In this document: positions 1 through 64,000 of the stretch, piece after piece
Numbering within the stretch: position 1 is the stretch's first letter
How the letters are laid out: each line of letters opens with the position of its first letter
Assembly: GCA_014872815.1 (NCBI GenBank)
Contig: WKFK01000014.1
Coordinates: 496,001 to 560,000, forward strand
Length of the DNA: 64,000 nucleotides
Direction: 5' to 3'
DNA from: Paracoccaceae bacterium
GTDB lineage: Bacteria > Pseudomonadota > Alphaproteobacteria > Rhodobacterales > Rhodobacteraceae
Notes under the pieces: generated by a model
What the model was told of the DNA's origin: nothing
The model's database searches: none
The model's input: the letters and a program-made list of their open reading frames with translations, nothing else
Translations under genes and position numbers: made by a program

Positions 1-1299
1 GAGTTTCCGACGCAGCCAACCAGAGAACCAATCCATGATAATCACCATCAAAATGATGAGCACGATATAGTAGGTCACCTCTTCCCAGTCTTTTTGGGTG
101 ATCATCGCCTGCGTCAGCATTAGGCCAATACCACCACCTGTGATTGCGCCAATAATGGTCGCGCTCCGGGTGTTGGATTCCAAGTAGTACAAGATTTGGC
201 TGAGCAAGATCGGAGTGATTTGAGGGATCACCCCAAAGCGATATCTCTGCACCGGCTTGGCGCCAGTGGATTGGATACCCTCAATCTGTTTTTTATCCAC
301 GTTCTCAAGCACTTCTGAGAACATCTTACCAAAGCTGCCTGTGTCCGTGATCAGAATGGCCAAGGCGCCAGTTAGCGGCCCAGGTCCAAAGGCGCGCGCC
401 AGAACGATGGTCCAGATCAGCGCGTCTACGCCTCGGAAAAAGTCAAAGAACCGGCGCGTGACTTGACGCACGACCAAGAAAGGAGAGAAATTCTTGGCTG
501 CCAGAAAGGCCAATGGCAGAGCGACAATCGCAGCGCCCATGGTGCCGAGAAACGCCATCAGGATGGTTTCAAAGATCGCCCAAGCCACTTCTTGGTGACG
601 CCACATCTTATTGGTCCAGAAATCCTGCCAGATCTGCGCATGCTCGCCGCCCAATGCGCGGGCCATCACTTCGCTGACGCTCATGCCAGAATACGGGCTG
701 TCGAGAGTGAAGAAAAACAGCTCCCACCCCGTGAAGTATCGAAACACTTCCGTGCGGTTGCGCGTGATCGTCAAACGCCCGGCTTCTGTGGTGATCGCCA
801 TTCGGTTCTTGGAGGCGTTTATCCACTCTGGAGTCTCCTCAGTCGGCAAAACCGCCTGTACGCCCTTGGCGCGGCTTGGTTGCGCCGTGATCAAGCCATA
901 TCCTGGAATGTCATAGCTGACGAGATTGTCCGCTCCAAAAGTCACCACATGACCATCACCAAGATCGATCACTGTCTCGGTTTCGCCCAAAGTCACCCAC
1001 TCTGGTGCAGTCCCGTCTGGATAAGTGCCTTTGCGTTCACCCTCAATCGCGGCGCTGATCTCACCCGTTCGATTGTCCCGCGCAATGTGCGTTTTGTAGC
1101 TGTAGCTGTCCGCAACCAGCGCGCGGGCGTTATCGACCTCAAAGCGCTGGCTCAGCCCCGGGATATCAAAGGCAAAGAAAATATAGGTCAGATAAGCGAT
1201 GACAATTGCGGGCAAGCCAAAGCTCATCAGCTTTTTACGACCAAACAGACGGTCAGCATCGACTTTCAACAGATCGGTTTCACTGGCTGTGATTGTCAT
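1..1299 (-). CDS. phnE: Phosphonate ABC transporter permease, second PhnE (partial, C-terminus off window)
   Basis: Inner-membrane permease of the phosphonate (Phn) importer. The reading frame is open from the ATG at 1299 down to base 1 with no stop, so the C-terminal end lies beyond the window. One N-terminal membrane segment (about residues 35-50) is followed by roughly 170 hydrophilic residues predicted outside the membrane, then the permease core. That core carries the EAA-type loop (ends VIPQITP) that contacts the PhnC ATPase. The start overlaps the stop of the first phnE (ATGA, 1296-1299), indicating translational coupling. The large insert after the first helix makes this copy much longer than its neighbour; my recollection is that second PhnE copies in this lineage are often long. 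Product confident, substrate range (phosphonate, phosphite or phosphate esters) inferred from the family. Confidence 0.9.
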   Translation of the reverse strand, partial: MTITASETDLLKVDADRLFGRKKLMSFGLPAIVIAYLTYIFFAFDIPGLSQRFEVDNARALVADSYSYKTHIARDNRTGEISAAIEGERKGTYPDGTAPEWVTLGETETVIDLGDGHVVTFGADNLVSYDIPGYGLITAQPSRAKGVQAVLPTEETPEWINASKNRMAITTEAGRLTITRNRTEVFRYFTGWELFFFTLDSPYSGMSVSEVMARALGGEHAQIWQDFWTNKMWRHQEVAWAIFETILMAFLGTMGAAIVALPLAFLAAKNFSPFLVVRQVTRRFFDFFRGVDALIWTIVLARAFGPGPLTGALAILITDTGSFGKMFSEVLENVDKKQIEGIQSTGAKPVQRYRFGVIPQITPILLSQILYYLESNTRSATIIGAITGGGIGLMLTQAMITQKDWEEVTYYIVLIILMVIIMDWFSGWLRRKL

Positions 1300-2168
1300 G
1301 TCGTCACCTTCTGATTTTTGCCATGTGTCAGGCGCTCTCGCACCACGGAGGACAGTTGATCAACCGCAACAATCGTCAGGAACAACAGCAAGAAGATCGC
1401 CATGGCATCGTCGTATTGACCTTTGCCCCAGCTCATGGCGTTGCGGAGTTCGTAACCGATACCCCCTGCCCCAACAAAACCCAGGATCGCAGAGGCACGA
1501 ATGTTGATCTCAAAGCGCAGCAACGCATAGCTGAAATAGTTTGGCGCCACCTGCGGGATTACGCCCAGCCACATGCGTTGGGCCCAGCTGGCGCCGACGG
1601 ATTGCAAGCCCTCGACGGGTTTGAGCGAGGCGTTTTCATTCACCTCAGAGAACAGCTTTCCCAATGCCCCAGCGGTGTGAAACGCGATGGCGATCATAGC
1701 GGGCACGGGCCCGCCACCCATCACGAAAATCAGAACCAAGGCGATTACAATTTCGGGCATGGCGCGCATGGTATCCATCACGCGACGAAAGACCGGGATC
1801 AAACGGGGCCACTTTGCCATTCCGCGCGTGGACAGGAGCGAAAGCAGCATTCCCAACATCGCTCCCAAGAGCGTCGAGGCGGCAGCAATATTGATGGTTT
1901 CGATCAGCGACGGCAAATACTTAAGGAGGTTGGCCGGCAGCTCACCGATCTTCTCGATGGCCTCGCTGAGAACCTCTTTGGGGAAATCAAAGAACCGGTG
2001 CAGTCCGTCCCAGAACCCACCTGCATTGCGGTCATCCGCAATCATAAATCCTGTTACCATCAACGCGATGAACACTACGAGAATGATGCCATCCATCATC
2101 CGTTTGCGTCGCACCTGCGCCATATAGTCGGCGCGGATGTCCAAAACGCCTGAAGCCTGATCTGTCAT
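1296..2168 (-). CDS. phnE: Phosphonate ABC transporter permease, first PhnE
   Basis: Inner-membrane permease of the phosphonate importer, about 290 residues, the usual PhnE length. It has an N-terminal helix near residues 25-45, then the multi-helix permease domain with the EAA loop (GLQSVGASWAQRM, then VIPQVAPNY) that docks on PhnC. I place the start at 2168 (MTDQASGV) rather than at an in-frame ATG at 2186, because AAAGGGCGG sits just upstream of 2168 and the longer form would begin close to the terminator stem at 2189-2220. It overlaps the next phnE by four bases. Two PhnE copies in tandem are common in this family and probably form a heterodimeric channel. Confidence 0.92.
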   Translation of the reverse strand: MTDQASGVLDIRADYMAQVRRKRMMDGIILVVFIALMVTGFMIADDRNAGGFWDGLHRFFDFPKEVLSEAIEKIGELPANLLKYLPSLIETINIAAASTLLGAMLGMLLSLLSTRGMAKWPRLIPVFRRVMDTMRAMPEIVIALVLIFVMGGGPVPAMIAIAFHTAGALGKLFSEVNENASLKPVEGLQSVGASWAQRMWLGVIPQVAPNYFSYALLRFEINIRASAILGFVGAGGIGYELRNAMSWGKGQYDDAMAIFLLLFLTIVAVDQLSSVVRERLTHGKNQKVTT

Positions 2169-2184
2169 GACCGCCCTTTCATTC

Positions 2185-2220
2185 AAAAAACAGGCCCCGC
2201 AAAAATGCGCGGGGCCTGTT
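2185..2220 (-). terminator. Intercistronic rho-independent terminator between phnD and phnE
   Basis: A perfect 12-bp stem (AACAGGCCCCGC at 2189-2200 with its complement at 2209-2220, 8-nt loop) is followed on the minus strand by a run of Ts (2185-2190). It sits after the phnD stop and before the phnE start. It would let phnC-phnD be transcribed in excess of the permeases, which suits a binding-protein-dependent importer. Confidence 0.85.
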
Positions 2221-2239
2221 TAGTCCGTTCTCGCGTCGC

Positions 2240-3142
2240 TTAGTTGGACTTCAACTTGCGGGCTTCGATGATCACTTCATAGGCTTCGTGGCCGATTGGC
2301 ATAACACCTTTCGCCTCGCCAGAAAGAACGCCATATGCGCAATCCGGGTCGATTGAAGGCATGGACGCCATCATCGCGGTGAATTTGACTTTGACGTCTT
2401 CAGGCAGCGCCTTACGCAGCACAATTGGGCCTTCTGGGATCGGCTTGGACTGCCAGATTTTGACCAGTTCGTTCATGTCCACGAGACCAGCGTCAACAGC
2501 ACGACGCAATGCGCCGGAATTGTAGCCATCTTCCCATTCGCCCAGACCGTCTGCCCAGGTAACGCCGCCGTCAAAGTCGCCGTTGTTAACGCCCACGATG
2601 GTCTGTTCATGACCACCGGAGAACTTCACTTCGCCAAAGTAGTCGCCAGAGGTCATGGACGCGCCGGTGGCTTCTGGAATTTCGATGGACGGGATCAGGA
2701 AGCCTGAGGTGGAGTTAGGATCACCAAAGCCGAAGGTTTTGCCCTTCATGTCTTCCAGGGAGGTGATTCCGCTGTCCTTACGGGCAAAACCGATAGAGTA
2801 GTAGCCGTAGCCGCCGTCCACGTTCACTTTCACCAGGATCGGCTCAACCGCCTCTGGATCGGACAGGTAGGTTTTCGCGTAGCCAGACGCACCTAACCAA
2901 GCCATATCGATGGTGCCGCCAAGCAGGCCCTGGATCACGCCATTGTAATCAGCAGGAGCAAAGAGCTTGGTTGGGACACCCAGTACTTCTTCGGTTTTGG
3001 CGCGCAGGCACTCGTTGTTGTTCAAACGGTCTTGCGCATTTTCGCCGCCCAATAGGCCGATACGGAATTCTGTGATTTCCTCCGCCATAACCGGTGCGGT
3101 CAGTGCGGTGGTTGCCAGTGCGGCAGCAAGCAAGTATTTCAT
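2240..3142 (-). CDS. phnD: Phosphonate ABC transporter periplasmic binding protein PhnD
   Basis: Periplasmic receptor that captures phosphonates and delivers them to the PhnE permeases. The start at 3142 is chosen because it gives a clean signal peptide (MKYLLAAALATTALTAPVMA, cleavage near residue 20) behind an AGAAGAAAAG ribosome site; an in-frame upstream ATG at 3193 would bury the signal. The mature part carries the PhnD features FRIGLLGGENAQDR, DMAWLGASGYA and an FGDPNSTSGFLIPS ligand loop, typical of phosphate/phosphonate receptors. Length is about 300 residues, normal for the family. It lies 59 bases after phnC and is separated from phnE by a strong terminator. The exact ligand cannot be read from sequence. 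Confidence 0.93.
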   Translation of the reverse strand: MKYLLAAALATTALTAPVMAEEITEFRIGLLGGENAQDRLNNNECLRAKTEEVLGVPTKLFAPADYNGVIQGLLGGTIDMAWLGASGYAKTYLSDPEAVEPILVKVNVDGGYGYYSIGFARKDSGITSLEDMKGKTFGFGDPNSTSGFLIPSIEIPEATGASMTSGDYFGEVKFSGGHEQTIVGVNNGDFDGGVTWADGLGEWEDGYNSGALRRAVDAGLVDMNELVKIWQSKPIPEGPIVLRKALPEDVKVKFTAMMASMPSIDPDCAYGVLSGEAKGVMPIGHEAYEVIIEARKLKSN

Positions 3143-3201
3143 CTTTTCTTCTCCAGTTGGTAAATCCCCACGCAGTTCGCTTGAGCGGGGCATGATGAAA
3201 G

Positions 3202-4020
3202 TCAGGCAAGTTCGAGAGCGGCGCGCTCTTTGGCGGTGCGGTCCAAGGTCTCGATCTCAGTCGAGGTGGCCGCTTCGCTGAAGGAGGCATCAGCGCCGTA
3301 AATGTCGCGGGCAACGCCGGTGGTCAGTTGCGAAGGTGTACCGTCAAACACGATACGACCGTCGCGCATACCAATCACCCGGTCGCAATACCGACGCGCA
3401 GTGTCCAGCGTGTGCAGGTTGGCGATGACCATGCGGCCATCTTCCTCGTGAATTTGACGCAAGGACTGCATCACCACCTGTGCGTTCATCGGATCAAGCG
3501 AGGCAATAGGCTCATCCGCTAGGATGATTTTCGGATCCTGCATCAAGGCGCGCGCAATGGCGACGCGCTGCTGCTGTCCACCTGAGAGCGCTTCGGCCCG
3601 CTTGGCCGCGTGCTCAGCAATGCCAAGGCGGTCGAGAATATCGATAGCGCGATGGATATCTTCGTTTGGAAACAGGTTGAACATCGTCGCCAACGTGCTG
3701 CGGCGGTTGAGTGTGCCATGCAGCACATTGCTCACCACATCCATGCGGGGCACCAGATTGAACTGCTGAAAGATCATCGCGCATTCGCTTTGCCAATGGC
3801 GCTTTTCGCTGCCTTTGAGAGCGGTGATGTCACGGCCATCAAACAGAATTTGCCCAGAGGTTGCCTCTGTCAGGCAGTTCAGCATGCGCAGCAAAGTAGA
3901 TTTGCCCGCCCCTGAGCGGCCAATGATCCCAATCATCGCCGGCCGATCGACAATAACGTCCGCGCTATCAACGGCAACATTCGGCCCAAAGGCTTTGGTC
4001 AATTTCTGAAGCTTCAGCAC
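3202..4020 (-). CDS. phnC: Phosphonate ABC transporter ATP-binding protein PhnC
   Basis: Cytoplasmic ATPase that powers phosphonate import. It has Walker [10 protein letters not shown] (about residue 34), the Q-loop [12 protein letters not shown], the signature [15 protein letters not shown], Walker [14 protein letters not shown] and the switch histidine in NLHTLD. At 272 residues it matches PhnC. It is the first gene of the phnC-phnD-phnE-phnE run. Its upstream region is short: the island boundary repeat lies about 172 bases upstream (4192-4216), so its promoter probably sits in 4021-4190. No convincing PhoB box could be made out by eye. Confidence 0.93.
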
Positions 4021-4191
4021 AACTCATCCCCGCGTTATCTTCGCTAGGGACGCACTAAAGAGCCTGATCAAAGGAAACGTGTCAGTTCTTTAAAGCTTTT
4101 GTGAATGCATGGGAGAAACCAAATCCCGCCAGATTGCGTGATTGAGCGCTGGCGGCTTAACGCCCTCCAACGAACGCGCGAAAGTAAGTCT

Positions 4192-4216
4192 ATGCGGAGA
4201 TGTGGTGCCCAAGGAG
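4192..4216 (+). repeat. Distal attachment-site-like copy of the tRNA-Leu 3' end
   Basis: Identical over 25 bases to 21282-21306. Fourteen of these bases correspond to the CCA end, discriminator, acceptor strand and first T-stem bases of tRNA-Leu(CAA), but no tRNA body follows here, so it is a detached fragment. It lies 172 bases upstream of phnC. Confidence 0.85.
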
Positions 4217-4931
4217 GGAACCTGTTTCTTATTGCAACTTGTTGCAAATCGCACTTCTGACCTTTTTCTGTTGCGGATTGCAACAGGCATGCTCCGCAAA
4301 CTGCAGCAGACCATTGCAACATAATGCACTGTGAGTGTGGGGTAGAATTTGGGGCGGAATTTGTCGTTTTGACGGGTGGCTATGTTTTGGTGCCGCTGCA
4401 ACTTTTTCGGATCTCAACCAACTTACTATTGAAGCGCTTATTTTGGAGTTTGGTACTACTCGGACATCAATTTTCTGATGAATCGAGCAAGCCGACGCAA
4501 AATTCGAGGTCACACAGTTAATTGTTGCAAACATTGAAATTCATGAATTTGTCGCTGTTCGAACCCATTTCGATGGAATTTCATAAAAGTTCCCTGATGG
4601 AAATGCCTAGGCTCCCACGTAACAACAAAGCCGGAAGAAAGGTAAACTGCCAACCCAAAAGTGACAGGCTTGAAGGTGCAAGCGGTATTTCTCCGCCGAA
4701 TTGCAAAGCCTTAGTCATATGATACAATAATACTGCCAGGAGTACTGCAAACGGCCCAAAGCGGTTACTGGTGCCGACCGAAGCGAAGGTCAGCTGTCGG
4801 ATACGCGAGGTCGGAAGTTTCAAGACAATTACAGATGAACTTTGAGCCTGTAGGTCTACTTCGTGCAGAACCGCATCAAAGTTTTTCACTGGCTGGAAGC
4901 ACAGAAATAACAGCGACGACGTGAACGCCGC
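4217..4931. other. Gene-free left end of the island with clustered TTGCAA sites
   Basis: No open frame here has a credible ribosome site, codon pattern or family resemblance; the short overlapping frames on both strands look like chance. TTGCAA occurs five times (4232, 4242, 4278, 4314, 4525), three of them as ATTGCAAC at 4231, 4277 and 4313. The sequence is more AT-rich than the genes on either side. It may be decayed integration or phage DNA. Confidence 0.5.
4335..4355 (+). repeat. Left-end copy of a diverged 21-bp G-rich motif
   Basis: The motif has the form GTKTGGGGTARAATKTGGGG followed by C. It matches 21216-21236 at 18 of 21 positions in the same orientation. It lies 118 bases inside the left attachment-like repeat. 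Possibly a recombinase arm site or a relic of a gene end; function unknown. Confidence 0.55.
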
Positions 4932-5585
4932 CTAAAACGCATCAAGAGAGTGCTCTAACCCCTTTTTTATGTGCTGTCTAAGCATGCGATTTGCGCTTTT
5001 GCTGTCTCGAGCGATGGCGGCATCGAAGATCGCTTTGTGTTCATCCACCGCTTCTTGCCCGCGGTAAGTCAGAACGAGCATCTGGTACCTGAGGTACTTG
5101 TCAAAAACGATCTCATGGATGGCCATAAGATTTTCGGAGTTACATGCGCTAATCAGGGCTTTGTGAAACTCGAAATCATACCGCTTCCAGTCTTCTTTTC
5201 CTGTCTCGTCCCCTCCGAGAAGCTTTTTCTCCATCAAATGTAATTTGTGGTGCGCAGCCACCAGGTTGCCTTCCCATTCGGTGTCGCCGTTTTCGACAGA
5301 GAGCTCAAGAGCGTGACACTCGATAAGCGCGCGCAGGTCTGCGATTTCCTTTAAGTCTTCCTTGGAGACCGGTTTAACAAGGAAGCCTCTTTGTTCTGGA
5401 GCCTCCACGAACCCATCGCTCGCCAACCGATTGAGCGTTTCCCGCAATGTGGACAGAGACGCTTCATATCGTTTTCTAAGCGTTTCCAACTTCAGTTTGG
5501 AACCCGGTTCAAGCTCGCCAAAAATGATGTCTCGCTTGATTTGTTGGTAGGTGCTGGCACCAATCGTGGAAGGCTGCTTTGCCAT
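4932..5585 (-). CDS. GntR-family transcriptional regulator with FCD ligand domain
   Basis: A probable repressor of the island's catabolic genes. Residues 1-75 form a winged helix-turn-helix (recognition region SLSTLRETLNRLASDGFVE, wing EQRGFLVKPVS). Residues 85-215 form an all-helical FCD effector domain with acidic and histidine residues usual for a metal or ligand pocket (RYDFEFHKALISACNS, DEHKAIFDAAIARD). Length 217 is normal for the FadR/VanR group. It is transcribed away from the oxidoreductase gene at 5781. The shared spacer contains a perfect palindrome (5674-5686) that recurs before two other units of the cluster, so the protein probably regulates itself and the whole set. The inducer is unknown. 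Confidence 0.88.
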   Translation of the reverse strand: MAKQPSTIGASTYQQIKRDIIFGELEPGSKLKLETLRKRYEASLSTLRETLNRLASDGFVEAPEQRGFLVKPVSKEDLKEIADLRALIECHALELSVENGDTEWEGNLVAAHHKLHLMEKKLLGGDETGKEDWKRYDFEFHKALISACNSENLMAIHEIVFDKYLRYQMLVLTYRGQEAVDEHKAIFDAAIARDSKSANRMLRQHIKKGLEHSLDAF

Positions 5586-5673
5586 GTGTTCTGCTCAATA
5601 TCCGAAACTTCATCCAACACGTAACACTCAAGCGTCATGTCGACAATCACGCTTTGCGCCAGACAAAAAACAA

Positions 5674-5686
5674 AATATCAGATATT
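5674..5686. promoter_or_regulatory. Predicted GntR operator, copy 1
   Basis: AATATC-A-GATATT, a perfect odd palindrome in the divergent spacer, 88 bases from the regulator start and about 95 from the oxidoreductase start. Two longer versions occur at 6862 and 16566. Binding by the neighbouring GntR protein is inferred from position and recurrence. Confidence 0.7.
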
Positions 5687-5780
5687 ATTGAAAATCGCAA
5701 GAATCGCGCATACGATCGCAACATCAAGTGAGTCGCGCCCCATTGCGGCCGAACATGTTTGGAAGCAGAAGGGACTTTAG

Positions 5781-6872
5781 GTGTCAGATCCGTTTAGAAT
5801 TGCCATTGTTGGCGTGGGCTTGGTTGGCCGTAGACATGTCGACGCGATCCGATCTCTGCAAAACGTTTCCTTGACGGCAGTGGTAGACCAAACCCCTGAG
5901 GGGGAGGCATATGCGGCCCAAATAGGCGTCCCATACTTCTCCGATCTCAGTCAGATGCTGCAAACGGTCACTCCTGACGGTGTCATTCTTGCCACCCCAA
6001 CACCGCTTCATATTGAGCAGGGTCTTGCTTGCGTTGCTTATGGCTGCCCTGTGCTTGTGGAAAAGCCCATTGCAGTCGATGCAGACTCCGCCCTAAAACT
6101 TGTTCAAGCTGCAGATGTTTCAGATGTACCTTTGCTTGTTGGACATCATCGCCGTCACAACCCGCTCATTAAGGCTGCCAAAGAAGCCATTGATGCCAAC
6201 AAAATTGGAAACGTCCGCGGCATTCAGGGATCCTGCTGGTTTTACAAACCTGACGGATACTTCGATGTGGCTCCCTGGCGGAAGCAAAAGGGAGCGGGTC
6301 CAATTTCCGTCAACCTGGTACACGACATTGATCTTATGCGCTATTTGGCAGGCGAGATTGTTCAAGTGCACGCCTATGCCCAACCGTCAGTGCGCGGCTT
6401 TGAAAACGAAGACGTGGCTGCCGCGATCATGACTTTTCAAAATGGCGCAATCGCCACAATTAGTGTGTCGGACAGTATTGTCTCTCCTTGGAGTTGGGAG
6501 CTCACGTCCAGCGAATATCCGATTTACCCGTCAACGCAAGAAAGCAGCTATCTCATTGGTGGCTCACATGGATCGATCTCCATACCAGATCTCCGGCTTT
6601 GGACTCACGAAGGGGGGCAAAGAGACTGGTGGACGCCAATTTCTGCCACGTCTTTGAAGACGGGCGCATCGGACCCTTTGGTCAACCAGATCGCCCATTT
6701 CGTGAAAGTGGCCAGGAAAGAAACATCCCCATTGGTGTCTGGATGGGAAGGATTGAGAACCCTTCGGGTCGTTGAAGCTATTCAAAAATCCTGCACGCTT
6801 GGAACATCAATAACCATACCAGACACGGCTACCAAGCAATCCGAAACAGTGCTTCATGTCGAAAATATCTGA
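5781..6872 (+). CDS. Gfo/Idh/MocA-family NAD(P)-dependent oxidoreductase A
   Basis: A sugar, inositol or cyclitol dehydrogenase-like enzyme of 363 residues. An N-terminal Rossmann fold (VGVGLVGRRH near residue 11) is followed by the family EKP motif (VLVEKPIAVD) whose lysine is catalytic, and by VHDIDLMRY holding the usual catalytic histidine/aspartate. The C-terminal half is the substrate-binding sheet. The start is GTG at 5781 behind AGAAGGGA. It is the first plus-strand gene after the divergent regulator, with an operator 95 bases upstream. A second operator overlaps its stop codon and probably serves the transporter behind it. It differs clearly from the two other family members at 13452 and 15290. 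Substrate unknown. Confidence 0.9.
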   Translation: MSDPFRIAIVGVGLVGRRHVDAIRSLQNVSLTAVVDQTPEGEAYAAQIGVPYFSDLSQMLQTVTPDGVILATPTPLHIEQGLACVAYGCPVLVEKPIAVDADSALKLVQAADVSDVPLLVGHHRRHNPLIKAAKEAIDANKIGNVRGIQGSCWFYKPDGYFDVAPWRKQKGAGPISVNLVHDIDLMRYLAGEIVQVHAYAQPSVRGFENEDVAAAIMTFQNGAIATISVSDSIVSPWSWELTSSEYPIYPSTQESSYLIGGSHGSISIPDLRLWTHEGGQRDWWTPISATSLKTGASDPLVNQIAHFVKVARKETSPLVSGWEGLRTLRVVEAIQKSCTLGTSITIPDTATKQSETVLHVENI

Positions 6873-6878
6873 TATTTT
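6862..6878. promoter_or_regulatory. Predicted GntR operator, copy 2
   Basis: AAAATATCTGATATTTT is a perfect 17-bp palindrome overlapping the stop codon of the upstream oxidoreductase and lying 82 bases before dctP. AT-rich promoter-like sequence follows, including two TTGCAAAAA words. It probably controls the TRAP transporter and the genes behind it. Confidence 0.78.
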
Positions 6879-6960
6879 GCAAAAAATATTGCAAAAATAA
6901 TAAAATCAGCCAATGATAAACATCGAAGATTGAGTATCAGTCTAAGGGAGGAAATAGACG

Positions 6961-7968
6961 ATGACCAAATTTACACGCAGAACCGCGCTCTCGGTGCTCA
7001 TGGCCACCGGCGTCGCCTTTGGCGCCGCGGGCAGCGCCTTTGCAGAAGACAAGGTGAAGCTTCGCCTGGCAACATCAGGCTCAGAAACCGATCAGCGCTC
7101 TGTGGCCATGGCCGAAGTCTTTGCGCCGATGGTTGCCGATTTTGCCGACTATGAGCCAAGCTACAACGGCACGATCTTTGCTCAGGGCACTGAACTAGAC
7201 GCCATCAGCCGCGGCAACTTGGAAATGTCCATCGCGTCTGCGCAGGAGCTGGCACAGTTCTTCCCTGAGTTCTCAATCTTTGCGACAGGGTATGTACATC
7301 AAGATGCCGCGCACCAAGTAGCCGTGTTTAACGACCCTCTGATGGACCCGTTCAAAAAGACGGCGGAAGAAGAGCTGGGTGTCAAACTGCTATCGGTCAT
7401 GTACCTTGGGCGTCGCCAAGTAAACCTGCGCCAAACCAAAGATGAATTGACGGTGACGACACCGGCGGATTTGGCTGGCGTGAACCTGCGCATGCCGGGC
7501 ACCGATGCGTGGCAATTCCTTGGCAAAACCCTTGGTGCCGCGCCAACGCCCATGGCGTTCTCCGAAGTCTATACAGCACTTTCAACCGGTGCAGTGGATG
7601 GTCAGGACAACCCACTGCCCACCGTGGTTGACGCGAAATTTTACGAAGTGACCAATCAAATCGTCCTGACGTCGCACCTTGTTGATCTGAACTACATCGC
7701 AATGTCCAAAGCTGTTTGGGACGGGTTGACCCCGGATCAACAGGCGACGGTTCAAAAAGCGGCGGATGCCGCAGCGGAGTCTGGTCGTCAAAAACAACTT
7801 GAGAAAGAAGCAAACCTTGTCAGCTTCTTAAAGGAACAAGGTATGGAGATCTACGAACCCGATCTCGCAGCTTTCCGCACTCAGGTTCAGTCCATGTATC
7901 TAGACAGCGAGTTTGCTGCCTCTTGGCCGGATGGTGTTTTGGATAAAATCAACGCTCTGGGCAACTAA
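6961..7968 (+). CDS. dctP: TRAP transporter substrate-binding protein DctP
   Basis: Periplasmic receptor of a tripartite ATP-independent transporter that imports an organic anion with sodium. It begins with an arginine-rich signal (MTKFTRRTALSVLMATGVAF, cleavage after AFA) behind a strong GGGAGGA site. The family core follows, including the carboxylate-binding region LRMPGTDAWQFLGKTLGAAPTPMAF, with the arginine that clamps an acid group, and EVYTALSTGAVDGQDNPLP. Length 335 is typical. It opens the dctP-dctQ-dctM set. Presence of a TRAP receptor says the imported compound probably carries a carboxylate or similar group; the exact ligand is unknown. Confidence 0.94.
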   Translation: MTKFTRRTALSVLMATGVAFGAAGSAFAEDKVKLRLATSGSETDQRSVAMAEVFAPMVADFADYEPSYNGTIFAQGTELDAISRGNLEMSIASAQELAQFFPEFSIFATGYVHQDAAHQVAVFNDPLMDPFKKTAEEELGVKLLSVMYLGRRQVNLRQTKDELTVTTPADLAGVNLRMPGTDAWQFLGKTLGAAPTPMAFSEVYTALSTGAVDGQDNPLPTVVDAKFYEVTNQIVLTSHLVDLNYIAMSKAVWDGLTPDQQATVQKAADAAAESGRQKQLEKEANLVSFLKEQGMEIYEPDLAAFRTQVQSMYLDSEFAASWPDGVLDKINALGN

Positions 7969-7995
7969 GCAAAACGTTACTGAGGGAGGACACTC

Positions 7996-8586
7996 ATGAG
8001 AAAGCTTATCAGGGGGTTCTCCCGTCTTACAGAAGCGATTGCCGGCGGCATGCTGGCGGCAATCTTCATCATTTTTCTCCTGCAAATCATCCTGCGCTAC
8101 TTCTTTACCCCTGCAGGCTGGACCCTTGAGCTGATTGGCATTCTCTGGGTTTGGGTGATCTTTTTCAGCTGCGCATTTGTCGTGCACGAGCGAGATCACG
8201 TCAAATTCGACATTATCTATCTTTCGGTTCCGACAAAAGTGCGCATGGTGTTTGCGATTATCGGATCCCTCGCGGTTGTCGCAGGCGTGCTCTACAGTTT
8301 CTTGCCGACTTGGGACTACATCGACTGGATGAAAATCCGCAAGACCTCGACAGTTCGCAACCCCTTTACTGGCAACAAAATCCCGCTGCGCGACGTGTTC
8401 TCAATCTACCTCGTCTTTATGGCAGTTGTCGCCGGCCGCTATGCATGGCTCGTGTTCGACATTGTTCGCAACGGACCTCCGAAAACCGAACTTGAGTTGG
8501 TCGTGGGGTTCAATGTTGTGGACGACCATCCACGGGTGGATGTCCCGCACGAAGATAACGACAAAGATCAGGAAACTACAAAATGA
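7996..8586 (+). CDS. dctQ: TRAP transporter small permease DctQ
   Basis: The four-helix small membrane subunit that joins receptor and large permease. The hydrophobic stretches are near residues 15-33, 48-66, 88-106 and 132-152. It carries the family WTLELIGILWVWVIF and ERDHVKFD features. The start has a strong GGGAGGA ribosome site. The hydrophilic C-terminal tail, rich in aspartate and lysine, is longer than in many DctQ proteins. It lies 27 bases after dctP and overlaps dctM by four bases (ATGA). Confidence 0.92.
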   Translation: MRKLIRGFSRLTEAIAGGMLAAIFIIFLLQIILRYFFTPAGWTLELIGILWVWVIFFSCAFVVHERDHVKFDIIYLSVPTKVRMVFAIIGSLAVVAGVLYSFLPTWDYIDWMKIRKTSTVRNPFTGNKIPLRDVFSIYLVFMAVVAGRYAWLVFDIVRNGPPKTELELVVGFNVVDDHPRVDVPHEDNDKDQETTK

Positions 8587-9878
8587 GCTTTGAACTTGCT
8601 TCGTGCCTGCTGACTCTCTTTGTGCTTGCAGGGATCGGGACGCCCATCGGCTATTCGATCATGCTGGCCTCGATTGTCTACCTTGGTGTTGCAGGGCTGG
8701 ACGTTGCCCTGGCGGGTGAGAAAATCCTGCAGGGTTTCTATCGCAGCACCATTTTGCTGGCTGTGCCTCTCTTTATCGTCGCGGCTAACATCATGAATGC
8801 CGGCTCGATCACAGACCGGCTGCTGAACTTCTGTGTTGCCGCCGTTGGGCGGTTCAAAGGCGGGCTTGGCCATGTGAACGTTGTCGCCTCTCTGATTTTC
8901 TCGGGCATGTCCGGTTCTGCCGTGGCGGATGCTGCGGGCATTGGCAAGATCATCATCGAGATGATGACGAAGGACAATCGCTACAGCCGTGGATATGCGG
9001 CGGCCATCACGGCCGCATCGGCGACAATTGGCCCGATCATTCCGCCGTCCATCCCCATGGTGCTCTATGCGCTCGTATCGAAAGCATCGATTGGCTCTCT
9101 GTTTCTGGCGGGCATCCTGCCAGGACTGATCATGGGGGCGGTTCTGATGGCAATGAATTACTATCTCGCCAGCAAGCGCAACTTTGCTCTTGAAGAGCCC
9201 GTGCCTTTAAAAGAGTTGCCTCGAAAAACAGCCAACGCCTTCCCAGCCCTCTTGATGCCAGCGATCCTGCTTTACGGCATCTACGGCGGAGTCACCACAC
9301 CGACCGAAGCTGCCGCAGTTGCCGCATTCTATGCGCTCCTGTTGGCTGCGTTTTTCTATCGCGCCCTGACCCTGCGCGGCCTGTTTCAGGTCTTTATCGA
9401 CAGCGCGCGCTCTTCAGCGGCAGTCGGAATGGTCATCGGCGGCGCCTTCATCCTGAACTTCATCGTCATCCAAGAACAAGTTCCGCAGTCGATTTCCGCA
9501 ATGCTGGAAGGCGCAGATGTCAGCCCGATCATGTTCCTTATCATGGTGAACCTGCTGATCCTCGTTCTGGGCTGCATTCTGGATGCCACGACCATCATCT
9601 TGGTGATCGTTCCCCTGTTTATTCCGACCTGCGAGGCACTTGGTATTGACCTCGTGCACTTTGGAGTGCTTGTCGTGGTCAACTCTATGATCGGCCTGAT
9701 CACTCCGCCCTATGGTATCCTTCTTTTTGTGATCAACGCCGTCACCGACATTCCGCTGCGCGAGATCATTGCCGAAATCTGGGCCTTCCTTGCCGTCCTG
9801 ATCGGGGCGCTCTTGGTCCTGCTTCTTGCACCTGATCTGGTGCTCTGGCTGCCTCGTGTGTTCGGCTATCAGGGGTGA
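8583..9878 (+). CDS. dctM: TRAP transporter large permease DctM
   Basis: The sodium-coupled transport subunit, 431 residues with about a dozen membrane segments, the usual length. Family signatures are present: FSGMSGSAVADAAGIGKI, the IGPIIPPSIPMVLY hairpin, TPTEAAAVAAFYAL and NSMIGLITPPYG. It is translationally coupled to dctQ (ATGA at 8583). The next gene begins four bases after its stop, so transporter and enzymes share a transcript. Confidence 0.95.
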   Translation: MSFELASCLLTLFVLAGIGTPIGYSIMLASIVYLGVAGLDVALAGEKILQGFYRSTILLAVPLFIVAANIMNAGSITDRLLNFCVAAVGRFKGGLGHVNVVASLIFSGMSGSAVADAAGIGKIIIEMMTKDNRYSRGYAAAITAASATIGPIIPPSIPMVLYALVSKASIGSLFLAGILPGLIMGAVLMAMNYYLASKRNFALEEPVPLKELPRKTANAFPALLMPAILLYGIYGGVTTPTEAAAVAAFYALLLAAFFYRALTLRGLFQVFIDSARSSAAVGMVIGGAFILNFIVIQEQVPQSISAMLEGADVSPIMFLIMVNLLILVLGCILDATTIILVIVPLFIPTCEALGIDLVHFGVLVVVNSMIGLITPPYGILLFVINAVTDIPLREIIAEIWAFLAVLIGALLVLLLAPDLVLWLPRVFGYQG

Positions 9879-9882
9879 TCCG

Positions 9883-11781
9883 ATGGTCATGTCCGTATCT
9901 ACAACTTCGGTCCCTGGCAGCCTGGCGGACAAGCTCAAGGCGATCGCCGACGCCGGTTTTGACACCGTTGATATCCATGAACCAGACATCACGGCATCGG
10001 AGTTAAGTCCTGCGGACGTTGGCAGGCTCGCAAGTGACCTCGGGCTTGGCGTTGGTTTCTTGCAGCCGTTTCGGGACCTTGAGGGTCAAGTAGATACCGA
10101 GGCGACTTTCGCCCGTTTTGAAGAAAAGCTGAAATTAGCCTCGTTGCTCGGCGCCAAAGGACTCTTGGTGACATCTGCAACCGTCAATGATGACACCGCA
10201 GACGTTGAAAGTTGTTTGGCCGATCTTAAACGCGCGGCCGAACTGGCTCGAAAGCACGACCAAGTAATTGCGTACATGGCGCTGCCTTGGGCGAAATCTG
10301 TTTGCACAGACATTGAAGCGCTGGACGTGGTGTCGCGCGTGGACGCACCAAATTTCGGTTTGGCGCTGAATTCATTTTTTTCTCTGGCGGACGGATCCAA
10401 ACCGGCGCGATTGAGAGAAGTTCCCGGCCACAAGCTGTTCCATGTTCAGCTATCGGACGCACCGCGTTTGGAAACCGATATCCGTCACCTCAAGCGCCAC
10501 TTTGGGCTGCTTCCAGGACTTGGCGCTCTCAATCTTTCCGGGTTTGTCAAAGTATTGGCACGGGGTGGCTACGAAGGCGCATGGTCCGTTGCCCGCGTGA
10601 ACGAAACGGCGCCGCAACCCGGCGGCACCACATTGGCACGAGACAGCTACCGCGCATTGGTCAATCTTCTGGATGAAGTGGCTCGAAGTGAGCCCGGCGT
10701 GACTTTTGGCACCCCTGCGATGCCTGCGCGGGTATATGCATCAGGTTTTGAGTTCATCGAATTCACGTCCGACGAAGCGAGTGCGCGTGAGCTAGGTGAG
10801 AGCCTTGCCGCTCTGAGTTTTCGCAGAGAGCGCAAACACGTCAGCAAACAAGTAGAGCTTTGGCGGCAAGGTTCCATCAATTTCGTGATCAACAAGGATC
10901 CCGAAGGCTTTGCTCGGAAGGCCTTTCTCGGTCATGGCCCGTCGGTCTGTGACATGGGGCTGCGGGTCAAGGACGCTGCTCAGACAGTCGCCCGCGCAAC
11001 GGCACTTGGCGCGCCAGACTTCTCTCAACCTGTGGGGATTGGTGAGCTCGACATTCCTGCGATTCGAGGTGTCGGGGGCAGCGTTGTTCACTTTATCGAT
11101 GAGCAATCTGACCTTCATCGTGTTTGGGATATCGAGTTTGATCCCGTGCAACACAAGTCGGTGGTCCAGCCCGCCGGGCTGCGCCGTATCGATCACGTGG
11201 CGCAAACCATGCGCCACGATGAAATGCAGAGTTGGCTACTGTATTATCTGTCGACTTTCGACATGTCCAAAGCCCCTATCCACAACGTTGCGGACCCGTC
11301 TGGCGTTGTGCACAGTCAGGCTATTGAGAGCCCTGAAGGCGAGGTGCGCCTGAACCTCAATGGGGCAGTCGGGCGCAATACTTTGGCCGCTTCATTCCTT
11401 CAGGATGGCTTAGGCGCGGGCGTGCAACATATTGCGCTGCTCACGGATGATATTTTTGAAACGTCCGAAATCCTCGCACAGCATGACTTTGGCCGTCTCA
11501 AAATCCCTCAAAACTACTATGCCGACCTGCGCGCGACATTTGGATTGGACGACGACTTTGTGGCGAGATTGCAAGCTGGCAGCATCCTCTACGACCGCGA
11601 AGGCGCTGGCGAGTATTTCCAAATCTACAGCAGAACCATGTTCAACGGCTTCTTCTTCGAGATCGTGCAGCGGAAAGGCGGCTATGCCGGTTTTGGCGCA
11701 CGAAATGCGCCCATTCGCCTGGCAGCGCAACAAGCCTATGCGGCATCAGCGGATCAATACACGGAGCCAGCAGTCTCATGA
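9883..11781 (+). CDS. Fused sugar-isomerase-like / HPPD-like protein (QuiC-type fusion, N-terminal site degenerate)
   Basis: Two domains in 632 residues, the layout of bacterial 3-dehydroshikimate dehydratases (QuiC/QsuB type). Residues 1-270 form an AP-endonuclease-2-like TIM barrel, 290-632 a 4-hydroxyphenylpyruvate-dioxygenase-like vicinal-oxygen-chelate region. In the barrel the family metal ligands Glu, Asp, Gln, Glu appear here as Met132, Asn163, Gln189 and Ala237, so dehydratase activity looks lost. In the C-terminal half all three iron ligands of true HPPD are kept: His438 (RIDHV), His516 (GVQHIAL) and Glu593 (FFEIVQR). The active part is thus probably the dioxygenase-like domain, perhaps acting on a 2-oxo acid. 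I start at 9883, just after dctM; a longer frame inside dctM is unlikely. Ligand comparison is from memory of the family. Confidence 0.82.
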   Translation: MVMSVSTTSVPGSLADKLKAIADAGFDTVDIHEPDITASELSPADVGRLASDLGLGVGFLQPFRDLEGQVDTEATFARFEEKLKLASLLGAKGLLVTSATVNDDTADVESCLADLKRAAELARKHDQVIAYMALPWAKSVCTDIEALDVVSRVDAPNFGLALNSFFSLADGSKPARLREVPGHKLFHVQLSDAPRLETDIRHLKRHFGLLPGLGALNLSGFVKVLARGGYEGAWSVARVNETAPQPGGTTLARDSYRALVNLLDEVARSEPGVTFGTPAMPARVYASGFEFIEFTSDEASARELGESLAALSFRRERKHVSKQVELWRQGSINFVINKDPEGFARKAFLGHGPSVCDMGLRVKDAAQTVARATALGAPDFSQPVGIGELDIPAIRGVGGSVVHFIDEQSDLHRVWDIEFDPVQHKSVVQPAGLRRIDHVAQTMRHDEMQSWLLYYLSTFDMSKAPIHNVADPSGVVHSQAIESPEGEVRLNLNGAVGRNTLAASFLQDGLGAGVQHIALLTDDIFETSEILAQHDFGRLKIPQNYYADLRATFGLDDDFVARLQAGSILYDREGAGEYFQIYSRTMFNGFFFEIVQRKGGYAGFGARNAPIRLAAQQAYAASADQYTEPAVS

Positions 11782-12650
11782 AGGCCGCACTCATCGGCGA
11801 AAAAACCTCAGGTTCGCTTACCCCGAAACTCCATGAGCAAGAGGCGAAGGCTCAAGGCTTCGCTTACCGCTATGACCGAATTGATCCGTCCAAGACACAT
11901 CCGGAACTCCATAGCGTTTCTGACTGTTTGGAATGGGCCGAGGCCAATGGTTTTGCGGGTGTAAATATCACATACCCGTTCAAAAATGACGCTGTCGCAT
12001 ATGTGGACGAGCTTTCGCCAATCGCAGAGAAGTTGGCATCCGTGAATACGGTTGTGTTTTGCGAAGGGCGGCGCATTGGCCACAACACGGACTACGGTGG
12101 CTTTTCTAAAGCTCTAGATGAGGCGCTGCAGAACCAGCGGAAAACGACGTGTGTTCTATTTGGTGCTGGGGGAGCAGCCAGTGCTGTTGGTTTGGCGCTA
12201 CTGGATGCAGGCGCGCAAAAATTGACAGTCATCGACCCCCAACAAGACCGCGCACAAGAGCTTTCTGACCGCCTGAGTGCTTTGCGGCCCGGCTGTACAA
12301 TTGCGCCTTCCCGATTGTGCACGGACGACATCTTAGTGAAAGCCAATGGCGTTGTGAACGCCACTCCACTGGGTATGGGGGCGGACCAAAGGAAAGCCTT
12401 TGATCCAGCCAAATTAACGCTCGGCACTTGGGTCGCTGACATCGTCTACTTCCCTTTGGAAACGCCGCTTTTGCAGGCCTCTATGGTTTGTGGTCTCCCT
12501 GTAGTGAGTGGACGCGGCATGGCGCTTAACCAAGCCGCAGAAGCATTCCAATTGATCACAGGGCGTCAGGCCAATGTGGCGCGCATGAGCGCTCACCTTT
12601 CCGAGCTTCTTGACGAGAAAACACCACATTCGGAGACAGAGCATGTCTGA
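11778..12650 (+). CDS. Shikimate/quinate dehydrogenase-like protein (AroE family)
   Basis: An NAD(P)-dependent dehydrogenase acting on shikimate, quinate or a related cyclic acid; 290 residues. The substrate domain has the catalytic lysine in VNITYPFK (about residue 70) and the catalytic aspartate in HNTDYGGF. The cofactor domain has FGAGGAASAVG. Later come NATPLGM and ALNQAAEAF, all AroE signatures. It overlaps the preceding gene by four bases (ATGA). Being inside an inducible catabolic cluster rather than a biosynthetic context, it is probably a catabolic paralogue. No dehydroquinate dehydratase gene accompanies it. Confidence 0.9.
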   Translation: MKAALIGEKTSGSLTPKLHEQEAKAQGFAYRYDRIDPSKTHPELHSVSDCLEWAEANGFAGVNITYPFKNDAVAYVDELSPIAEKLASVNTVVFCEGRRIGHNTDYGGFSKALDEALQNQRKTTCVLFGAGGAASAVGLALLDAGAQKLTVIDPQQDRAQELSDRLSALRPGCTIAPSRLCTDDILVKANGVVNATPLGMGADQRKAFDPAKLTLGTWVADIVYFPLETPLLQASMVCGLPVVSGRGMALNQAAEAFQLITGRQANVARMSAHLSELLDEKTPHSETEHV

Positions 12651-13455
12651 AGATGCAGATGCCGTGCGCCACTGGTGGCGCACTTCAATCATCGATATGG
12701 CCCCGGGACAAATTGTGTTCCGTGGCGAGCCAATTGAAGACCTGATTGGCAACGTCAGCTTTGCGCAGATGATCTGGCACATGGTGCGCGGGGGAGTTCC
12801 TTCAAAGGAAAAAGCGGCGCTTTTTGAGGCGGCGTTGGTTGCTGGCGTCGATCACGGCCCTCAAGCGCCATCTATTGCCGCAGCGCGCATGGCCGCGACC
12901 TGTGGCGTTGGCCTGAACAACGCAATGGCCACTGGAGTGAACATGCTCGGCGATGTTCATGGTGGCGCTGGCGAGCAATGCGCCGAACTTTACTTTAGCA
13001 TTTCAGCCCGTATGGACGATGGTGAACCCCTAGCTGATGCAGTGAAGGCAGGCCTGAATGACTGGCGTGCCGCTTACGGGAAAATCGTGTCCGGGTTCGG
13101 TCATCGCTTTCACAAGCCTGTGGACCCACGCGCCCCGCGTCTCATGCAGCTTGTCCGGGACTCTTCTGAAAGCGGTACGGTGACTGGGCGCTATGCGGAT
13201 ATTGGGGAAGCCGTGCAACGCGAATTGTCGGAACAACGCGGCGGCCGTGCTATTGCGATGAACATTGATGGCGCCACAGCTGTGATCTTTTGCGAGCTGG
13301 GCTTCCCCGCACCGCTGTCTCGCGGCTTATTTTGCTTGTCTCGCTCTGTCGGCATCCTGTCACACGCATGGGAACAAATGCAGCAGGGCGGGCGCAACAA
13401 AGGGCCAATGCCGCCCAAGTATCTCCCTCTCTACCAACCAACAGGAATGGAATGA
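12643..13455 (+). CDS. Citrate synthase-like / citryl-CoA lyase-like enzyme
   Basis: About 270 residues, much shorter than true citrate synthase (about 430) and close to the short citryl-CoA-lyase-like group. The three catalytic residues of the superfamily are all visible: His in GDVHGGAG, His in GFGHRFH and Asp in NIDGATAV. The start at 12643 overlaps the end of the aroE-like gene by eight bases; an in-frame ATG at 12610 would lie deeper inside that gene. Family members make or cleave C-C bonds between acetyl-CoA and an oxo acid. Here it may cleave the CoA thioester formed by the acylating dehydrogenase at 17520. That role is inference. Confidence 0.83.
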   Translation: MSEDADAVRHWWRTSIIDMAPGQIVFRGEPIEDLIGNVSFAQMIWHMVRGGVPSKEKAALFEAALVAGVDHGPQAPSIAAARMAATCGVGLNNAMATGVNMLGDVHGGAGEQCAELYFSISARMDDGEPLADAVKAGLNDWRAAYGKIVSGFGHRFHKPVDPRAPRLMQLVRDSSESGTVTGRYADIGEAVQRELSEQRGGRAIAMNIDGATAVIFCELGFPAPLSRGLFCLSRSVGILSHAWEQMQQGGRNKGPMPPKYLPLYQPTGME

Positions 13456-14633
13456 CAGATCGCCCGAAATCCTTCCGGGTCGGCCTCATCGGATGCGGCC
13501 GCATAAGCGATATTTACCTAACAACTTTGGCAAAGTTCGATCATGTAGAGGTTGTGGCCTGCGCCAGTCTTGATCCTGCTGAAAGCCGCGCGAAAGCGGC
13601 GCAACACGGCATACCCAAGGTGTGTCCGCCAGACGAGCTGCTGGCGGATCCCGACATTGATTGCATTTTGAACCTCACCATTCCGGCAGCCCATGCCGAG
13701 ATCAGCTGCAAAGCACTCTTGGCTGGCAAACATGTCTATTCGGAAAAGCCTTTCGTAACCGACCGTGAAGACGGCAAAACCCTGTTGGATTTAGCCAAGC
13801 AAAAAGGGCTTCTGATTGGCAATGCGCCAGACACATTCCTGGGTGGCCGTTGGCAAACTGTGCGCAGGCTTTTGGATGACGGAGCGATTGGGAGACCGAC
13901 AGGTGTCTTTGCACATGTCGGCACACATGGCACCGAAAGACACCATCCAAATCCTGATTTTTACTATCAGGCCGGCGGCGGGCCTCTGCTCGATCTCGGC
14001 CCCTATTATTTGACCGCTATGGTGTTTTGCCTTGGCCCTATCTCCAAAGTGGCGGGCATGGCGCGTCGCACGTTTGACAAGCGGCAAATCGAAAACGGCC
14101 CGCGCAATGGCGAATGGATGAATGTGGAAGTGGACACGCATTCGCTCAGCCTTTTGCAATTTGAGAGCGGTGTGTTAGGGCAGATGACAATGAGTTTCGA
14201 CATCTGGGACAGCGAAACGCCTCGCTTTGAAATCTATGGCGAAACCGGCACCATTTGTATCCCTGATCCTGACCCGGTGCATGGGGCGAATGACTTTCAC
14301 GGCCCCGTGTGGCTGCGCACCAAGGAGACCTCTCGCTGGAGCCATCAGCCACGTCCGACGGGGCGGGATTTTTGGGAGGAAGCCCCACCCGACCATGGCT
14401 TCAACGAAAACAGCAGGGGCCTTGGACTGATGGACTTGGCAGCGGCTGTCAAAGAGAACAGATCGCCGCGCGCGAGCGGCGAGTTGGCCTTCCATGTGTT
14501 TGACGTAATGGACGCTATCGCGCGCTCTGGCCAAAGCTCGTCTTTTGAAGAGATTGCCACAACCTGTGCGCGTCCAACCCCCCTCCCCGTTGATTTCTTG
14601 TCGCCAATCAAGGACCCGGCTCATGCCAGTTGA
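13452..14633 (+). CDS. Gfo/Idh/MocA-family oxidoreductase B
   Basis: A probable NAD(P)-dependent dehydrogenase of a sugar- or cyclitol-like substrate, 393 residues. The Rossmann motif IGCGRISDIYL is near residue 14, and the EKP motif VYSEKPFVTD supplies the catalytic lysine. The family's central region reads GGGPLLDLGPYYLTA, without the more common GTH histidine. The start is the ATG at 13452, which overlaps the stop of the citrate-synthase-like gene (ATGA); the longer open frame from 13290 lies within that gene. It is the second of three different family members in the cluster, implying several redox steps or epimerisation by oxidation and reduction. Confidence 0.88.
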   Translation: MTDRPKSFRVGLIGCGRISDIYLTTLAKFDHVEVVACASLDPAESRAKAAQHGIPKVCPPDELLADPDIDCILNLTIPAAHAEISCKALLAGKHVYSEKPFVTDREDGKTLLDLAKQKGLLIGNAPDTFLGGRWQTVRRLLDDGAIGRPTGVFAHVGTHGTERHHPNPDFYYQAGGGPLLDLGPYYLTAMVFCLGPISKVAGMARRTFDKRQIENGPRNGEWMNVEVDTHSLSLLQFESGVLGQMTMSFDIWDSETPRFEIYGETGTICIPDPDPVHGANDFHGPVWLRTKETSRWSHQPRPTGRDFWEEAPPDHGFNENSRGLGLMDLAAAVKENRSPRASGELAFHVFDVMDAIARSGQSSSFEEIATTCARPTPLPVDFLSPIKDPAHAS

Positions 14634-15288
14634 GAACCTAAGCTTCGCAGCCCCATTCTTCACCGTTCGCTTGCTCACCAATGTCACAACCTACGATTTG
14701 GACACCCGTGCTATCGCCCTAAACTTGGGAAGGAACGCAATATCTATTGAACATCAGTCTCTGGCACCGTTGACGTCTGTAATCGTTCAGGATTGCACGC
14801 TGTCTGACGTGGATCGCTGTTTGCTCATTGAAGGCTTTGATGATCGCGACGACGATGAGGCCTTCTTTGATGAAATCAAAGCCCATTGGCCTTCTGCCTT
14901 TGATGTGCGACGCGAGGAACGTTTGCGCGGTGTTAGCCACTACATGTCCCCCAAGTCCATCAAGGGAGATCTGGGATTGACCATGTATCACTCCGGTTCT
15001 GTGCCGCTGAATGTGGGCCTGCACAGAGATCACCCGTTCTGCCCCGTTCCGGGTTTTCGAGAGGTCCACACGCAAGTCGTTGGCTTTGGTAAAATGCAGC
15101 AATGTCGGGAAAAGGACGTCGGCACCTTGTATCTGGAAGAGCCAATGGCGCCCGGCACCACACATCGCCCGATGTATGATGCCAACGGCAACTATCCATG
15201 GCATCAATATGAAACCATCACACCGAGTGTTTTTCTCGCGGTTGAGTTGCTGCCAAACGGCGCCTCTTTCCCAGGTCAGGAGTTGTAA
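14623..15288 (+). CDS. Conserved cupin-like protein of unknown function
   Basis: I do not recognise this 221-residue protein. It has no signal peptide or membrane segment. The C-terminal half has a pattern suggesting a metal-binding beta-barrel: VGLHRDHPFCPVPGFREVHT, with three histidines, then GFGKMQQ, and finally GTTHRP and YPWHQYETITP. This spacing resembles a cupin-type fold, possibly an isomerase or a sensor of the substrate. The start at 14623 overlaps the preceding gene by 11 bases, and the next gene begins one base after its stop, so it is clearly part of the operon. A catalytic role in sugar or cyclitol isomerisation is only a guess. Confidence 0.7.
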   Translation: MPVENLSFAAPFFTVRLLTNVTTYDLDTRAIALNLGRNAISIEHQSLAPLTSVIVQDCTLSDVDRCLLIEGFDDRDDDEAFFDEIKAHWPSAFDVRREERLRGVSHYMSPKSIKGDLGLTMYHSGSVPLNVGLHRDHPFCPVPGFREVHTQVVGFGKMQQCREKDVGTLYLEEPMAPGTTHRPMYDANGNYPWHQYETITPSVFLAVELLPNGASFPGQEL

Positions 15289-15289
15289 A

Positions 15290-16480
15290 ATGTCGCACAA
15301 ACTTCTTCCCGCCGACCTGAGCTTTGAGGGCCCTTTCCCACGTCTGTCACGCCGTTTGAGGCTTGGTGTCGTCGGAGGCGGCAGGATATCAGAAACCCAA
15401 GCGACCGCAGCCCGCCTGACGGGCCAGTGGGAAGTTGTTGCGGGCGCTTTGAGTTCAGACCCAGCCCGCAGCGCAGAACGCGGTAAGCTTTGGTACCTGG
15501 AGCCGGATCGAATCTATGACTCTTTTGAGGCCATGGCGGCGTCAGAAGCCGACCATCCGCAGGGGGTGGATGCGGTTATGATAACCACACCGAACAACAT
15601 GCATTTTCCTGCAGCCAAAGCGTTTCTGGAGGCCGGTATCTCGGTGATCTGCGACAAGCCTTTGACCAATGAAATGGAAGAGGCACGTGCCCTTGTTGCG
15701 GCCACCCAAGAGGCCAAACAAATTTTTGGTGTCGGGTATGTGATGTCCTGTTTCCCCATGGTGCGCCAGGCAAAACACATTGTGGCTCAAGGTGGCATTG
15801 GAGAGATCAATCAGATTCACGTGGAATTCATGCAGGACTGGATGGTGCCCGAAGAAGTCGCGGATGCGCCTCACGTTAAGTGGCGACTTGATCCCAAAGT
15901 TTCCGGCCCAACCAGCTGCGTTGGTGACATTGGCACCCACGCTGCGCATCTGGCCAGCTTTGTCTCGGGACTTTCTCTAACCGATCTACAGGCTGAGTTT
16001 CATGTCTGCGGCGCGCCAAAGCCCCTGGAAGACACGGTCTTCATGCGCACGAAATTTGACGGGCGTGTTCCTGGTACACTTATGGCCACACGGCTCGCAC
16101 CCGGGAATCGCGGAGGCCTCAGGCTACGCATTTATGGCAGCGAAGGCGGCATTGAATGGGATCTGGAGAACTCTGAGCGGCTTAAGTTCAACCGTTTTGG
16201 GGAGGCCGATCGGATCATAAGTCGAGGCCACGGTCACGAGGTCGCGCCTCATGTTGAACGTTTGATCCGCACCGCGCGGGGGTTTCCTGAAGGCATCATT
16301 GAGGCCTGGGCCACGTTGTACGCTGAACTGGCCTTGGCGGTTGCTGGGCATAAGGATGGGGTTTCATCGCCGACAGATTGGCTGGATTTTCCAAGTGTTG
16401 AGGCTGGCGCGAATGGCGTTGCCTTTGTGGACGCGGCCGTACGGAGCAACGCGGCCTCAGGTGCTTGGGTGCAGGTATAA
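15290..16480 (+). CDS. Gfo/Idh/MocA-family oxidoreductase C
   Basis: The third oxidoreductase of the set, 396 residues. After a short N-terminal extension comes VVGGGRISETQ (near residue 25), the cofactor loop. ISVICDKPLTNE is the variant EKP motif with its catalytic lysine kept. VGDIGTHAAHLASF holds the conserved histidines of sugar-dehydrogenase members. The start at 15290 follows the upstream stop almost directly; a longer frame from 15011 lies inside the preceding gene. A terminator and a further operator follow, so this ends the first long transcript. Confidence 0.9.
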   Translation: MSHKLLPADLSFEGPFPRLSRRLRLGVVGGGRISETQATAARLTGQWEVVAGALSSDPARSAERGKLWYLEPDRIYDSFEAMAASEADHPQGVDAVMITTPNNMHFPAAKAFLEAGISVICDKPLTNEMEEARALVAATQEAKQIFGVGYVMSCFPMVRQAKHIVAQGGIGEINQIHVEFMQDWMVPEEVADAPHVKWRLDPKVSGPTSCVGDIGTHAAHLASFVSGLSLTDLQAEFHVCGAPKPLEDTVFMRTKFDGRVPGTLMATRLAPGNRGGLRLRIYGSEGGIEWDLENSERLKFNRFGEADRIISRGHGHEVAPHVERLIRTARGFPEGIIEAWATLYAELALAVAGHKDGVSSPTDWLDFPSVEAGANGVAFVDAAVRSNAASGAWVQV

Positions 16481-16505
16481 TAACAATAAAAATGGGGATT
16501 TACTT

Positions 16506-16536
16506 GACCGCCTGTCACCGCAGGCGGTCTTTTTCT
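16506..16536 (+). terminator. Rho-independent terminator after the first island operon
   Basis: A 9-bp stem GACCGCCTG (16506-16514) pairs with CAGGCGGTC (16521-16529) around a 6-nt loop and is followed by TCTTTTTCTTT. It separates oxidoreductase C from the downstream unit. Confidence 0.9.
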
Positions 16537-16565
16537 TTGGTCCAATCGAAAAGTTGATATTTTTA

Positions 16566-16582
16566 AAAACATCTGATATTTT
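16566..16582. promoter_or_regulatory. Predicted GntR operator, copy 3
   Basis: AAAACATCTGATATTTT differs at one base from the perfect copy at 6862. A further GATATTTTT half-site directly precedes it. It lies after the terminator and 42 bases before the start at 16625, so the downstream three-gene unit is probably under the same control. Confidence 0.72.
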
Positions 16583-16624
16583 CATGTTTGTGTGATGAAT
16601 TGGATTCGCTGGGAGGCGCGCAAA

Positions 16625-17539
16625 ATGAACGGACCACAGTTTGAGGCGAGCTCCCCCTCGCTTTACTCCCTTGCGCACCTCACTTTGATCAATTGTACCC
16701 CGCCGGAATTGGTCTACATCGCGGCGCGCGCAGGGTATGACGCTGTAAGTCCACGCTTTATTCCCATGCACGTCCCCGGAGAGTTCACCCAGTCTCCGGT
16801 AAGCAAGTCGCAGGTTCAGGCCACAAAGACGGCTTTGGCGACAACCGGATTGCGCGTGCTGGATGTCGAGCTGGCGCGCATCACAGAAGATGTAGACCCT
16901 CGAAGTTTCGAACGGTCTTTGGAAATCGGCGGTGAACTTGGCGCCAAACGCATGATCATGAGTGCTTGGACCAACACGCGAGACGACCGAGACTTTCTCA
17001 TCGACGTCTATGCAGAGACATGTGAACTCGCCGCGCCATATGGGCTGACAATCGACCTCGAGTTTCCCTCCTTTTCACGTCTGCGCACATTGGACGAAGT
17101 GCTCGATATTGTGACGGCCGCGGACCAACCCAATGGCGGTATTCTTGTCGACACTCTGTACCTTCACCTCAGCCGCGTTGATTTGGGTGAGTTGCTGCAT
17201 GTCCCGGCTAACTTGCTACATTTCCTGCACATTTCCGATTGCCTGCCGGGCATCGCGGATACACGCGCTGGGATGATCCAGCTTGCGCGAGATGCGCGGT
17301 TGTATCCCGGAGAAGGCTGGATCGATTTTGCCGGCATTATCGAACGCATGCCGCCCGTGGATTACTGCATTGAGTTGCCCAATCAGAGCCGCGTGGCGGA
17401 ACTTGGCTACGAGGAGCATGCCCGTCGCTGTTTGACCCACGCAAAACGCACATTCGGAGAGGCACGCTCTCAGCGCCGCCTGTCGGACCCTTCCACCCCA
17501 TCCATCAATGAGGAACACCATGGGCAGAGAGCTCACTAA
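16625..17539 (+). CDS. Sugar phosphate isomerase/epimerase-like TIM-barrel protein
   Basis: An AP-endonuclease-2-superfamily barrel of about 304 residues, of the type that isomerises, epimerises or dehydrates sugars and cyclitols (compare IolE). The four metal ligands can be followed: Glu in IDLEFP, Asp in LVDTLYLH, His in LHISD and Glu in CIELPN. It thus keeps the site that is degenerate in the fused protein at 9883. The start at 16625 has GGGAGG eight bases upstream; an upstream in-frame ATG at 16592 lacks one. It leads the second island operon, 42 bases after an operator, and overlaps the next gene by 20 bases. Confidence 0.87.
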   Translation: MNGPQFEASSPSLYSLAHLTLINCTPPELVYIAARAGYDAVSPRFIPMHVPGEFTQSPVSKSQVQATKTALATTGLRVLDVELARITEDVDPRSFERSLEIGGELGAKRMIMSAWTNTRDDRDFLIDVYAETCELAAPYGLTIDLEFPSFSRLRTLDEVLDIVTAADQPNGGILVDTLYLHLSRVDLGELLHVPANLLHFLHISDCLPGIADTRAGMIQLARDARLYPGEGWIDFAGIIERMPPVDYCIELPNQSRVAELGYEEHARRCLTHAKRTFGEARSQRRLSDPSTPSINEEHHGQRAH

Positions 17540-18929
17540 CGAAGAGCGCGAACTGGTCGCGCAGATGGTCAACCGCGCACGCGCGGCCATGGCCCAGATC
17601 GAAGACTGGAGTCAGGCGGACCTCGATCGGTTGTCTCAGGCCATTGCATGGTACGCCGGTAACGAAGACACCTTCACGCGTCTTGCGAAACAAGGCGTAG
17701 ACGAAAGTGGCATTGGGGACCGTGAGGGACGTCCAGGAAAGCGCTTCAAGATTCACATGGTGCTGCGTGATGTCTTGCGCACACCGTCAACAGGCGCTGT
17801 TGAGGTCGACGAAGCAAAAGGGCTCGTGAAATACGCAAAGCCTGCGGGTGTGATTGCGTCTCTGATCCCTATGACCAATCCTGCGATGACCCCTCCAGTC
17901 ACTGGCGTGTCTTCCGCAAACGCGCGCAATGCGGTGATATTTTCCCCGCACCCCCGCACCGCGCAAACCACTTACGAGATGGTCGAAGTTATGCGCGCGG
18001 CCTGCCGCGCGGCCGGTGCGCCAGAGGACCTTTTTCAGTCCATCCGCAAACCTTCCATCCCCATGACCCAACATTTGATGGAGGTTTGTGATCTGACCCT
18101 CGCCACGGGCGGCAAACCCATGGTCAAGGCCGCGTATAGCTCGGGTCGTCCAGCCTATGGCGTTGGCGCAGGCAACTCTTCCATCGTGATCGACGAGACC
18201 GCTGATCTGGACATTGCTGCGCAAAACACACGTATCTCCAAGACCTCTGACTTTGGGTCTGGCTGTTCCGCAGACGGCAACATTATCATTCAGCGTTCCA
18301 TCTATCAGGATATGGTGAAGGCGCTTGAAGCCGAAGGCGGCTACCTGTGCTCCGAAGAAGAAAAGAAACTTCTTGAAGCCGCGATGTGGGATGAAAAAGG
18401 CAACCGTACGTTCCCGACAATCGCCTGTCGTCCGCAGCAAACTGCGGAAGTTGCTGGCTTCTCAATTCCCGAGGACCGCAAGTTCCTGATGGTCGAAAAC
18501 CAAGGCCAAATCGGCCCTGAGCATAAGTTCTCCAAAGAGAAGCTCACCACGCTCATGGCTCTCTATCATTTTGAGACATTCGACGACGCGCTGGACACCG
18601 TCAGCAAAATTTACGCCACCGGTGGCAAAGGGCATTCCTGCGGCATCTACAGCCACAATGATGATCACATTGACCAACTTGCACGCCTCGCGCCGGTAAG
18701 CCGGATGATGGTGCGCCAACCGCAATCCAAGGCCAATGCAGGTGCATGGACAAACGGCATGCCCATGACCTCTTCTCTTGGGTGCGGCATTTGGGGTGGC
18801 AACATCACCAACGAGAATGTCACCATGAAACACATGATGAACTACACGTGGGTCAGCCGCCCAATCGCTGAAGACCGCCCTTCCGAAGAAGAGCTGTTTG
18901 GTGAGTTTTTTGGACAGGAGGTCGCGTGA
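17520..18929 (+). CDS. CoA-acylating aldehyde dehydrogenase, sulfoacetaldehyde dehydrogenase (SauS)-like
   Basis: A member of the acylating aldehyde dehydrogenase family of about 469 residues, converting an aldehyde to its CoA thioester with NAD(P). The catalytic cysteine is in FGSGCSADGN (about residue 245). Family features PAGVIASLIPMTNP and GVGAGNSSIVID precede it and GKGHSCGIYS follows. The overall text resembles SauS, but the sulfonate genes expected alongside it (an xsc or sulfonate transporter gene) are absent, so another short aldehyde is as likely. The start at 17520 follows GAGGAA; an in-frame ATG at 17508 is possible. The next gene overlaps its stop by one base. Confidence 0.82.
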   Translation: MGRELTNEERELVAQMVNRARAAMAQIEDWSQADLDRLSQAIAWYAGNEDTFTRLAKQGVDESGIGDREGRPGKRFKIHMVLRDVLRTPSTGAVEVDEAKGLVKYAKPAGVIASLIPMTNPAMTPPVTGVSSANARNAVIFSPHPRTAQTTYEMVEVMRAACRAAGAPEDLFQSIRKPSIPMTQHLMEVCDLTLATGGKPMVKAAYSSGRPAYGVGAGNSSIVIDETADLDIAAQNTRISKTSDFGSGCSADGNIIIQRSIYQDMVKALEAEGGYLCSEEEKKLLEAAMWDEKGNRTFPTIACRPQQTAEVAGFSIPEDRKFLMVENQGQIGPEHKFSKEKLTTLMALYHFETFDDALDTVSKIYATGGKGHSCGIYSHNDDHIDQLARLAPVSRMMVRQPQSKANAGAWTNGMPMTSSLGCGIWGGNITNENVTMKHMMNYTWVSRPIAEDRPSEEELFGEFFGQEVA

Positions 18930-20722
18930 TGGACGGCACCAAAGTAGACGACAAAACCGTCGCGGAACACATCGTCGACTTCCTACAACGTCGTGACGTT
19001 GAGCACGTTTTTGGTCTCTGCGGGCACACCAATATCGCGGTGCTGGCCGCTTTGGCGGAAAGCCCGATTGATTTTGTCACAGTACGCCATGAACAAATCG
19101 CCAGCCACGCGGCAGACGCCTATGCCCGCGTGACAGGCAAGGCCTCGGTGGTGCTTTCACACCTCTCCCCTGGTTTGACCAACTGCGCCACCGGGGTCGC
19201 AAATGCCGCGTTGGACTGTATTCCAATGGTTGTGATCGCCGGCGACATTCCTACGCACTATTATGGCAAGCACCCGCATCAGGAGGTCAACCTGCATGCC
19301 GACGCTGCTCAGTGGGAGATCTACCGCCCCTTTGTGAAGCGTGCTTGGCGTGTGGACCGCGCGGATTTGATGGCTGAGATACTTGAAAAGGCCTTCCATC
19401 TCGCCGAAAGTGGTCAACCAGGTCCGGTTTTAGTGAACGTACCAATGGACATCTTTTCCGAAGTGATTCCGTCAGACACTTTTGACAGGGTCGCCCAAAA
19501 CACCCGTGCTTTGGTAAAGCCTTCGATTGACGACGAAATGGCCCGTCAAATCGTTGCGAAACTGGCATCTTCCAAAGCGCCAGTCGCCTACGTGGGCGGC
19601 GGCATTCTTCTGGCACAGGCCAGCGAAGAACTGCGCGAGTTTGTGGATCACATGGGCCTGCCTGTTGCGCATTCCTTGATGGGCAAAGGTGCGCTTCCGG
19701 ATGATCATCCTCTGGTCATGGGCATGACCGGCTTCTGGGGCACCGAGTTGGTGAACCAATCTTGCCTGAACGCTGACACCGTTTTTGCTGTTGGCACGCG
19801 GTTTAAGGAAGCGGACTGCTCCAGCTGGTACCCCGGCTATACATTCAACATTGGTGGCAAAACCGACACAACTAAAGTGATCCACATCGACATCGAACCT
19901 ACGGAGATCGGTCGCAACTATCCCACCGAAATCGGTGTTGTCGCCGACGCCAAAGCGGCGCTGCGTGTCCTCAATAGGGTCGCGCGTGAAGTGTATCCAA
20001 ACGGCTTGGATCGCACAGACAAAAAGGAAGAAATCGTCAAGTTCCGCACTGCGTTCAAAGCTTCAAATGCGGAAATGCAAACCTCAACAGCGTTCCCAAT
20101 GATGCCGGAGCGAATTCTTGCGGACACACGCAAAGCGCTACCAGAGGATGCAATCATCACAACCGATGTCGGGTGGAACAAAAACGGTGTTGGACAGCAG
20201 TTTGACATCCTGACCCCAGGCTCCATCCTCACTCCGGGCGGCTTCGCCACCATGGGGTTTGGCCCCCCCGGCGCGATTGGAGCCAAGTTGGCGGCGCCGG
20301 ACCAAGTCGTTCTCAGTCTGGTGGGCGACGGCGGATTTGGTCAGAACCCGTCGATGTTGGCCACCGCGGTTGAGCTGAATCTGGGGATCATCTGGCTGGT
20401 GATGAACAACAATGCGTTCGGCACAATCGCAGGCCTACAGAAAGCGCACTACGGGCTAACCTACGGCACCACGTTCCCCGGCACCCCGGACGCCCCAACA
20501 AATGGGCCTGGCTACGCAGAAATTGCTCGGGCCTATGGCGCTGAAGGCATTCGTGTTACCTCAGCAAGCGAGTTGTTACCGGCGCTGGAAGCGGCCATTG
20601 CCAGCGGCAAGCCCACGGTCTTGGATGTCCCAATGATCAACAATCCCACGCCAACGACCGGACACTGGAACATCTTGGACATCTACTCGCCAGACAAGGA
20701 TGTATCGCACGTTTCGACATAG
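18929..20722 (+). CDS. Thiamine-diphosphate-dependent enzyme (acetolactate synthase/IolD-like)
   Basis: A 597-residue enzyme with the three-domain plan of the acetolactate-synthase superfamily. The pyrimidine domain has the activating glutamate in VRHEQIASHAADAYARVTG (about residue 50). The central domain follows. The cofactor domain has the metal motif GDGGFGQNPS ending in NNNAFG. It is unlike sulfoacetaldehyde acetyltransferase in its N-terminal part. Candidate reactions are decarboxylation of a 2-oxo acid or hydrolytic ring cleavage of a cyclic dione as in IolD; an aldehyde product would feed the acylating dehydrogenase just before it. The ATG at 18929 is preferred over GTG at 18926 because AGGAGG is seven bases upstream. 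It is the last gene of the island. Confidence 0.85.
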   Translation: MDGTKVDDKTVAEHIVDFLQRRDVEHVFGLCGHTNIAVLAALAESPIDFVTVRHEQIASHAADAYARVTGKASVVLSHLSPGLTNCATGVANAALDCIPMVVIAGDIPTHYYGKHPHQEVNLHADAAQWEIYRPFVKRAWRVDRADLMAEILEKAFHLAESGQPGPVLVNVPMDIFSEVIPSDTFDRVAQNTRALVKPSIDDEMARQIVAKLASSKAPVAYVGGGILLAQASEELREFVDHMGLPVAHSLMGKGALPDDHPLVMGMTGFWGTELVNQSCLNADTVFAVGTRFKEADCSSWYPGYTFNIGGKTDTTKVIHIDIEPTEIGRNYPTEIGVVADAKAALRVLNRVAREVYPNGLDRTDKKEEIVKFRTAFKASNAEMQTSTAFPMMPERILADTRKALPEDAIITTDVGWNKNGVGQQFDILTPGSILTPGGFATMGFGPPGAIGAKLAAPDQVVLSLVGDGGFGQNPSMLATAVELNLGIIWLVMNNNAFGTIAGLQKAHYGLTYGTTFPGTPDAPTNGPGYAEIARAYGAEGIRVTSASELLPALEAAIASGKPTVLDVPMINNPTPTTGHWNILDIYSPDKDVSHVST

Positions 20723-21079
20723 CAAAATGCGCGCCAATTGTTGTCCAGTTGGCGCACACCAAACACCTAAGTGATGCGTAGAGTGCCCAAGCCACTTCAA
20801 CAGTCACGCTTTTGTTTGCACGATCAAGATCGCCGCGTGGAGCAATCGACAATGCGTACGTGGGTCTTCACACCAGGCAAAGCAGACATCTTTCACCAAT
20901 GCAGCGAATGACCGGTTTCCGCCCACTCTAACAGGCAGCACCAGCTAGTGACGTCGATACAAGCAGGACGCGTCTAGAGTTTACCGTAAATTCTGGGCTG
21001 ATGTAGTCACGTGAAGTAAGTGAGTTAACCTCGCTGCTCTCCATGCAAAGTTTACGCATCACTTAGGTGGCTTATCTAG

Positions 21080-21199
21080 GACGAAGTTTGGCAGTTCATA
21101 AGGCAATGGCTGCTGAAAACCTACAAGCTCGGCGGCAACGAGCATACTACGGCCTATTTGAAGACCGCAGAGGTGGAGGGATTGTTTGAAGAATCCTGA
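21080..21199 (+). pseudogene. Possible C-terminal gene relic at the right island end
   Basis: About 39 residues between an upstream stop and a TGA, reading DEVWQFIRQWLLKTYKLGG and ending EGLFEES. It has no start codon or ribosome site, yet has protein-like composition. The HTTAYL segment faintly recalls the last part of tyrosine recombinases, but spacing around the tyrosine is wrong. I do not recognise it. Confidence 0.25.
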
Positions 21200-21215
21200 T
21201 CCTAACGAAAGCCGA

Positions 21216-21236
21216 GTTTGGGGTAAAATGTGGGGC
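21216..21236 (+). repeat. Right-end copy of the diverged 21-bp G-rich motif
   Basis: The counterpart of 4335-4355, 45 bases inside the tRNA-proximal repeat. It differs at three positions (3, 11 and 15). A short hairpin (AAAGTC/GACTTT type) follows directly at about 21236-21255. Confidence 0.55.
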
Positions 21237-21281
21237 AAAGTCGAAAGACTTTGCCTTTTTTCTTTAATTTACTGATACTTA

Positions 21282-21306
21282 ATGCGGAGATGTGGTGCCC
21301 AAGGAG
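21282..21306 (+). repeat. tRNA-proximal attachment-site-like repeat
   Basis: The partner of 4192-4216, here continuous with the intact tRNA-Leu gene on the minus strand. The match stops inside the T-stem, a usual crossover position for tRNA-targeting integrases. Confidence 0.85.
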
Positions 21307-21378
21307 AGACTCGAACTCTCACGATGTTGCCATCGGGGGATTTTGAATCCCCTGCGTCTACCATTCCGCCACTTGGGC
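21293..21378 (-). tRNA. tRNA-Leu (anticodon CAA)
   Basis: On the minus strand the acceptor GCCCAAG pairs with CTTGGGC, followed by A and an encoded CCA. The anticodon arm is GGGGA-TTCAAAA-TCCCC, giving anticodon CAA for codon UUG. A long variable arm (GATGGCAACATC) and T-arm GAGAGTTCGAGTCTCTC complete an 86-nt class II tRNA. The gene is intact and its 3' end forms one boundary of the island. Confidence 0.95.
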
Positions 21379-21550
21379 CACGGCTTTGATTTAGCCAAGG
21401 TTTTGGGGAAGGTCCAGCCTCAAAACGCAATCTTTTTTCTTTGCGAGAAATCGCCTGCAAAAACACGTTCACAGATTATTTGCTTGCACTTCAAAGACAA
21501 ACCCCTAGGCAGGATGCCACAACAAAGAAAACAGGCAAACAGGACTTTTT

Positions 21551-22129
21551 ATGCTGCAACGCCTTTATGACTGGACCATGCGCCTGGCGGATCATCCACG
21601 TGCGTTGTGGGCCCTGGCCATCGTCAGCTTTGCCGAAAGCTCATTTTTCCCAATCCCCCCTGACGTTTTGATGATTCCGATGATTCTGGCCCGCCCGAGT
21701 CGGGCGTGGCTGATTGCGCTGGTCGCGTTGGTGTCGTCGGTGATTGGCGGCCTTTTTGGCTATGCAATCGGGTTCTTTGCCTTTGAAACCATTGGCGAGC
21801 CAATTTTGCAGTCGCTTGGCAAAGCCGATGCGGTGGCGGAGTTCTCCACACGGTTCAATGACTTTGGCTTCTGGGCTGTCCTGGGAGCAGGCATCACGCC
21901 TTTCCCCTACAAGGTCATCACCATCATGTCCGGGTTCACACACATGCCGCTGGCGACGTTTATGGCGACCTCAGTTCTGGCCCGTGGTATCCGATTTTTC
22001 CTGGTGGCTGCGTTGTTGCGCAAATTCGGTGCCCCTGTACGCGACTTTATCGAAAAGCGCTTGGGCCTTGTGACAACTCTCTTCCTGATCCTCCTGTTTG
22101 GCGGCTTTCTTGCGGTGAACTATCTATGA
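21551..22129 (+). CDS. YqaA-family (DedA/VTT-like) inner-membrane protein
   Basis: A polytopic membrane protein of 192 residues with hydrophobic stretches near 17-40, 50-75, 95-125 and 165-190. FAESSFFPIPPDVLMIPM and GAGITPFPYKVITIMSG are the paired re-entrant motifs of the YqaA/DedA-like family. Such proteins are linked to membrane lipid flipping and envelope stress, though this member's task is unknown. It is translationally coupled to dsbB (overlap 22126-22129), suggesting a shared envelope role. It lies 172 bases from the tRNA, outside the island. Confidence 0.85.
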   Translation: MLQRLYDWTMRLADHPRALWALAIVSFAESSFFPIPPDVLMIPMILARPSRAWLIALVALVSSVIGGLFGYAIGFFAFETIGEPILQSLGKADAVAEFSTRFNDFGFWAVLGAGITPFPYKVITIMSGFTHMPLATFMATSVLARGIRFFLVAALLRKFGAPVRDFIEKRLGLVTTLFLILLFGGFLAVNYL

Positions 22130-22593
22130 AACTGACACAAAAACTGGCCTATGTGCTTTTGACTGGCTTCTCGGTCGCGATGATCCTTGGGGCCTGGGGC
22201 TTTGAATTCATTGGCGAAATGCCGCCTTGCAAGCTGTGTTACTACCAGCGCTACCCGCATTGGCTGGCCGCGGGTGCAGGCCTTCTGGCTATTGTGACGG
22301 GCCTTGGTTTACTGGCCTATCTCGCTGCGGCCGGTGCAGCTATATCCGGCCTTGTTGGACTGTATCACACAGGCGTTGAACGGAAATGGTGGGAGGGGCC
22401 GTCCACCTGCACCAGCTCCGACGTATCCAACATGAGCGCGGATGATTTGTTTAATCAGATCATGTCTGCACCGCTTGTGCGCTGTGACGAGATCCCTTGG
22501 GACCTCCTCGGCCTTTCCATGGCCAACTACAACGCGTTACTGTCTCTTGGCGCTGCTGGCTTCTGGATTTACGCCATTAAAAAACTCAAATAA
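22126..22593 (+). CDS. dsbB: Disulfide bond formation protein B
   Basis: The inner-membrane quinone reductase that reoxidises DsbA. It has four membrane helices in 155 residues. The first periplasmic cysteine pair is in PPCKLCYYQRYPHW. The second pair is in the later loop (STCTSSDVS and VRCDEIPW). This arrangement is diagnostic. It overlaps the YqaA-like gene by four bases. A weak hairpin follows between it and the convergent Lrp gene. Confidence 0.93.
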   Translation: MKLTQKLAYVLLTGFSVAMILGAWGFEFIGEMPPCKLCYYQRYPHWLAAGAGLLAIVTGLGLLAYLAAAGAAISGLVGLYHTGVERKWWEGPSTCTSSDVSNMSADDLFNQIMSAPLVRCDEIPWDLLGLSMANYNALLSLGAAGFWIYAIKKLK

Positions 22594-22603
22594 ATCAAAT
22601 CAT

Positions 22604-22635
22604 AACGCGCAATTTCTCAACCAGATTTGCGCGTT
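22604..22635. terminator. Possible shared terminator hairpin between dsbB and the Lrp gene
   Basis: AACGCGCAA (22604-22612) pairs with TTGCGCGTT (22627-22635). The stem overlaps the last codons of the convergent regulator and the flanks are AT-rich rather than a clean T run, so termination efficiency is uncertain. Confidence 0.45.
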
Positions 22636-23042
22636 GACAGCAGCAAGTTGGTTTCACTTGTCGCAACGCCGTCCAAACGACGGATTTGTGTCAGCACCTC
22701 GTCTAAATGATCCAGAGTATCCGTACCCAGTTCCAGAATGAGGTCCCAACGTCCGTTCGTGCTGTGAATCGCGCGTACGGCCGTCAAACCTGTGAGTTGA
22801 CGCACTATTCGATCAGTGCCCCGCCCCTCAATACCGAGTAACATCAGCCCCCGCACAGGATCGCTTTTGGCGTCTTCTTGCAGGACCACGGTAAACCCGA
22901 CGATGTCCCCGCGTTGACGCAAGCGTTCAATCCGACCACGTACGGTGGTACGTGATACGCCAAGGTCGATAGCCAAATCCGACAATGATGCGCGCGCGTC
23001 ATGGCGCAGCGCGGAGATCAGCTTTCGATCGATGTCGTCCAT
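22617..23042 (-). CDS. Lrp/AsnC-family transcriptional regulator
   Basis: A DNA-binding regulator of about 141 residues. The N-terminal helix-turn-helix runs from MDDIDRKLISALRHDARASL to GVSRTTVRGRIERL, and a C-terminal RAM ligand domain includes GRWDLILELG. The start at 23042 is the usual family start; an upstream ATG at 23093 adds an atypical leader. It is divergent from arginase and ornithine cyclodeaminase, whose expression it probably controls in response to arginine or ornithine. The regulatory link is inferred from position. Confidence 0.9.
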   Translation of the reverse strand: MDDIDRKLISALRHDARASLSDLAIDLGVSRTTVRGRIERLRQRGDIVGFTVVLQEDAKSDPVRGLMLLGIEGRGTDRIVRQLTGLTAVRAIHSTNGRWDLILELGTDTLDHLDEVLTQIRRLDGVATSETNLLLSTRKSG

Positions 23043-23159
23043 ATTGAACAGCCCTATTTGCCGATTTGAGAAAACACTGCCCGTTATGTGCAAAATGAGG
23101 GGTGCAAATCAACCCATTTCGGAATGATTTTTTGCTCATCGCCGAACATGGGATCAAGA

Positions 23160-24086
23160 ATGACACAGAAAAACTGCTTGCTGGTGGGCGCTCCGGTGGA
23201 TAGCGGCAAACGCCGCCGTGGCTGCCTGATGGGACCAGACGCCTACCGCACCGCCCGACTGGGCGAAACGTTGCAAGATTTGGGCCACAGCGTTCAAGAC
23301 CTTGGCAACCTGAGCCCCGCACCTTTTGAGGCGGACTCGAAGGATCACGCGCTTCATGCGCTCAATGAAACCATTGCATGGACTGAGGCGCTCACTAAAG
23401 CAGCGGAAACTGCCATGCGCGACGGCTTCCCAATTTTCTTAGGAGGCGATCACAGCCTTTCGGCAGGCACGGTCGCCGGTGTTGCAAACCATGCGGCCAG
23501 CAAAGGGCGTCCGCAATTTGTCCTGTGGCTGGACGCGCATACGGATTTTCACACGCCGCAAAGCACAGACAGCGGCAATTTGCATGGTACTCCAGTGGCC
23601 TATTTTGCAGGGCGTGAAGGCTTTGACGCCTTCCCTGCTGTGCAGAATCCGGTTCCTGAAGAAAACATCTGCATGATAGGCCTGCGCTCGGTGGACGATG
23701 CGGAGCGGGAAACGTTGCAAGCGACGAAAATCCGCCGTCACGATATGCGCGAAATTGATGAAAACGGGATAGCTCGACCACTTGCGGCATTCCTGGAGCA
23801 CGTGGCGGCTCATAACGGCATGTTGCATGTCTCGCTAGATGTCGACTTCCTCGACCCATCCGTGGCCCCTGCCGTTGGCACCACGGTTCCCGGAGGCGCA
23901 ACCGTGCGCGAAGCACATCTGGTGATGGAGATGCTCCATGACAGCGGACTTATGACCTCCCTCGATCTGGTCGAACTCAACCCGTTCCTGGACGAACGCG
24001 GACGCACTGCCAAGTTGATGGTCGACTTGGCCGCTTCAGCCCTTGGACGTCGTGTGTTCGACCGTCCGACACGTAGCTTCTCGTGA
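23160..24086 (+). CDS. rocF: Arginase
   Basis: Hydrolyses L-arginine to ornithine and urea in the cytoplasm. It is 308 residues from the start at 23160, the standard length. The binuclear manganese ligands are visible in GGDHSLSAG, WLDAHTDFHTP and SLDVDFLDP, and the substrate region NLHGTPVA is present. An in-frame ATG at 23148 is the alternative start. It is followed 17 bases later by ornithine cyclodeaminase, giving a direct arginine to proline route. The divergent Lrp gene is the likely regulator. Confidence 0.94.
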   Translation: MTQKNCLLVGAPVDSGKRRRGCLMGPDAYRTARLGETLQDLGHSVQDLGNLSPAPFEADSKDHALHALNETIAWTEALTKAAETAMRDGFPIFLGGDHSLSAGTVAGVANHAASKGRPQFVLWLDAHTDFHTPQSTDSGNLHGTPVAYFAGREGFDAFPAVQNPVPEENICMIGLRSVDDAERETLQATKIRRHDMREIDENGIARPLAAFLEHVAAHNGMLHVSLDVDFLDPSVAPAVGTTVPGGATVREAHLVMEMLHDSGLMTSLDLVELNPFLDERGRTAKLMVDLAASALGRRVFDRPTRSFS

Positions 24087-24103
24087 TACTGAGGATCAAT
24101 TAA

Positions 24104-25150
24104 ATGACACAACCCTCTGAAAAAGCTCTTGTTCCCTTTGTTTCGGTCGACAATATGATGCGCCTTGTGCACCACGTTGGTGTAGAGCAAATGCTCAAAG
24201 ATCTGGCCGACTATGTTGAAGAAGACTTCCGGCGCTGGGAATTGTTTGACAAGACCCCCCGCGTGGCAAGCCACAGTGATGTAGGTGTAATCGAGCTGAT
24301 GCCAACCTCGGACGGTGAGGCCTATGGCTTCAAGTATGTGAATGGGCACCCTAAGAACACAGCCGAGGGCCTTCAGACTGTGACAGCCTTTGGTCTACTG
24401 GCGGATGTTTACACGGGCTACCCTGTGCTGCTGACAGAAATGACCATTCTGACCGCGTTGCGCACTGCTGCGACCTCCGCCATGGCGGCCAAGCACCTTG
24501 CGCCCAAAGGGGCCGACACAATGGCGATGATTGGCAACGGCGCGCAGTCGGAGTTTCAGACCCTGGCAATGAAGGCCATCATCGGCCTGAAATCCGTACG
24601 CCTCTACGACAAAGACCCAGCGGCCACGGCGAAATGCGCGGCCAATCTCGTGGATAGCGGCTTGGAAGTTGTCGTCTGTAAAACGCCAGAAGAGGCCATT
24701 GAGGGCGCGCAGATCCTGACCACCTGTACTGCGGACAAACAATACGCCACCATCCTGAGCGACAACATGGTTGGTGCAGGAGTGCACATCAACGCCATTG
24801 GTGGGGATTGTCCGGGTAAGACGGAGCTGGCCAAGGGCATTCTCGAACGTTCCGACGTGTTTGTGGAATTCCCCGAGCAAACCCGCATTGAAGGCGAAAT
24901 CCAGCAGATGGACCCGGATTTTGCGGTCACTGAGCTCTGGCAGGTCATCACAGGAGAGAAGCAAGGCCGCACAGACGCGCGTCAAATCACTCTGTTTGAC
25001 AGCGTTGGTTTTGCCATCGAGGATTTCTCCGCCCTGCGCTATATTCGCGACAAGGTGGCTCAAACGCCGTTCCACGAAGATCTGGATATGCTGGCCGACC
25101 CGGACGATCCGCGCGATCTGTTTGGAATGTTGCAGCGAGCGAAAGTCTAA
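24104..25150 (+). CDS. Ornithine cyclodeaminase
   Basis: Converts L-ornithine to L-proline and ammonia using bound NAD. The 348-residue protein has the family Rossmann region AMIGNGAQSEFQTLA (about residue 145), the substrate arginine region LTALRTAATSAMAAKHL and the catalytic-aspartate region AIGGDCPGKTELA. It belongs to the ornithine-cyclodeaminase/mu-crystallin family. It lies directly behind arginase and completes a two-step arginine catabolic operon. Confidence 0.93.
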   Translation: MTQPSEKALVPFVSVDNMMRLVHHVGVEQMLKDLADYVEEDFRRWELFDKTPRVASHSDVGVIELMPTSDGEAYGFKYVNGHPKNTAEGLQTVTAFGLLADVYTGYPVLLTEMTILTALRTAATSAMAAKHLAPKGADTMAMIGNGAQSEFQTLAMKAIIGLKSVRLYDKDPAATAKCAANLVDSGLEVVVCKTPEEAIEGAQILTTCTADKQYATILSDNMVGAGVHINAIGGDCPGKTELAKGILERSDVFVEFPEQTRIEGEIQQMDPDFAVTELWQVITGEKQGRTDARQITLFDSVGFAIEDFSALRYIRDKVAQTPFHEDLDMLADPDDPRDLFGMLQRAKV

Positions 25151-25171
25151 CCCCCTTCGGCGCCTGCTGCT

Positions 25172-25930
25172 TTATCGGGCTGCGGGCGCATGCATCACTT
25201 GTTCACGCCGCACCATGAAAGTGTGGATAGAAAACACCACCGCATCCGTTTTGGGCAAGCGCAGAATGCATTGCTTTTCCGAGCGCAGATATGCGCCGGT
25301 CTGTGCCGGCACAGGATCACGCGGTGCATCTTCCAGACGCGGTGTGAACAGCGACGGGTCATCATACCACAGCGCGTTTTTGCGCCACAAAGGCCGCCCT
25401 GCCCTTACGCCGTCAAAGAGCCGTTGGACCCGTTTGGCGATGTTATCATCATACTCCGCGACAGGGACATGAATGCCGATCAACGGGCGCATGAACTTCT
25501 CCGCCAAGGTCCAACTGGCTGGAAAGCACAAAACCGCGCCGGTCAGCACATGTTCGTCGTCAACTTTCTCCATAAGGCAAATATCTTCCTGAATGATCTG
25601 TCCAAGCGTGCGTAGCGGTTGCGCCCTATCAATGGCAACGACACGCCCATCAGGACAGTGCACCGCTTGCGGCCCGACATCGAAATCCACGTGGCGCGCC
25701 AGCTGATCCAGCGCCATATCCAGCACTTCCTGTGCAGCAGGCAACGACGCTTCGGACAAAGCAGAAACCAGATTAGGTTTTTCCGATAACAGGCTGCACC
25801 GCAGAGACATTTGCGCGGCATAGGCGTCATCAACGATCAACCAATCCTCGAGATTTAGTGGCGCTACGCCCGGTAGCGGGCGGGCGGCCAGAGCGTCATA
25901 AGGAATGCAGGTCTGCAAGATTTCTGTCAT
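25172..25930 (-). CDS. DUF3445 / haem-dependent oxidative N-demethylase-like protein
   Basis: A 252-residue protein of the DUF3445 family, whose characterised relatives are haem-containing oxidative demethylases of methylamines and similar compounds. Features include the N-terminal LPGVAPLNLEDWLIVDDAYAAQM, then LCFPASWTLAEKFMRPLIGIHVPVAEYD, and a C-terminal RSEKQCILRLPKTDAVVFSIHT. All of these read like family members. No signal peptide is seen. It is convergent with ornithine cyclodeaminase and divergent from the hydrolase-OsmC gene. In an organism with sarcosine oxidase further along, a role in methylated-amine use is plausible but inferred. Confidence 0.8.
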   Translation of the reverse strand: MTEILQTCIPYDALAARPLPGVAPLNLEDWLIVDDAYAAQMSLRCSLLSEKPNLVSALSEASLPAAQEVLDMALDQLARHVDFDVGPQAVHCPDGRVVAIDRAQPLRTLGQIIQEDICLMEKVDDEHVLTGAVLCFPASWTLAEKFMRPLIGIHVPVAEYDDNIAKRVQRLFDGVRAGRPLWRKNALWYDDPSLFTPRLEDAPRDPVPAQTGAYLRSEKQCILRLPKTDAVVFSIHTFMVRREQVMHAPAAR

Positions 25931-26096
25931 GACAACAGGCGTACCGCAGCCAAGCCACTATGGCATCCCCAAATTTTGGTGCCGTTGCGTTGTGCGCCGC
26001 TCGCATCAAGTCACCTTGCCGTGAGATTGTGTGGCAGTGGCTTTGCTCCCCCGTGCATTCAGCCCACATTGGGACAACACGACACAGGAGCGCCTC

Positions 26097-27308
26097 ATGC
26101 CCACCGAACGCATTACATTTGCCGGCCACGCTGGCGACACGCTGGCCGCGCGCCTCGATCTACCGGACGGCCCACATCTTACAACCGCAGTATTTGCGCA
26201 TTGCTTCACCTGCTCAAAGGACATTCCCGCTGCGCGCCGGATTGCAGCCCGACTCGCCACCATGGGCATCGCGGTTTTACGGTTTGATTTCACTGGCCTT
26301 GGTCATTCCCACGGCGAATTTGCCAACACACATTTTTCAAGCAATGTGGAAGACTTGATCGCAGCCGCTCAGTACCTCTCAGGCCGAAATATGGCGCCCG
26401 ATTTGCTGATTGGGCACAGCTTGGGAGGCGCGGCAGTCTTGCGCGCAGCCACACAGATTGACACAGCAAAGGCGGTTGTCACCATAGGCGCGCCCTCTGA
26501 TCCTGCGCACGTCGCGCATCAGTTTGAGGCGCACACGGACCAGATCGCGTCCGACGGACAAGCAACGGTTTCCCTCGGCGGTCGACCATTTGAAATCAGG
26601 AAGTCATTTTTGGAGGACATCTCCAACCAAAACCTCAGAAAATGTATTGCGAACTTGAACAAGGCGCTGCTTGTTTTGCATGCGCCTCGGGACGCCACTG
26701 TCGGTATCGACAACGCCGCGCAGATCTTTGAAGCCGCCAAACACCCAAAAAGCTTTGTCACATTGGATGACGCCGATCACTTAATCACCAATCCCAAAGA
26801 CGCGGAATACGCCGCGGAAGTGATTACCTCCTGGGTGGGGCGGTATCTGACATTGACTCCGCCTGCCCCGCCACCCGGTGCGCCAGAGGGTGTTGTGCGT
26901 GTGTCAGAAGCCAATCCGGCGGGGTTCTTACAAGATGTGAACGCCGGACCATTTCATCATGCCTTGGCGGATGAACCGCTGGCCTATGGCGGCAGCAACC
27001 GTGGCATGACGCCTTATGGTTTCTTGTCGGCAGGCCTCGGCGCTTGCACCTCCATGACTATTCGTATGTATGCGCGACGCAAAAACTGGCCTTTGGATCA
27101 TGTTTGGGTGGATGTGTGCCATGACAAAATCCACGCCGCAGATGCCGAGGCCCCAGCTGGGCAAAAAGTGGATCAGTTTCGACGCAAAATTCACTTGGAG
27201 GGCGCCCTTACCCAAGAGCAGCGCGCCCGGTTGTCGGAAATCGCCGACCGCTGTCCTGTGCATCGCACCTTGGAGCAATCCAGCGAAGTGGTCACGCAAT
27301 TGGCGTGA
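26097..27308 (+). CDS. Bifunctional alpha/beta hydrolase - OsmC family protein
   Basis: A fusion of about 403 residues. Residues 1-250 form an alpha/beta hydrolase with nucleophile motif GHSLGGAAVL and the C-terminal DADHLI histidine. Residues 270-400 form an OsmC/Ohr domain with the two redox cysteines in ACTSMTIRMYARR and RCPVHRTLE. OsmC proteins reduce organic hydroperoxides; the hydrolase part may release the substrate. The fusion itself is widespread in proteobacteria. The start at 26097 follows ACAGGAG; the longer frame from 26031 lacks a ribosome site. Confidence 0.9.
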   Translation: MPTERITFAGHAGDTLAARLDLPDGPHLTTAVFAHCFTCSKDIPAARRIAARLATMGIAVLRFDFTGLGHSHGEFANTHFSSNVEDLIAAAQYLSGRNMAPDLLIGHSLGGAAVLRAATQIDTAKAVVTIGAPSDPAHVAHQFEAHTDQIASDGQATVSLGGRPFEIRKSFLEDISNQNLRKCIANLNKALLVLHAPRDATVGIDNAAQIFEAAKHPKSFVTLDDADHLITNPKDAEYAAEVITSWVGRYLTLTPPAPPPGAPEGVVRVSEANPAGFLQDVNAGPFHHALADEPLAYGGSNRGMTPYGFLSAGLGACTSMTIRMYARRKNWPLDHVWVDVCHDKIHAADAEAPAGQKVDQFRRKIHLEGALTQEQRARLSEIADRCPVHRTLEQSSEVVTQLA

Positions 27309-27317
27309 CCTGTCCCC

Positions 27318-27626
27318 TTAGCGTCGCGGCGACGGACGAGGGGCGGGCCGGGGTGTCGGTCGAGGTCGCGGCGTGGGCCGTGTGACTGGCGGGCGTGGTG
27401 CGATTGGGTGCACCGGACGTTCCGGGGGACGCTCAATCGGGTGTTCAGGTTTAGGGGGGCGTTCTGGGCGTGGCGGATATGGACGGTAGTAATAGTCGTT
27501 CCACATCATTGAGTCATAATAGGCACCCGTGTACCTGCTTCCACCCGTGTTTTCACACGCACTCAACAGCAAGGTCCCGGTCGCCAAGGCCGCCAAAAGC
27601 TTCAAAGGTCTCTGAAAAGACTTCAT
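27318..27626 (-). CDS. Small proline/arginine-rich lipoprotein
   Basis: A 102-residue predicted lipoprotein. A lysine-containing signal ends in the lipobox LLLSAC at about residue 24. The mature chain begins with a short tyrosine-rich stretch (YTGAYYDSMMWNDYYYRPY) and is then almost entirely proline, arginine and glutamate/histidine repeats (PERPPKP, PRPRPTPRP). The basic C-terminal tail may bind peptidoglycan, lipopolysaccharide or nucleic acid. It lies 12 bases after the gene at 27639 on the same strand. No family was recognised. Confidence 0.75.
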   Translation of the reverse strand: MKSFQRPLKLLAALATGTLLLSACENTGGSRYTGAYYDSMMWNDYYYRPYPPRPERPPKPEHPIERPPERPVHPIAPRPPVTRPTPRPRPTPRPAPRPSPRR

Positions 27627-27638
27627 AATCCGGCCTCC

Positions 27639-28196
27639 TTAGCGTGCTTTGATTGAGGTGAGAATGGCGTTCACGTCAGCCAAGGCACTTTGGTCAAAGC
27701 CCTGAGACATGATTGTCAGCGCCACGACCACCCGTCCGTTTTTGATGTCGAGCATGGTCACATTAAACGACACAGGCCGACCGTCCCGCCGCCCGGTACC
27801 AGTAATCACTGTCGCGGGATAGTTACCGACACGACGGTCCTCTGCGCTAAGGATTTCGGTAGTCTTTGCCAACTGTCCGCTCAGGCTACGCGCATATTCC
27901 TTTGCATCCTCCAGAGAGCGGAACCGGGGTGGCGAAATCAGTCCCACCCAAACGCCGTGGTCGCTCTCCGGTTCCAAACCGAACACGCGCTCTACGGCAC
28001 GAATGTCTTCATCCCCGTCGGGAGACAGCTCTCTGGGTCCGCCCACTCGTAAGTTCCAGAAATCAGGCACATCCACCTGAAACACATTGCGGGTCTGATC
28101 ACTGTAAACAACTTGCGTGTCCGCTTTCGCCAACATAGGCGCCCCGCACAGGGCGACCCCTAGCAGCAAGCATCCCCGCTTCAACGTCTTAAGCAT
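27639..28196 (-). CDS. Secreted protein of unknown function
   Basis: About 185 residues. The start at 28196 is chosen because GGAGG lies five bases upstream and gives a clean signal peptide (MLKTLKRGCLLLGVALCGAP, cleavage after AKA). The mature domain has alternating hydrophobic strands (RVGNYPATVITGTGRR, NGRVVVALTIMSQGF) suggesting a small alpha/beta fold like those in periplasmic stress proteins. A specific family was not recognised. It probably forms an operon with the lipoprotein at 27318. Confidence 0.7.
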   Translation of the reverse strand: MLKTLKRGCLLLGVALCGAPMLAKADTQVVYSDQTRNVFQVDVPDFWNLRVGGPRELSPDGDEDIRAVERVFGLEPESDHGVWVGLISPPRFRSLEDAKEYARSLSGQLAKTTEILSAEDRRVGNYPATVITGTGRRDGRPVSFNVTMLDIKNGRVVVALTIMSQGFDQSALADVNAILTSIKAR

Positions 28197-28361
28197 AAAT
28201 GCCTCCAATCAAATATGGGTCCCATAGGACACGCGATCCAAGCGGTTGTATAGTGATTTCTGCACGAAATCGCCGCATTGCAGCGTGAAAACCTTGCTGT
28301 TTTGAGTTGCACCGTCTAAACGGGCCGCGACCCCAATAGCTAACAATGCAAGGCTGAGATT

Positions 28362-29666
28362 ATGATCCCGCGCTATGCCCGCCCCGATATGGTTGCCGTT
28401 TGGTCGCCTGAAACCAAATTCAAAATCTGGTACGAGATCGAGGCGCATGCCTGTGACGCACAGGCCAAGCTGGGTGTGATCCCGCAAGAAAACGCGGACG
28501 CGGTTTGGAAAGCCAAAGACGTTGAGTTTGACGTGGCGCGCATCGACGAGATCGAAGCTGTGACCAAGCATGACGTAATCGCGTTTTTGACTCACCTAGC
28601 GGAGCATGTTGGTTCTGAAGAAGCACGTTTTGTGCACCAGGGCATGACCTCCTCTGACGTGCTGGACACCTGCCTGAACGTGCAGCTTGTGCGCGCCGCC
28701 GACATTTTGCTGGCCGATCTGGACAAGGTACTGGCCGCGTTGAAAAAACGTGCGTTTGAGCACAAAGACACCCTGCGTGTTGGCCGCTCCCACGGCATCC
28801 ATGCAGAGCCAACCACCATGGGCCTGACCTTCGCGCGTTTCTACGCCGAGATGGACCGCAACAAGGCCCGCCTTCAGCAAGCGCGCGAAGAGATCGCAAC
28901 CGGTGCCATCTCCGGCGCGGTTGGCACCTTCGCCAACATCGACCCAGCTGTAGAAGAGCACGTCTGTGAGCAGCTGGGCCTGACCCCAGAGCCAATCTCC
29001 ACCCAAGTGATCCCACGTGATCGCCACGCTATGTTCTTTGCTGTGCTGGGTGTGATCGCCTCGTCGATTGAAAACATCGCTGTCGAAATTCGGCACATGC
29101 AGCGTACCGAGGTGCTGGAAGGCGCGGAATTCTTCTCCATGGGCCAAAAAGGCTCCTCTGCGATGCCTCACAAGAAAAACCCTGTTCTGACCGAAAACCT
29201 GACCGGTCTGGCGCGCCTGGTGCGTATGACCGTAATCCCGGCGATGGAAAACGTCGCGCTGTGGCATGAGCGGGACATTTCCCACTCTTCCGTTGAGCGC
29301 GGTATTGGCCCAGACGCCACTGTAACCCTAGACTTCGCTCTCAACCGGCTGGCCGGTGTTGTCGACAAGATGTTGATCTTCCCAGAGAACATGCTCGACA
29401 ACATGAACAAATTCCCAGGTCTGGTGATGTCACAGCGCGTTCTGCTGGCGCTGACCCAAGCCGGTGTGTCTCGTGAAGACGCCTACGCCATGGTACAGCG
29501 CAATGCGCTGAAAGTTTGGGAAGAGCGTGTGGACTTCCAAGAGCAGCTTCTAGCGGATGCCGATGTTGTGGCGGCACTGGGCGTTGATGGCATCAATGAG
29601 AAGTTTGACATGGGCTACCACACCAAACATGTCGACACGATTTTTGCCCGCGTTTTCAAGAACTAA
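28362..29666 (+). CDS. purB: Adenylosuccinate lyase
   Basis: Catalyses two fumarate-releasing steps in purine synthesis (SAICAR to AICAR, adenylosuccinate to AMP). At 434 residues it has the standard length. The fumarase/aspartase superfamily signature GSSAMPHKKNP is near residue 262. The catalytic histidines are in VGRSHGIHAEP and HQGMTSSDVLDT. It stands alone with a clear terminator behind it. Codon usage is strongly biased, fitting a highly expressed housekeeping gene. Confidence 0.97.
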   Translation: MIPRYARPDMVAVWSPETKFKIWYEIEAHACDAQAKLGVIPQENADAVWKAKDVEFDVARIDEIEAVTKHDVIAFLTHLAEHVGSEEARFVHQGMTSSDVLDTCLNVQLVRAADILLADLDKVLAALKKRAFEHKDTLRVGRSHGIHAEPTTMGLTFARFYAEMDRNKARLQQAREEIATGAISGAVGTFANIDPAVEEHVCEQLGLTPEPISTQVIPRDRHAMFFAVLGVIASSIENIAVEIRHMQRTEVLEGAEFFSMGQKGSSAMPHKKNPVLTENLTGLARLVRMTVIPAMENVALWHERDISHSSVERGIGPDATVTLDFALNRLAGVVDKMLIFPENMLDNMNKFPGLVMSQRVLLALTQAGVSREDAYAMVQRNALKVWEERVDFQEQLLADADVVAALGVDGINEKFDMGYHTKHVDTIFARVFKN

Positions 29667-29687
29667 CACGACGACATAAAACCATCG

Positions 29688-29719
29688 AAAGGCGTATCCA
29701 TCCGGGTGCGCCTTTTTTG
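29688..29719 (+). terminator. Rho-independent terminator after purB
   Basis: AAAGGCG (29688-29694) pairs with CGCCTTT (29709-29715), followed by further Ts, 22 bases after the purB stop. Confidence 0.8.
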
Positions 29720-29806
29720 TTTCCTTATTCTGACGGCTCCGTGATTTTTGCATCCACACAGCCCATGCTACCGTAATTCTAACGAGTAAACACAAGAGTG
29801 GAGTTC

Positions 29807-30346
29807 ATGATGGCTTTAACGCGCGGACTGATTTCGATTGCTTTGGCAACCACATTGGCAAGCCCAGTTTGGGCGGCGGGTAGTGGGTCATCAGAGCCCA
29901 AGCCAAAAACTGTGATCTGTACTAAGGGCAACGTCTTTAGCGAAAGCAAAGGTAAATGCGTGCCACAGCAAGACAGCTCTTTGACAGATCAAGACCGGAT
30001 CAACGAGCTTCGGGCGTTGGCCTACGCCGGGCAGGCAGCAGAAGCGCAGGCTGTACTGGCCACCCTATCCGATCAAGAGTCCGACCAAGCGCTGACCTAT
30101 TGGGGTTTTACGCATCGCAAATTAGGCAATGTAGATGCTGGCCTGATTTTCTATGACAAAGCTTTGAAAAAGAACCCAAGTAACCTTCTGGCACGGTCCT
30201 ATCTGGGACAAGCGCATGTGGAAGCCGGACGCCTGGATTTGGCACGGCTTGAGCTAAAAGAAATCCGGGATCGTGGAGGCGATGGAAGCTGGCCGGAAGC
30301 ATCTTTGGCAGAAGCCATTCGGACAGGCACAACTTTCAATTATTAA
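29807..30346 (+). CDS. Periplasmic tetratricopeptide-repeat protein
   Basis: About 179 residues with a signal peptide (ALTRGLISIALATTLASPVWA). A short linker with two cysteines (VICTKGNVFSESKGKCVP) probably forms a disulfide. Then come two to three TPR helical hairpins (AYAGQAAEAQAVLATL, ALTYWGFTHRKLGNVDAGLIFYDKAL, ARSYLGQAHVEAGRLDLA). TPR proteins scaffold envelope complexes; no specific partner is evident. The start is 29807 or 29810, both behind GGAG. Confidence 0.8.
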   Translation: MMALTRGLISIALATTLASPVWAAGSGSSEPKPKTVICTKGNVFSESKGKCVPQQDSSLTDQDRINELRALAYAGQAAEAQAVLATLSDQESDQALTYWGFTHRKLGNVDAGLIFYDKALKKNPSNLLARSYLGQAHVEAGRLDLARLELKEIRDRGGDGSWPEASLAEAIRTGTTFNY

Positions 30347-30412
30347 CCAACTTATTCAGGGTTTCTTTAGGCTTGGGTGATTGATTGGCGCTCAAGACAT
30401 ATGGAGACCTTG

Positions 30413-31492
30413 ATGGACAATGCGATTCCTTTGGCACCGCTGGGTGGCGTTGAAGACATGCCGAGCTTCGGCGGCATGCGCAAAACCAATCTCTCCCGCC
30501 CGCAGAAAGCGGCCATTATTGTTCGCTTTCTGCTCAACGAAGGGGCGGAACTCGCGCTGGCGGAACTGTCTGATAACCATCAGGCAGACCTCACCTACAT
30601 GATGGGAGACATGGGCTACATCGACCGGGAAACCCTCGCCGACGTGCTTATGGAGTTCGCGCAAGAGCTTGAATCGATTGGTCTCTCTTTCCCCAATGGC
30701 ATCTCAGGTGCGCTGAATGTGCTGCAAGGCCAGATCAGTCCGATGACAGAGGCCCGTCTGCGTAAAGAGGCCGGTGTGCGCATGATCGGCAATCCTTGGG
30801 CGCGGATCAAAGAACTGTCCACACCGGAACTGATCGAAATGGTGGACGGTGAGAGCATAGAGGTCTCTGCCGTTCTGATCTCCAAACTGCCGGTGGACAA
30901 GGCCGCAGAAATCTTGGCGAAACTGCCGGGCGACAAGGCCCGCCGCATCACCTTTGCCATGTCGATGACCGAAAGCATCACGCCTGAGGCGGTAGATCGT
31001 ATTGGCCTGACGCTGGCTTGTCAGATCGAAGATCGTCCCCCAAAAGCTTTCAAGGAAGGGCCAGAGGACCGACTGGGCGCAATCCTCAACAGCGCGTCGA
31101 CAGCCACGCGCGACGAAGTGCTTGGTTCTTTGGACGAAAAAGACGCCGAATTTGCCGACGCTGTGCGCCGCCGCATTTTCACTTACGCGCACATCGCAAC
31201 ACGCGTGAAACCACTGGATGTGCCAAAGCTGATCAAAGACATCGACGAAGGCGCGCTTGTCACCGCCATGGCCTACGCCACCGAAGGCGATTTTGGCATG
31301 TCGACCGAGTTTATCTTGTCTAACATGTCGGGCCGGATGGCCGATCAACTGCGCGAAGCGGTCACAGATCGTGGCAAGGTGAAAACCAAAGAGGCCGAAG
31401 CGGCCATGTCAGAAGTCACCAAAGCGGTACGAGATCTGGTCGAGCTTGGAGAGATTGAGCTCATCTCCGACGAGGACGACGAGGACGAATAA
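30413..31492 (+). CDS. fliG: Flagellar motor switch protein FliG
   Basis: A rotor component that couples the stator to flagellar rotation. About 359 residues cover the three FliG domains. The N-terminal LSRPQKAAIIVRFLLNEGAE is near residue 30, the middle domain has IKELSTPELIEMVDGES and ILAKLPGDKARRI, and the C-terminal torque region runs through DVPKLIKDIDEGALVTAM and MSGRMADQLREAV. An acidic tail (SDEDDEDE) ends the protein. The start at 30413 follows GGAG; in-frame ATG 30401 and GTG 30377 are alternatives. No other flagellar gene is nearby, which is unusual for fliG in many bacteria. Confidence 0.9.
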   Translation: MDNAIPLAPLGGVEDMPSFGGMRKTNLSRPQKAAIIVRFLLNEGAELALAELSDNHQADLTYMMGDMGYIDRETLADVLMEFAQELESIGLSFPNGISGALNVLQGQISPMTEARLRKEAGVRMIGNPWARIKELSTPELIEMVDGESIEVSAVLISKLPVDKAAEILAKLPGDKARRITFAMSMTESITPEAVDRIGLTLACQIEDRPPKAFKEGPEDRLGAILNSASTATRDEVLGSLDEKDAEFADAVRRRIFTYAHIATRVKPLDVPKLIKDIDEGALVTAMAYATEGDFGMSTEFILSNMSGRMADQLREAVTDRGKVKTKEAEAAMSEVTKAVRDLVELGEIELISDEDDEDE

Positions 31493-31507
31493 ACCTGGTT
31501 ACGTCAA

Positions 31508-32230
31508 TTACTTGATACGTGCGGCGGTCTCGATGGGGCCGCCGTTTTCATGTTGAATCAGCACAACGATTGGCGCGTCACCTGTGACACGCACATTGGT
31601 TGAAAGGTCATTGCGCCCGTTCCAATCCTTCACCGTTTCCCATTCGGATACGATGTTGGAGTAAGTCAGAACGCGCCCGGCGTTTTCGCCCCGTTTGATC
31701 GACACTTTTTCGGCTTCTTTGTAACGGATTACGTGCACCTGCATCGGCGCCGGCTTTTCCGCAGCCGCTTTGATGCGCAGCTGGTTGCCGTCCCTTGTGA
31801 TCGAAAGGTCGACGGCAGAGCTGCCTTTGAGATGGGTTTTGATCAACCCCTCAACCTTGCCCGGGTGGGTACCAACCACATGATCCTTGCCGTTCACGAT
31901 CATCTGCGGTGTGTAGACGGACCGATGGCCTGCGGCGCGCGCATAGGTGTGCTGGCGCTGCGTATAGGCCGGGTCCGCATGGATATCCTTCCAGCCAATG
32001 TAATCCCAATAATCAACATGAAATGCCAGTGCGATCACGTCATCGCGCCCGGACAACTGCTTGTGGAAATACGCGTCTGCCGGAGGACAGCTGGAACAAC
32101 CCTGGGAGGTGTAGAGTTCCACCACAACCGGTTTGACCTCTGCCAGAACCGGCGATGCCAAGCTAAGCCACAAAGCCACAAGAGCGCCCGATGTGCGGAT
32201 GCCAGTCTTTCCGATCATACCGAAGTCCAT
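31508..32230 (-). CDS. DUF1223 thioredoxin-like secreted protein
   Basis: A periplasmic protein of about 240 residues in the DUF1223 family. A signal peptide (IRTSGALVALWLSLASPVLA) precedes a thioredoxin-like domain with the active-site motif SQGCSSCPPAD (CxxC near residue 45) and the family blocks FHVDYWDYIGWKD and VYTPQMIVNG. A C-terminal beta domain follows. Its redox partner is unknown. Starts at 32230 and 32218 are both possible; the longer frame to 32497 would overlap the rpiB upstream region without a signal. Confidence 0.85.
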   Translation of the reverse strand: MDFGMIGKTGIRTSGALVALWLSLASPVLAEVKPVVVELYTSQGCSSCPPADAYFHKQLSGRDDVIALAFHVDYWDYIGWKDIHADPAYTQRQHTYARAAGHRSVYTPQMIVNGKDHVVGTHPGKVEGLIKTHLKGSSAVDLSITRDGNQLRIKAAAEKPAPMQVHVIRYKEAEKVSIKRGENAGRVLTYSNIVSEWETVKDWNGRNDLSTNVRVTGDAPIVVLIQHENGGPIETAARIK

Positions 32231-32411
32231 TCCATTGAGTGTGTCCCCGAAACTCGTTGTATGCGCACATGATGTGACATGCCAATCAAGGTTTCGCGAG
32301 AAAGAGTGAGCGTCACTCTGCAAGCACAGGCCAAAGTCGACAGAGGCCAATTGCACTTGTTTGCCTTTGCCCCTATGGACGGGCCAACACTCACAAAAAG
32401 GTCTGCCACCT

Positions 32412-32852
32412 ATGTCTGACACCAAACGCATCGTGCTTTCCAGCGACCACGCTGCCATTGACCTGCGCCAAGCGGTTGCCACCCACGTCGCCGCCAAAGG
32501 CTATGAAGTGGTCGACATCGGCCCTACCACCACCGAGACCACGCACTACCCTCTGCACGGCAAAGCCGCAGCAGAGCGCGTGGCGTCTGGCGATTGCGAT
32601 CTCGGCATCATCCTGTGCGGCACCGGCCAAGGCATCATGATGGCGGCCAACAAAGTGCCCGGCATCCGCTGTGGCGTGTGCTCGGACACGTTTTCTGCTT
32701 CCATGATCCGTGCGCACAATAACGCCAATATGCTATCCATTGGAGCACGCGTGGTGGGCGAAGGTCTGGCCCTCGCGATTGTTGACGCCTACTTGGATGC
32801 AGAGTTCGAAGGCGGCCGCCACGGTACACGCGTGGATATGATTGAGGGCTGA
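32412..32852 (+). CDS. rpiB: Ribose-5-phosphate isomerase B
   Basis: Interconverts ribose-5-phosphate and ribulose-5-phosphate. At 146 residues it has the LacAB/RpiB fold: the N-terminal SSDHAAIDLR, the catalytic-cysteine region ILCGTGQGIMMAANK, and CGVCSDTFSASMIRAHNNANMLSIGARVVG. The start at 32412 is the natural family start; the open frame from 32361 lies in the spacer. It is divergent from the DUF1223 gene. Confidence 0.94.
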   Translation: MSDTKRIVLSSDHAAIDLRQAVATHVAAKGYEVVDIGPTTTETTHYPLHGKAAAERVASGDCDLGIILCGTGQGIMMAANKVPGIRCGVCSDTFSASMIRAHNNANMLSIGARVVGEGLALAIVDAYLDAEFEGGRHGTRVDMIEG

Positions 32853-32870
32853 GCCTTCTTCACAGAAAAC

Positions 32871-32910
32871 AAAAAGGGCCTCGGCGCATCACAGCACCAA
32901 GGCCCTTTTT
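32871..32910. terminator. Bidirectional terminator between rpiB and ccmG
   Basis: AAAAAGGGCCT (32871-32881) pairs with AGGCCCTTTTT (32900-32910). The A and T tracts on either side let it serve both convergent genes. Confidence 0.9.
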
Positions 32911-32931
32911 GTTATTCTACGATAAGGCGTC

Positions 32932-33483
32932 TTAATTTAGCGCCTCAAGCGCCGGACGGATGCGGCCCTCAACTTCGCGCTCGGTAACGGGACCTGCGAT
33001 GCGCAAAAGAACGTTGCCGTTGCCGTCGATTAAATAAGTTTCCGGCACGCCATAGACACCCCAATTTAGGGCCATGCGGCCCGTCGTATCGGCCCCACCT
33101 GCTGTGTAAGGATCCCCCAGTTCCTCAAGAAAACCCAAGGCATTTCCAGCAGAATCTTTATAGTTCACACCCAAAATGGTCAGCCCTTCGGCTTGCAATT
33201 GCATCAGGTTGGGGTGTTCCACGCGGCACGGTCCACACCAGCTGGCCCAGAAATTCACCAGCGTTGGCTGACCTGTGCGCAGTGCGGCGTTGTCCCACAT
33301 CGCTTTGTCGCCGAGCATGGTGATCTGCACCTCTGGAGCCTGCTGCCCAACCAGAGCACTTGGCAATTCATCAGGGTTTTCACGCTGCATGCCCAACAGG
33401 AACATGGCTGCCAGCCCTGCAAACAAAATCGGCGGCAGGAACATCAATGGCGAGACTTTTTTCTTGGCTGGAGTGTCGCTCAT
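32932..33483 (-). CDS. ccmG: Thiol:disulfide interchange protein CcmG (DsbE)
   Basis: A membrane-anchored periplasmic thioredoxin that keeps apocytochrome c haem-binding cysteines reduced. At 183 residues it has an N-terminal anchor (LMFLPPILFAGLAAMFLLGM), the active site NFWASWCGPCRVEHP and the cis-proline region GVYGVPETYLIDGNG. It is the last gene of the ccmA-B-C-D-G run and overlaps ccmD by four bases. Confidence 0.94.
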   Translation of the reverse strand: MSDTPAKKKVSPLMFLPPILFAGLAAMFLLGMQRENPDELPSALVGQQAPEVQITMLGDKAMWDNAALRTGQPTLVNFWASWCGPCRVEHPNLMQLQAEGLTILGVNYKDSAGNALGFLEELGDPYTAGGADTTGRMALNWGVYGVPETYLIDGNGNVLLRIAGPVTEREVEGRIRPALEALN

Positions 33484-33629
33484 TTGCGGCGCCCTTCCAC
33501 ATCGTCCAGCTCAGCACGCGCTTTGCGTGCTGCGCGCAGGCTCCACCAGATCAACCCCACTATGAGCAGCAGCGATACAGCATAGGACGACAGCACGGTG
33601 TCCGCATATTTTCCCAGATCCGGCATCAT
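33480..33629 (-). CDS. ccmD: Haem exporter protein CcmD
   Basis: A 49-residue single-helix membrane protein (helix about residues 16-31) with a basic, charged C-terminal tail (RAARKARAELDDVEGRRK), the standard CcmD layout. It helps release holo-CcmE from CcmABC. It overlaps ccmC at its start and ccmG at its end by a few bases. Start at 33629 or 33626. Identification rests on size, topology and its exact position between ccmC and ccmG. Confidence 0.88.
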   Translation of the reverse strand: MMPDLGKYADTVLSSYAVSLLLIVGLIWWSLRAARKARAELDDVEGRRK

Positions 33630-34378
33630 GCCATGCGCTCCCTTGCCAACAGCGCGCGGGTGCGCCGTTTGTGAATTTCCGTGCGGGTGCGCAACAGCAC
33701 CAGCGCAATGAAGAACAAAACAAAGCCAATGATGCACATCATCAGAGGGTAAAAGAACACGTTGGAGACCTTCTCTTCGGTGTCGGCGCCAGTCACCGCC
33801 CCGGCCCGCATGATCGACGCGCCCTGATGCAACCCCTGGTTCCAGAAATTCACCGCATACCGGCTCAGCACGGCAAAGACCGATCCGACAATGCACAAGA
33901 CGGCCGTGAGGTCGGCAGCTGTGTCTGGATCGTCAATCGCTTCCCAAAGCGCGATGTATCCAAGGTAGAACAAAAACAAGATTAGGAACGATGTCAGGCG
34001 CGGATCCCAGGCCCACCAGGTGCCCCACATCGGCTGCCCCCAAACCGCGCCAGTCCAGAGAGCGATCAAGGTCATGACAACGCCCACCGGCGCAGCAGCC
34101 TTGGCCGCCAAAGCACTCACATGATGGCGGCGCACCAGCCAAATCAGCGAGGTGACCAGCATCATAAACCAGATGTTGATCGCCATCAGCGCGGACGGCA
34201 CATGCAGATAGATGATTTTTACAGTGGACCCTTGGCGGTAATCATCTGGCGTGAAGAAAAACCCCCAAACCAATCCCACAACCGTTGTGATTGCGGCTAA
34301 AACGGCTACCGGCGTCAGAAACCGCGAGACGGTTTGGCTGAACTTCACCGGATTGGCATATTCCCAGATCGATCCCAT
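33626..34378 (-). CDS. ccmC: Haem exporter/handling permease CcmC
   Basis: A six-helix membrane protein that loads haem onto CcmE. The 250-residue chain carries the tryptophan-rich WWAWDPRLTS motif and the flanking haem-ligand histidines of the haem-handling family (YLHVPSA and NFWNQGLHQG). It lies between ccmB (90 bases away) and ccmD. Confidence 0.95.
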   Translation of the reverse strand: MGSIWEYANPVKFSQTVSRFLTPVAVLAAITTVVGLVWGFFFTPDDYRQGSTVKIIYLHVPSALMAINIWFMMLVTSLIWLVRRHHVSALAAKAAAPVGVVMTLIALWTGAVWGQPMWGTWWAWDPRLTSFLILFLFYLGYIALWEAIDDPDTAADLTAVLCIVGSVFAVLSRYAVNFWNQGLHQGASIMRAGAVTGADTEEKVSNVFFYPLMMCIIGFVLFFIALVLLRTRTEIHKRRTRALLARERMA

Positions 34379-34468
34379 GAGGATGTCCTATCTTGTCGTC
34401 GTCACATGCGCACCTCACTTCCATGAGAGCAACACAGGTGCCTTGATATTGATTAAGTCGACCGCACG

Positions 34469-35125
34469 CTAGCGCAGATTCATCCGCAACACCAAGGCGC
34501 TGGCAAAGGGCAATAGCGCAATCACGCCAAAAGTAATGCCTGCGAGCATAAGCAGTGGCGTGGTGATGTCCTGACCTTCCGCGCCACGACGCGCGAGTTC
34601 CGCTCCAAAAATCAACGTCGGCACGTAAAGGGGCAAAATCAATAGAGAAAGCAGCAAGCCACCACGTTTGATACCCACCGTCAAAGCCGCGCCAAAGGTG
34701 CCGATCACACTCAGTGCAGGTGTGCCAACGGCTAGCGATACCACCAGCCAAAGGAAGCCCTGCGGCGGCAGGTTGAGCAACACACCGAAAACCGGGGCTG
34801 CGACGACAAGTGGCACCCCTGTGGTGAGCCAATGTGCCAGCGCTTTGACCGAGACAACGCCTTCGAGTGGCAATGGTGACGTGGCGACCAAATCAAGGGT
34901 GCCGTCCTCCCAGTCCAGCGCCAGAATGCGGTCTAGTGACAGCAGGCAAGCCAGCAAGGCGCCGAGCCACAAAACACCGGGCGCAATCTTGGTTAGCAGG
35001 CCGCTTTCCGGGCCTACGGAAAAGGGCACAAGTATCACAACAATCAGGAAAAATGCGATGCCGAGGCCAAAGCCGCCACCGGCGCGAAAGGCCAGTTTCA
35101 GGTCGCGTACAAGCAGTGCCTTCAT
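34469..35125 (-). CDS. ccmB: Cytochrome c maturation ABC permease CcmB
   Basis: The membrane subunit of the CcmAB ATPase needed to free haem-loaded CcmE. At 218 residues with six hydrophobic segments it has the family's [18 protein letters not shown] and [13 protein letters not shown]. Its start overlaps the ccmA stop by four bases (ATGA). Confidence 0.94.
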
Positions 35126-35742
35126 AGAAACGCCTCGTCATAGCCGCTGACCGGCGCGTCGCCTTGTTTGGCGCGGAATGGGCCGACGTCCAGCACAGTC
35201 ACGTCCAAACCAAGATCAATATGGGTTGCGAGCAAGGCGCTGCCGCCCGTCGCCAAATGCGCCCGCACAGCATTAGCAAAGAGCTGTACGGACGCTGTGT
35301 CCAAAGACACGGTAGGCTCATCCAGCACCCAGATTGGGCGACCGGTCACCAGCAGCCGCGCGAGGCCCAAACGGCGTTTTTGACCGGCGGACAGGCTGCC
35401 TGCCAAACGGTTGCGCAACTCAGCCAAATCAAAGGCTTGAATGGCTTTTTCGATATCGGACTGGGCAAAGACCTCCGCCCAAAACCGCAGATTTTCCTCT
35501 ACGGTCAGCATGGATTTTAACCCATCACTGTGCGCGGCATAGGCCACCGCTTCTTCCGGGGCGTCCACCTCGCCTTTGAAGGGCGGTTGCAGCCCCGCAA
35601 CGGTGCGCAAAAGCGTGGTTTTGCCTACGCCATTGGGGCCTTTCAGGACCAGCGCCTGGCCGGGGCCAATCTCAAAGGAAAGCCCCTCTAAAACCGCCAC
35701 GCCACCGCGGGCCACGCTGACATCTTTGACACGTAAAATCAT
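35122..35742 (-). CDS. ccmA: Cytochrome c maturation ATP-binding protein CcmA
   Basis: ATPase subunit of the CcmAB complex; 206 residues. Walker A is GPNGVGKTT, the signature is [15 protein letters not shown] and Walker B is [12 protein letters not shown]. It starts the ccm run, 166 bases downstream of the Mth938-like gene, so it may have its own promoter there. The spacer 35743-35908 shows no other feature. Confidence 0.94.
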
Positions 35743-35908
35743 GTTCTGAGGCTTACCCCATCCCCTTGGCTGGCAAAAGGATTAACCTTTTGGCCCTGCT
35801 GAATTTTGACGTCGGTATTACGTCGGTATCGCGGCTGTATCGCGGAGGTGGGCCAGCGCACCTTAACTTACATCAAAGAACGTAAACACAACGCCCGCTG
35901 CGCACGCC

Positions 35909-36280
35909 CTATTCTTCCGCAATTTCCTCAACCGGCAACATAACCGCCGCAACACGACGGCCTTCGCTCACCAGCACGTTGTAGGTGCGGCAGGCCGAAG
36001 GCGAGGCCATGGGTTCCACGCCAATCCCCGCTGCTTCCAAGGTTTGACGAAACGCGCTTTGCACCGGGGCCATATTCACACCCGTTCCCATCAAGATGAA
36101 ATCGATCTCACCTTTCAGAGCCAGAACCGCCTCGACGTCCTCATAGCCTGCCCAGCTGCGTGCGCCTTTGGCGTGGATGATCGCCCCGCCTTTGATGACT
36201 TCGCCCCCAATGCGGAAAAAGCCTGTGCCGTAGCTGTCGATGGGAATTGCGTCTGCGTAGGTCACTTCGGTCATCTGCAT
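35909..36280 (-). CDS. Mth938-like domain protein (NDUFAF3-related)
   Basis: A 123-residue cytoplasmic protein of the Mth938/DUF498 family. The core reads GTGFFRIGGEVIKGGAIIHAKG, then FILMGTGVNMAPV and a PSACRTYNVLVSEGRRVAAVMLP end. The mitochondrial relative NDUFAF3 assists complex I assembly. In alphaproteobacteria this gene commonly sits next to secDF, as here. The bacterial function is unsettled. Confidence 0.85.
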   Translation of the reverse strand: MQMTEVTYADAIPIDSYGTGFFRIGGEVIKGGAIIHAKGARSWAGYEDVEAVLALKGEIDFILMGTGVNMAPVQSAFRQTLEAAGIGVEPMASPSACRTYNVLVSEGRRVAAVMLPVEEIAEE

Positions 36281-36284
36281 GGGG

Positions 36285-37058
36285 TCATCCTCCGCCGCTC
36301 AGGAAAGGTAATCCGGATACCGCCGCGCTGGCGATGATCAGGTAGGCCACACCTCGGTATAACCGCTCATATCGCGGATGGAAGAGCCAGCCGCCCAAAA
36401 GATTGCCCGCCATAGCCGGGATCGACAGCAGTAGCCCCAAGACAAACGGCGCCGGATCAAAGCGGCCGAGGATCAGCAAGACCACCACCAACAGGATGTC
36501 ATAGAAAAACAGATATGCAGAGGTGTTGGCGCGGATCACGGACGGTCCATGTGGGCTGGCCATGTAGAACAGGATCACCGGGGGACCCGGCATGCCAGCT
36601 GCGCCACCCAGAAAGCCACCTGCCCCGCCGATGCCGTAGATCATCGGATTGGTGACCGCACCGCGATAGCGAAACCCAGACAACAGCACGACCAACATAG
36701 CGATGGACAGGACCGAAACCAGATAGCGGAACACGCTGGGGTCGGTGCGGGTGAGCACAAACAGCCCCACCGGCATCATCAGCACCACCCCAATCATCAA
36801 CCGCGCCAGATCGCGTTTGTGACCATTTCGCAGCGCGGCGGGGATATGCACCGAGGGGGCAATGATGTCCATGCCTGCCAAGGTCACGATGGCCCAAAGG
36901 GGCGGCATGACTTGCGCAGCAATCGGAAGGTAGATCATCGCGGTGCCAAAGCCGGCAAACCCGCGGACAATGCCGGCCACAAAGGCGGCAAGAGCAACCC
37001 AGGCGAGGCCCTCAAGGGCCAGCGCCTGGGTCAAGACATCAGGCGTCGATGTCAGCAA
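36285..37058 (-). CDS. TauE/SafE-family membrane permease
   Basis: A predicted eight-helix membrane protein of 257 residues, of the family that exports sulfite, sulfoacetate or other small anions. Features are the N-terminal GIVRGFAGFGTAMIYLPI repeat and the second-half GGFLGGAAGMPGPPVILFYMA. It overlaps secF by 20 bases and is followed four bases later by the Mth938-like gene. Nothing nearby fixes the substrate. Confidence 0.88.
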   Translation of the reverse strand: MLTSTPDVLTQALALEGLAWVALAAFVAGIVRGFAGFGTAMIYLPIAAQVMPPLWAIVTLAGMDIIAPSVHIPAALRNGHKRDLARLMIGVVLMMPVGLFVLTRTDPSVFRYLVSVLSIAMLVVLLSGFRYRGAVTNPMIYGIGGAGGFLGGAAGMPGPPVILFYMASPHGPSVIRANTSAYLFFYDILLVVVLLILGRFDPAPFVLGLLLSIPAMAGNLLGGWLFHPRYERLYRGVAYLIIASAAVSGLPFLSGGG

Positions 37059-38007
37059 ACTTGTTGCCAGCGGTGTTGGCCTGTTTGGACCAATCGCGCT
37101 TTACGCCAAGTTTCAAGAGTGCGGCAGAGGCGATGAAGATCGAGGAATAGGTCCCGACAATCACACCCCAGATCATGGCGAAGACAAAGCCACGGATCAC
37201 GTCACCCCCCAGCACAAACAGCGAGATCAGCGCCAGCAAAGTGGTGGCGGAGGTCATCACGGTCCGGCTCAGGGTTTCGTTGATCGAAAGGTTCAGCACC
37301 TCTTTCAGATCCATCTTCTTATACTTGCGCAGGTTTTCACGGACGCGGTCAAACACAACCACGGTGTCGTTCAGCGAGTAGCCCACAATGGTCAAAAGCG
37401 CCGCGATGATGGCGAGGTCAAACTTGATCTGCAGTTCGGAAAACACACCGATGGTCAGCACGACGTCGTGCACCAAGGCCATCACAGCGCCCACCGCAAA
37501 CTGCCATTCAAAGCGCAGCCAGATGTAGACAAGTACGGCCCCAATCGCGAGCAGAACCGCAATCACCGCCGTGGTGATCAATTCTCCGGACACTTTTGGA
37601 CCCACGGATTCAACGGACACAAAGGTGATGTCCGGCGCCACGGTTTGCAACTGCGCCTCGACCTTGCGGATCATATCCGCCGTGACCGCTTCTTCGCCTT
37701 CCTGGGCTTGGATGCGGATCATGGTGACGTGCTGATCCTCTTCAAAAGTGGGATCAAACACTTCGGTGATCGAAATATCGCCCAGTTCCAGAGGCTCCAG
37801 CGCGCCGCGGTAGTCTGCGATCACCACTTCCTGTGCGCTTTCGGTCCGGATGGTCGTGCCACCCTTAAAGTCGATGCCGAAGTTCAGGCCCTGGATGAAG
37901 AAACTCACCAGAGCGGCCACCATCAGGGCACCGGAGATACCGAGCCACAGCGTTGGGCGGGAGAAGAAATCCCATTTGGTCTCTTGGGGAACAAGTCTCA
38001 AACGCAT
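37039..38007 (-). CDS. secF: Protein translocase subunit SecF
   Basis: Inner-membrane partner of SecD that uses the proton gradient to complete protein export. At 322 residues it has six helices. The first periplasmic loop starts after GLNFGIDFKGGTTI. The core motifs YSLNDTVVVFDRVRENLR and NETLSRTVMTSATTLLAL are diagnostic. It lies three bases after secD. Confidence 0.96.
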   Translation of the reverse strand: MRLRLVPQETKWDFFSRPTLWLGISGALMVAALVSFFIQGLNFGIDFKGGTTIRTESAQEVVIADYRGALEPLELGDISITEVFDPTFEEDQHVTMIRIQAQEGEEAVTADMIRKVEAQLQTVAPDITFVSVESVGPKVSGELITTAVIAVLLAIGAVLVYIWLRFEWQFAVGAVMALVHDVVLTIGVFSELQIKFDLAIIAALLTIVGYSLNDTVVVFDRVRENLRKYKKMDLKEVLNLSINETLSRTVMTSATTLLALISLFVLGGDVIRGFVFAMIWGVIVGTYSSIFIASAALLKLGVKRDWSKQANTAGNKFADIDA

Positions 38008-38010
38008 GGC

Positions 38011-39672
38011 TTATACCTCGATTGTCTTGGGACGGCGGCGTTCAAACCACATCACGATCAGCACACGCGTCACAAAGATCGCGGTGAAGACGGAGGTGAG
38101 GATGCCAAGGCCGAGCGTGATGGCAAAGCCGCGCACCGGGCCGGAGCCCACGGCAAAGAGGATCACAGCGGTGATAAAGGTGGTGATGTTGGCGTCCAGA
38201 ATGGCCGACAGGGCTTTTTCATAGCCAAGCTCAATGGCGCGGGCTGGGCCCTTTGCGGACTTGAGCTCTTCGCGGATCCGCTCAAACACCAGCACGTTGG
38301 CGTCCACCGCCATACCGATGGTCAAAACGATCCCGGCAATACCTGGCAATGTCAGCGTCGCACCGATGAGCGACAGCAGACCAAAAATCAGACCGACGTT
38401 CAGAATAAGCGCGATGTTGGCAAAGACGCCAAACGTGCCGTAGCTCAGGAACATAAAGATCAGTACGCCCACAAAGGCCACGATACAGGCAATACGACCC
38501 GCTTCGATGCTGTCTTGCCCCAGTTCCGGGCCAATGGTGCGTTCTTCCAGGAATTCCAGCTCCGCTGGCAGCGCACCTGCGCGCAGCAGTACGGCCAGGT
38601 TGGTGCTTTCCTCAACAGAGAAACGTCCGGTGATGATGCCAGAGCCGCCGGGAATGTGGCTTTGGATAACCGGGGCGGAAATCACCTCGTCATCCAGCAC
38701 AATCGCAAAGGGGCTGCCGATGTTTTCGGCGGTGTAGTCGCCAAATTTGCGAGCGCCTGTCGTGTTAAACCGGAAGGACACTGCCGGGCGGTTGTTCTGA
38801 TCAAAGCTCGGTTGCGCATCCACCAGCTCTTCGCCGGTGACAACCGGCGCGGCCTCCACGATGTAGTACACGCCCTCTTCGTCAAGGGATGGCAACACTT
38901 TGTTGCCAACACCCGCTGGCGCGTCCGCATCCGAGGTGCGGCTCACAACCGGATTAAATGTCAACTGTGCGGTGGTGCCGATGATCTCTTTCAACTCAGA
39001 CGCAGAGCCAATGCCCGGCACCTGAATGAGGATACGATCCGCGCCCTGACGTTGAATGGTGGGTTCGCGTGTGCCCACTTCGTCAATCCGGCGGCGGATG
39101 ATCTCCAGCGACTGCTGCACAGTGCGTTCGTTAGACGCAAGTTTCTCCGCATCTGACAATTCCACAATGACCATGTCACCTTCGGTGCGCACCACAATGT
39201 CGCTGGCCCCTGCTCCGGTGAGCGAGGTCACAGGACGGGACAGACCGCGCACCAGGCTGGCGGCCTCCTGAATGGCTTCAGGCTTGGAGATTTTGAACCG
39301 CAGTTCGGTGTCTGGACCGGGTTGCTGGCGGATGGTGCCTATGGTGGCACGCTCGCCGCGCAACAGGTCCCGCACTTCGGGCCAGAAGCTGGTCATGCGG
39401 GCGGCATAGACATCCTCGACCTGTACTTCGGCCAGAAGATGGGCACCGCCGCGTAGGTCAAGACCCAGGTTCACCAGACGAGACGGCAGATAAGACGGCC
39501 AACCGGCAATCAGTGTTTCCGTGTTCTCGTTGGTGATCCCGGCTTCCATATCGGCCACGGCATCATTATGGGCCTCAACCCTCGGGTAAAACGCGTTTGG
39601 CATGGCCAGAAGCAGGCCTACCACACAGGTGAGCCAGATCAGGACCCGTTTCCAAAGGTCAATTTGCAGCAT
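38011..39672 (-). CDS. secD: Protein translocase subunit SecD
   Basis: At 553 residues it has an N-terminal helix, a large periplasmic P1 domain starting with LGLDLRGGAHLLAEV, and a C-terminal five-helix region with GMAVDANVLVFERIREEL. It forms a complex with SecF and YajC that helps pull exported proteins across the membrane. It is the second gene of the yajC-secD-secF run. Confidence 0.97.
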   Translation of the reverse strand: MLQIDLWKRVLIWLTCVVGLLLAMPNAFYPRVEAHNDAVADMEAGITNENTETLIAGWPSYLPSRLVNLGLDLRGGAHLLAEVQVEDVYAARMTSFWPEVRDLLRGERATIGTIRQQPGPDTELRFKISKPEAIQEAASLVRGLSRPVTSLTGAGASDIVVRTEGDMVIVELSDAEKLASNERTVQQSLEIIRRRIDEVGTREPTIQRQGADRILIQVPGIGSASELKEIIGTTAQLTFNPVVSRTSDADAPAGVGNKVLPSLDEEGVYYIVEAAPVVTGEELVDAQPSFDQNNRPAVSFRFNTTGARKFGDYTAENIGSPFAIVLDDEVISAPVIQSHIPGGSGIITGRFSVEESTNLAVLLRAGALPAELEFLEERTIGPELGQDSIEAGRIACIVAFVGVLIFMFLSYGTFGVFANIALILNVGLIFGLLSLIGATLTLPGIAGIVLTIGMAVDANVLVFERIREELKSAKGPARAIELGYEKALSAILDANITTFITAVILFAVGSGPVRGFAITLGLGILTSVFTAIFVTRVLIVMWFERRRPKTIEV

Positions 39673-39702
39673 GTCAGATGCCCTGTTGGTCTTGTTATTG
39701 AA

Positions 39703-39987
39703 TTACTCGGCTTTGGCCGGTTCGGTCTTAGACGTCACGTTGGCGATGGTGGATTTCACCACGCGCACTTTCACGTTTTCTGCCAGTTCGACTTCGATTT
39801 CGTTGTCGTCTTTGACCTTGGTGACTTTACCGATCAGACCGCCCTGGGTCACCACTTGATCGCCGCGGCGCACGGCGGCGACCATGGCTTGGTGTTCTTT
39901 CATCTTCTTCTGCTGTGGGCGGATCAGCAGGAAATACATGATCGCAAAGATCAGAATGAGCGGCAGAAACTGACCGAGTTCTTGCAT
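39703..39987 (-). CDS. yajC: Preprotein translocase subunit YajC
   Basis: A 94-residue membrane protein with one N-terminal helix (FLPLILIFAIMYFLLIRPQQ) and a small basic domain (VRRGDQVVTQGGLIGKVTKV). This is the classic YajC sequence. It is the first gene of the operon with secD and secF, divergent from serS across 225 bases that must hold both promoters. Confidence 0.96.
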   Translation of the reverse strand: MQELGQFLPLILIFAIMYFLLIRPQQKKMKEHQAMVAAVRRGDQVVTQGGLIGKVTKVKDDNEIEVELAENVKVRVVKSTIANVTSKTEPAKAE

Positions 39988-40212
39988 AGGTTAAGGTCCC
40001 TCTAGATGGCGCGGCACAGTGCCCCGCAAAGTCGCAGGGAACCTATGGGGCTTGGACCGTAGTTGCAAGGTGTCAAAGGGCTTGACGAAGCGCCTTGTTG
40101 CCTTAAGAGCCTGCATATGTCGCTGTGACGTGCGGGTGGTTACGATTAACCAAGAATTCCGGCATAAGCAGAGACGTGAAACGACTCATCTCAAGCATGA
40201 AGGATAAGAGAG

Positions 40213-41505
40213 ATGCATGACATTAAAGCGATCCGCGAAAACCCGGCCGCTTTTGACGCCGCCCTGACCCGCCGTGGGGATGCGGCCATGTCATCCTCCG
40301 TGCTGGCTTTGGATGAGGAGCGGCGTGCCAAGATCGCTGCGGCTGAGGCGGCACAGGCTGCCCAAAAAGCAGCCGCCAAAGAGGTCGGCGCGGCCAAGGC
40401 CAAAGGCGATGAGGCCGAGTTTGAGCGGCTGCGCGCCCTTGTGGGCGAGAAAAAGTCCGAAGTGGCCGCGATGCAAAACGAGGCCAAGGAGCTGGACGCC
40501 AAGCTGACCGACGCCTTGGCCCGCATTGCCAACCTGCCAGCCGATGATGTGCCGGATGGGGCGGATGAGGACGATAACGTCGAGATCAACCGCTGGGGCG
40601 CGCCCAAAGCGCTGGATTTCAAACCGGTCGAGCACTTTGAGATCAAAGGCGTTTCGGCGGCGATGGACTTTGAAACCGCCGCCAAAATCTCCGGTGCACG
40701 GTTTGTGATGCTCAAGGGCGCTGTGGCCCGTATTCACCGAGCTCTGGCGCAGTTCATGATCGATGTGCATGTCGATGAAAACGGGCTGACCGAGGTCAAC
40801 ACCCCGGTTCTGGTGCGCGATGAGGCGATGTATGGCACTGATAAGCTGCCAAAGTTTGGCGAGGACAGCTACCAAACCACCAACGGTTGGTGGCTGGTGC
40901 CCACATCCGAGGTGCCGCTGACCTATTCGGCGGCGGGTGACATCCTTGATGAAAGCGCCCTGCCGATCCGCATGACCAGCCACACGCTGTGCTTCCGCTC
41001 AGAGGCGGGCAGCGCGGGCAAGGACACCTCCGGCATGCTGCGTCAGCACCAGTTTGAGAAGGTGGAGATGGTCTCGATCACCCACCCGGACGAGTCTGAC
41101 AATGAGCAGAAACGCATGCTGGGCTGTGCCGAAGGCATTCTGGAAAAGCTGGGCATCCCCTATCGCACCGTTGTGCTCTGTACAGGTGACATGGGATTTG
41201 GCGCGCGCCGTACCTATGACATTGAGGCATGGATTCCGGGTCAGGACACCTATCGTGAGATCAGCTCTGTCTCCACCACCGGCGATTTCCAAGCCCGCCG
41301 CATGAACGCGCGCTTCCGTCCGGCGGACGGTGGCAAGCCGGAGTATGTCCACACACTCAACGGCTCCGGCCTCGCTGTGGGACGCTGTCTGATTGCGGTG
41401 CTGGAGAACGGCCAACAGGCAGATGGCTCTGTGGTGCTGCCCGAAGTTCTGGCACCTTATCTGGGTGGAAAGACCGTGCTGACCGCGGACGGCAAGCTGG
41501 CTTAA
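40213..41505 (+). CDS. serS: Seryl-tRNA synthetase
   Basis: Charges tRNA-Ser. It is 430 residues: an N-terminal coiled-coil arm (about residues 30-100, alanine, glutamate and lysine rich) that grips the tRNA long arm, then the class II catalytic core. Motif 2 lies in [22 protein letters not shown] and motif 3 in [18 protein letters not shown]. It is a single-gene unit with a terminator directly behind it. Confidence 0.97.
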
Positions 41506-41529
41506 GTCCAAGCAACAGAGCACAAAAAC

Positions 41530-41560
41530 AAAGCGCGGCCCAATGGAGCCGCGCTTTTTT
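41530..41560 (+). terminator. Rho-independent terminator after serS
   Basis: AAAGCGCGGC (41530-41539) pairs with GCCGCGCTTT (41548-41557), followed by more Ts. Confidence 0.9.
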
Positions 41561-41605
41561 CATCTGGCCGTAAATATCCCGGGGGTCTGGGGGCTGGCCC
41601 CCAGC

Positions 41606-42586
41606 CTATTCCGCAGGCACCGCGCCTTGGGGCTGGTTCTTAGGAAACGGCACCAAGCGCTCTTGCTCTTCATCCCAGAGCTTGAGGGAAAACGATCGGA
41701 TTGCCTCTGGCCACTCGATGGTGGGCAGGTCGTATTCGTCCCGGATCATCTGGTGACATTTGCGCAGATTGTAATGTGGAATGCGCGCGTTGAAGTGATG
41801 GATGTCGTGATAGGCGATGTTGGCTGAGGCCAAGTCCATCCACCAGCCAAGGTCCAAAGCGGATGAGCCTTGCAGCGCCGCCAAACGCGGATCCAGATCC
41901 GGACGGCGATCCCAGTAAGTGTCCTCAAAATTGTGCTGCAGATAGACCATGAACACGCCAACCATCCCGCCAAAGAAAGACGCCAGGAACCAGATCAACA
42001 CGCCGTTCCATCCCGCCAGCGCATAAATCGCGCCCATGTAGGCAAAGATTGCAAGGTTATGCAGAAGCACCGACTTCCACATGGTGTGGGCATTTTTGGG
42101 CCAACGGTAACGGATGAAATAGGTAAAAAGACTGCCCAGCGGGATCAGCACAAAGGGATTGCGATAGAGGCGATATTGCAGCCGTTCCCAAAAACCGGCC
42201 TCGTTCCATTCCCGCACGGTCATGGTGTGGATTTCGCCGGTCTCGCGATGCTCCAAGTTCCCAAGGTGGCTGTGGTGCATGTTGTGATTATGACGCATGG
42301 CCGCATAAGGCGCGAAGGTCACCACCGACAGTGCTTCACCGGCCCAGTCGTTGTGCTTTCGGCTTTTAAACAACGAAGCATGGCCGGTGTCATGCTGCAA
42401 CACATAGAGCCGCACGGCGGAGAGGCCGTTCAGCGCCATCATCGGGATCAGAATGTACCACGTGCCCTGATTGGCTATCGCCAGATACAGCGTGGCAAAA
42501 TAGACAGCAAAGGTGCCAAACAAGCTGATCGCACCAATGCGATCATCTTGAACAGTGAATTCCTTCAAGCGCTCGCGAATCTCCAT
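41606..42586 (-). CDS. Membrane fatty-acid desaturase
   Basis: A di-iron integral membrane desaturase-like protein of 326 residues. All three histidine boxes are present: HDTGH (about residue 65), HNHNMHH (about 98) and HDIHH (about 263). Paired hydrophobic segments lie between them. Such enzymes introduce double bonds into acyl chains or hydroxylate lipid or carotenoid groups; the substrate is not readable. It is convergent with serS and followed upstream by a roughly 200-base spacer (42587-42792) with no visible feature. Confidence 0.88.
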   Translation of the reverse strand: MEIRERLKEFTVQDDRIGAISLFGTFAVYFATLYLAIANQGTWYILIPMMALNGLSAVRLYVLQHDTGHASLFKSRKHNDWAGEALSVVTFAPYAAMRHNHNMHHSHLGNLEHRETGEIHTMTVREWNEAGFWERLQYRLYRNPFVLIPLGSLFTYFIRYRWPKNAHTMWKSVLLHNLAIFAYMGAIYALAGWNGVLIWFLASFFGGMVGVFMVYLQHNFEDTYWDRRPDLDPRLAALQGSSALDLGWWMDLASANIAYHDIHHFNARIPHYNLRKCHQMIRDEYDLPTIEWPEAIRSFSLKLWDEEQERLVPFPKNQPQGAVPAE

Positions 42587-42792
42587 CGCAAACCTCTCTT
42601 CTCAAATTAAATTTCCGCCTGAGCCACGCCGCACATCAGCCTGACCTGGGTATTAAGGTGTACGTGGCCCCCAAATTTCGGACCACTTAACAAGACTATA
42701 ACGCGAATTTATGACGCTACAATGCAGCTGTTGCCGCACCAGAAACTGGGCGGCACCATGAAGGTTCTAAATACAGATAATCTTATGAGCGA

Positions 42793-44286
42793 TCAAAAGC
42801 CGGCATCGCGGCCTTTGATGTGCTTGCGCAAACGCGACGGCGTGGACTTTTTCTTACCCTTATAGGGGTTCTTGTCCCCCTGCCCGCGCATGGTCAGACG
42901 GATCGGCGTGCCGGGCATGTCGAAGGTTTCACGCAAGCCGTTCACGAGGTAACGTGAATAGCTGGCAGGAAGTTTGTCCGGATGGGAACACATCACGACA
43001 AACCCCGGCGGACGCGTCTTGGCCTGTGTCATATAGCGCAGTTTGATGCGCTTGCCCTGTGGTGCGGGCGGCGGGTGCTGCTGCAGCATCTCGACCAGCC
43101 AGCGGTTCAACGCTGCGGTTGGAATACGGCGGTTCCAAGTGTCATAGGCATCCTGAATCGCCTGATTAAGACGCTCAAGACCGCGCCCTGTCTTCGCCGA
43201 CACAGTGATGAGGGGCGCGCCACGCAGTTGAGGCAAAAGGCGGTTGAACGCCTCTTTCAACTCGCGCAGTTTCTCCTGCTTGTGTTCTTCGACGTCCCAT
43301 TTGTTCACGGCAACAACAACGGCGCGGCCTTCGCGCTCGGCCAAATCGGCGATACGCAGGTCTTGCTGTTCAAAGGGAATCGCTGCGTCGAGTAGCACGA
43401 CCACGACCTCGGCAAATTTCACCGCCCGCAAACCGTCACCTACAGACAGCTTTTCGAGCTTGTCCTGAACCTTGGCTTTCTTGCGCATCCCGGCGGTATC
43501 AAAAATCCGCATATGGGTGCCGTCCCACTCGGTACGAAGCGAGATGGCATCGCGGGTGATGCCCGCTTCCGGTCCAGTCAGCAAACGATCCTCACCGATG
43601 ATCTTATTGATCAGCGTGGACTTACCCGCATTTGGACGGCCCACCACGGCGATTTGAAGCGGTTTGTTTTCGGTGATCTGTTCACTCGGGCGCAAGCCGC
43701 CTTCGTCGAACTCGTCATCCCAGTCGCCGTCTTCTTCAAGCTCCACGTCCACTTCAACTTCATCATCCAACGCCTTTTGCCGTTTGGCAAATTCATCCGC
43801 GATGGGCATGAGTTGCGCATAGAGGTCATTGAGACCTTCGCCGTGCTCTGCGGACAGGCGGATCGGTTCTCCTAACCCCAACGAGTAGGCGTCCAACACG
43901 CCAGCGTCGGCGGCTTTGCCTTCCCCTTTGTTGGCGGCCAGCAGCACATGCGCGGATTTCTTGCGCAGGATTTCCGCAAAGACCATGTCGGTGGGAGTGA
44001 CCCCCGTGCGGGCATCCATCATGAAGAGGCAAATGTCGGCCATATCCACGGCGCGCTCAGTCAGGCGTCGCATACGGCCTTCGAGGCTGTCGTCGGTGGC
44101 ATCTTCCAGACCGGCGGTGTCAATCACGGTGAACCGCAAATCCGCCAGTTTGGCGTCGCCCTCACGCAGGTCGCGCGTAACGCCCGGCTGGTCATCGACC
44201 AAAGCCAGTTTTTTGCCCACGAGGCGGTTAAACAGCGTGGATTTGCCCACGTTTGGGCGGCCCACAATGGCGAGCGTGAAACTCAT
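42793..44286 (-). CDS. der: Ribosome biogenesis GTPase Der (EngA)
   Basis: An essential double GTPase that matures the large ribosomal subunit. Two G domains are evident: the first with [15 protein letters not shown] and NKGE, the second with [21 protein letters not shown] and NKWD. A C-terminal KH-like domain follows. An acidic linker ([20 protein letters not shown]) joins the G domains. At 497 residues it is slightly long. It lies 48 bases after bamB, an arrangement also found elsewhere in proteobacteria. Confidence 0.97.
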
Positions 44287-44334
44287 GACAGATCTCCGGA
44301 ACGTCTGAAGTCGCTCCGATACAGCATTATTGCG

Positions 44335-45636
44335 TCAACGGAAAGCGTACAATTCGCCTTTGCGGTTGACCACATACAAAACACCACCAGCAACAACCGG
44401 ATTAGTCGCCGCGCCATGCGGCAATTCCACGGTATGGGTCAAAAGGCCGTTGCGCGGGTTATAGAAACGCACGACATCATCGGTGGAAGGGACAACCAAC
44501 TGCCCGCCCGCCAGGATCGGCCCGTAATGCGCGTGCACGGCGGATTGTTTCTTGGGTTTGTCTTTTATGAATTGCGGCAAGGTCTGGCCCCAAACGCGGG
44601 TGCCGTCGCGGGCATCCAGACGCAGAAGCTCATTGGTTTCAGACACCAAGAAGAGCGAACCGCCAGCCGGGAAAACAGGGCTCAGCGCGCCGTGACCCGC
44701 GGTCCATTTGCGCACGCCCGTTTCACTCTCAAACGCGGCCATACGACCGGAATGGTTGGCCACATAGATAGTGTCACCGACAACAACCGGATCACCGGAG
44801 ATGTCGCCAACGGTATTGACCGCGCGCCCTTGGCGGGCGTCTGACAAGCCTGCGGTCCAGCGTGATACGCCGCCGCTGCGGAACGCGGCTTGAATTTCGC
44901 CGGACCCGTAAGGGAAAATCGCCAATCGGTCCGTCACGGCTGGTGCTGCTGGACTTTGTACGTTCTGAACGTTGGGAATCGACAAGAGTTGCCAGGCAAT
45001 TTTGCCGGTTTCAACTTCAAGCGCCCAAGCCGTCGCATCGCCAGACACCACGTAGACCAAATCGCCATAGACCGCTGGAGTGCCGCTTCCGACCGCCTGG
45101 AATTTCTGTTCCCAAAGGTCAGCGCCGGTGGCTGGATCCAACGCACGGATACTGCCAAACCCAGTGGTAACAAAGAGCTTTCCTTTTCCATAGGCCAGAC
45201 CGCCAGTGGACGCTTGCCCTGCCTTGTCGTTGGGCGGGGTCATGTCCCGCGACCAGAGCACTTGGCCGGCAGTGCTGGTGGCGGTCACGGTTGCCTCAGC
45301 ATCCACGGTGAAGATGCGACCATCTGCAATAACGGGATCTGCGGTGATACGCGACTTTCGCGACTCGCCTTTGCCCACAGAGGTTGACCAAAGCAAATTT
45401 GGTTTTGAGGACAGGGCCGCGTTTGCGATCCGCGTGCTTGGCGATCCAATACGGCCGGTCCAATTCGCGTTTTGCGTAACAGCAGGCAGGTTTATTGCGA
45501 GGTCCTGATTTTCAACCACCTCTTCCGCTGGGAAGAGATCCTCACGTTCTCCGACCAAGATGACTTCAGGTTCCGCGCAGGCGGTCAAAATTGCTGCTGC
45601 CGCTACACCCGCGGCCAACATCCAAGACTTGTTCAT
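44335..45636 (-). CDS. bamB: Outer-membrane assembly lipoprotein BamB
   Basis: A lipoprotein of the BAM complex that inserts outer-membrane beta-barrels. It has a lipobox ILTAC at about residue 20, then an eight-bladed PQQ-type propeller with repeated YVVSGDATAWALEVETGKIAWQ-like blades. It is 433 residues from the start at 45636, chosen for the lipoprotein signal over the ATG at 45654. It sits between a YfgM-like gene and der, matching the conserved yfgM-bamB-der order. Confidence 0.93.
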   Translation of the reverse strand: MNKSWMLAAGVAAAAILTACAEPEVILVGEREDLFPAEEVVENQDLAINLPAVTQNANWTGRIGSPSTRIANAALSSKPNLLWSTSVGKGESRKSRITADPVIADGRIFTVDAEATVTATSTAGQVLWSRDMTPPNDKAGQASTGGLAYGKGKLFVTTGFGSIRALDPATGADLWEQKFQAVGSGTPAVYGDLVYVVSGDATAWALEVETGKIAWQLLSIPNVQNVQSPAAPAVTDRLAIFPYGSGEIQAAFRSGGVSRWTAGLSDARQGRAVNTVGDISGDPVVVGDTIYVANHSGRMAAFESETGVRKWTAGHGALSPVFPAGGSLFLVSETNELLRLDARDGTRVWGQTLPQFIKDKPKKQSAVHAHYGPILAGGQLVVPSTDDVVRFYNPRNGLLTHTVELPHGAATNPVVAGGVLYVVNRKGELYAFR

Positions 45637-45666
45637 CACTGCTGAGTCCCCCACCCTGCCCTGCTA

Positions 45667-46347
45667 TTATTGGTCAGCCAGTACCGGAACGGAGTCCGCT
45701 GGTGTGCCACCCAAGGCCACAATCAACTGAGATGCGCGATTGCGCAAGCCTGCGGTGACAGAGGCATCCTGAATAAGCGCCTGTAGTTGAGCGATGGCCC
45801 CGTCTACGTCCCCCTCTTCTAGGCTCAGCAGTGCAAGCTGTTCTTGAGCAGGCAATGCAAGCGGCATGCCCGGGCCTGCCAGTGCTTCCAGCGCCAATCG
45901 GCGGTCTGCGATCGGCGTTTCTTTGGCATTGGCCAAAACCGCCTTGAACGCAGCGATCTGACGATAAATTTCCGGCGTATCCAAACCGCTGGTTGTGATC
46001 TCATTCAGAGTCGCCGCAGCATCCGCATTGGCATCCACTTCGATCTGATGCGTGGCCAACAACATATCCGCCACGACCTGAGCGTTCGGCGACTCAGTGG
46101 TCAATTCACTCAGAGCAGCGACGCGGGCTTCTGCATCGCTTGGTGACACAGCCGCGATCAACGCATCCCCGGTGTTTTCTGCTGCGGTGCGGGCTTTGCC
46201 TTTTTGGATCTCGTTAAAGGCCGCGGCGCCCACAATGGCGATCACCGCCAACACAGCAATCCATCCATAACGGCGGATCAAGCCGAAAAGTCGGTCACGA
46301 CGCACTTCTTCGGTGACTTCTTCGATGAAACTGTCGGTATTGCTCAC
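45667..46347 (-). CDS. YfgM-like TPR protein
   Basis: A 226-residue protein with a cytoplasmic N-terminus, one membrane helix (YGWIAVLAVIAIVGAAAFNE, about residues 27-46) and a periplasmic alanine-rich helical TPR domain. This is the layout of YfgM, which works with the PpiD chaperone at the Sec translocon. Its place upstream of bamB supports the call. The C-terminal repeats are weakly conserved. Confidence 0.85.
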   Translation of the reverse strand: MSNTDSFIEEVTEEVRRDRLFGLIRRYGWIAVLAVIAIVGAAAFNEIQKGKARTAAENTGDALIAAVSPSDAEARVAALSELTTESPNAQVVADMLLATHQIEVDANADAAATLNEITTSGLDTPEIYRQIAAFKAVLANAKETPIADRRLALEALAGPGMPLALPAQEQLALLSLEEGDVDGAIAQLQALIQDASVTAGLRNRASQLIVALGGTPADSVPVLADQ

Positions 46348-46575
46348 GCCTGCTCTCCTGTCGGTTTGCCCTGTCTTATCGTTTTGTTTTCAAAGTGCCA
46401 AGTACCGCGGCAGAGCGACACCAGCCGGATATGATTTTTGTGGGCTTTTTGCGAAATTTAAACTGATGAGTTCAAAATTCAGTATCGGAGGTTGTTTCTC
46501 CTCCAACAAAGTCCAATATACCGGTGACTATTTGTGCGCGGGAGGGCGCACGTTTAAAACAACAGGGGCCATTCT

Positions 46576-47823
46576 ATGCGGCTTATTCCGGTTTTGACCG
46601 CAGTTTGCGTGTCGGCATTTTTGTATTTCGTGGTGGTGGAACGTGACCGCCTGGCAGCTTTTGCGGGCAACGGTGCGCCCGAGGCGACGCCTGCAGAAAC
46701 AACAGAGGCAGAGACTGAGACGCAGACCGTTTCCGCCTCCAACCAATCAAGCGCAATCGGCGTTGTGGCGGTCAAAAGCGAGGCCCGCACAATTGACAGC
46801 GCCGTGGTCCTGCGCGGCGAAACGGAGGCCGACCGTCAGGTGGAGGTGCGCGCAGAAACCAGTGGCCTGGTCATCAGCGAGCCCCTGAGACGCGGTACAC
46901 ATGTCACTGCAGGTCAGGAACTGTGCCGCCTAGATGTGGGCACGAGCGCTGCCGTATTGGCAGAGGCAAAAGCGCGCCTTCTAGAGGCCGAGGCCCGTAT
47001 TCCAAGCGCGCAGGCGGCGGTCGCCGAGGCCGAAGCACGGCTGGAGGAGGCCAAGATCAACGATAACGCCGCGCGCAAACTGTCCGAAGGCGGGTTTGCC
47101 TCTTCCACACGCGTTGCGAGCACGGCTGCCAGCGTTCGGGCAGCTGAGGCTGCCATTCAGTCGGCAACTTCCGGATTGGAAAGCACACAGGCCGGCATCG
47201 AATCGGCGCAAGCCCTTGTGGCTGCGGCGGAGCGGGACGTTGAACGTCTGACCATGACGGCACCTTTTGCTGGCCTGTTGGAAAGCCGGACAGCGGAACT
47301 GGGCAGCCTGATGCAACCTGGCAGCCTTTGCGGGACAGTTCTGCGTCTGGATCCCATCCGCGTTGTTGGCTTTGTACCGGAAACAGACATCAACCGCGTT
47401 CAAGAGGGCTCTCTTGCTGGGGCGCGCCTGACCACAGGTCAGGAAGTGTCAGGCCAAGTGACCTTTGTGTCTCGCTCTGCGGATCCTCAAACACGTACTT
47501 TCCGGGTGGAAGTGACCGTTCCGAACGAAGATCTTTCCATCCGGGACGGTCAAACAGCGGAGATCGTCATTTCCGCAGACGGCGCGCAAGCCCATTTCCT
47601 GCCTCAGTCCTCCCTGACGTTGAACGATGAGGGAACGCTGGGTGTGCGTGTCGTAGAGAAAGGCAATATCGTGGCCTTTAAAGCTGTCGACCTGCTGCGG
47701 GACGGTACCGACGGCATTTGGGTTGGCGGCTTGTCTGCAAACGCCAACGTCATCGTGGTCGGTCAGGAATATGTGATCGAAGGCGTTGAGGTCGCGCCCA
47801 CCTATCAGGAGGCCACGCAATGA
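46576..47823 (+). CDS. RND efflux periplasmic adaptor subunit
   Basis: A membrane-fusion protein linking the RND pump to an outer-membrane channel. The 415 residues include an N-terminal anchor, an acidic threonine/glutamate linker, a split lipoyl domain (VEVRAETSGLVISEPLRRGTHV, later MTAPFAGLLESRTAELGSLM), an alanine-rich coiled-coil hairpin (about residues 135-220) and a beta-barrel domain. It overlaps the permease start by four bases. No outer-membrane channel gene is present here. Confidence 0.92.
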   Translation: MRLIPVLTAVCVSAFLYFVVVERDRLAAFAGNGAPEATPAETTEAETETQTVSASNQSSAIGVVAVKSEARTIDSAVVLRGETEADRQVEVRAETSGLVISEPLRRGTHVTAGQELCRLDVGTSAAVLAEAKARLLEAEARIPSAQAAVAEAEARLEEAKINDNAARKLSEGGFASSTRVASTAASVRAAEAAIQSATSGLESTQAGIESAQALVAAAERDVERLTMTAPFAGLLESRTAELGSLMQPGSLCGTVLRLDPIRVVGFVPETDINRVQEGSLAGARLTTGQEVSGQVTFVSRSADPQTRTFRVEVTVPNEDLSIRDGQTAEIVISADGAQAHFLPQSSLTLNDEGTLGVRVVEKGNIVAFKAVDLLRDGTDGIWVGGLSANANVIVVGQEYVIEGVEVAPTYQEATQ

Positions 47824-50800
47824 CCGGGGCCATCACCTGGGCTGCTGAACGCGCCCGAATGATTCTGGCGTTCATTGTCATTTCTTTGGTCATTGGCGCC
47901 TTTTCCTACGTCAGCCTTCCCAAAGAAGGGGAACCTGACATTGATATCCCGATCCTCTACGTTTCCGTGAGCTATCCGGGCATTTCCGCAGAAGACGCGG
48001 AAAGCCTACTGGTGAAGCCTATGGAAACGGAAGCCGTCGATCTGGACGGTCTCGACAAAATGACCGGGATTGCGTCTGAAAACCACGCCTCCCTGTTGCT
48101 CGAGTTCGATTTCGGTTGGGACAAAAGCGCGACCATTGCCGACGTGCGCGATGCGATGAACACCGCATCCTCAAATTTTCCAGCAGGCGCGGAACAATAC
48201 ACAATCAACGAGATCAACTTCTCGGAATTCCCAATTGTGATCGTGAACCTCTCCGGCGATGTGCCTGAACGCACCATGGCCCGGTTGGCCAAAGACCTGC
48301 AGGACGATTTTGAAGCCATCGACGCGGTTCTGGAAGCGCCCATTGCGGGCAACCGCGATGAGATGGTTGAGGTTGTGATCGATCCCCTGCGGCTGGAATC
48401 CTACAACGTCACAGCGCCGGAACTGATCTCCGTTGTGCAGAACAACAACCAGCTGATTGCCGCTGGTGAAGTGGAAACCGAGCAAGGCACCTTCTCAGTC
48501 AAAATTCCTTCGTCGTTTGATGACGTCACCGACATTTACGAGCTGCCGGTGAAAACAAACGGCGAGCGGATTGTGACTTTGGGCGATCTGGCAGAAATCA
48601 ACTTCACCTTTGAGGACCGGGCGGGCACCGCGCGGTTTGATGGGGAAAACACGGTGGCTCTGCAGGTGGTGAAGGGCAAAGGCTACAACATCATCGACAC
48701 CGTGGAAGAGATCAAAACCACGTTGGCCGCAGCGCAGGCAAAATGGCCTGAAGAGCTGCAGGCGGCGGTTCATGTTGGCACCTCCAACGACCAGAGCCGC
48801 ACTGTGGGCTCAATGGTGAGCCAGCTTGAGGGCTCTGTTCTAACCGCGATTGCTCTGGTGATGATTGTGGTTCTGGCTTCGCTTGGCAGCCGCGCTGCAA
48901 TGCTTGTGGGCTTTGCCATTCCAGCGTCCTTCCTGCTGTGTTTTGCCTTTCTCGCACTGATGGGTGTGACCATCTCCAACATGGTGATGTTTGGTCTAAT
49001 CCTGGCGGTGGGCATGTTGGTGGATGGCGCGATTGTTGTGGTGGAATACGCCGACAAGCGCATCAAAGAGGGCGTGGGCCCAATGCACGCCTATGTTGAG
49101 GCGGCGCAGCGCATGTTCTGGCCGATTGTCAGCTCCACCGCGACCACGCTGTGTGCCTTCTTGCCGATGTTGTTCTGGCCGGGTGTGCCGGGTGAATTCA
49201 TGGGCATGTTGCCGGTCACGATGATCTTTGTTCTGTCGGCCTCGCTGCTGGTGGCACTGATCTACCTGCCGGTTGTGGGCGGTATCTCTGGCCGTTTGAG
49301 CCGGGTGTTTGATCGCGCCTCGCAGGCCCTGAAGAGGCGCCTGCCTTGGGCGGTGCGTGCTCTGCTGGTGCCGATCCCACTTTACGGCATGTTCACCGGT
49401 TTGATGCAAATGTTGACCGCGACCTATGCCTCTGGCGATGACAGCACCACGGGCGCTGTCGCGATCGGCGCTGTCCTGTTTGTCCTGTCGGCATTCGCGG
49501 CCTCTATCACCATGAGCGCCGCCGAAATCACACGCAAACGCAAAGCGGTGAAATCCGGCTTCCGTCATAACGGCTTTGGACATTTCATGCGCTTCATCGT
49601 GGGCAACCCGGTGATGCCGCTGGTCACCATTGCAGCTGTCGCTTTCACCGTAGTGTCGATCATTGGCTACTTCGGCGAAAACAACAACGGCGTGGAGTTC
49701 TTTGTCGACACAGAACCAGAGCAAGCCACAGCATATGTCCGCGCGCGCGGAAACATCTCGCTGGCAGAAAAAGACGCTATGGTGCGCCAAGCGGAAAACG
49801 TGATTATGCAGCATCCTGCAGTGATCAATGTGTTCTCCTTTGCAGGTGAAGGCGGTTTGGACACCGGTGGTCCGGGTGGCGGTAACTCCCCTCCCGATAC
49901 CGTCGGACAAGTTCAGTTTGAAATTATCCCCTGGGATGAGCGTCCAACGGCCCGTGAAAAATGGTTCTTTGGCAAGCTGGAGCGCGATGTGACCGCCCCA
50001 GGCTTTGACGGCAATCGCGTTCTGGACGAACTCAACGCCGAATTGGCGAAGCTGCCCGGTTTCTTTGTGGAAACCAGCCCAATTGAGCAGGGTCCAGGAT
50101 CAGGCAAGCCAATCCATCTACGTCTTCGTGGTGATGGCTGGGACGCGCTCAATGCGGCTGCCTTGAGCGCACGGGAGACGTTCGAAAACACCTCCGGTCT
50201 AACTCTGGTGGAAGACACCCTGCCCTTGCCGGGTATCGACTGGCAGATCGATGTAGATGTGGCCAAAGCAGGCCGATATGGCGCCGATGTGGCAACCGTG
50301 GGCGCGATGGTGCAGCTTGTGACGCGCGGTATCCTCTTGGACACGATGCGCGTGGACAGCTCTGACGAGGAAATCGAAATCCGCCTGCGTTTGCCGGACC
50401 AAGACCGCGTCCTGTCGACACTGGACACTCTGAAGGTACGCACCAACGATGGGCTTGTGCCGCTGTCTAACTTTGTGACGCGGTTCCCGGTACCAAAACG
50501 TGCCTCGATCAGCCGTGTCGACCAAGAGCGCTACTACGATGTGAAAGCAGACGTCTTGCCTGGGCTGGTAAAGATTGTGAGTGGCGAAGGCGAAGACCTT
50601 CAAACGCTTGCTCTACTGAAGGCGCAGACAGAAGACACTACCTCGGAAGACGCGGTGATCACCGCTCCGAATGGCGAAACCTTCACAGTGTTTGCTTTTG
50701 ATGCGGCAACTTCTGCTGAGCAAATACAGACCGCATTGGACGAAGGCGCGCGCCGGGTGCCTGTTACCGCCACTGAACGCATCGAAGTGCTGACGGAATG

Positions 50801-51698
50801 GCTGAACACCACCCCGTTTGACGCTTCGATCAGTTGGGAATGGACTGGGGACCAAGAAGAACAGGCTGAGTCCGGTGCCTTCCTGTCCAAGGCTTTCTCC
50901 GCCGCATTGGGGCTCATGTTTGTGATCCTGTTGGCACAGTTCAACAGCTTCTATAACTCGGTTCTCGTATTGTTGGCGGTGGTTCTCTCTACGGCGGGTG
51001 TGTTGGTTGGGATGCTGGTCATGGATCAGACGTTCTCGATCATTATGACCGGTACGGGCATTGTGGCGCTGGCCGGGATCGTGGTGAACAACAACATTGT
51101 TCTGATCGATACCTATCAAGAATACAGCCGTTATATGCCGCGTATTGATGCGATTGTACGGACTGCACAAAACCGTATTCGTCCAGTGCTGCTGACCACT
51201 ATCACCACGATGGCCGGTCTCGCGCCTATGATGTTTGGGTTGAGCCTTGATTTCATCAATGGCGGCTATTCTATCGACAGCCCGACCGCCCTTTGGTGGA
51301 AGCAGCTGGCAACCGCCGTGGTCTTTGGCTTGGGCATCGCGACGGTTCTGACACTGGTGTTCACCCCTTCGATGCTGGCCGCTCGGGTTTGGGCAAGCAC
51401 CTACTTCAGCTGGATGATGCGCCTATTGGCACGTATGTCATTTGGACGGACCTCACGTGCCGGTCAGGACTGGGCCCTGCGCCGCGCCGCGCGCAAGGTC
51501 AAACATCCAGTTTTGATGTGGGATGACACCACAGAGGTTGTGATGGAAAGCTCTGCGCCAGCCAAAAACGCCGGACCCTCTCCTGTTGTGCCTGAAATGG
51601 TCGACCCCAACGATCTGGCCCCAGAGGTGGAAGCGCCGCGCAAAGGTAAACCCGCCAATGATGCCCCCGATCCAGGCGGCATCCAGGCAGCGGAGTAA
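47820..51698 (+). CDS. RND efflux permease with enlarged central linker
   Basis: A proton-driven exporter of the HAE-like group, 1292 residues against about 1030-1050 normally. The helix-4 motif reads GMLVDGAIVVVEYAD, with one relay aspartate (about residue 401) where AcrB has two. The porter domains and the second helix bundle (VVNNNIVLIDTYQEY) are present. Two departures stand out. The linker between helix 6 and helix 7 is about 100 residues and holds two extra hydrophobic stretches (about 508-530 and 545-565). The C-terminus carries about 100 extra polar residues rich in proline and acid. Substrates are unknown. Confidence 0.93.
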   Translation: MTGAITWAAERARMILAFIVISLVIGAFSYVSLPKEGEPDIDIPILYVSVSYPGISAEDAESLLVKPMETEAVDLDGLDKMTGIASENHASLLLEFDFGWDKSATIADVRDAMNTASSNFPAGAEQYTINEINFSEFPIVIVNLSGDVPERTMARLAKDLQDDFEAIDAVLEAPIAGNRDEMVEVVIDPLRLESYNVTAPELISVVQNNNQLIAAGEVETEQGTFSVKIPSSFDDVTDIYELPVKTNGERIVTLGDLAEINFTFEDRAGTARFDGENTVALQVVKGKGYNIIDTVEEIKTTLAAAQAKWPEELQAAVHVGTSNDQSRTVGSMVSQLEGSVLTAIALVMIVVLASLGSRAAMLVGFAIPASFLLCFAFLALMGVTISNMVMFGLILAVGMLVDGAIVVVEYADKRIKEGVGPMHAYVEAAQRMFWPIVSSTATTLCAFLPMLFWPGVPGEFMGMLPVTMIFVLSASLLVALIYLPVVGGISGRLSRVFDRASQALKRRLPWAVRALLVPIPLYGMFTGLMQMLTATYASGDDSTTGAVAIGAVLFVLSAFAASITMSAAEITRKRKAVKSGFRHNGFGHFMRFIVGNPVMPLVTIAAVAFTVVSIIGYFGENNNGVEFFVDTEPEQATAYVRARGNISLAEKDAMVRQAENVIMQHPAVINVFSFAGEGGLDTGGPGGGNSPPDTVGQVQFEIIPWDERPTAREKWFFGKLERDVTAPGFDGNRVLDELNAELAKLPGFFVETSPIEQGPGSGKPIHLRLRGDGWDALNAAALSARETFENTSGLTLVEDTLPLPGIDWQIDVDVAKAGRYGADVATVGAMVQLVTRGILLDTMRVDSSDEEIEIRLRLPDQDRVLSTLDTLKVRTNDGLVPLSNFVTRFPVPKRASISRVDQERYYDVKADVLPGLVKIVSGEGEDLQTLALLKAQTEDTTSEDAVITAPNGETFTVFAFDAATSAEQIQTALDEGARRVPVTATERIEVLTEWLNTTPFDASISWEWTGDQEEQAESGAFLSKAFSAALGLMFVILLAQFNSFYNSVLVLLAVVLSTAGVLVGMLVMDQTFSIIMTGTGIVALAGIVVNNNIVLIDTYQEYSRYMPRIDAIVRTAQNRIRPVLLTTITTMAGLAPMMFGLSLDFINGGYSIDSPTALWWKQLATAVVFGLGIATVLTLVFTPSMLAARVWASTYFSWMMRLLARMSFGRTSRAGQDWALRRAARKVKHPVLMWDDTTEVVMESSAPAKNAGPSPVVPEMVDPNDLAPEVEAPRKGKPANDAPDPGGIQAAE

Positions 51699-51720
51699 CT
51701 CGCCTAAAAAGAAAGCAAAG

Positions 51721-51748
51721 ACGCGCCCCACTGTGGGCGCGTTTTATT
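51721..51748 (+). terminator. Rho-independent terminator after the RND operon
   Basis: ACGCGCCC (51721-51728) pairs with GGGCGCGT (51735-51742), followed by TTTATT, 22 bases after the permease stop. Confidence 0.85.
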
Positions 51749-51831
51749 CTATGCAGAATGTTCTTTTTTTGAAACGTGTTTCGCCCTATACGTGTTCGCG
51801 AATTTTTTGACACGTTTTAGCAGGCACTACC

Positions 51832-52212
51832 ATGTGGACCATTGCGTTCGACAACACAGCTCCCTCGACCTTGCCAGCGGTCATTCTGACCTGCTTGGTT
51901 CTTGTGTTCTGGTTCACCTTAAACCTTGTGACATATACATTTTTCCAAGCAGACAAAGACCGCGCCATTCATGGCGAGATCCGCATTCCGGAACGTACAT
52001 TGCTGTTCCTAGCGCTATCAGGCGGCTCCTTGGGCGCCAAGATCGCGCAGCGGCGATTCTACCACAAGACGCAGAAACAACCCTTCGGATGGTTGCTGAA
52101 CACGATCATCGCACTTCACCTCGTGCTTGTCGCACTGGGGGCGTATCTTGCCATCGCTGGCCCATCCGGCTTTTGGGCTGCGGAACAAATCGCCGCATTC
52201 TATGCAACCTGA
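51832..52212 (+). CDS. DUF1294 small membrane protein
   Basis: A 126-residue membrane protein with an N-terminal helix (about 15-40), then the DUF1294 signature: basic loop RIPERTLLFLALSGGSLGAKIAQRR, the YHKTQKQPFGW segment, and a second helix (about 88-112). Family function is unknown. It stands alone between the RND operon and the convergent ABC exporter. Confidence 0.85.
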   Translation: MWTIAFDNTAPSTLPAVILTCLVLVFWFTLNLVTYTFFQADKDRAIHGEIRIPERTLLFLALSGGSLGAKIAQRRFYHKTQKQPFGWLLNTIIALHLVLVALGAYLAIAGPSGFWAAEQIAAFYAT

Positions 52213-52253
52213 AGACTGACTCTGCCCCGCCAGGAAGCAGTGACATGGTCGCA

Positions 52254-54074
52254 CTAGGCGGCGTCTTCATCCGCTTGCTGACGGGTCCAGAGCTGCGCGT
52301 AGCGGCCTTTCTTCTCGAGGAGCGCCGTGTGCGTGCCCTCCTCGATGACTTCGCCTTGCTCCAGCACCACAATGCGGTCTGCCTCGGCGATTGTAGACAG
52401 GCGGTGCGCGATGGTGATCACGGTGCGGCCCTCCCCCGCACGCGCCAGTGCCTCTTTGATGCCTTGCTCCGTTTCCGTGTCCAGCGCGGAGGTGGCTTCG
52501 TCCAGAAGCAGGATGGGTGGATTTTTCAGCAAAGTACGGGCAATGCCCACACGTTGCTTTTCGCCGCCGGAGAGCTTGAGACCACGCTCGCCCACGGCAG
52601 TGTCATAGCCATCTGGTAGTGCCGTGATGAAGTCGTGGATCTGTGCCGCCTTTGCAGCCTCGATCACGTCTTCCTCTGTGGCGCCGTCTCGGCCATAAGC
52701 GATGTTGTAGCGAATGGTGTCGTTGAACAGCACCGTATCCTGCGGCACCACGCCAATGGCGTCATGCAGGCTTTCCTGCTGCACATCGCGCACGTCTTGT
52801 CCGTCGATCCGCAATGCGCCGCCCTGCACGTCATAAAACCGGAACAGAAGCCGCCCGATGGTGGATTTGCCGGAACCGGACGCGCCGACAATGGCGACGG
52901 TCTGCCCGCCTTTAACATTCAGGCTCACGCCTTTCAGAATGCGTCGTTCCTCGTCGTAGCCAAAGGCCACGTTGTCGAGTTCAATCGTGCCTTTCTCAAC
53001 CGCAATGGGCTTGGCACCAGCTTTGTCCGAAACCTCACTCGGCTGTTCCAGCAGGTCGAACATTTCCCCCATGTCCACAAGGCTTTGGCGGATTTCGCGG
53101 TAGACCGTGCCAAGGAAGTTCAGCGGCATGGTGATCTGGATCATATAGGCGTTGACCATGACAAACTGGCCCACGGTCAGCGTACCGTTTTCCACGCCAA
53201 TTGCCGCCATGACCATGACCGCCACCAGACCCGACGTGATCAGAAAAGACTGGCCGAAGTTCAAAAATGCCAGCGAGTAAGACGTCTTGAGAGCCGCCGC
53301 CTCATAGCCCGCCATCGCCGCATCATAGCGTGCCGCTTCACGTTTCTCTGCGCCGAAATATTTCACGGTTTCAAAGTTCAGCAGGCTATCGATCGCCTTC
53401 TGGTTTGCGTCGGTGTCCTGATCGTTCATCTGCCGGCGCAACTTCACGCGCCATTCAGTGACCTTGAAGGTGAACCAGATGTAGATCGCGATGGTGACCA
53501 CCACGACTGCGAGATAGCGTGCGTCAAACATCCAATAGAAGATCGCGGAGATCATCAGGAGTTCCAGCACCAAAGGCCCGATGGAAAACAGCATGAAACG
53601 CAGCAGGAATTCCACGCCTTTCACACCGCGCTCGATGATGCGGCTCAGCCCGCCGGTTTTGCGGGTGATGTGATAGCGCATCGAGAGGCGGTGGATATGC
53701 TCAAAGGTCTCAAGCGCCAATTGGCGCAGGGCGCGTTGCGCCACCTTAGCAAAGACCGCATCACGCAGTTGCTGAAAGCCGTTGGTCATCAGACGCGCCA
53801 GACCGTAAGCCACCGTCAGCCCCACCGCACCAAGCGCCAAAGGCGGCACGCCTTTGGCGGACAGGCTGTCCACCGCCGCGCCGTAAAGCTGAGGGGAATA
53901 GACCGCGATCACCTTAGAAATGATCAGCGCCAGCATCGCCAGCACCACGCGGATTTTCACCCAACCTTTGTCAGCGGGCCAAAGATAAGGCGCCACCTTG
54001 CGCACGGTCCGCCAACCGGACCGTTGTTCGTTGCGCGCGAGTTCCTCAGCCGAAGCGGTATGCCATTGTGCCAT
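52254..54074 (-). CDS. ABC exporter of the Atm1/HMT1 type (fused permease and ATPase)
   Basis: A homodimeric exporter half of 606 residues. A six-helix domain (about 40-340) contains the glutathione-pocket-like region YHITRKTGGLSRIIERGVKG, which is characteristic of Atm1/HMT1 proteins. The ATPase domain has Walker A GASGSGKST, signature LSGGEKQRVGIARTL and Walker B ILLLDEATSALD. Characterised relatives export glutathione-linked sulfur or metal conjugates, contributing to iron-sulfur homeostasis and heavy-metal tolerance. The strongly conserved TRKTGGLSR segment makes this class more likely than MsbA. Confidence 0.9.
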   Translation of the reverse strand: MAQWHTASAEELARNEQRSGWRTVRKVAPYLWPADKGWVKIRVVLAMLALIISKVIAVYSPQLYGAAVDSLSAKGVPPLALGAVGLTVAYGLARLMTNGFQQLRDAVFAKVAQRALRQLALETFEHIHRLSMRYHITRKTGGLSRIIERGVKGVEFLLRFMLFSIGPLVLELLMISAIFYWMFDARYLAVVVVTIAIYIWFTFKVTEWRVKLRRQMNDQDTDANQKAIDSLLNFETVKYFGAEKREAARYDAAMAGYEAAALKTSYSLAFLNFGQSFLITSGLVAVMVMAAIGVENGTLTVGQFVMVNAYMIQITMPLNFLGTVYREIRQSLVDMGEMFDLLEQPSEVSDKAGAKPIAVEKGTIELDNVAFGYDEERRILKGVSLNVKGGQTVAIVGASGSGKSTIGRLLFRFYDVQGGALRIDGQDVRDVQQESLHDAIGVVPQDTVLFNDTIRYNIAYGRDGATEEDVIEAAKAAQIHDFITALPDGYDTAVGERGLKLSGGEKQRVGIARTLLKNPPILLLDEATSALDTETEQGIKEALARAGEGRTVITIAHRLSTIAEADRIVVLEQGEVIEEGTHTALLEKKGRYAQLWTRQQADEDAA

Positions 54075-54149
54075 GCTTGCCTGCCCTGTCAGTTGGTGAG
54101 CCCAGCAAACTTAATGGCCGCAGGCGGGACTTGCCAGCCCCGCACAGCT

Positions 54150-55955
54150 TTATTCTTCGGGCACCGTAAAGACTTGCCCCGGATAGATCAGGTCTGGATC
54201 GCGGATCTTATCCTTGTTGGCTTCAAACACCTGCAAGTAAAGCTGCCCCTCGCCATAGCGATCACGCGCGATGGCCCAGAGGGTGGCACCCGGCTGCACG
54301 GTGACAATGCGCACGGGCGGTTGCACAGCTGCGGCATCTGGTTTCGTTTCTGGATCGTCCTCAGGCGTGGCCTCTGCTGCCTCTGGTGCTGCGGAGGCTT
54401 CTGTTTCCTCTGTGGCCAGCGGGGCCGCTACCACCTCATAGGCTTCCGGCTCTGTCGTCACTTCAGAGACTGGGGCTTGTGTGTCATCGGCCTGTGTTTC
54501 AGTGTCTGCCACGGCAATTTCTGTTGCGCCCTCAGCCGCGTCTTCAGTAGTTGCAACTTCTGGAGCCGTTGCCTCTGTGACATCTGTGGCTGTCTCTGGC
54601 TTGGCTTCAACCACCGCTGTTTCGTCAGTTGTATCTGCGCTGTTAGCTTCAGTTTCCCAGGTAGTCTCAGTGGGTTGTGTCTCTACTGAGGCCACGTCTT
54701 GCTGGGCAGTCTCGGCTTCGGCCACTTCTTCCGACTGAGCACGGGCTTTGGCGACTGTCTCTGGGGTTTCGCGTTTGAACGGCGTTACAACGCGGGACAG
54801 CACTTTGGCGGTTTCGTCCACTTCATCCGCGCGCAGTTCATAGAGCCCTCCAGCCACGTCTTCCAACTGCGAAGACCAAAGGCCCGCGTCGTCAATCTGT
54901 GTGGTCGCGGCCAAGGCATTGTCCAGATACAGCCGCACAAAAGCGTTTGGATTGCCGCGTCCGGAGACCATCACTGCACCGGTGTCGGTATAGCTGATCG
55001 AGTCAATCGACACCGCGGCGAGAACTTCAGGAGTGTCCTCTTGCGGCGCGGCCGGTTGCACCACGCGCACGCCTTCAGAGTCAGACACAATCACCGCTGG
55101 TGCCTTGGGTGCTGGCGCAGGTTCCACCGCAGCGGTCTCTTCTTTGACTTCTGGTTCAGGGGCGGCGCCGGAAGCCACATCAACTGAACTTTCCGAAACA
55201 TCTTCAACGGCTTGATCGCCACTGTTCACCTGCTGCGAGGTATCCTCAGTCTCCTCACCAACGCTATCTGTGGCCACCTCTTCGACGGCTACTGTTTCCT
55301 GAGCAATCTCTGGCTCTACCTCGACTTTCTCTGCTGTTTGTTCAGCCGGAGCCAAAACCTCAGGCGCGACCGATGCCTCAGCAACAGCAATGACCGGCGC
55401 CACAATCACGGTGGCATCAGACGGCACATCCCCATCCGCACGGCGTTCGACAAGGCTCAATACGCGCGGCGCTTCGCTTGGCTCAATCGCCAGGATGGCG
55501 GCAAATTTGCCAGCCGTATCCACGGGTGCCAGAGCCACCTCCGTGCCGTCCAGCAAGATGCCCAACATGGCACCCGGCGCGGCGGCGCCTGCCACCACTG
55601 TGTTGCCTTCGGCATCCACGCGCACCACGTCAAAACTTGGGGAGATTGTTGGCGCCGCTTCTTCAGTCGTCGACGCCGCCTCTTCCGTTGCGGGCGCGGT
55701 CTCTTCAGCGGCCTCTGTCACCTGTTCCTGCGTTTCGGTAGACGCAGCTGGCGCATCGGTCTGCTGCCCGGATGCCTCCGGCGCACTTTGCGTCGCAGGC
55801 ACACTGCCTTCGGTCTGCTTGTCGTCTGTAACGGTCTGGTCACTGCCATCCAGCACGCCGGTAGACACCAGCGCGAAGACAGACACGCCCATCGCCACCA
55901 CAACTCCGGCCACCCAGGCCACATTCCCGCTGAAAATTGATGCTTTGTCACTCAT
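54150..55955 (-). CDS. Low-complexity anchored LysM protein
   Basis: A 601-residue envelope protein. A membrane anchor lies near the N-terminus (VAWVAGVVVAMGVSVFALVS). A very long acidic, alanine-, valine-, threonine- and glutamate-rich region (about residues 35-545) is interrupted by two bacterial-Ig-like segments (near 95-180 and 300-375, for example VSGRGNPNAFVRLYLDN). A C-terminal LysM domain (TVQPGATLWAIARDRYGEGQ to YPGQVFTVPEE) binds peptidoglycan. The start at 55955 is preferred over 55985 because it leads straight into the anchor. Probably a cell-wall spacer or scaffold. Confidence 0.88.
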   Translation of the reverse strand: MSDKASIFSGNVAWVAGVVVAMGVSVFALVSTGVLDGSDQTVTDDKQTEGSVPATQSAPEASGQQTDAPAASTETQEQVTEAAEETAPATEEAASTTEEAAPTISPSFDVVRVDAEGNTVVAGAAAPGAMLGILLDGTEVALAPVDTAGKFAAILAIEPSEAPRVLSLVERRADGDVPSDATVIVAPVIAVAEASVAPEVLAPAEQTAEKVEVEPEIAQETVAVEEVATDSVGEETEDTSQQVNSGDQAVEDVSESSVDVASGAAPEPEVKEETAAVEPAPAPKAPAVIVSDSEGVRVVQPAAPQEDTPEVLAAVSIDSISYTDTGAVMVSGRGNPNAFVRLYLDNALAATTQIDDAGLWSSQLEDVAGGLYELRADEVDETAKVLSRVVTPFKRETPETVAKARAQSEEVAEAETAQQDVASVETQPTETTWETEANSADTTDETAVVEAKPETATDVTEATAPEVATTEDAAEGATEIAVADTETQADDTQAPVSEVTTEPEAYEVVAAPLATEETEASAAPEAAEATPEDDPETKPDAAAVQPPVRIVTVQPGATLWAIARDRYGEGQLYLQVFEANKDKIRDPDLIYPGQVFTVPEE

Positions 55956-56054
55956 CGCCGATAATCCCCCGAAGTCGGCTGTCATCTTGGTTGAGAGACC
56001 CTACCAACCCAGATATTGCTGGTCAAAAGAGCTTTGAACATATTGGAGAATTTC

Positions 56055-56606
56055 ATGACCACACGCTCGATCTGTGTCTTTTGTGGTTCACGTTTTGGCG
56101 GCGATGCAACCTATAAAGAGGCCGCCGCGGCCTTTGGCGCCCGCTTTGGCTACAAAAACTGGCGTCTGGTCTACGGCGCGGGCGATGTGGGTTTGATGGG
56201 CGCTGTGGCCAATGCGGCGCAGGCAGCGGGCGCGGACACCTTTGGTGTGATCCCGACCCATTTGCTGGAATGGGAAGTTGGGAAACGCGATCTCACCAAC
56301 TTCATCGTGACCGAAAACATGCACGAGCGCAAAAAGGTCATGTTCATGAACTGCGACGCGATCGTGGTCCTGCCGGGCGGCGCTGGCTCGCTGGATGAGT
56401 TTTTTGAAGTGCTGACATGGCGCCAGCTTGGCCTGCACGAAAAGCCCATTGTGGTGCTGAATGTGAACGGCTTCTGGGACCCGCTGGTTGGATTGCTGGA
56501 TCATGTGATCGAACAAGGCTTTGCCGAGCAGAGCCTGAAGGATTTCATCCATGTGGCAGATGATGTGGCCGAGGCGGAAGCGATCCTGGATCGGGCGTTT
56601 GGTTAA
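56055..56606 (+). CDS. LOG-family nucleotide hydrolase
   Basis: A TIGR00730/LOG family protein of 183 residues, a phosphoribohydrolase of nucleoside 5'-monophosphates related to cytokinin-activating enzymes. The Rossmann start ICVFCGSRFG and the active-site region LPGGAGSLDEFFEVLTWRQLG (here AGS replaces the commonest GGxGT form) are visible, as is the EWEVGKRDL region. The start at 56055 follows GGAGAATTTC. It overlaps the convergent phosphoesterase by four bases. Confidence 0.92.
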   Translation: MTTRSICVFCGSRFGGDATYKEAAAAFGARFGYKNWRLVYGAGDVGLMGAVANAAQAAGADTFGVIPTHLLEWEVGKRDLTNFIVTENMHERKKVMFMNCDAIVVLPGGAGSLDEFFEVLTWRQLGLHEKPIVVLNVNGFWDPLVGLLDHVIEQGFAEQSLKDFIHVADDVAEAEAILDRAFG

Positions 56607-57505
56607 GCCGTGCCTTTGTCGGTTCCGGAGATTTCCACAACGGTGATCTCTGGAACCACACCAAAACGCACAGGCAAAATCGAGCAGCCAATACCGCCTG
56701 AGACTACGAGATCACGGCCTTCCTCACGCACATGACCGTAGGCAAACCGGTTGCCAAAGCGTGAAGGTACTCTTGGGGAATACCCAAACACGCGCACTTG
56801 GCCGCCATGGGTGTGCCCCGAAACTGTTAGAGCAACCCGGTCAGGTACATTTACAAAAATGTCTGGCTCATGCGCCATCATCACAACTGGCGCACCATCA
56901 TCCGCTAATTGCGAAAGTGTCCCTTCCAAATCGTGCAGACCTTCAAAGCCGCCACCCTTGCGCCTAAAAGCGAGTTGATCTTCCAAGCCAGCTAACCAAA
57001 CTCCTGCACCCTCAATCTTGCGCACCTGATTGGAGAAGACTGGGATGCCGTTTGTTTCGAGGGTCTGCGCAAAAATGTTGGGACCAGCGCGACGGCGCTG
57101 CGCTTCTGGGTCGTCCCACCAATCATGGTTCCCCAGAATAGCAAAGACACCGTGCTTGGCTTTCAGATCAGCCAAAACAGGCGCTAGCTCGGCAATGTCG
57201 ACGGGCTCTGAAGTGAAGGCATGGCCTGCTGCGTAGTCTCCCAGCAATAAAACCAAATCCGCATCCAGTGCGTTGGTGCGTGTCACGACTTGTCTCATTC
57301 GACTGAGGTCGGGAAAAGGCTTACCCGCGTGCAGATCCGCCAAGAGCGCTATTCTCAGCGGTGGCGCGGTCCAGTCATCGCGCTTGATCCGCCACCTTTT
57401 CACCCGCAAACGCAGCGCCGGTTCGACAAAGAAGCCATAAGTGGCCGCAAAAAAGCCTGCCAAGATCACTCCCAGCAGGCCTTTGATAAAACCACGTCGG
57501 GTCAC
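56603..57505 (-). CDS. Membrane-associated metallophosphoesterase
   Basis: A calcineurin-like phosphoesterase of 300 residues with an N-terminal anchor or twin-arginine-like start (MTRRGFIKGLLGVILAGFFA). The metal-binding set is complete: LADLHAG, LLGDYAAG, LGNHDWWDD, MMAHEPD and SGHTHGGQ. This pattern matches YkuE/YaeI-type enzymes associated with the membrane, some of which act on lipid A precursors. Substrate unknown. It lies close to sodB on the same strand. Confidence 0.9.
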   Translation of the reverse strand: MTRRGFIKGLLGVILAGFFAATYGFFVEPALRLRVKRWRIKRDDWTAPPLRIALLADLHAGKPFPDLSRMRQVVTRTNALDADLVLLLGDYAAGHAFTSEPVDIAELAPVLADLKAKHGVFAILGNHDWWDDPEAQRRRAGPNIFAQTLETNGIPVFSNQVRKIEGAGVWLAGLEDQLAFRRKGGGFEGLHDLEGTLSQLADDGAPVVMMAHEPDIFVNVPDRVALTVSGHTHGGQVRVFGYSPRVPSRFGNRFAYGHVREEGRDLVVSGGIGCSILPVRFGVVPEITVVEISGTDKGTA

Positions 57506-57508
57506 GGA

Positions 57509-58108
57509 TTACATCCGGGAGGCAACGTTTTCCCAGTTCACCAGGTTGTCCAGGAAGTTGCTCAGGTAGACCGGACGCTTGTTGCGGAAGTCGATGTAGT
57601 AGGAGTGCTCCCATACGTCACAGCCCAGCAGCGCGGTCTGGTTGAAACACAGTGGGTTCACGCCGTTTTCGGTCTTGGTCACAGCCAAGGAACCGTCAGC
57701 GTTTTTCACCAGCCAGCACCAGCCGGAGCCAAACTGACCTGCGCCTGCGGCGGAGAACTGCTTTTTGAACTCGTCAACGGAGCCGAAGGACTCAACCAGC
57801 GCTTTTTCCAGCTCACCAGGCATGGCGTTTGCGCCTGGGCCCATCATTTCCCAGAACTGGTTGTGGTTCCACAGCTGGGAGATGTTGTTGAAGATGCCGT
57901 TTTGGGCAACTGCGTTGGCGTCGTAGGTGCCAACGATGATCTCTTCCAGAGACTTGCCTTCCCACTCGGTGCCGGCGATGGCGGCGTTGCCGTTGGTCAC
58001 ATAGGCGTTGTGGTGCAGATCGTGGTGAAATTCCAGCGTCTCTGCGGACATGCCTTTGTCGGCCAGAGCGTCGTGGGCGTAAGGAAGATCAGGGAGTTGA
58101 AAAGCCAT
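57509..58108 (-). CDS. sodB: Superoxide dismutase, iron type
   Basis: Converts superoxide to peroxide and oxygen in the cytoplasm. At 199 residues the four metal ligands are His in LEFHHDLHHNAY, His in QLWNHNQFW, and Asp and His in GCDVWEHSYY. The glutamine in SQLWNHN is the residue that marks the iron class, where manganese enzymes have glycine. The start at 58108 is the family start; the open frame to 58153 is an untranslated leader. Confidence 0.95.
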   Translation of the reverse strand: MAFQLPDLPYAHDALADKGMSAETLEFHHDLHHNAYVTNGNAAIAGTEWEGKSLEEIIVGTYDANAVAQNGIFNNISQLWNHNQFWEMMGPGANAMPGELEKALVESFGSVDEFKKQFSAAGAGQFGSGWCWLVKNADGSLAVTKTENGVNPLCFNQTALLGCDVWEHSYYIDFRNKRPVYLSNFLDNLVNWENVASRM

Positions 58109-58241
58109 TGCAGCATCCTCTTCTGTTGCGCGAGTTATCTTTGCCAGACACATGTGGGCGAATGGTGCGTGAGGTCAAGGGCAAAGCGGCAAAATGCTGA
58201 GCCACACAGCATCTTGCTCTGTTTTTCTGCGTAGCTTGGGC

Positions 58242-58640
58242 TTATTGCAAGGCGCAGGTGCCGTTGCCGGTTTCGGTATTCGGATAGCCAAAAGCGTTGA
58301 AGGTCAAATGAGCCCGATCGCGCTTCTTCTTAAAGACCAAGGACCATTCCAGCGTGGCCTTTTGACCGCGACTGCTCACCACATCTTCCAAACGCCATCG
58401 CACCCGCATTTGCTTGTCATTGTCTTGAACAAATTTGGCCTGAACGGGCGCACGCCCATGGTGCTTGGACAAGCGATCCGTGATTTCAGCGCCGCCTTTG
58501 CCGTTCAGTTCGACCAAAACCTCGGGCGAAATGGTGCCGTTGGTGCCGCCACCGCGGAATTTACAGAGATAGGTTTGTGCCTGCACAGATGTCGTTGCAG
58601 CAAGAGTAAGGCCAAGCACAACAGAAATGGTCTTCAACAT
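58242..58640 (-). CDS. Small secreted protein of unknown function
   Basis: A 132-residue predicted periplasmic protein with a signal peptide (MLKTISVVLGLTLAATTSVQ, cleavage after VQA). The mature part is basic and strand-rich with two cysteines (YLCKF and GTCAL at the very end) that could form a disulfide. I do not recognise a family. It is flanked by sodB and the sarcosine oxidase operon with independent spacers. Confidence 0.7.
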   Translation of the reverse strand: MLKTISVVLGLTLAATTSVQAQTYLCKFRGGGTNGTISPEVLVELNGKGGAEITDRLSKHHGRAPVQAKFVQDNDKQMRVRWRLEDVVSSRGQKATLEWSLVFKKKRDRAHLTFNAFGYPNTETGNGTCALQ

Positions 58641-58749
58641 AGTTCAGTAATGTCCTCTAGTTTTTTGAGGACACTAACCGACCAAGGAACAACTACAAGG
58701 TGAAACTAGATTAAATGCACGCGGCCATTGAGCCACGTGCAGAGATTTC

Positions 58750-59316
58750 TTAATGAAAGCCCACATCGCCCCCCGGTTGTGCCGAGACTTTCAGCACATC
58801 AAAGACATACTGCGCCACAGAGCGGAAGCAGATGACTTCGAAACTTCCGTCCTCATTGCCCCACACCGCCGCAGGCACCTGCGCAATGCGGGAACGGCGG
58901 ATGTCCCCGGCACCAAAAGCGTCTCTGGCGAAATCCACTGGCGCCAGTTTGGCGAGCACATCTCGGCTGCTATCCCCAGACACGCGGAACACCGCGCGGG
59001 CATCAGAGACGTTGGCCACCAGTGCATGGCTGCCTTTCAGACCGTCCGTCATGGTGGCCACGGTCTCGTTGACCGACGCGTAGTCCACCACGACCAGAAG
59101 TTCGTCCGGTGACATCCACGCCACAGCGCCTTTGTCTCCGGAAGTCACCTTACGCTGCGCGGGCACAGCCGCGCCGGTGGCCGCTTTGATCGCCGCGGAC
59201 ATCTCTTTGGATGCCAGATCGCCGCGCACCGTGATCATGCCGCGCAGGCCGGTTTCTTCGACCTTGGCAAAGCCTTCGAACGTTGCGCCATCCAGGGCGC
59301 TCACAGCCTCAGACAT
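58750..59316 (-). CDS. soxG: Sarcosine oxidase gamma subunit
   Basis: The small subunit of heterotetrameric sarcosine oxidase; 188 residues from 59316. It resembles a diverged GcvT-like fold: VAWMSPDELLVVVDYASV, then ALVANVSDARAVFRVSGDSSRDVLAKLAPVD. It is the last gene of soxB-D-A-G and overlaps the end of soxA by eight bases. The longer frame to 59355 lies inside soxA. Confidence 0.92.
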   Translation of the reverse strand: MSEAVSALDGATFEGFAKVEETGLRGMITVRGDLASKEMSAAIKAATGAAVPAQRKVTSGDKGAVAWMSPDELLVVVDYASVNETVATMTDGLKGSHALVANVSDARAVFRVSGDSSRDVLAKLAPVDFARDAFGAGDIRRSRIAQVPAAVWGNEDGSFEVICFRSVAQYVFDVLKVSAQPGGDVGFH

Positions 59317-62300
59317 TCTGCTTCTCCCCGTCTTTGTCATAGAACACCGGATCAACCACTTTGGCCTTCACCGTGCTGCCGTCCACTTTGTTGAACTCGA
59401 CCACATCTCCGAGGCGTTTCATACCGCCATGGATCAAGCCCATGGCAATGCCGCGATCCAATGTCGGGGAGTAATAGGTTGAGGTCACCCGCCCCTGCAC
59501 ATTGCGTTGGCCGTTGGCGTTGGTGCCATGGGCCACGATATACGCGCCGTCGGGAATGACAGAGCCGTCTTCGGTTTCAAAGCCCGCCAGCTTCCAGCGG
59601 TCTTCCGAGGCCATGTGGTCACGCATTTGCGCGCGCTTGCCCAAGAAATCTTCTTTCTTCTTGGAAATCGCCCACTGCATGTTGAGATCTTGTGGGATCA
59701 CCGTGCCGTCGGTTTCATCGCCAATCATGATGAAGCCCTTTTCGGCCCGCATCACATGCAGCGCTTCTGTGCCGTAAGGCATGATGTTGAACTCTTTGCC
59801 AGCCTCCAGCAGCGCATCCCAGAAGGCGCGGCCTTGGCTCGCAGGCACGGCGATTTCGTAAGACAGCTCGCCGGAGAAAGAAATCCGATAGGCGCGGGCG
59901 TCAAAGTCGCCGATCTTGCCGTCTTTCCATTCCATAAAGGCGAGGCCCTCTTTGGAGACATCCATTTCGCCGCCGAGCTTCTCGATCACCTTGCGGGCGT
60001 TAGGGCCAACCACGGCGATCTGCGCATATTGCTCGGTGACATTGGCGGTATAGACCTGCCAGTCCCACCATTCGCACTGCAGCCAATCTTCCATCCAGCC
60101 GTGGATGCGCTCGGCACCGCCGGTGGTGGTGTGGCACAGGAAGGTGTCCTCATCTATGCGCGCAACAACGCCGTCATCAATCAGGAAGCCGTTTTCGTTG
60201 CACATCAGGCCATAGCGGCATTTGCCCGGCTTCAGCGTCGACATCATGTTGGTGTACATCATGTCGAGGAATTTTCCTGCGTCGGGCCCCTTAACGATGA
60301 TCTTACCCAGCGTGGATGCGTCCAGCAAACCGACGCTGTCGCGTGTCTGACGGATCTCACGGCTCACCGCATCGGCATGGCTTTCTTGCCCCCGTGGGAA
60401 GCAATATGGGCGGCGCCAGTGGCCAACCGGCTCAAAGAACGCGCCATTGGCTTCGTGCCACGCGTGGATCGGCGTGCGGCGCAGCGGTTGGAACACCTCG
60501 TCGCGCGCTTCACCGGCAATCGCGCCCATGGAAATCGGCGTGTACGGTGGGCGGAAGGTGGTGGTGCCGGTCGCCGGAATGGGCTGATTGAGCGCATCAG
60601 AAAGCACCGCCAAGCCGTTGATATTGCTCAACTTACCCTGATCTGTCGCCATGCCCAGCGTGGTGTAGCGCTTGGTGTGCTCCACACTTTCATAGCCTTC
60701 CTGCGCCGCCAGTTTGACGTCCGAGACTTTCACGTCGTTTTGATAGTCGAGCCAGGCTTTCATCCGAAGCTTTGGTCCCGCACCTTGCGGCATCAGCCAG
60801 CAGGCTTGCAGCGGCGCTTCGTCATGCACCTCGCCTTTAGGCTCGTCAGCCGCGGTTACAGTAAAGCCAGCCGCTTCCGCCGCAGCTTCACCCGCTTTCA
60901 GACCGTCGACCAGCACGTCATCCAACTTGAGCGGCCCACTTGCGGTGCCAGCGGTGGAGACAAACGGTTTGCCATCATGGCTGGTCGGCGCGCGGTCGGG
61001 ATCAGGACGGAAATGCGCCTGCGCCTCGTCCCAGATCAGCTTGCCGCCACAATGGGACCAGAGGTGCACCACCGGGGACCAGCCGCCGGACATGGCAACC
61101 GCGTCACAAGCAATCTCTTCCAGCACCGCGCCTTCACCCGCTTGGGCACAGATCGCCACACCAGTCACGCGTTTGCCGCCTTTGACCTTTGCGATGCCTT
61201 TGCCAACCTCAACCCGAATGCCTGCCGCCTTCGCCTCGTCTGCCAAAACACCGCCGCCGGAGGCGCGAGCATCAAGGATCACCGGCACATCAAGGCCCGC
61301 AGCCTTCAAAGCGAGCGCGGTGCGGTAGGCATCATCGTTATTGGTGACCACTACGGTGCGGTCGCCTGCGGAAACGCCGAAGTTTTCGACGTAATCACGC
61401 ATCGCGCTGGCCAACATCACACCGGGGATGTCATTGCCTGCAAAGGATAGCGGGCGTTCGATGGCACCGGTTGCGGTCACAATCTGTTTCGCACGGATGC
61501 GCCACAGACGGTGGCGTGGTCCATCGAGCAAGGGCGCGTGATCGGTCAGACGCTCGTAACCAAGGATGTAGCCGTGGTCATAGACCCCTGCCCCCATCAT
61601 ACGGTTGCGCAGGGTGACGTTGTCCATCGCTTCAAGCTCGGCCACGGTGGCGTCGATGAAGTCATCGACTTTCACGCCATCCACCTTGCCGCCATCCACC
61701 GGTGCGCGCCCCCCCCAATGGGCGGTTTGTTCCATCAGCAATACTTTGGCACCGGATTGCCCCGCCGCCTTGGCCGCCATCAAACCAGCGACACCGCCGC
61801 CAACAACAACCACGTCAAAGAAGGCGTAGAAATGCTCATAGCGATCCGCATCGCGGTCTTTGGGCGCTTTGCCCAGACCCGCAGAGTGGCGCACGATGGG
61901 TTCGAACACATGTTTCCACGCCGCCGCGGGGGCCATGAAGGTCTTGTAGTAAAACCCTGCAGGCAGTGCACGGGCAGCATAGTTGTTGATTACGCCCACA
62001 TCGAACTCGAGGCTCGGCCAGTGGTTTTGGCTGGTACAGGTCAGACCGTCATAGAGCTCCGTGGTGGTGGCACGTTGGTTGGGCTCAAACTTGCCGCCTG
62101 TGCCAAGGTTCACCAGTGCGTTGGGTTCTTCCGCGCCGGAGGCCACCACGCCACGTGGGCGGTGGTATTTGAACGAACGCCCCATCAGCATCTGATCGTT
62201 CGCGAGCAATGCGGAGGCCAGCGTATCGCCTTCAAAGCCGGTGAACTGCTTGCCGTTAAAGGAGAATGTCACCTGCTTGGATTTGTTCAACAGGCGCCCG

Positions 62301-62323
62301 CCGGTGGTCAGACGTGTGCTCAT
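59309..62323 (-). CDS. soxA: Sarcosine oxidase alpha subunit
   Basis: A 1004-residue flavoprotein subunit. The N-terminal ferredoxin-like fold has the YHRPRGVVASGAEEPNALV segment. A dinucleotide-binding domain follows (VVVGGGVAGLMAAKAAG, about residue 170) with a second nucleotide motif near VVTNNDDAYRTAL. The C-terminal 400 residues are GcvT-like and bind tetrahydrofolate to capture the methyl group as methylene-THF (CRYGLMCNENGFLIDDGV, then GTEALHVMRAEKGF). The start at 62323 has GGAGGG upstream and overlaps the soxD stop. Confidence 0.96.
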   Translation of the reverse strand: MSTRLTTGGRLLNKSKQVTFSFNGKQFTGFEGDTLASALLANDQMLMGRSFKYHRPRGVVASGAEEPNALVNLGTGGKFEPNQRATTTELYDGLTCTSQNHWPSLEFDVGVINNYAARALPAGFYYKTFMAPAAAWKHVFEPIVRHSAGLGKAPKDRDADRYEHFYAFFDVVVVGGGVAGLMAAKAAGQSGAKVLLMEQTAHWGGRAPVDGGKVDGVKVDDFIDATVAELEAMDNVTLRNRMMGAGVYDHGYILGYERLTDHAPLLDGPRHRLWRIRAKQIVTATGAIERPLSFAGNDIPGVMLASAMRDYVENFGVSAGDRTVVVTNNDDAYRTALALKAAGLDVPVILDARASGGGVLADEAKAAGIRVEVGKGIAKVKGGKRVTGVAICAQAGEGAVLEEIACDAVAMSGGWSPVVHLWSHCGGKLIWDEAQAHFRPDPDRAPTSHDGKPFVSTAGTASGPLKLDDVLVDGLKAGEAAAEAAGFTVTAADEPKGEVHDEAPLQACWLMPQGAGPKLRMKAWLDYQNDVKVSDVKLAAQEGYESVEHTKRYTTLGMATDQGKLSNINGLAVLSDALNQPIPATGTTTFRPPYTPISMGAIAGEARDEVFQPLRRTPIHAWHEANGAFFEPVGHWRRPYCFPRGQESHADAVSREIRQTRDSVGLLDASTLGKIIVKGPDAGKFLDMMYTNMMSTLKPGKCRYGLMCNENGFLIDDGVVARIDEDTFLCHTTTGGAERIHGWMEDWLQCEWWDWQVYTANVTEQYAQIAVVGPNARKVIEKLGGEMDVSKEGLAFMEWKDGKIGDFDARAYRISFSGELSYEIAVPASQGRAFWDALLEAGKEFNIMPYGTEALHVMRAEKGFIMIGDETDGTVIPQDLNMQWAISKKKEDFLGKRAQMRDHMASEDRWKLAGFETEDGSVIPDGAYIVAHGTNANGQRNVQGRVTSTYYSPTLDRGIAMGLIHGGMKRLGDVVEFNKVDGSTVKAKVVDPVFYDKDGEKQNV

Positions 62324-62649
62324 GAGAAGTCCCTCCACGACCAACCGGGTTGTTTGGCCGAGATCTTGTCTTTGATGTCTTGCGGCGGCTCAAGTGTTTG
62401 GGCCGGATAGGTGCCAAATACCTCAAGCGTCATGGTGCAGCGCGCGGCGTGGAAGAACTTGCCGCAGCCGTTGGAATGCCGCCAGCGCTCAAAATGCACG
62501 CCCTTGGGGTTTTCGCGCATGAAGAGGTAGCTCTCAAAATCCGCGTCATCAGAGCCGGGACCAAAGCGTTTGAGATGGGCTTCGCCTTCGGCGTGAAGCT
62601 CGGTTTCCTCGGCCCAGACGCCGCAATAGGGGCATTGAAGGGTTAGCAT
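62320..62649 (-). CDS. soxD: Sarcosine oxidase delta subunit
   Basis: A 109-residue zinc-binding subunit. The metal site is built from the N-terminal CPYCGVWAE pair, a histidine in EGEAHLKR and the later cysteine in FFHAARCTMTLEV. It overlaps soxA by four bases (ATGA). It stabilises the oxidase complex. Confidence 0.95.
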   Translation of the reverse strand: MLTLQCPYCGVWAEETELHAEGEAHLKRFGPGSDDADFESYLFMRENPKGVHFERWRHSNGCGKFFHAARCTMTLEVFGTYPAQTLEPPQDIKDKISAKQPGWSWRDFS

Positions 62650-62687
62650 GTTGCGAACTCCTTGAAATATTTATTCCGATCAACCAC

Positions 62688-62900
62688 ATGGAAGGTGTTC
62701 ACTGTATTGGGCCCCTTCCTTTGATTGAGTTTCTTGTCAACTTTTACGGCGTTTTGTGTTGGGAGCCGGTATCCAATTGGATCGGTAAGAAAGTTGACCG
62801 TGGACCGAAGAAAGACTTTCCTAAGGTGACCGACACGACAACCGAATTGCAGCTGCGCAAGAAGGCTTTGAAACGTGACTTGGCTCGTCTTAAACACTGA
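62688..62900 (+). CDS. Possible small protein opposite the sox operon (doubtful)
   Basis: An open frame of 70 residues on the plus strand in the 253-base gap between soxB and soxD, where the sox strand has only an equally doubtful 86-residue frame. It would encode a short hydrophobic half (PLIEFLVNFYGVLCWEPVSNW) and a charged, helix-forming C-terminus (ELQLRKKALKRDLARLKH). There is no good ribosome site. The gap is more AT-rich than the genes. Could be a small gene, or a spacer with a regulatory role. Confidence 0.25.
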   Translation: MEGVHCIGPLPLIEFLVNFYGVLCWEPVSNWIGKKVDRGPKKDFPKVTDTTTELQLRKKALKRDLARLKH

Positions 62901-62902
62901 CA

Positions 62903-64000
62903 TCAGTGCGCCACCCCGGCGGCCACGCTCTCATCAATAAACCGGCCTTCGATAAACCGTTCCATGCCAAACTCAGCCGCCAATGGACCCGGCTCACCTT
63001 TCGCGATCAATTCGGCCGTGGCCCAGCCGCCGCCAGGAATGGCTTTGAAGCCGCCGGTGCCCCAGCCTGCGTTGATGAAGCAGTTGCCCAAGGGCGTCTT
63101 GCCAATCACGGGAGAGCGGTCGCCGGTCACATCCACGATGCCGCCCCATTGGCGCAGCATTTTCAGACGGCTGACCATCGGGAAGGTTTCACAAAGCGCG
63201 CGCACGGTTTCCTCGATGTGGTGGAAGCTGCCGCGTTGGGTGTAGTTGTTGAACCCGTCAGTGCCGCCGCCGATCACCATCTCGCCTTTGTCGGACTGAG
63301 ACATGTAGCCGTGCACGGTGTTGGCCATCACCACCACATCCATGCAGGGCTTAATCGGCTCGGACACCAGCGCCTGCAGCGCCACAGATTCCATCGGCAG
63401 TCGGAAGCCTGCCATATTGGCCAGCGCGCCGGAGTTACCCGCCACCACCAGGCCAAGCTTGTCGCAATCAATCGGGCCCTTGGTGGTGTCGACACCGACC
63501 ACATTGCCGCCTTCAGACCGCACGCCAACCACTTCACATTTTTGAATAATATCCATCCCCATATCAGAGCACGCGCGGGCGTAGCCCCAGGCCACCGCGT
63601 CGTGGCGACCGGTGCCGCCGCGCGCCTGCCAGAGGCCGCCAAGAACGGGATAGCGCGGCCCGTCGATGTTGATGATTGGCACCAGCTCTTTCACACGTTC
63701 CGGCCCGATGAACTCGGTGGTCACGCCCTGCAGCGCGTTGGCGTGCGCGGTGCGCTGATAGCCGCGGACCTCATGTTCGGTCTGCGCCAACATGATCACG
63801 CCGCGTGGGGAGAACATGACGTTGTAGTTCAGGTCCTGCGACATCGTCTCATAGAGCGAGCGCGCTTTTTCATAGAGCGCGGCGGAGCTGTCTTGCAGGT
63901 AGTTGGAGCGGATAATGGTGGTGTTACGACCCGTGTTGCCGCCGCCAAGCCAGCCTTTTTCGATGATCGCCACATTGGTGATGCCGAAGTTCTTGCCCAG
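62903..64000 (-). CDS. soxB: Sarcosine oxidase beta subunit (partial, N-terminus off window)
   Basis: The flavin-bearing catalytic subunit, oxidising sarcosine to glycine. About 365 C-terminal residues lie in the window and the frame stays open to base 64000 (LGKNFGITNVAIIEKGW at the edge), so the FAD-binding N-terminus lies beyond. Visible features include GGGNTGRNTTIIRSNYLQ, the covalent-flavin region near PVLGGLWQARGGTGRHDAVAWGY, and GWGTGGFKAIPGGGWATAELIA at the C-terminus. It is the first gene of the operon; a 253-base gap separates it from soxD. Confidence 0.95.
   Translation of the reverse strand: MGKNFGITNVAIIEKGWLGGGNTGRNTTIIRSNYLQDSSAALYEKARSLYETMSQDLNYNVMFSPRGVIMLAQTEHEVRGYQRTAHANALQGVTTEFIGPERVKELVPIINIDGPRYPVLGGLWQARGGTGRHDAVAWGYARACSDMGMDIIQKCEVVGVRSEGGNVVGVDTTKGPIDCDKLGLVVAGNSGALANMAGFRLPMESVALQALVSEPIKPCMDVVVMANTVHGYMSQSDKGEMVIGGGTDGFNNYTQRGSFHHIEETVRALCETFPMVSRLKMLRQWGGIVDVTGDRSPVIGKTPLGNCFINAGWGTGGFKAIPGGGWATAELIAKGEPGPLAAEFGMERFIEGRFIDESVAAGVAH

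Follow-up and report, generated by a model that had tools for sequence, protein, structure and literature searches.

What compound is handled by a gene run that joins a TRAP importer to three Gfo/Idh/MocA oxidoreductases, an AroE-like dehydrogenase, a QuiC-type fusion, a TIM barrel, a ThDP enzyme, an acylating aldehyde dehydrogenase and a citryl-CoA-lyase-like enzyme (CCL), and by what route? The run lies in a 64,000-nucleotide stretch of the genome of a marine Paracoccaceae bacterium (the window), and an earlier note on it had considered the pathway undescribed. This agrees with our literature search, in which no description of a non-aromatising quinate route was found among the matches listed from open-licence PMC papers.

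Gene content, regulation and conservation of the cluster

Families were assigned using Pfam and NCBIfam profile searches, which recovered every enzyme family that the note had listed, at the positions it had given. A GntR/FCD regulator gene on the reverse strand (4932-5585; Pfam FCD and GntR) and 13 co-directional forward-strand genes divergent from it (5781-20722) form a genuine unit, as observed earlier. The range first proposed, 5674-20722, starts exactly on the first base of an operator palindrome but leaves out the regulator gene, and one gene inside it, a putative bicupin gene (14623-15288), had been overlooked.

The exact GntR-type palindrome AATATCAGATATT occurs at two sites in the entire 3.96-Mb genome, both in the cluster: upstream of Gfo1 (5674-5686), and across the last bases of Gfo1, ahead of DctP (6864-6876); the reversed pattern, used as a control, gave no match genome-wide. 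Scanning the window returned these two and a copy with one mismatch at 16568-16580 (three matches, compared to a mean of 0.00 in 100 shuffles). The third copy precedes a second transcription unit, separated from the first by a forward-strand terminator-like hairpin with a T run at 16506-16538 (two overlapping sites, compared to a shuffle mean of 0.3). In relatives, the motif recurs upstream of DctP in 20 of 39 tested and upstream of the TIM-barrel gene in 40 of 76. Ahead of Gfo1 just 2 of 35 have it, which we count against our best explanation. The cluster looks like a GntR-controlled, self-regulated regulon.

When the gene set was sought in other genomes of the order, as the note had suggested, 14 of the 15 regions fetched held the GntR gene, conserved beside Gfo1, and the core genes in identical order, a recurrence by which the clustering exceeds chance. 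The fifteenth has only Gfo2, the bicupin gene and Gfo3, with a second Gfo3-like gene. The genes for CCL, the SauS-like aldehyde dehydrogenase, the ThDP enzyme and the TIM barrel are among the best conserved, and AroE is optional (present in 6 and absent in 8 of the 14 cluster-bearing relatives). A ThDP orthologue was found in 33 of 390 genomes of the order, the source genome included, and in 14 of 139 genera.

Gfo1 (5781-6872), which retains its Lys/Asp/His, Gfo2 (13452-14633) and Gfo3 (15290-16480) have clearly different nearest structures, bearing out the view that they are unlike each other. Gfo2 and Gfo3 make up an accessory module together with the gene between them (14623-15288), for which the Pfam search gave no match; in Foldseek its AlphaFold model (pLDDT 74) came out near cupins, BacB, KduI and AerE among them, at low TM-scores, and by fold its product is bicupin-like and a candidate isomerase.

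Importer, AroE and QuiC as pointers to the substrate

The TRAP system comprises the solute-binding protein DctP (6961-7968; Pfam) and the small and large permeases DctQ (7996-8586) and DctM (8583-9878), both likewise assigned from Pfam. In the Foldseek alignment DctP is 78% identical to PDB 4pf6, Roseobacter denitrificans RD1_0742, which we take to have been solved with KDO bound, and sialic-acid SiaP proteins are the next nearest structures. Both would suit a 2-ulosonic acid as substrate, be it KDO or a like compound released from LPS or the walls of algae, with the Gfo enzymes oxidising the pyranose and the TIM barrel and ThDP enzyme splitting it, a reading we consider improbable. KDO-pyranose and quinate share the pattern C(OH)(COOH)-CH2-CHOH-CHOH, a likeness that could make KDO a surrogate ligand.

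We examined eight regions around DctP homologues, out of 38 matched records. A DapA/N-acetylneuraminate-lyase-type gene is present in three, those with the highest DctP identities (Ponticoccus 77%, Marinovum 73% and Peteryoungia 70%); it would suit 2-ulosonic acids and counts against our best explanation, although none of the three reaches an NCBIfam cut-off. Neither Ponticoccus region has quinate genes, and in that of Peteryoungia a shikimate dehydrogenase stands alone among quinate-type genes. Against KDO, six of the eight regions (DctP 47-73%) hold AroE, AroQ, QuiC or a quinate-type PQQ dehydrogenase, and the importer, with relatives in quinate operons, favours a hydroaromatic acid. Moreover, we could construct no KDO-derived substrate for a citryl-CoA or HMG-CoA lyase step, and associations with AroE, AroQ, AroD and QuiC would be left with no role.

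Those associations extend to the neighbours of the ThDP gene. We surveyed the best 80 of at least 577 ThDP matches, many of them congeneric, and hence counts over these loci are not independent. AroQ lies near the ThDP gene in 7 of the best 80, directly downstream of it in three (L101, L121, L124) and after the TIM-barrel gene in another (L127). The plasmid cluster of Azoarcus sp. KH32C brings together AroD, an AroE-like protein (29%), split QuiC parts, CCL (59%) and the ThDP enzyme (66%); a CoA transferase replaces the SauS-like enzyme there, and no TRAP importer is annotated in that region, where annotation is piecewise. CCL and the ThDP enzyme are accompanied by AroE (41%) in Streptomyces and by QuiC (36%) in Nonomuraea. 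Such neighbours favour a hydroaromatic acid, and the proximity of the ThDP gene to AroD or AroQ upholds the earlier idea of an acidic quinate/shikimate-type ring compound.

In the cluster itself, the AroE-like shikimate/quinate dehydrogenase (11778-12650) keeps its catalytic Lys/Asp and passes model PRK12549 (300 bits, cut-off 235). It adjoins the QuiC-type fusion (9886-11781), a designation that holds for the fold (TIM plus HPPD domains) but not for the dehydroshikimate-dehydratase residues: of Glu134, Asp165, His168, Gln191 and Glu239, numbered as in PMC7442255, only Gln191 is kept, the others being changed (E134M, D165N, H168F, E239A). The C-terminal HPPD/VOC-like domain retains an intact H/H/E. 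Across 81 QuiC homologues (some contigs are in the set twice) Glu134 is absent in 67 and the VOC H/H/E retained in all 81; the dehydratase site is intact in Nonomuraea QuiC and in 5/5 QuiC from plasmid quinate-type operons. Judged by its residues, cluster QuiC is probably not a functional dehydroshikimate dehydratase, and a second TIM-type QuiC was found nowhere else in the genome.

Loss of the dehydratase site with retention of the C-terminal H/H/E makes the usual protocatechuate route unlikely here, and we give slim chances to ordinary quinate/shikimate catabolism through AroE and QuiC with the remaining operon genes unrelated. It would fit the adjacency of the two genes, and ordinary qui/qsu operons with an AroE-like protein, a QuiC-type fusion and a related TRAP importer (DctP 48-52%) do exist, on a Loktanella salsilacus plasmid and in Chelatococcus. 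In contrast to these, the cluster has lost the QuiC metal site, lacks AroQ and pca genes and adds CCL, SauS-like, ThDP, TIM-barrel and Gfo enzymes, four of which (all but Gfo) are among its best-conserved genes. The cluster's Pfam matches include neither 3-dehydroquinate dehydratase nor pca genes; the sole type II dehydroquinase of the genome is at C6, and PF00775 matches (protocatechuate/catechol-type dioxygenase), which would fit a protocatechuate route, occur only at C3. In seven loci of a sister lineage (L110, L112, L113, L116, L117, L118, L126) the ThDP gene has a neighbouring QuiC whose site is intact, which also fits that route and, as with Nonomuraea, indicates that a dehydroshikimate dehydratase and the ThDP gene are not mutually exclusive.

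Candidate enzymes for ring opening, thioester formation and cleavage

The ThDP enzyme (18926-20722), of the acetolactate synthase/IolD/cyclohexane-1,2-dione hydrolase superfamily, is the candidate for ring opening. Cyclohexane-1,2-dione hydrolase of Azoarcus (PDB 2pgn) opens a 1,2-dione ring to an aldehyde acid; its substrate and context differ, and by sequence the cluster enzyme is nearer acetolactate synthase (265 bits compared to 181 for 2pgn, and 412 bits with the acetolactate synthase model compared to 234 with IolD). The TIM barrel (16625-17539; AP_endonuc_2/xylose-isomerase-like), a relative of the QuiC dehydratase domain, has all four E/D/H/E metal ligands, as do 83 of 87 sequences, and is a candidate dehydratase or isomerase.

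A Gfo dehydrogenase, a metal-dependent TIM barrel and a ThDP enzyme proposed for cyclic-dione hydrolysis are also common to the myo-inositol pathway (iolG/E/D), and the ThDP enzyme is the genome's second-best IolD-family match. The identities with IolG, IolE and IolD proposed earlier did not survive profile scoring: IolG reached at best 142 bits (cut-off 355), the TIM barrel matched no IolE model at E <= 0.001, and the ThDP enzyme's 234 bits fall below the IolD cut-off of 715, which another gene elsewhere in the genome passes with 799. The cluster differs further in its proposed thioester and acyl-CoA lyase steps and acidic ring substrate. Degradation of inositol or methylinositols, or of mycosporines or gadusol, is hence very unlikely: methylinositols and mycosporines, suggested in the note, find no demethylase or deaminase among the cluster's Pfam results, and AroQ, AroD and AroE neighbours would have no role.

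The SauS-like CoA-acylating aldehyde dehydrogenase (17508-18929) is present in 77 of the best 80 of at least 577 loci and retains its catalytic Cys, as in 93/93 sequences; two actinobacterial clusters have an aldehyde dehydrogenase and a class III CoA transferase instead. Its best NCBIfam model is SauS (NF047625), and a TauE/SafE gene adjoins AroD in Azoarcus, yet sulfonate catabolism is hardly credible: the scores stay below cut-off for SauS (428 bits, cut-off 600) and Xsc (283, cut-off 676), and no TauE/SafE-like family was seen by eye among those recurring in at least three of the best 80 of at least 577 loci.

CCL (12643-13455) has the citrate synthase fold and a His/His/Asp triad found in 74/74 sequences, and belongs by score to NF004864, the PRK06224 group (432 bits, cut-off 261). 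In a sister lineage an HMG-CoA-lyase-like enzyme takes its place: among the best 80 of at least 577 loci, 56 have CCL, 12 the HMG-CoA-lyase-like enzyme, none both and 12 neither, the last falling to 4 of the 67 whose upstream sequence extends for 9 kb or more. Both families act on 3-hydroxyacyl-CoAs substituted at C3 and set acetyl-CoA free, and the exchange of one for the other favours a hydroaromatic acid. Replacement of acylating and lyase enzymes by equivalents also speaks for the order put forward in the note, ring cleavage by the ThDP enzyme, then CoA activation, then C-C cleavage. A related CCL occurs with a CoA transferase and a tricarboxylate transporter on a Ruegeria sp. THAF33 plasmid (identity is 58-67% in the 20 plasmid records listed, and below 60% in 263 of all 279 records), whereas in our cluster an acylating aldehyde dehydrogenase, and not a CoA transferase, would make the thioester once the ring is open.

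A possible non-aromatising route

On balance we lean slightly towards a GntR-controlled regulon that imports quinate/shikimate-type (hydroaromatic) acids and degrades them without aromatisation. Besides the points already counted against it, this reading has to contend with the absence of AroE from 8 of the 14 relatives and of a dehydroquinate dehydratase from the cluster, with the loci that have neither lyase, with the intact QuiC sites beside some ThDP genes, and with the ThDP enzyme's higher scores for acetolactate synthase. The TRAP system would bring the acid into the cell, and AroE or Gfo1 would oxidise it to a 3-dehydroquinate-type ketone, which shikimate-side material might join through AroQ/AroD-type hydration. 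The metal-intact TIM barrel, assisted by the QuiC-like VOC domain, may then rearrange or dehydrate the ketone, giving a cyclic 1,2-dione. The ThDP enzyme would cleave this between its two carbonyls to yield a branched C7 acid that bears a single aldehyde. The SauS-like enzyme would convert the aldehyde to a homocitryl-CoA-like thioester; since quinate C1 bears OH and COOH and is CH2-flanked, this would have the citryl/homocitryl-CoA pattern CoAS-CO-CH2-C(OH)(COOH)-CH2-R. Cleavage by CCL, or its HMG-CoA-lyase-like counterpart, would give acetyl-CoA and a C5 2-oxo diacid, 2-oxoglutarate if the TIM-barrel step is a dehydration. Gfo2, the bicupin protein and Gfo3 may provide an optional extra entry point through which a different stereoisomer or ring acid joins the route.

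If a second oxidation replaced dehydration, Gfo1 and AroE would produce 3,4-dioxo quinate keeping its C5-OH, and the ThDP, SauS-like and CCL enzymes would yield acetyl-CoA and 4-hydroxy-2-oxoglutarate, for an HpaI- or Eda-type aldolase to split into pyruvate and glyoxylate. This variant, which we think unlikely, draws on the several dehydrogenases in each cluster, on two HpaI-family paralogues of the source genome outside the cluster, and on an HpaI-family ORF after the ThDP gene in 9 of the best 80 of at least 577 loci (within about 30 bases in eight; partial and further away in L060), which fits 4-hydroxy-2-oxoglutarate and not 2-oxoglutarate. The three such ORFs tested score below the HpaI equivalog cut-off. 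Nine loci are few, however, the window has no such ORF, and the conserved TIM barrel, a relative of the QuiC dehydratase domain, would be left with no evident function.

More tentative than the regulon assignment, and in our estimate somewhat short of an even chance, is the complete non-aromatising route, from ThDP ring opening through a homocitryl-CoA-type thioester to acetyl-CoA and a 2-oxo diacid, with the QuiC HPPD-like domain itself catalytic and kept after decay of the dehydratase domain. Against the latter role, PMC7442255 proposes that the QuiC C-terminal domain serves in oligomerisation, not catalysis.

Standard teaching has protocatechuate as the sole destination of quinate and shikimate in aerobic degradation, and to our knowledge the QuiC HPPD-like domain has had no assigned function so far. 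If the route is correct, marine bacteria and some other proteobacteria and actinobacteria would bypass the aromatic stage: a ring acid derived from plants and algae would become acetyl-CoA plus a small oxo acid, with no oxygenase cleaving the ring.

Gene content and regulation of the cluster

At 4932-20722 the window carries a divergent gene for a GntR/FCD regulator and 13 co-directional genes. The first unit encodes, in order, the oxidoreductase Gfo1 (Gfo/Idh/MocA family), the TRAP solute-binding protein DctP, DctQ, DctM, a QuiC-type fusion, an AroE-like dehydrogenase, a citryl-CoA-lyase-like protein (CCL), Gfo2, a bicupin and Gfo3; the second, separated from Gfo3 by a terminator-like hairpin, encodes a TIM-barrel protein (TIM), a SauS-like acylating aldehyde dehydrogenase and a ThDP enzyme. 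The palindrome AATATCNGATATT has exactly two copies in the genome of 3,964,870 bases, at 5674-5686 and 6864-6876 of the window, and its reversed control has zero matches in the same genome. A copy with one mismatch lies ahead of the second unit at 16568-16580 (window scan; shuffle mean 0.00). The cluster is a single regulated unit. In its relatives, the core motif occurs within 250 bases upstream of 40 of 76 TIM and 20 of 39 DctP genes, just 2 of 35 Gfo1 and 1 of 38 GntR genes, and none of those for SauS (0/90), CCL (0/73), QuiC (0/57), Gfo2 (0/48), bicupin (0/47) or Gfo3 (0/47), in gene sets that include some contigs twice and with a background of 83 matches in 2.19 Mb, genuine sites counted in.

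The bicupin (14623-15288) has no Pfam match; its predicted model (pLDDT 74) gives low TM-scores (0.23-0.34) with the cupins that it resembles, among them BacB, AerE and KduI, and it is at most a candidate isomerase. The predicted DctP fold (pLDDT 42) is too poor for structural claims. Elsewhere in the window, an arginase-family gene and, after it, one of the ornithine cyclodeaminase family (23088-25150) form a probable arginine/ornithine catabolic pair, and HlyD-type adaptor and AcrB-type RND pump genes are paired at 46576-51698. Protocatechuate/catechol-type dioxygenase genes (PF00775) lie outside the cluster, elsewhere in the genome (G000:C3:50849-52038), and aromatic ring cleavage is therefore encoded separately from it.

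Conservation across genomes

A full-length bicupin is found in 16 of the 390 genomes of the order, including its own, with two further partial matches, one of them within an already counted genome. The gene set, for which the earlier note advised a search in other genomes, does recur: 14 of 15 regions from other bicupin-bearing genomes carry the GntR gene and core genes in the same order, six of these 14 with AroE. The fifteenth region has just Gfo2-bicupin-Gfo3 and a second Gfo3-like gene; this module (L032:7681-11901) lies away from the main cluster, its neighbours being a GMC oxidoreductase, a LacI-type regulator and a sugar-type ABC transporter. SauS and the ThDP enzyme (88-92%) rank with the best conserved proteins of the regions compared, and the least conserved is AroE (47-48%), aside from DctQ at 43-44% in two regions. 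Orthologues of the ThDP enzyme (E <= 1e-200) occur in 33 of the 390 genomes, its own included, and in 14 of 139 genera.

A scan of named genomes gave at least 577 loci, and the sample analysed is non-random and Ruegeria-rich because the best 80 were retained. At E <= 1e-8 and coverage > 40%, these best 80 of at least 577 loci contain SauS in 77, TIM in 71, QuiC in 65, CCL in 56 (at just 31% identity in one, L127), AroE in 28, a HMG-CoA-lyase-like (HMGL-like) protein in 12 and AroQ in 7. The Gfo2-bicupin-Gfo3 module is optional, being present in 30 of the 51 loci that have QuiC, CCL, TIM and SauS. Seven more neighbour families, named by eye, each occur in 3-7 of the best 80 loci: LysR-type and TetR-type regulators, a TctA-type permease, an RND pump, an ABC ATPase and two families that resemble stress proteins (136 aa) and aldehyde dehydrogenases. 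Distant bicupin relatives (28% overall, local matches of 24-38%) on Thalassospira and Rhizobium plasmids (L041:6665-10288 and L042:255-10672) have as neighbours a ThDP enzyme (32-34% to that of the window) and HisD-like and GMC dehydrogenases, suggesting another related ring-catabolic cluster.

Enzymes of the proposed route

The label QuiC-type fusion, given in the earlier note, holds for the domain architecture but misleads as to function, since residue alignment shows the dehydroshikimate-dehydratase site to be lost. The protein was aligned with QuiC1 of P. putida (5hmq), five QuiC from plasmid quinate-type operons (L045, L046, L142, L145, L148) and that of Nonomuraea (L047), with site residues numbered as in PMC7442255. 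The window's protein has E134M, D165N, H168F and E239A; these residues are kept in all six of the plasmid-operon and Nonomuraea proteins. Across 81 sequences, Glu134 is missing in 67, the E/D/H/Q/(E or D) site is kept in nine, an E/x/H/H/E variant occurs in five (L115, L120, L121, L124, L125) and the C-terminal H/H/E is kept in every one. The residue losses, taken with the invariant H/H/E, point to a dehydratase half that has decayed here and a C-terminal half under constraint, and an inhibition result suggests that the latter would bind a catechol-like ligand. Seven of the nine intact QuiC belong to sister-lineage loci adjoining a ThDP gene, so both genes can coexist, and loss of the metal site is a trait of the window's lineage. 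The downstream TIM gene keeps its E/D/H/E in the window and in 83 of 87 sequences in total (window counted), and a further fifth position tested is also kept in 80 of the 87.

CCL and HMG-CoA lyase have unrelated folds and share one reaction type, in which retro-aldol cleavage splits a 3-hydroxy-3-substituted acyl-CoA into a ketone and acetyl-CoA. CCL (56 loci) and the HMGL-like protein (12 loci; one identified by NCBIfam PRK05692, at 310 bits versus a cut-off of 246, and three by Pfam) are mutually exclusive, occurring together in none of the best 80 loci. Neither is found in 12 of these 80, or in four of the 67 whose upstream sequence reaches 9 kb or more (L065, L088, L096, L119). The acylating aldehyde dehydrogenase of the window corresponds in actinobacteria to an aldehyde dehydrogenase plus a CoA transferase. 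Both exchanges support the proposed chemistry. Quinate is among the few ring acids with OH and COOH on a carbinol carbon flanked by two CH2, so that ring opening would give a citryl/homocitryl pattern. A SauS-like fragment (51.6% identity over 78%; hit H199) also occurs in MT837313.1, a 7-kb faecal record labelled 'Bacteriophage sp.' that carries no annotation and is possibly bacterial DNA.

The inositol-type identity (IolG, IolE, IolD) suggested earlier had to be abandoned, as the proteins fall short of the IolG and IolD models and there was no IolE match; a sulfonate route was ruled out by the NCBIfam model scores of the cluster proteins. The ThDP enzyme scores higher against acetolactate synthase than against IolD or cyclohexane-1,2-dione hydrolase, and in a quick tree 31 of the rows group with it, long branches making it unsure whether the group joins acetolactate synthase or IolD. 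The pathway would end in 2-oxoglutarate or in pyruvate and glyoxylate. An HpaI-family ORF follows the ThDP gene in nine of the best 80 loci.

Gene company, substrate and novelty

AroQ follows the ThDP gene in L101, L121 and L124 and TIM in L127, and has other positions within the locus in L072, L115 and L122. A ThDP-AroQ fusion, hinted at by two long ORFs (L121, L124), is rejected, since the frames are distinct and overlap, AroQ lying immediately downstream. A plasmid of Azoarcus sp. KH32C carries AroD, an AroE-like gene, the ThDP enzyme (66%), CCL (59%) and a class III CoA transferase, with the QuiC-half-like parts as separate genes. In Streptomyces/Nonomuraea records, CCL and a ThDP enzyme (about 50%) are accompanied by AroE or QuiC, a CoA transferase and an ordinary aldehyde dehydrogenase; PQQ-type dehydrogenases, also present, score under the NCBIfam cut-offs. 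DctP matches occur in 38 plasmid records, and of eight of their regions examined six have quinate/shikimate genes (Loktanella, Marinovum, Peteryoungia, Chelatococcus, Alloyangia and Paracoccaceae La 6; DctP 47-73%), Peteryoungia solely through shikimate dehydrogenase; both Ponticoccus regions among the eight have none.

A weak point of the quinate argument is that the structure nearest to DctP, 4pf6 (Roseobacter denitrificans RD1_0742), is presumably a KDO complex, and a KDO-like 2-ulosonic acid would be a rival substrate. Genes of DapA/N-acetylneuraminate-lyase type in three of the DctP-homologue regions (Ponticoccus, 77%; Marinovum, 73%; Peteryoungia, 70%) are consistent with such a substrate, although they reach no NCBIfam cut-off. 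From the gene company, we infer a quinate/shikimate-type substrate. Some anaerobes reportedly ferment quinate and shikimate by routes that involve no aromatic intermediate.

In open-licence PMC text, no paper joining quinate with citryl-CoA lyase was found, nothing on KDO catabolism with a TRAP transporter, and nothing relevant by title on hydroaromatic-compound breakdown. Among the matches listed there, homocitryl-CoA was absent from a quinate-related search, KDO from papers on TRAP solute-binding proteins and Roseobacter, and mycosporine from a search with TRAP. PMC5812351 mentions none of 4PF6, KDO and quinate, and PMC9870897 neither quinate nor shikimate. As the earlier note surmised, the gene set is described in none of the matches listed, as far as their open-licence PMC excerpts extend. 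All the enzyme families are already known; their combination in one gene set and the proposed route appear to be new.
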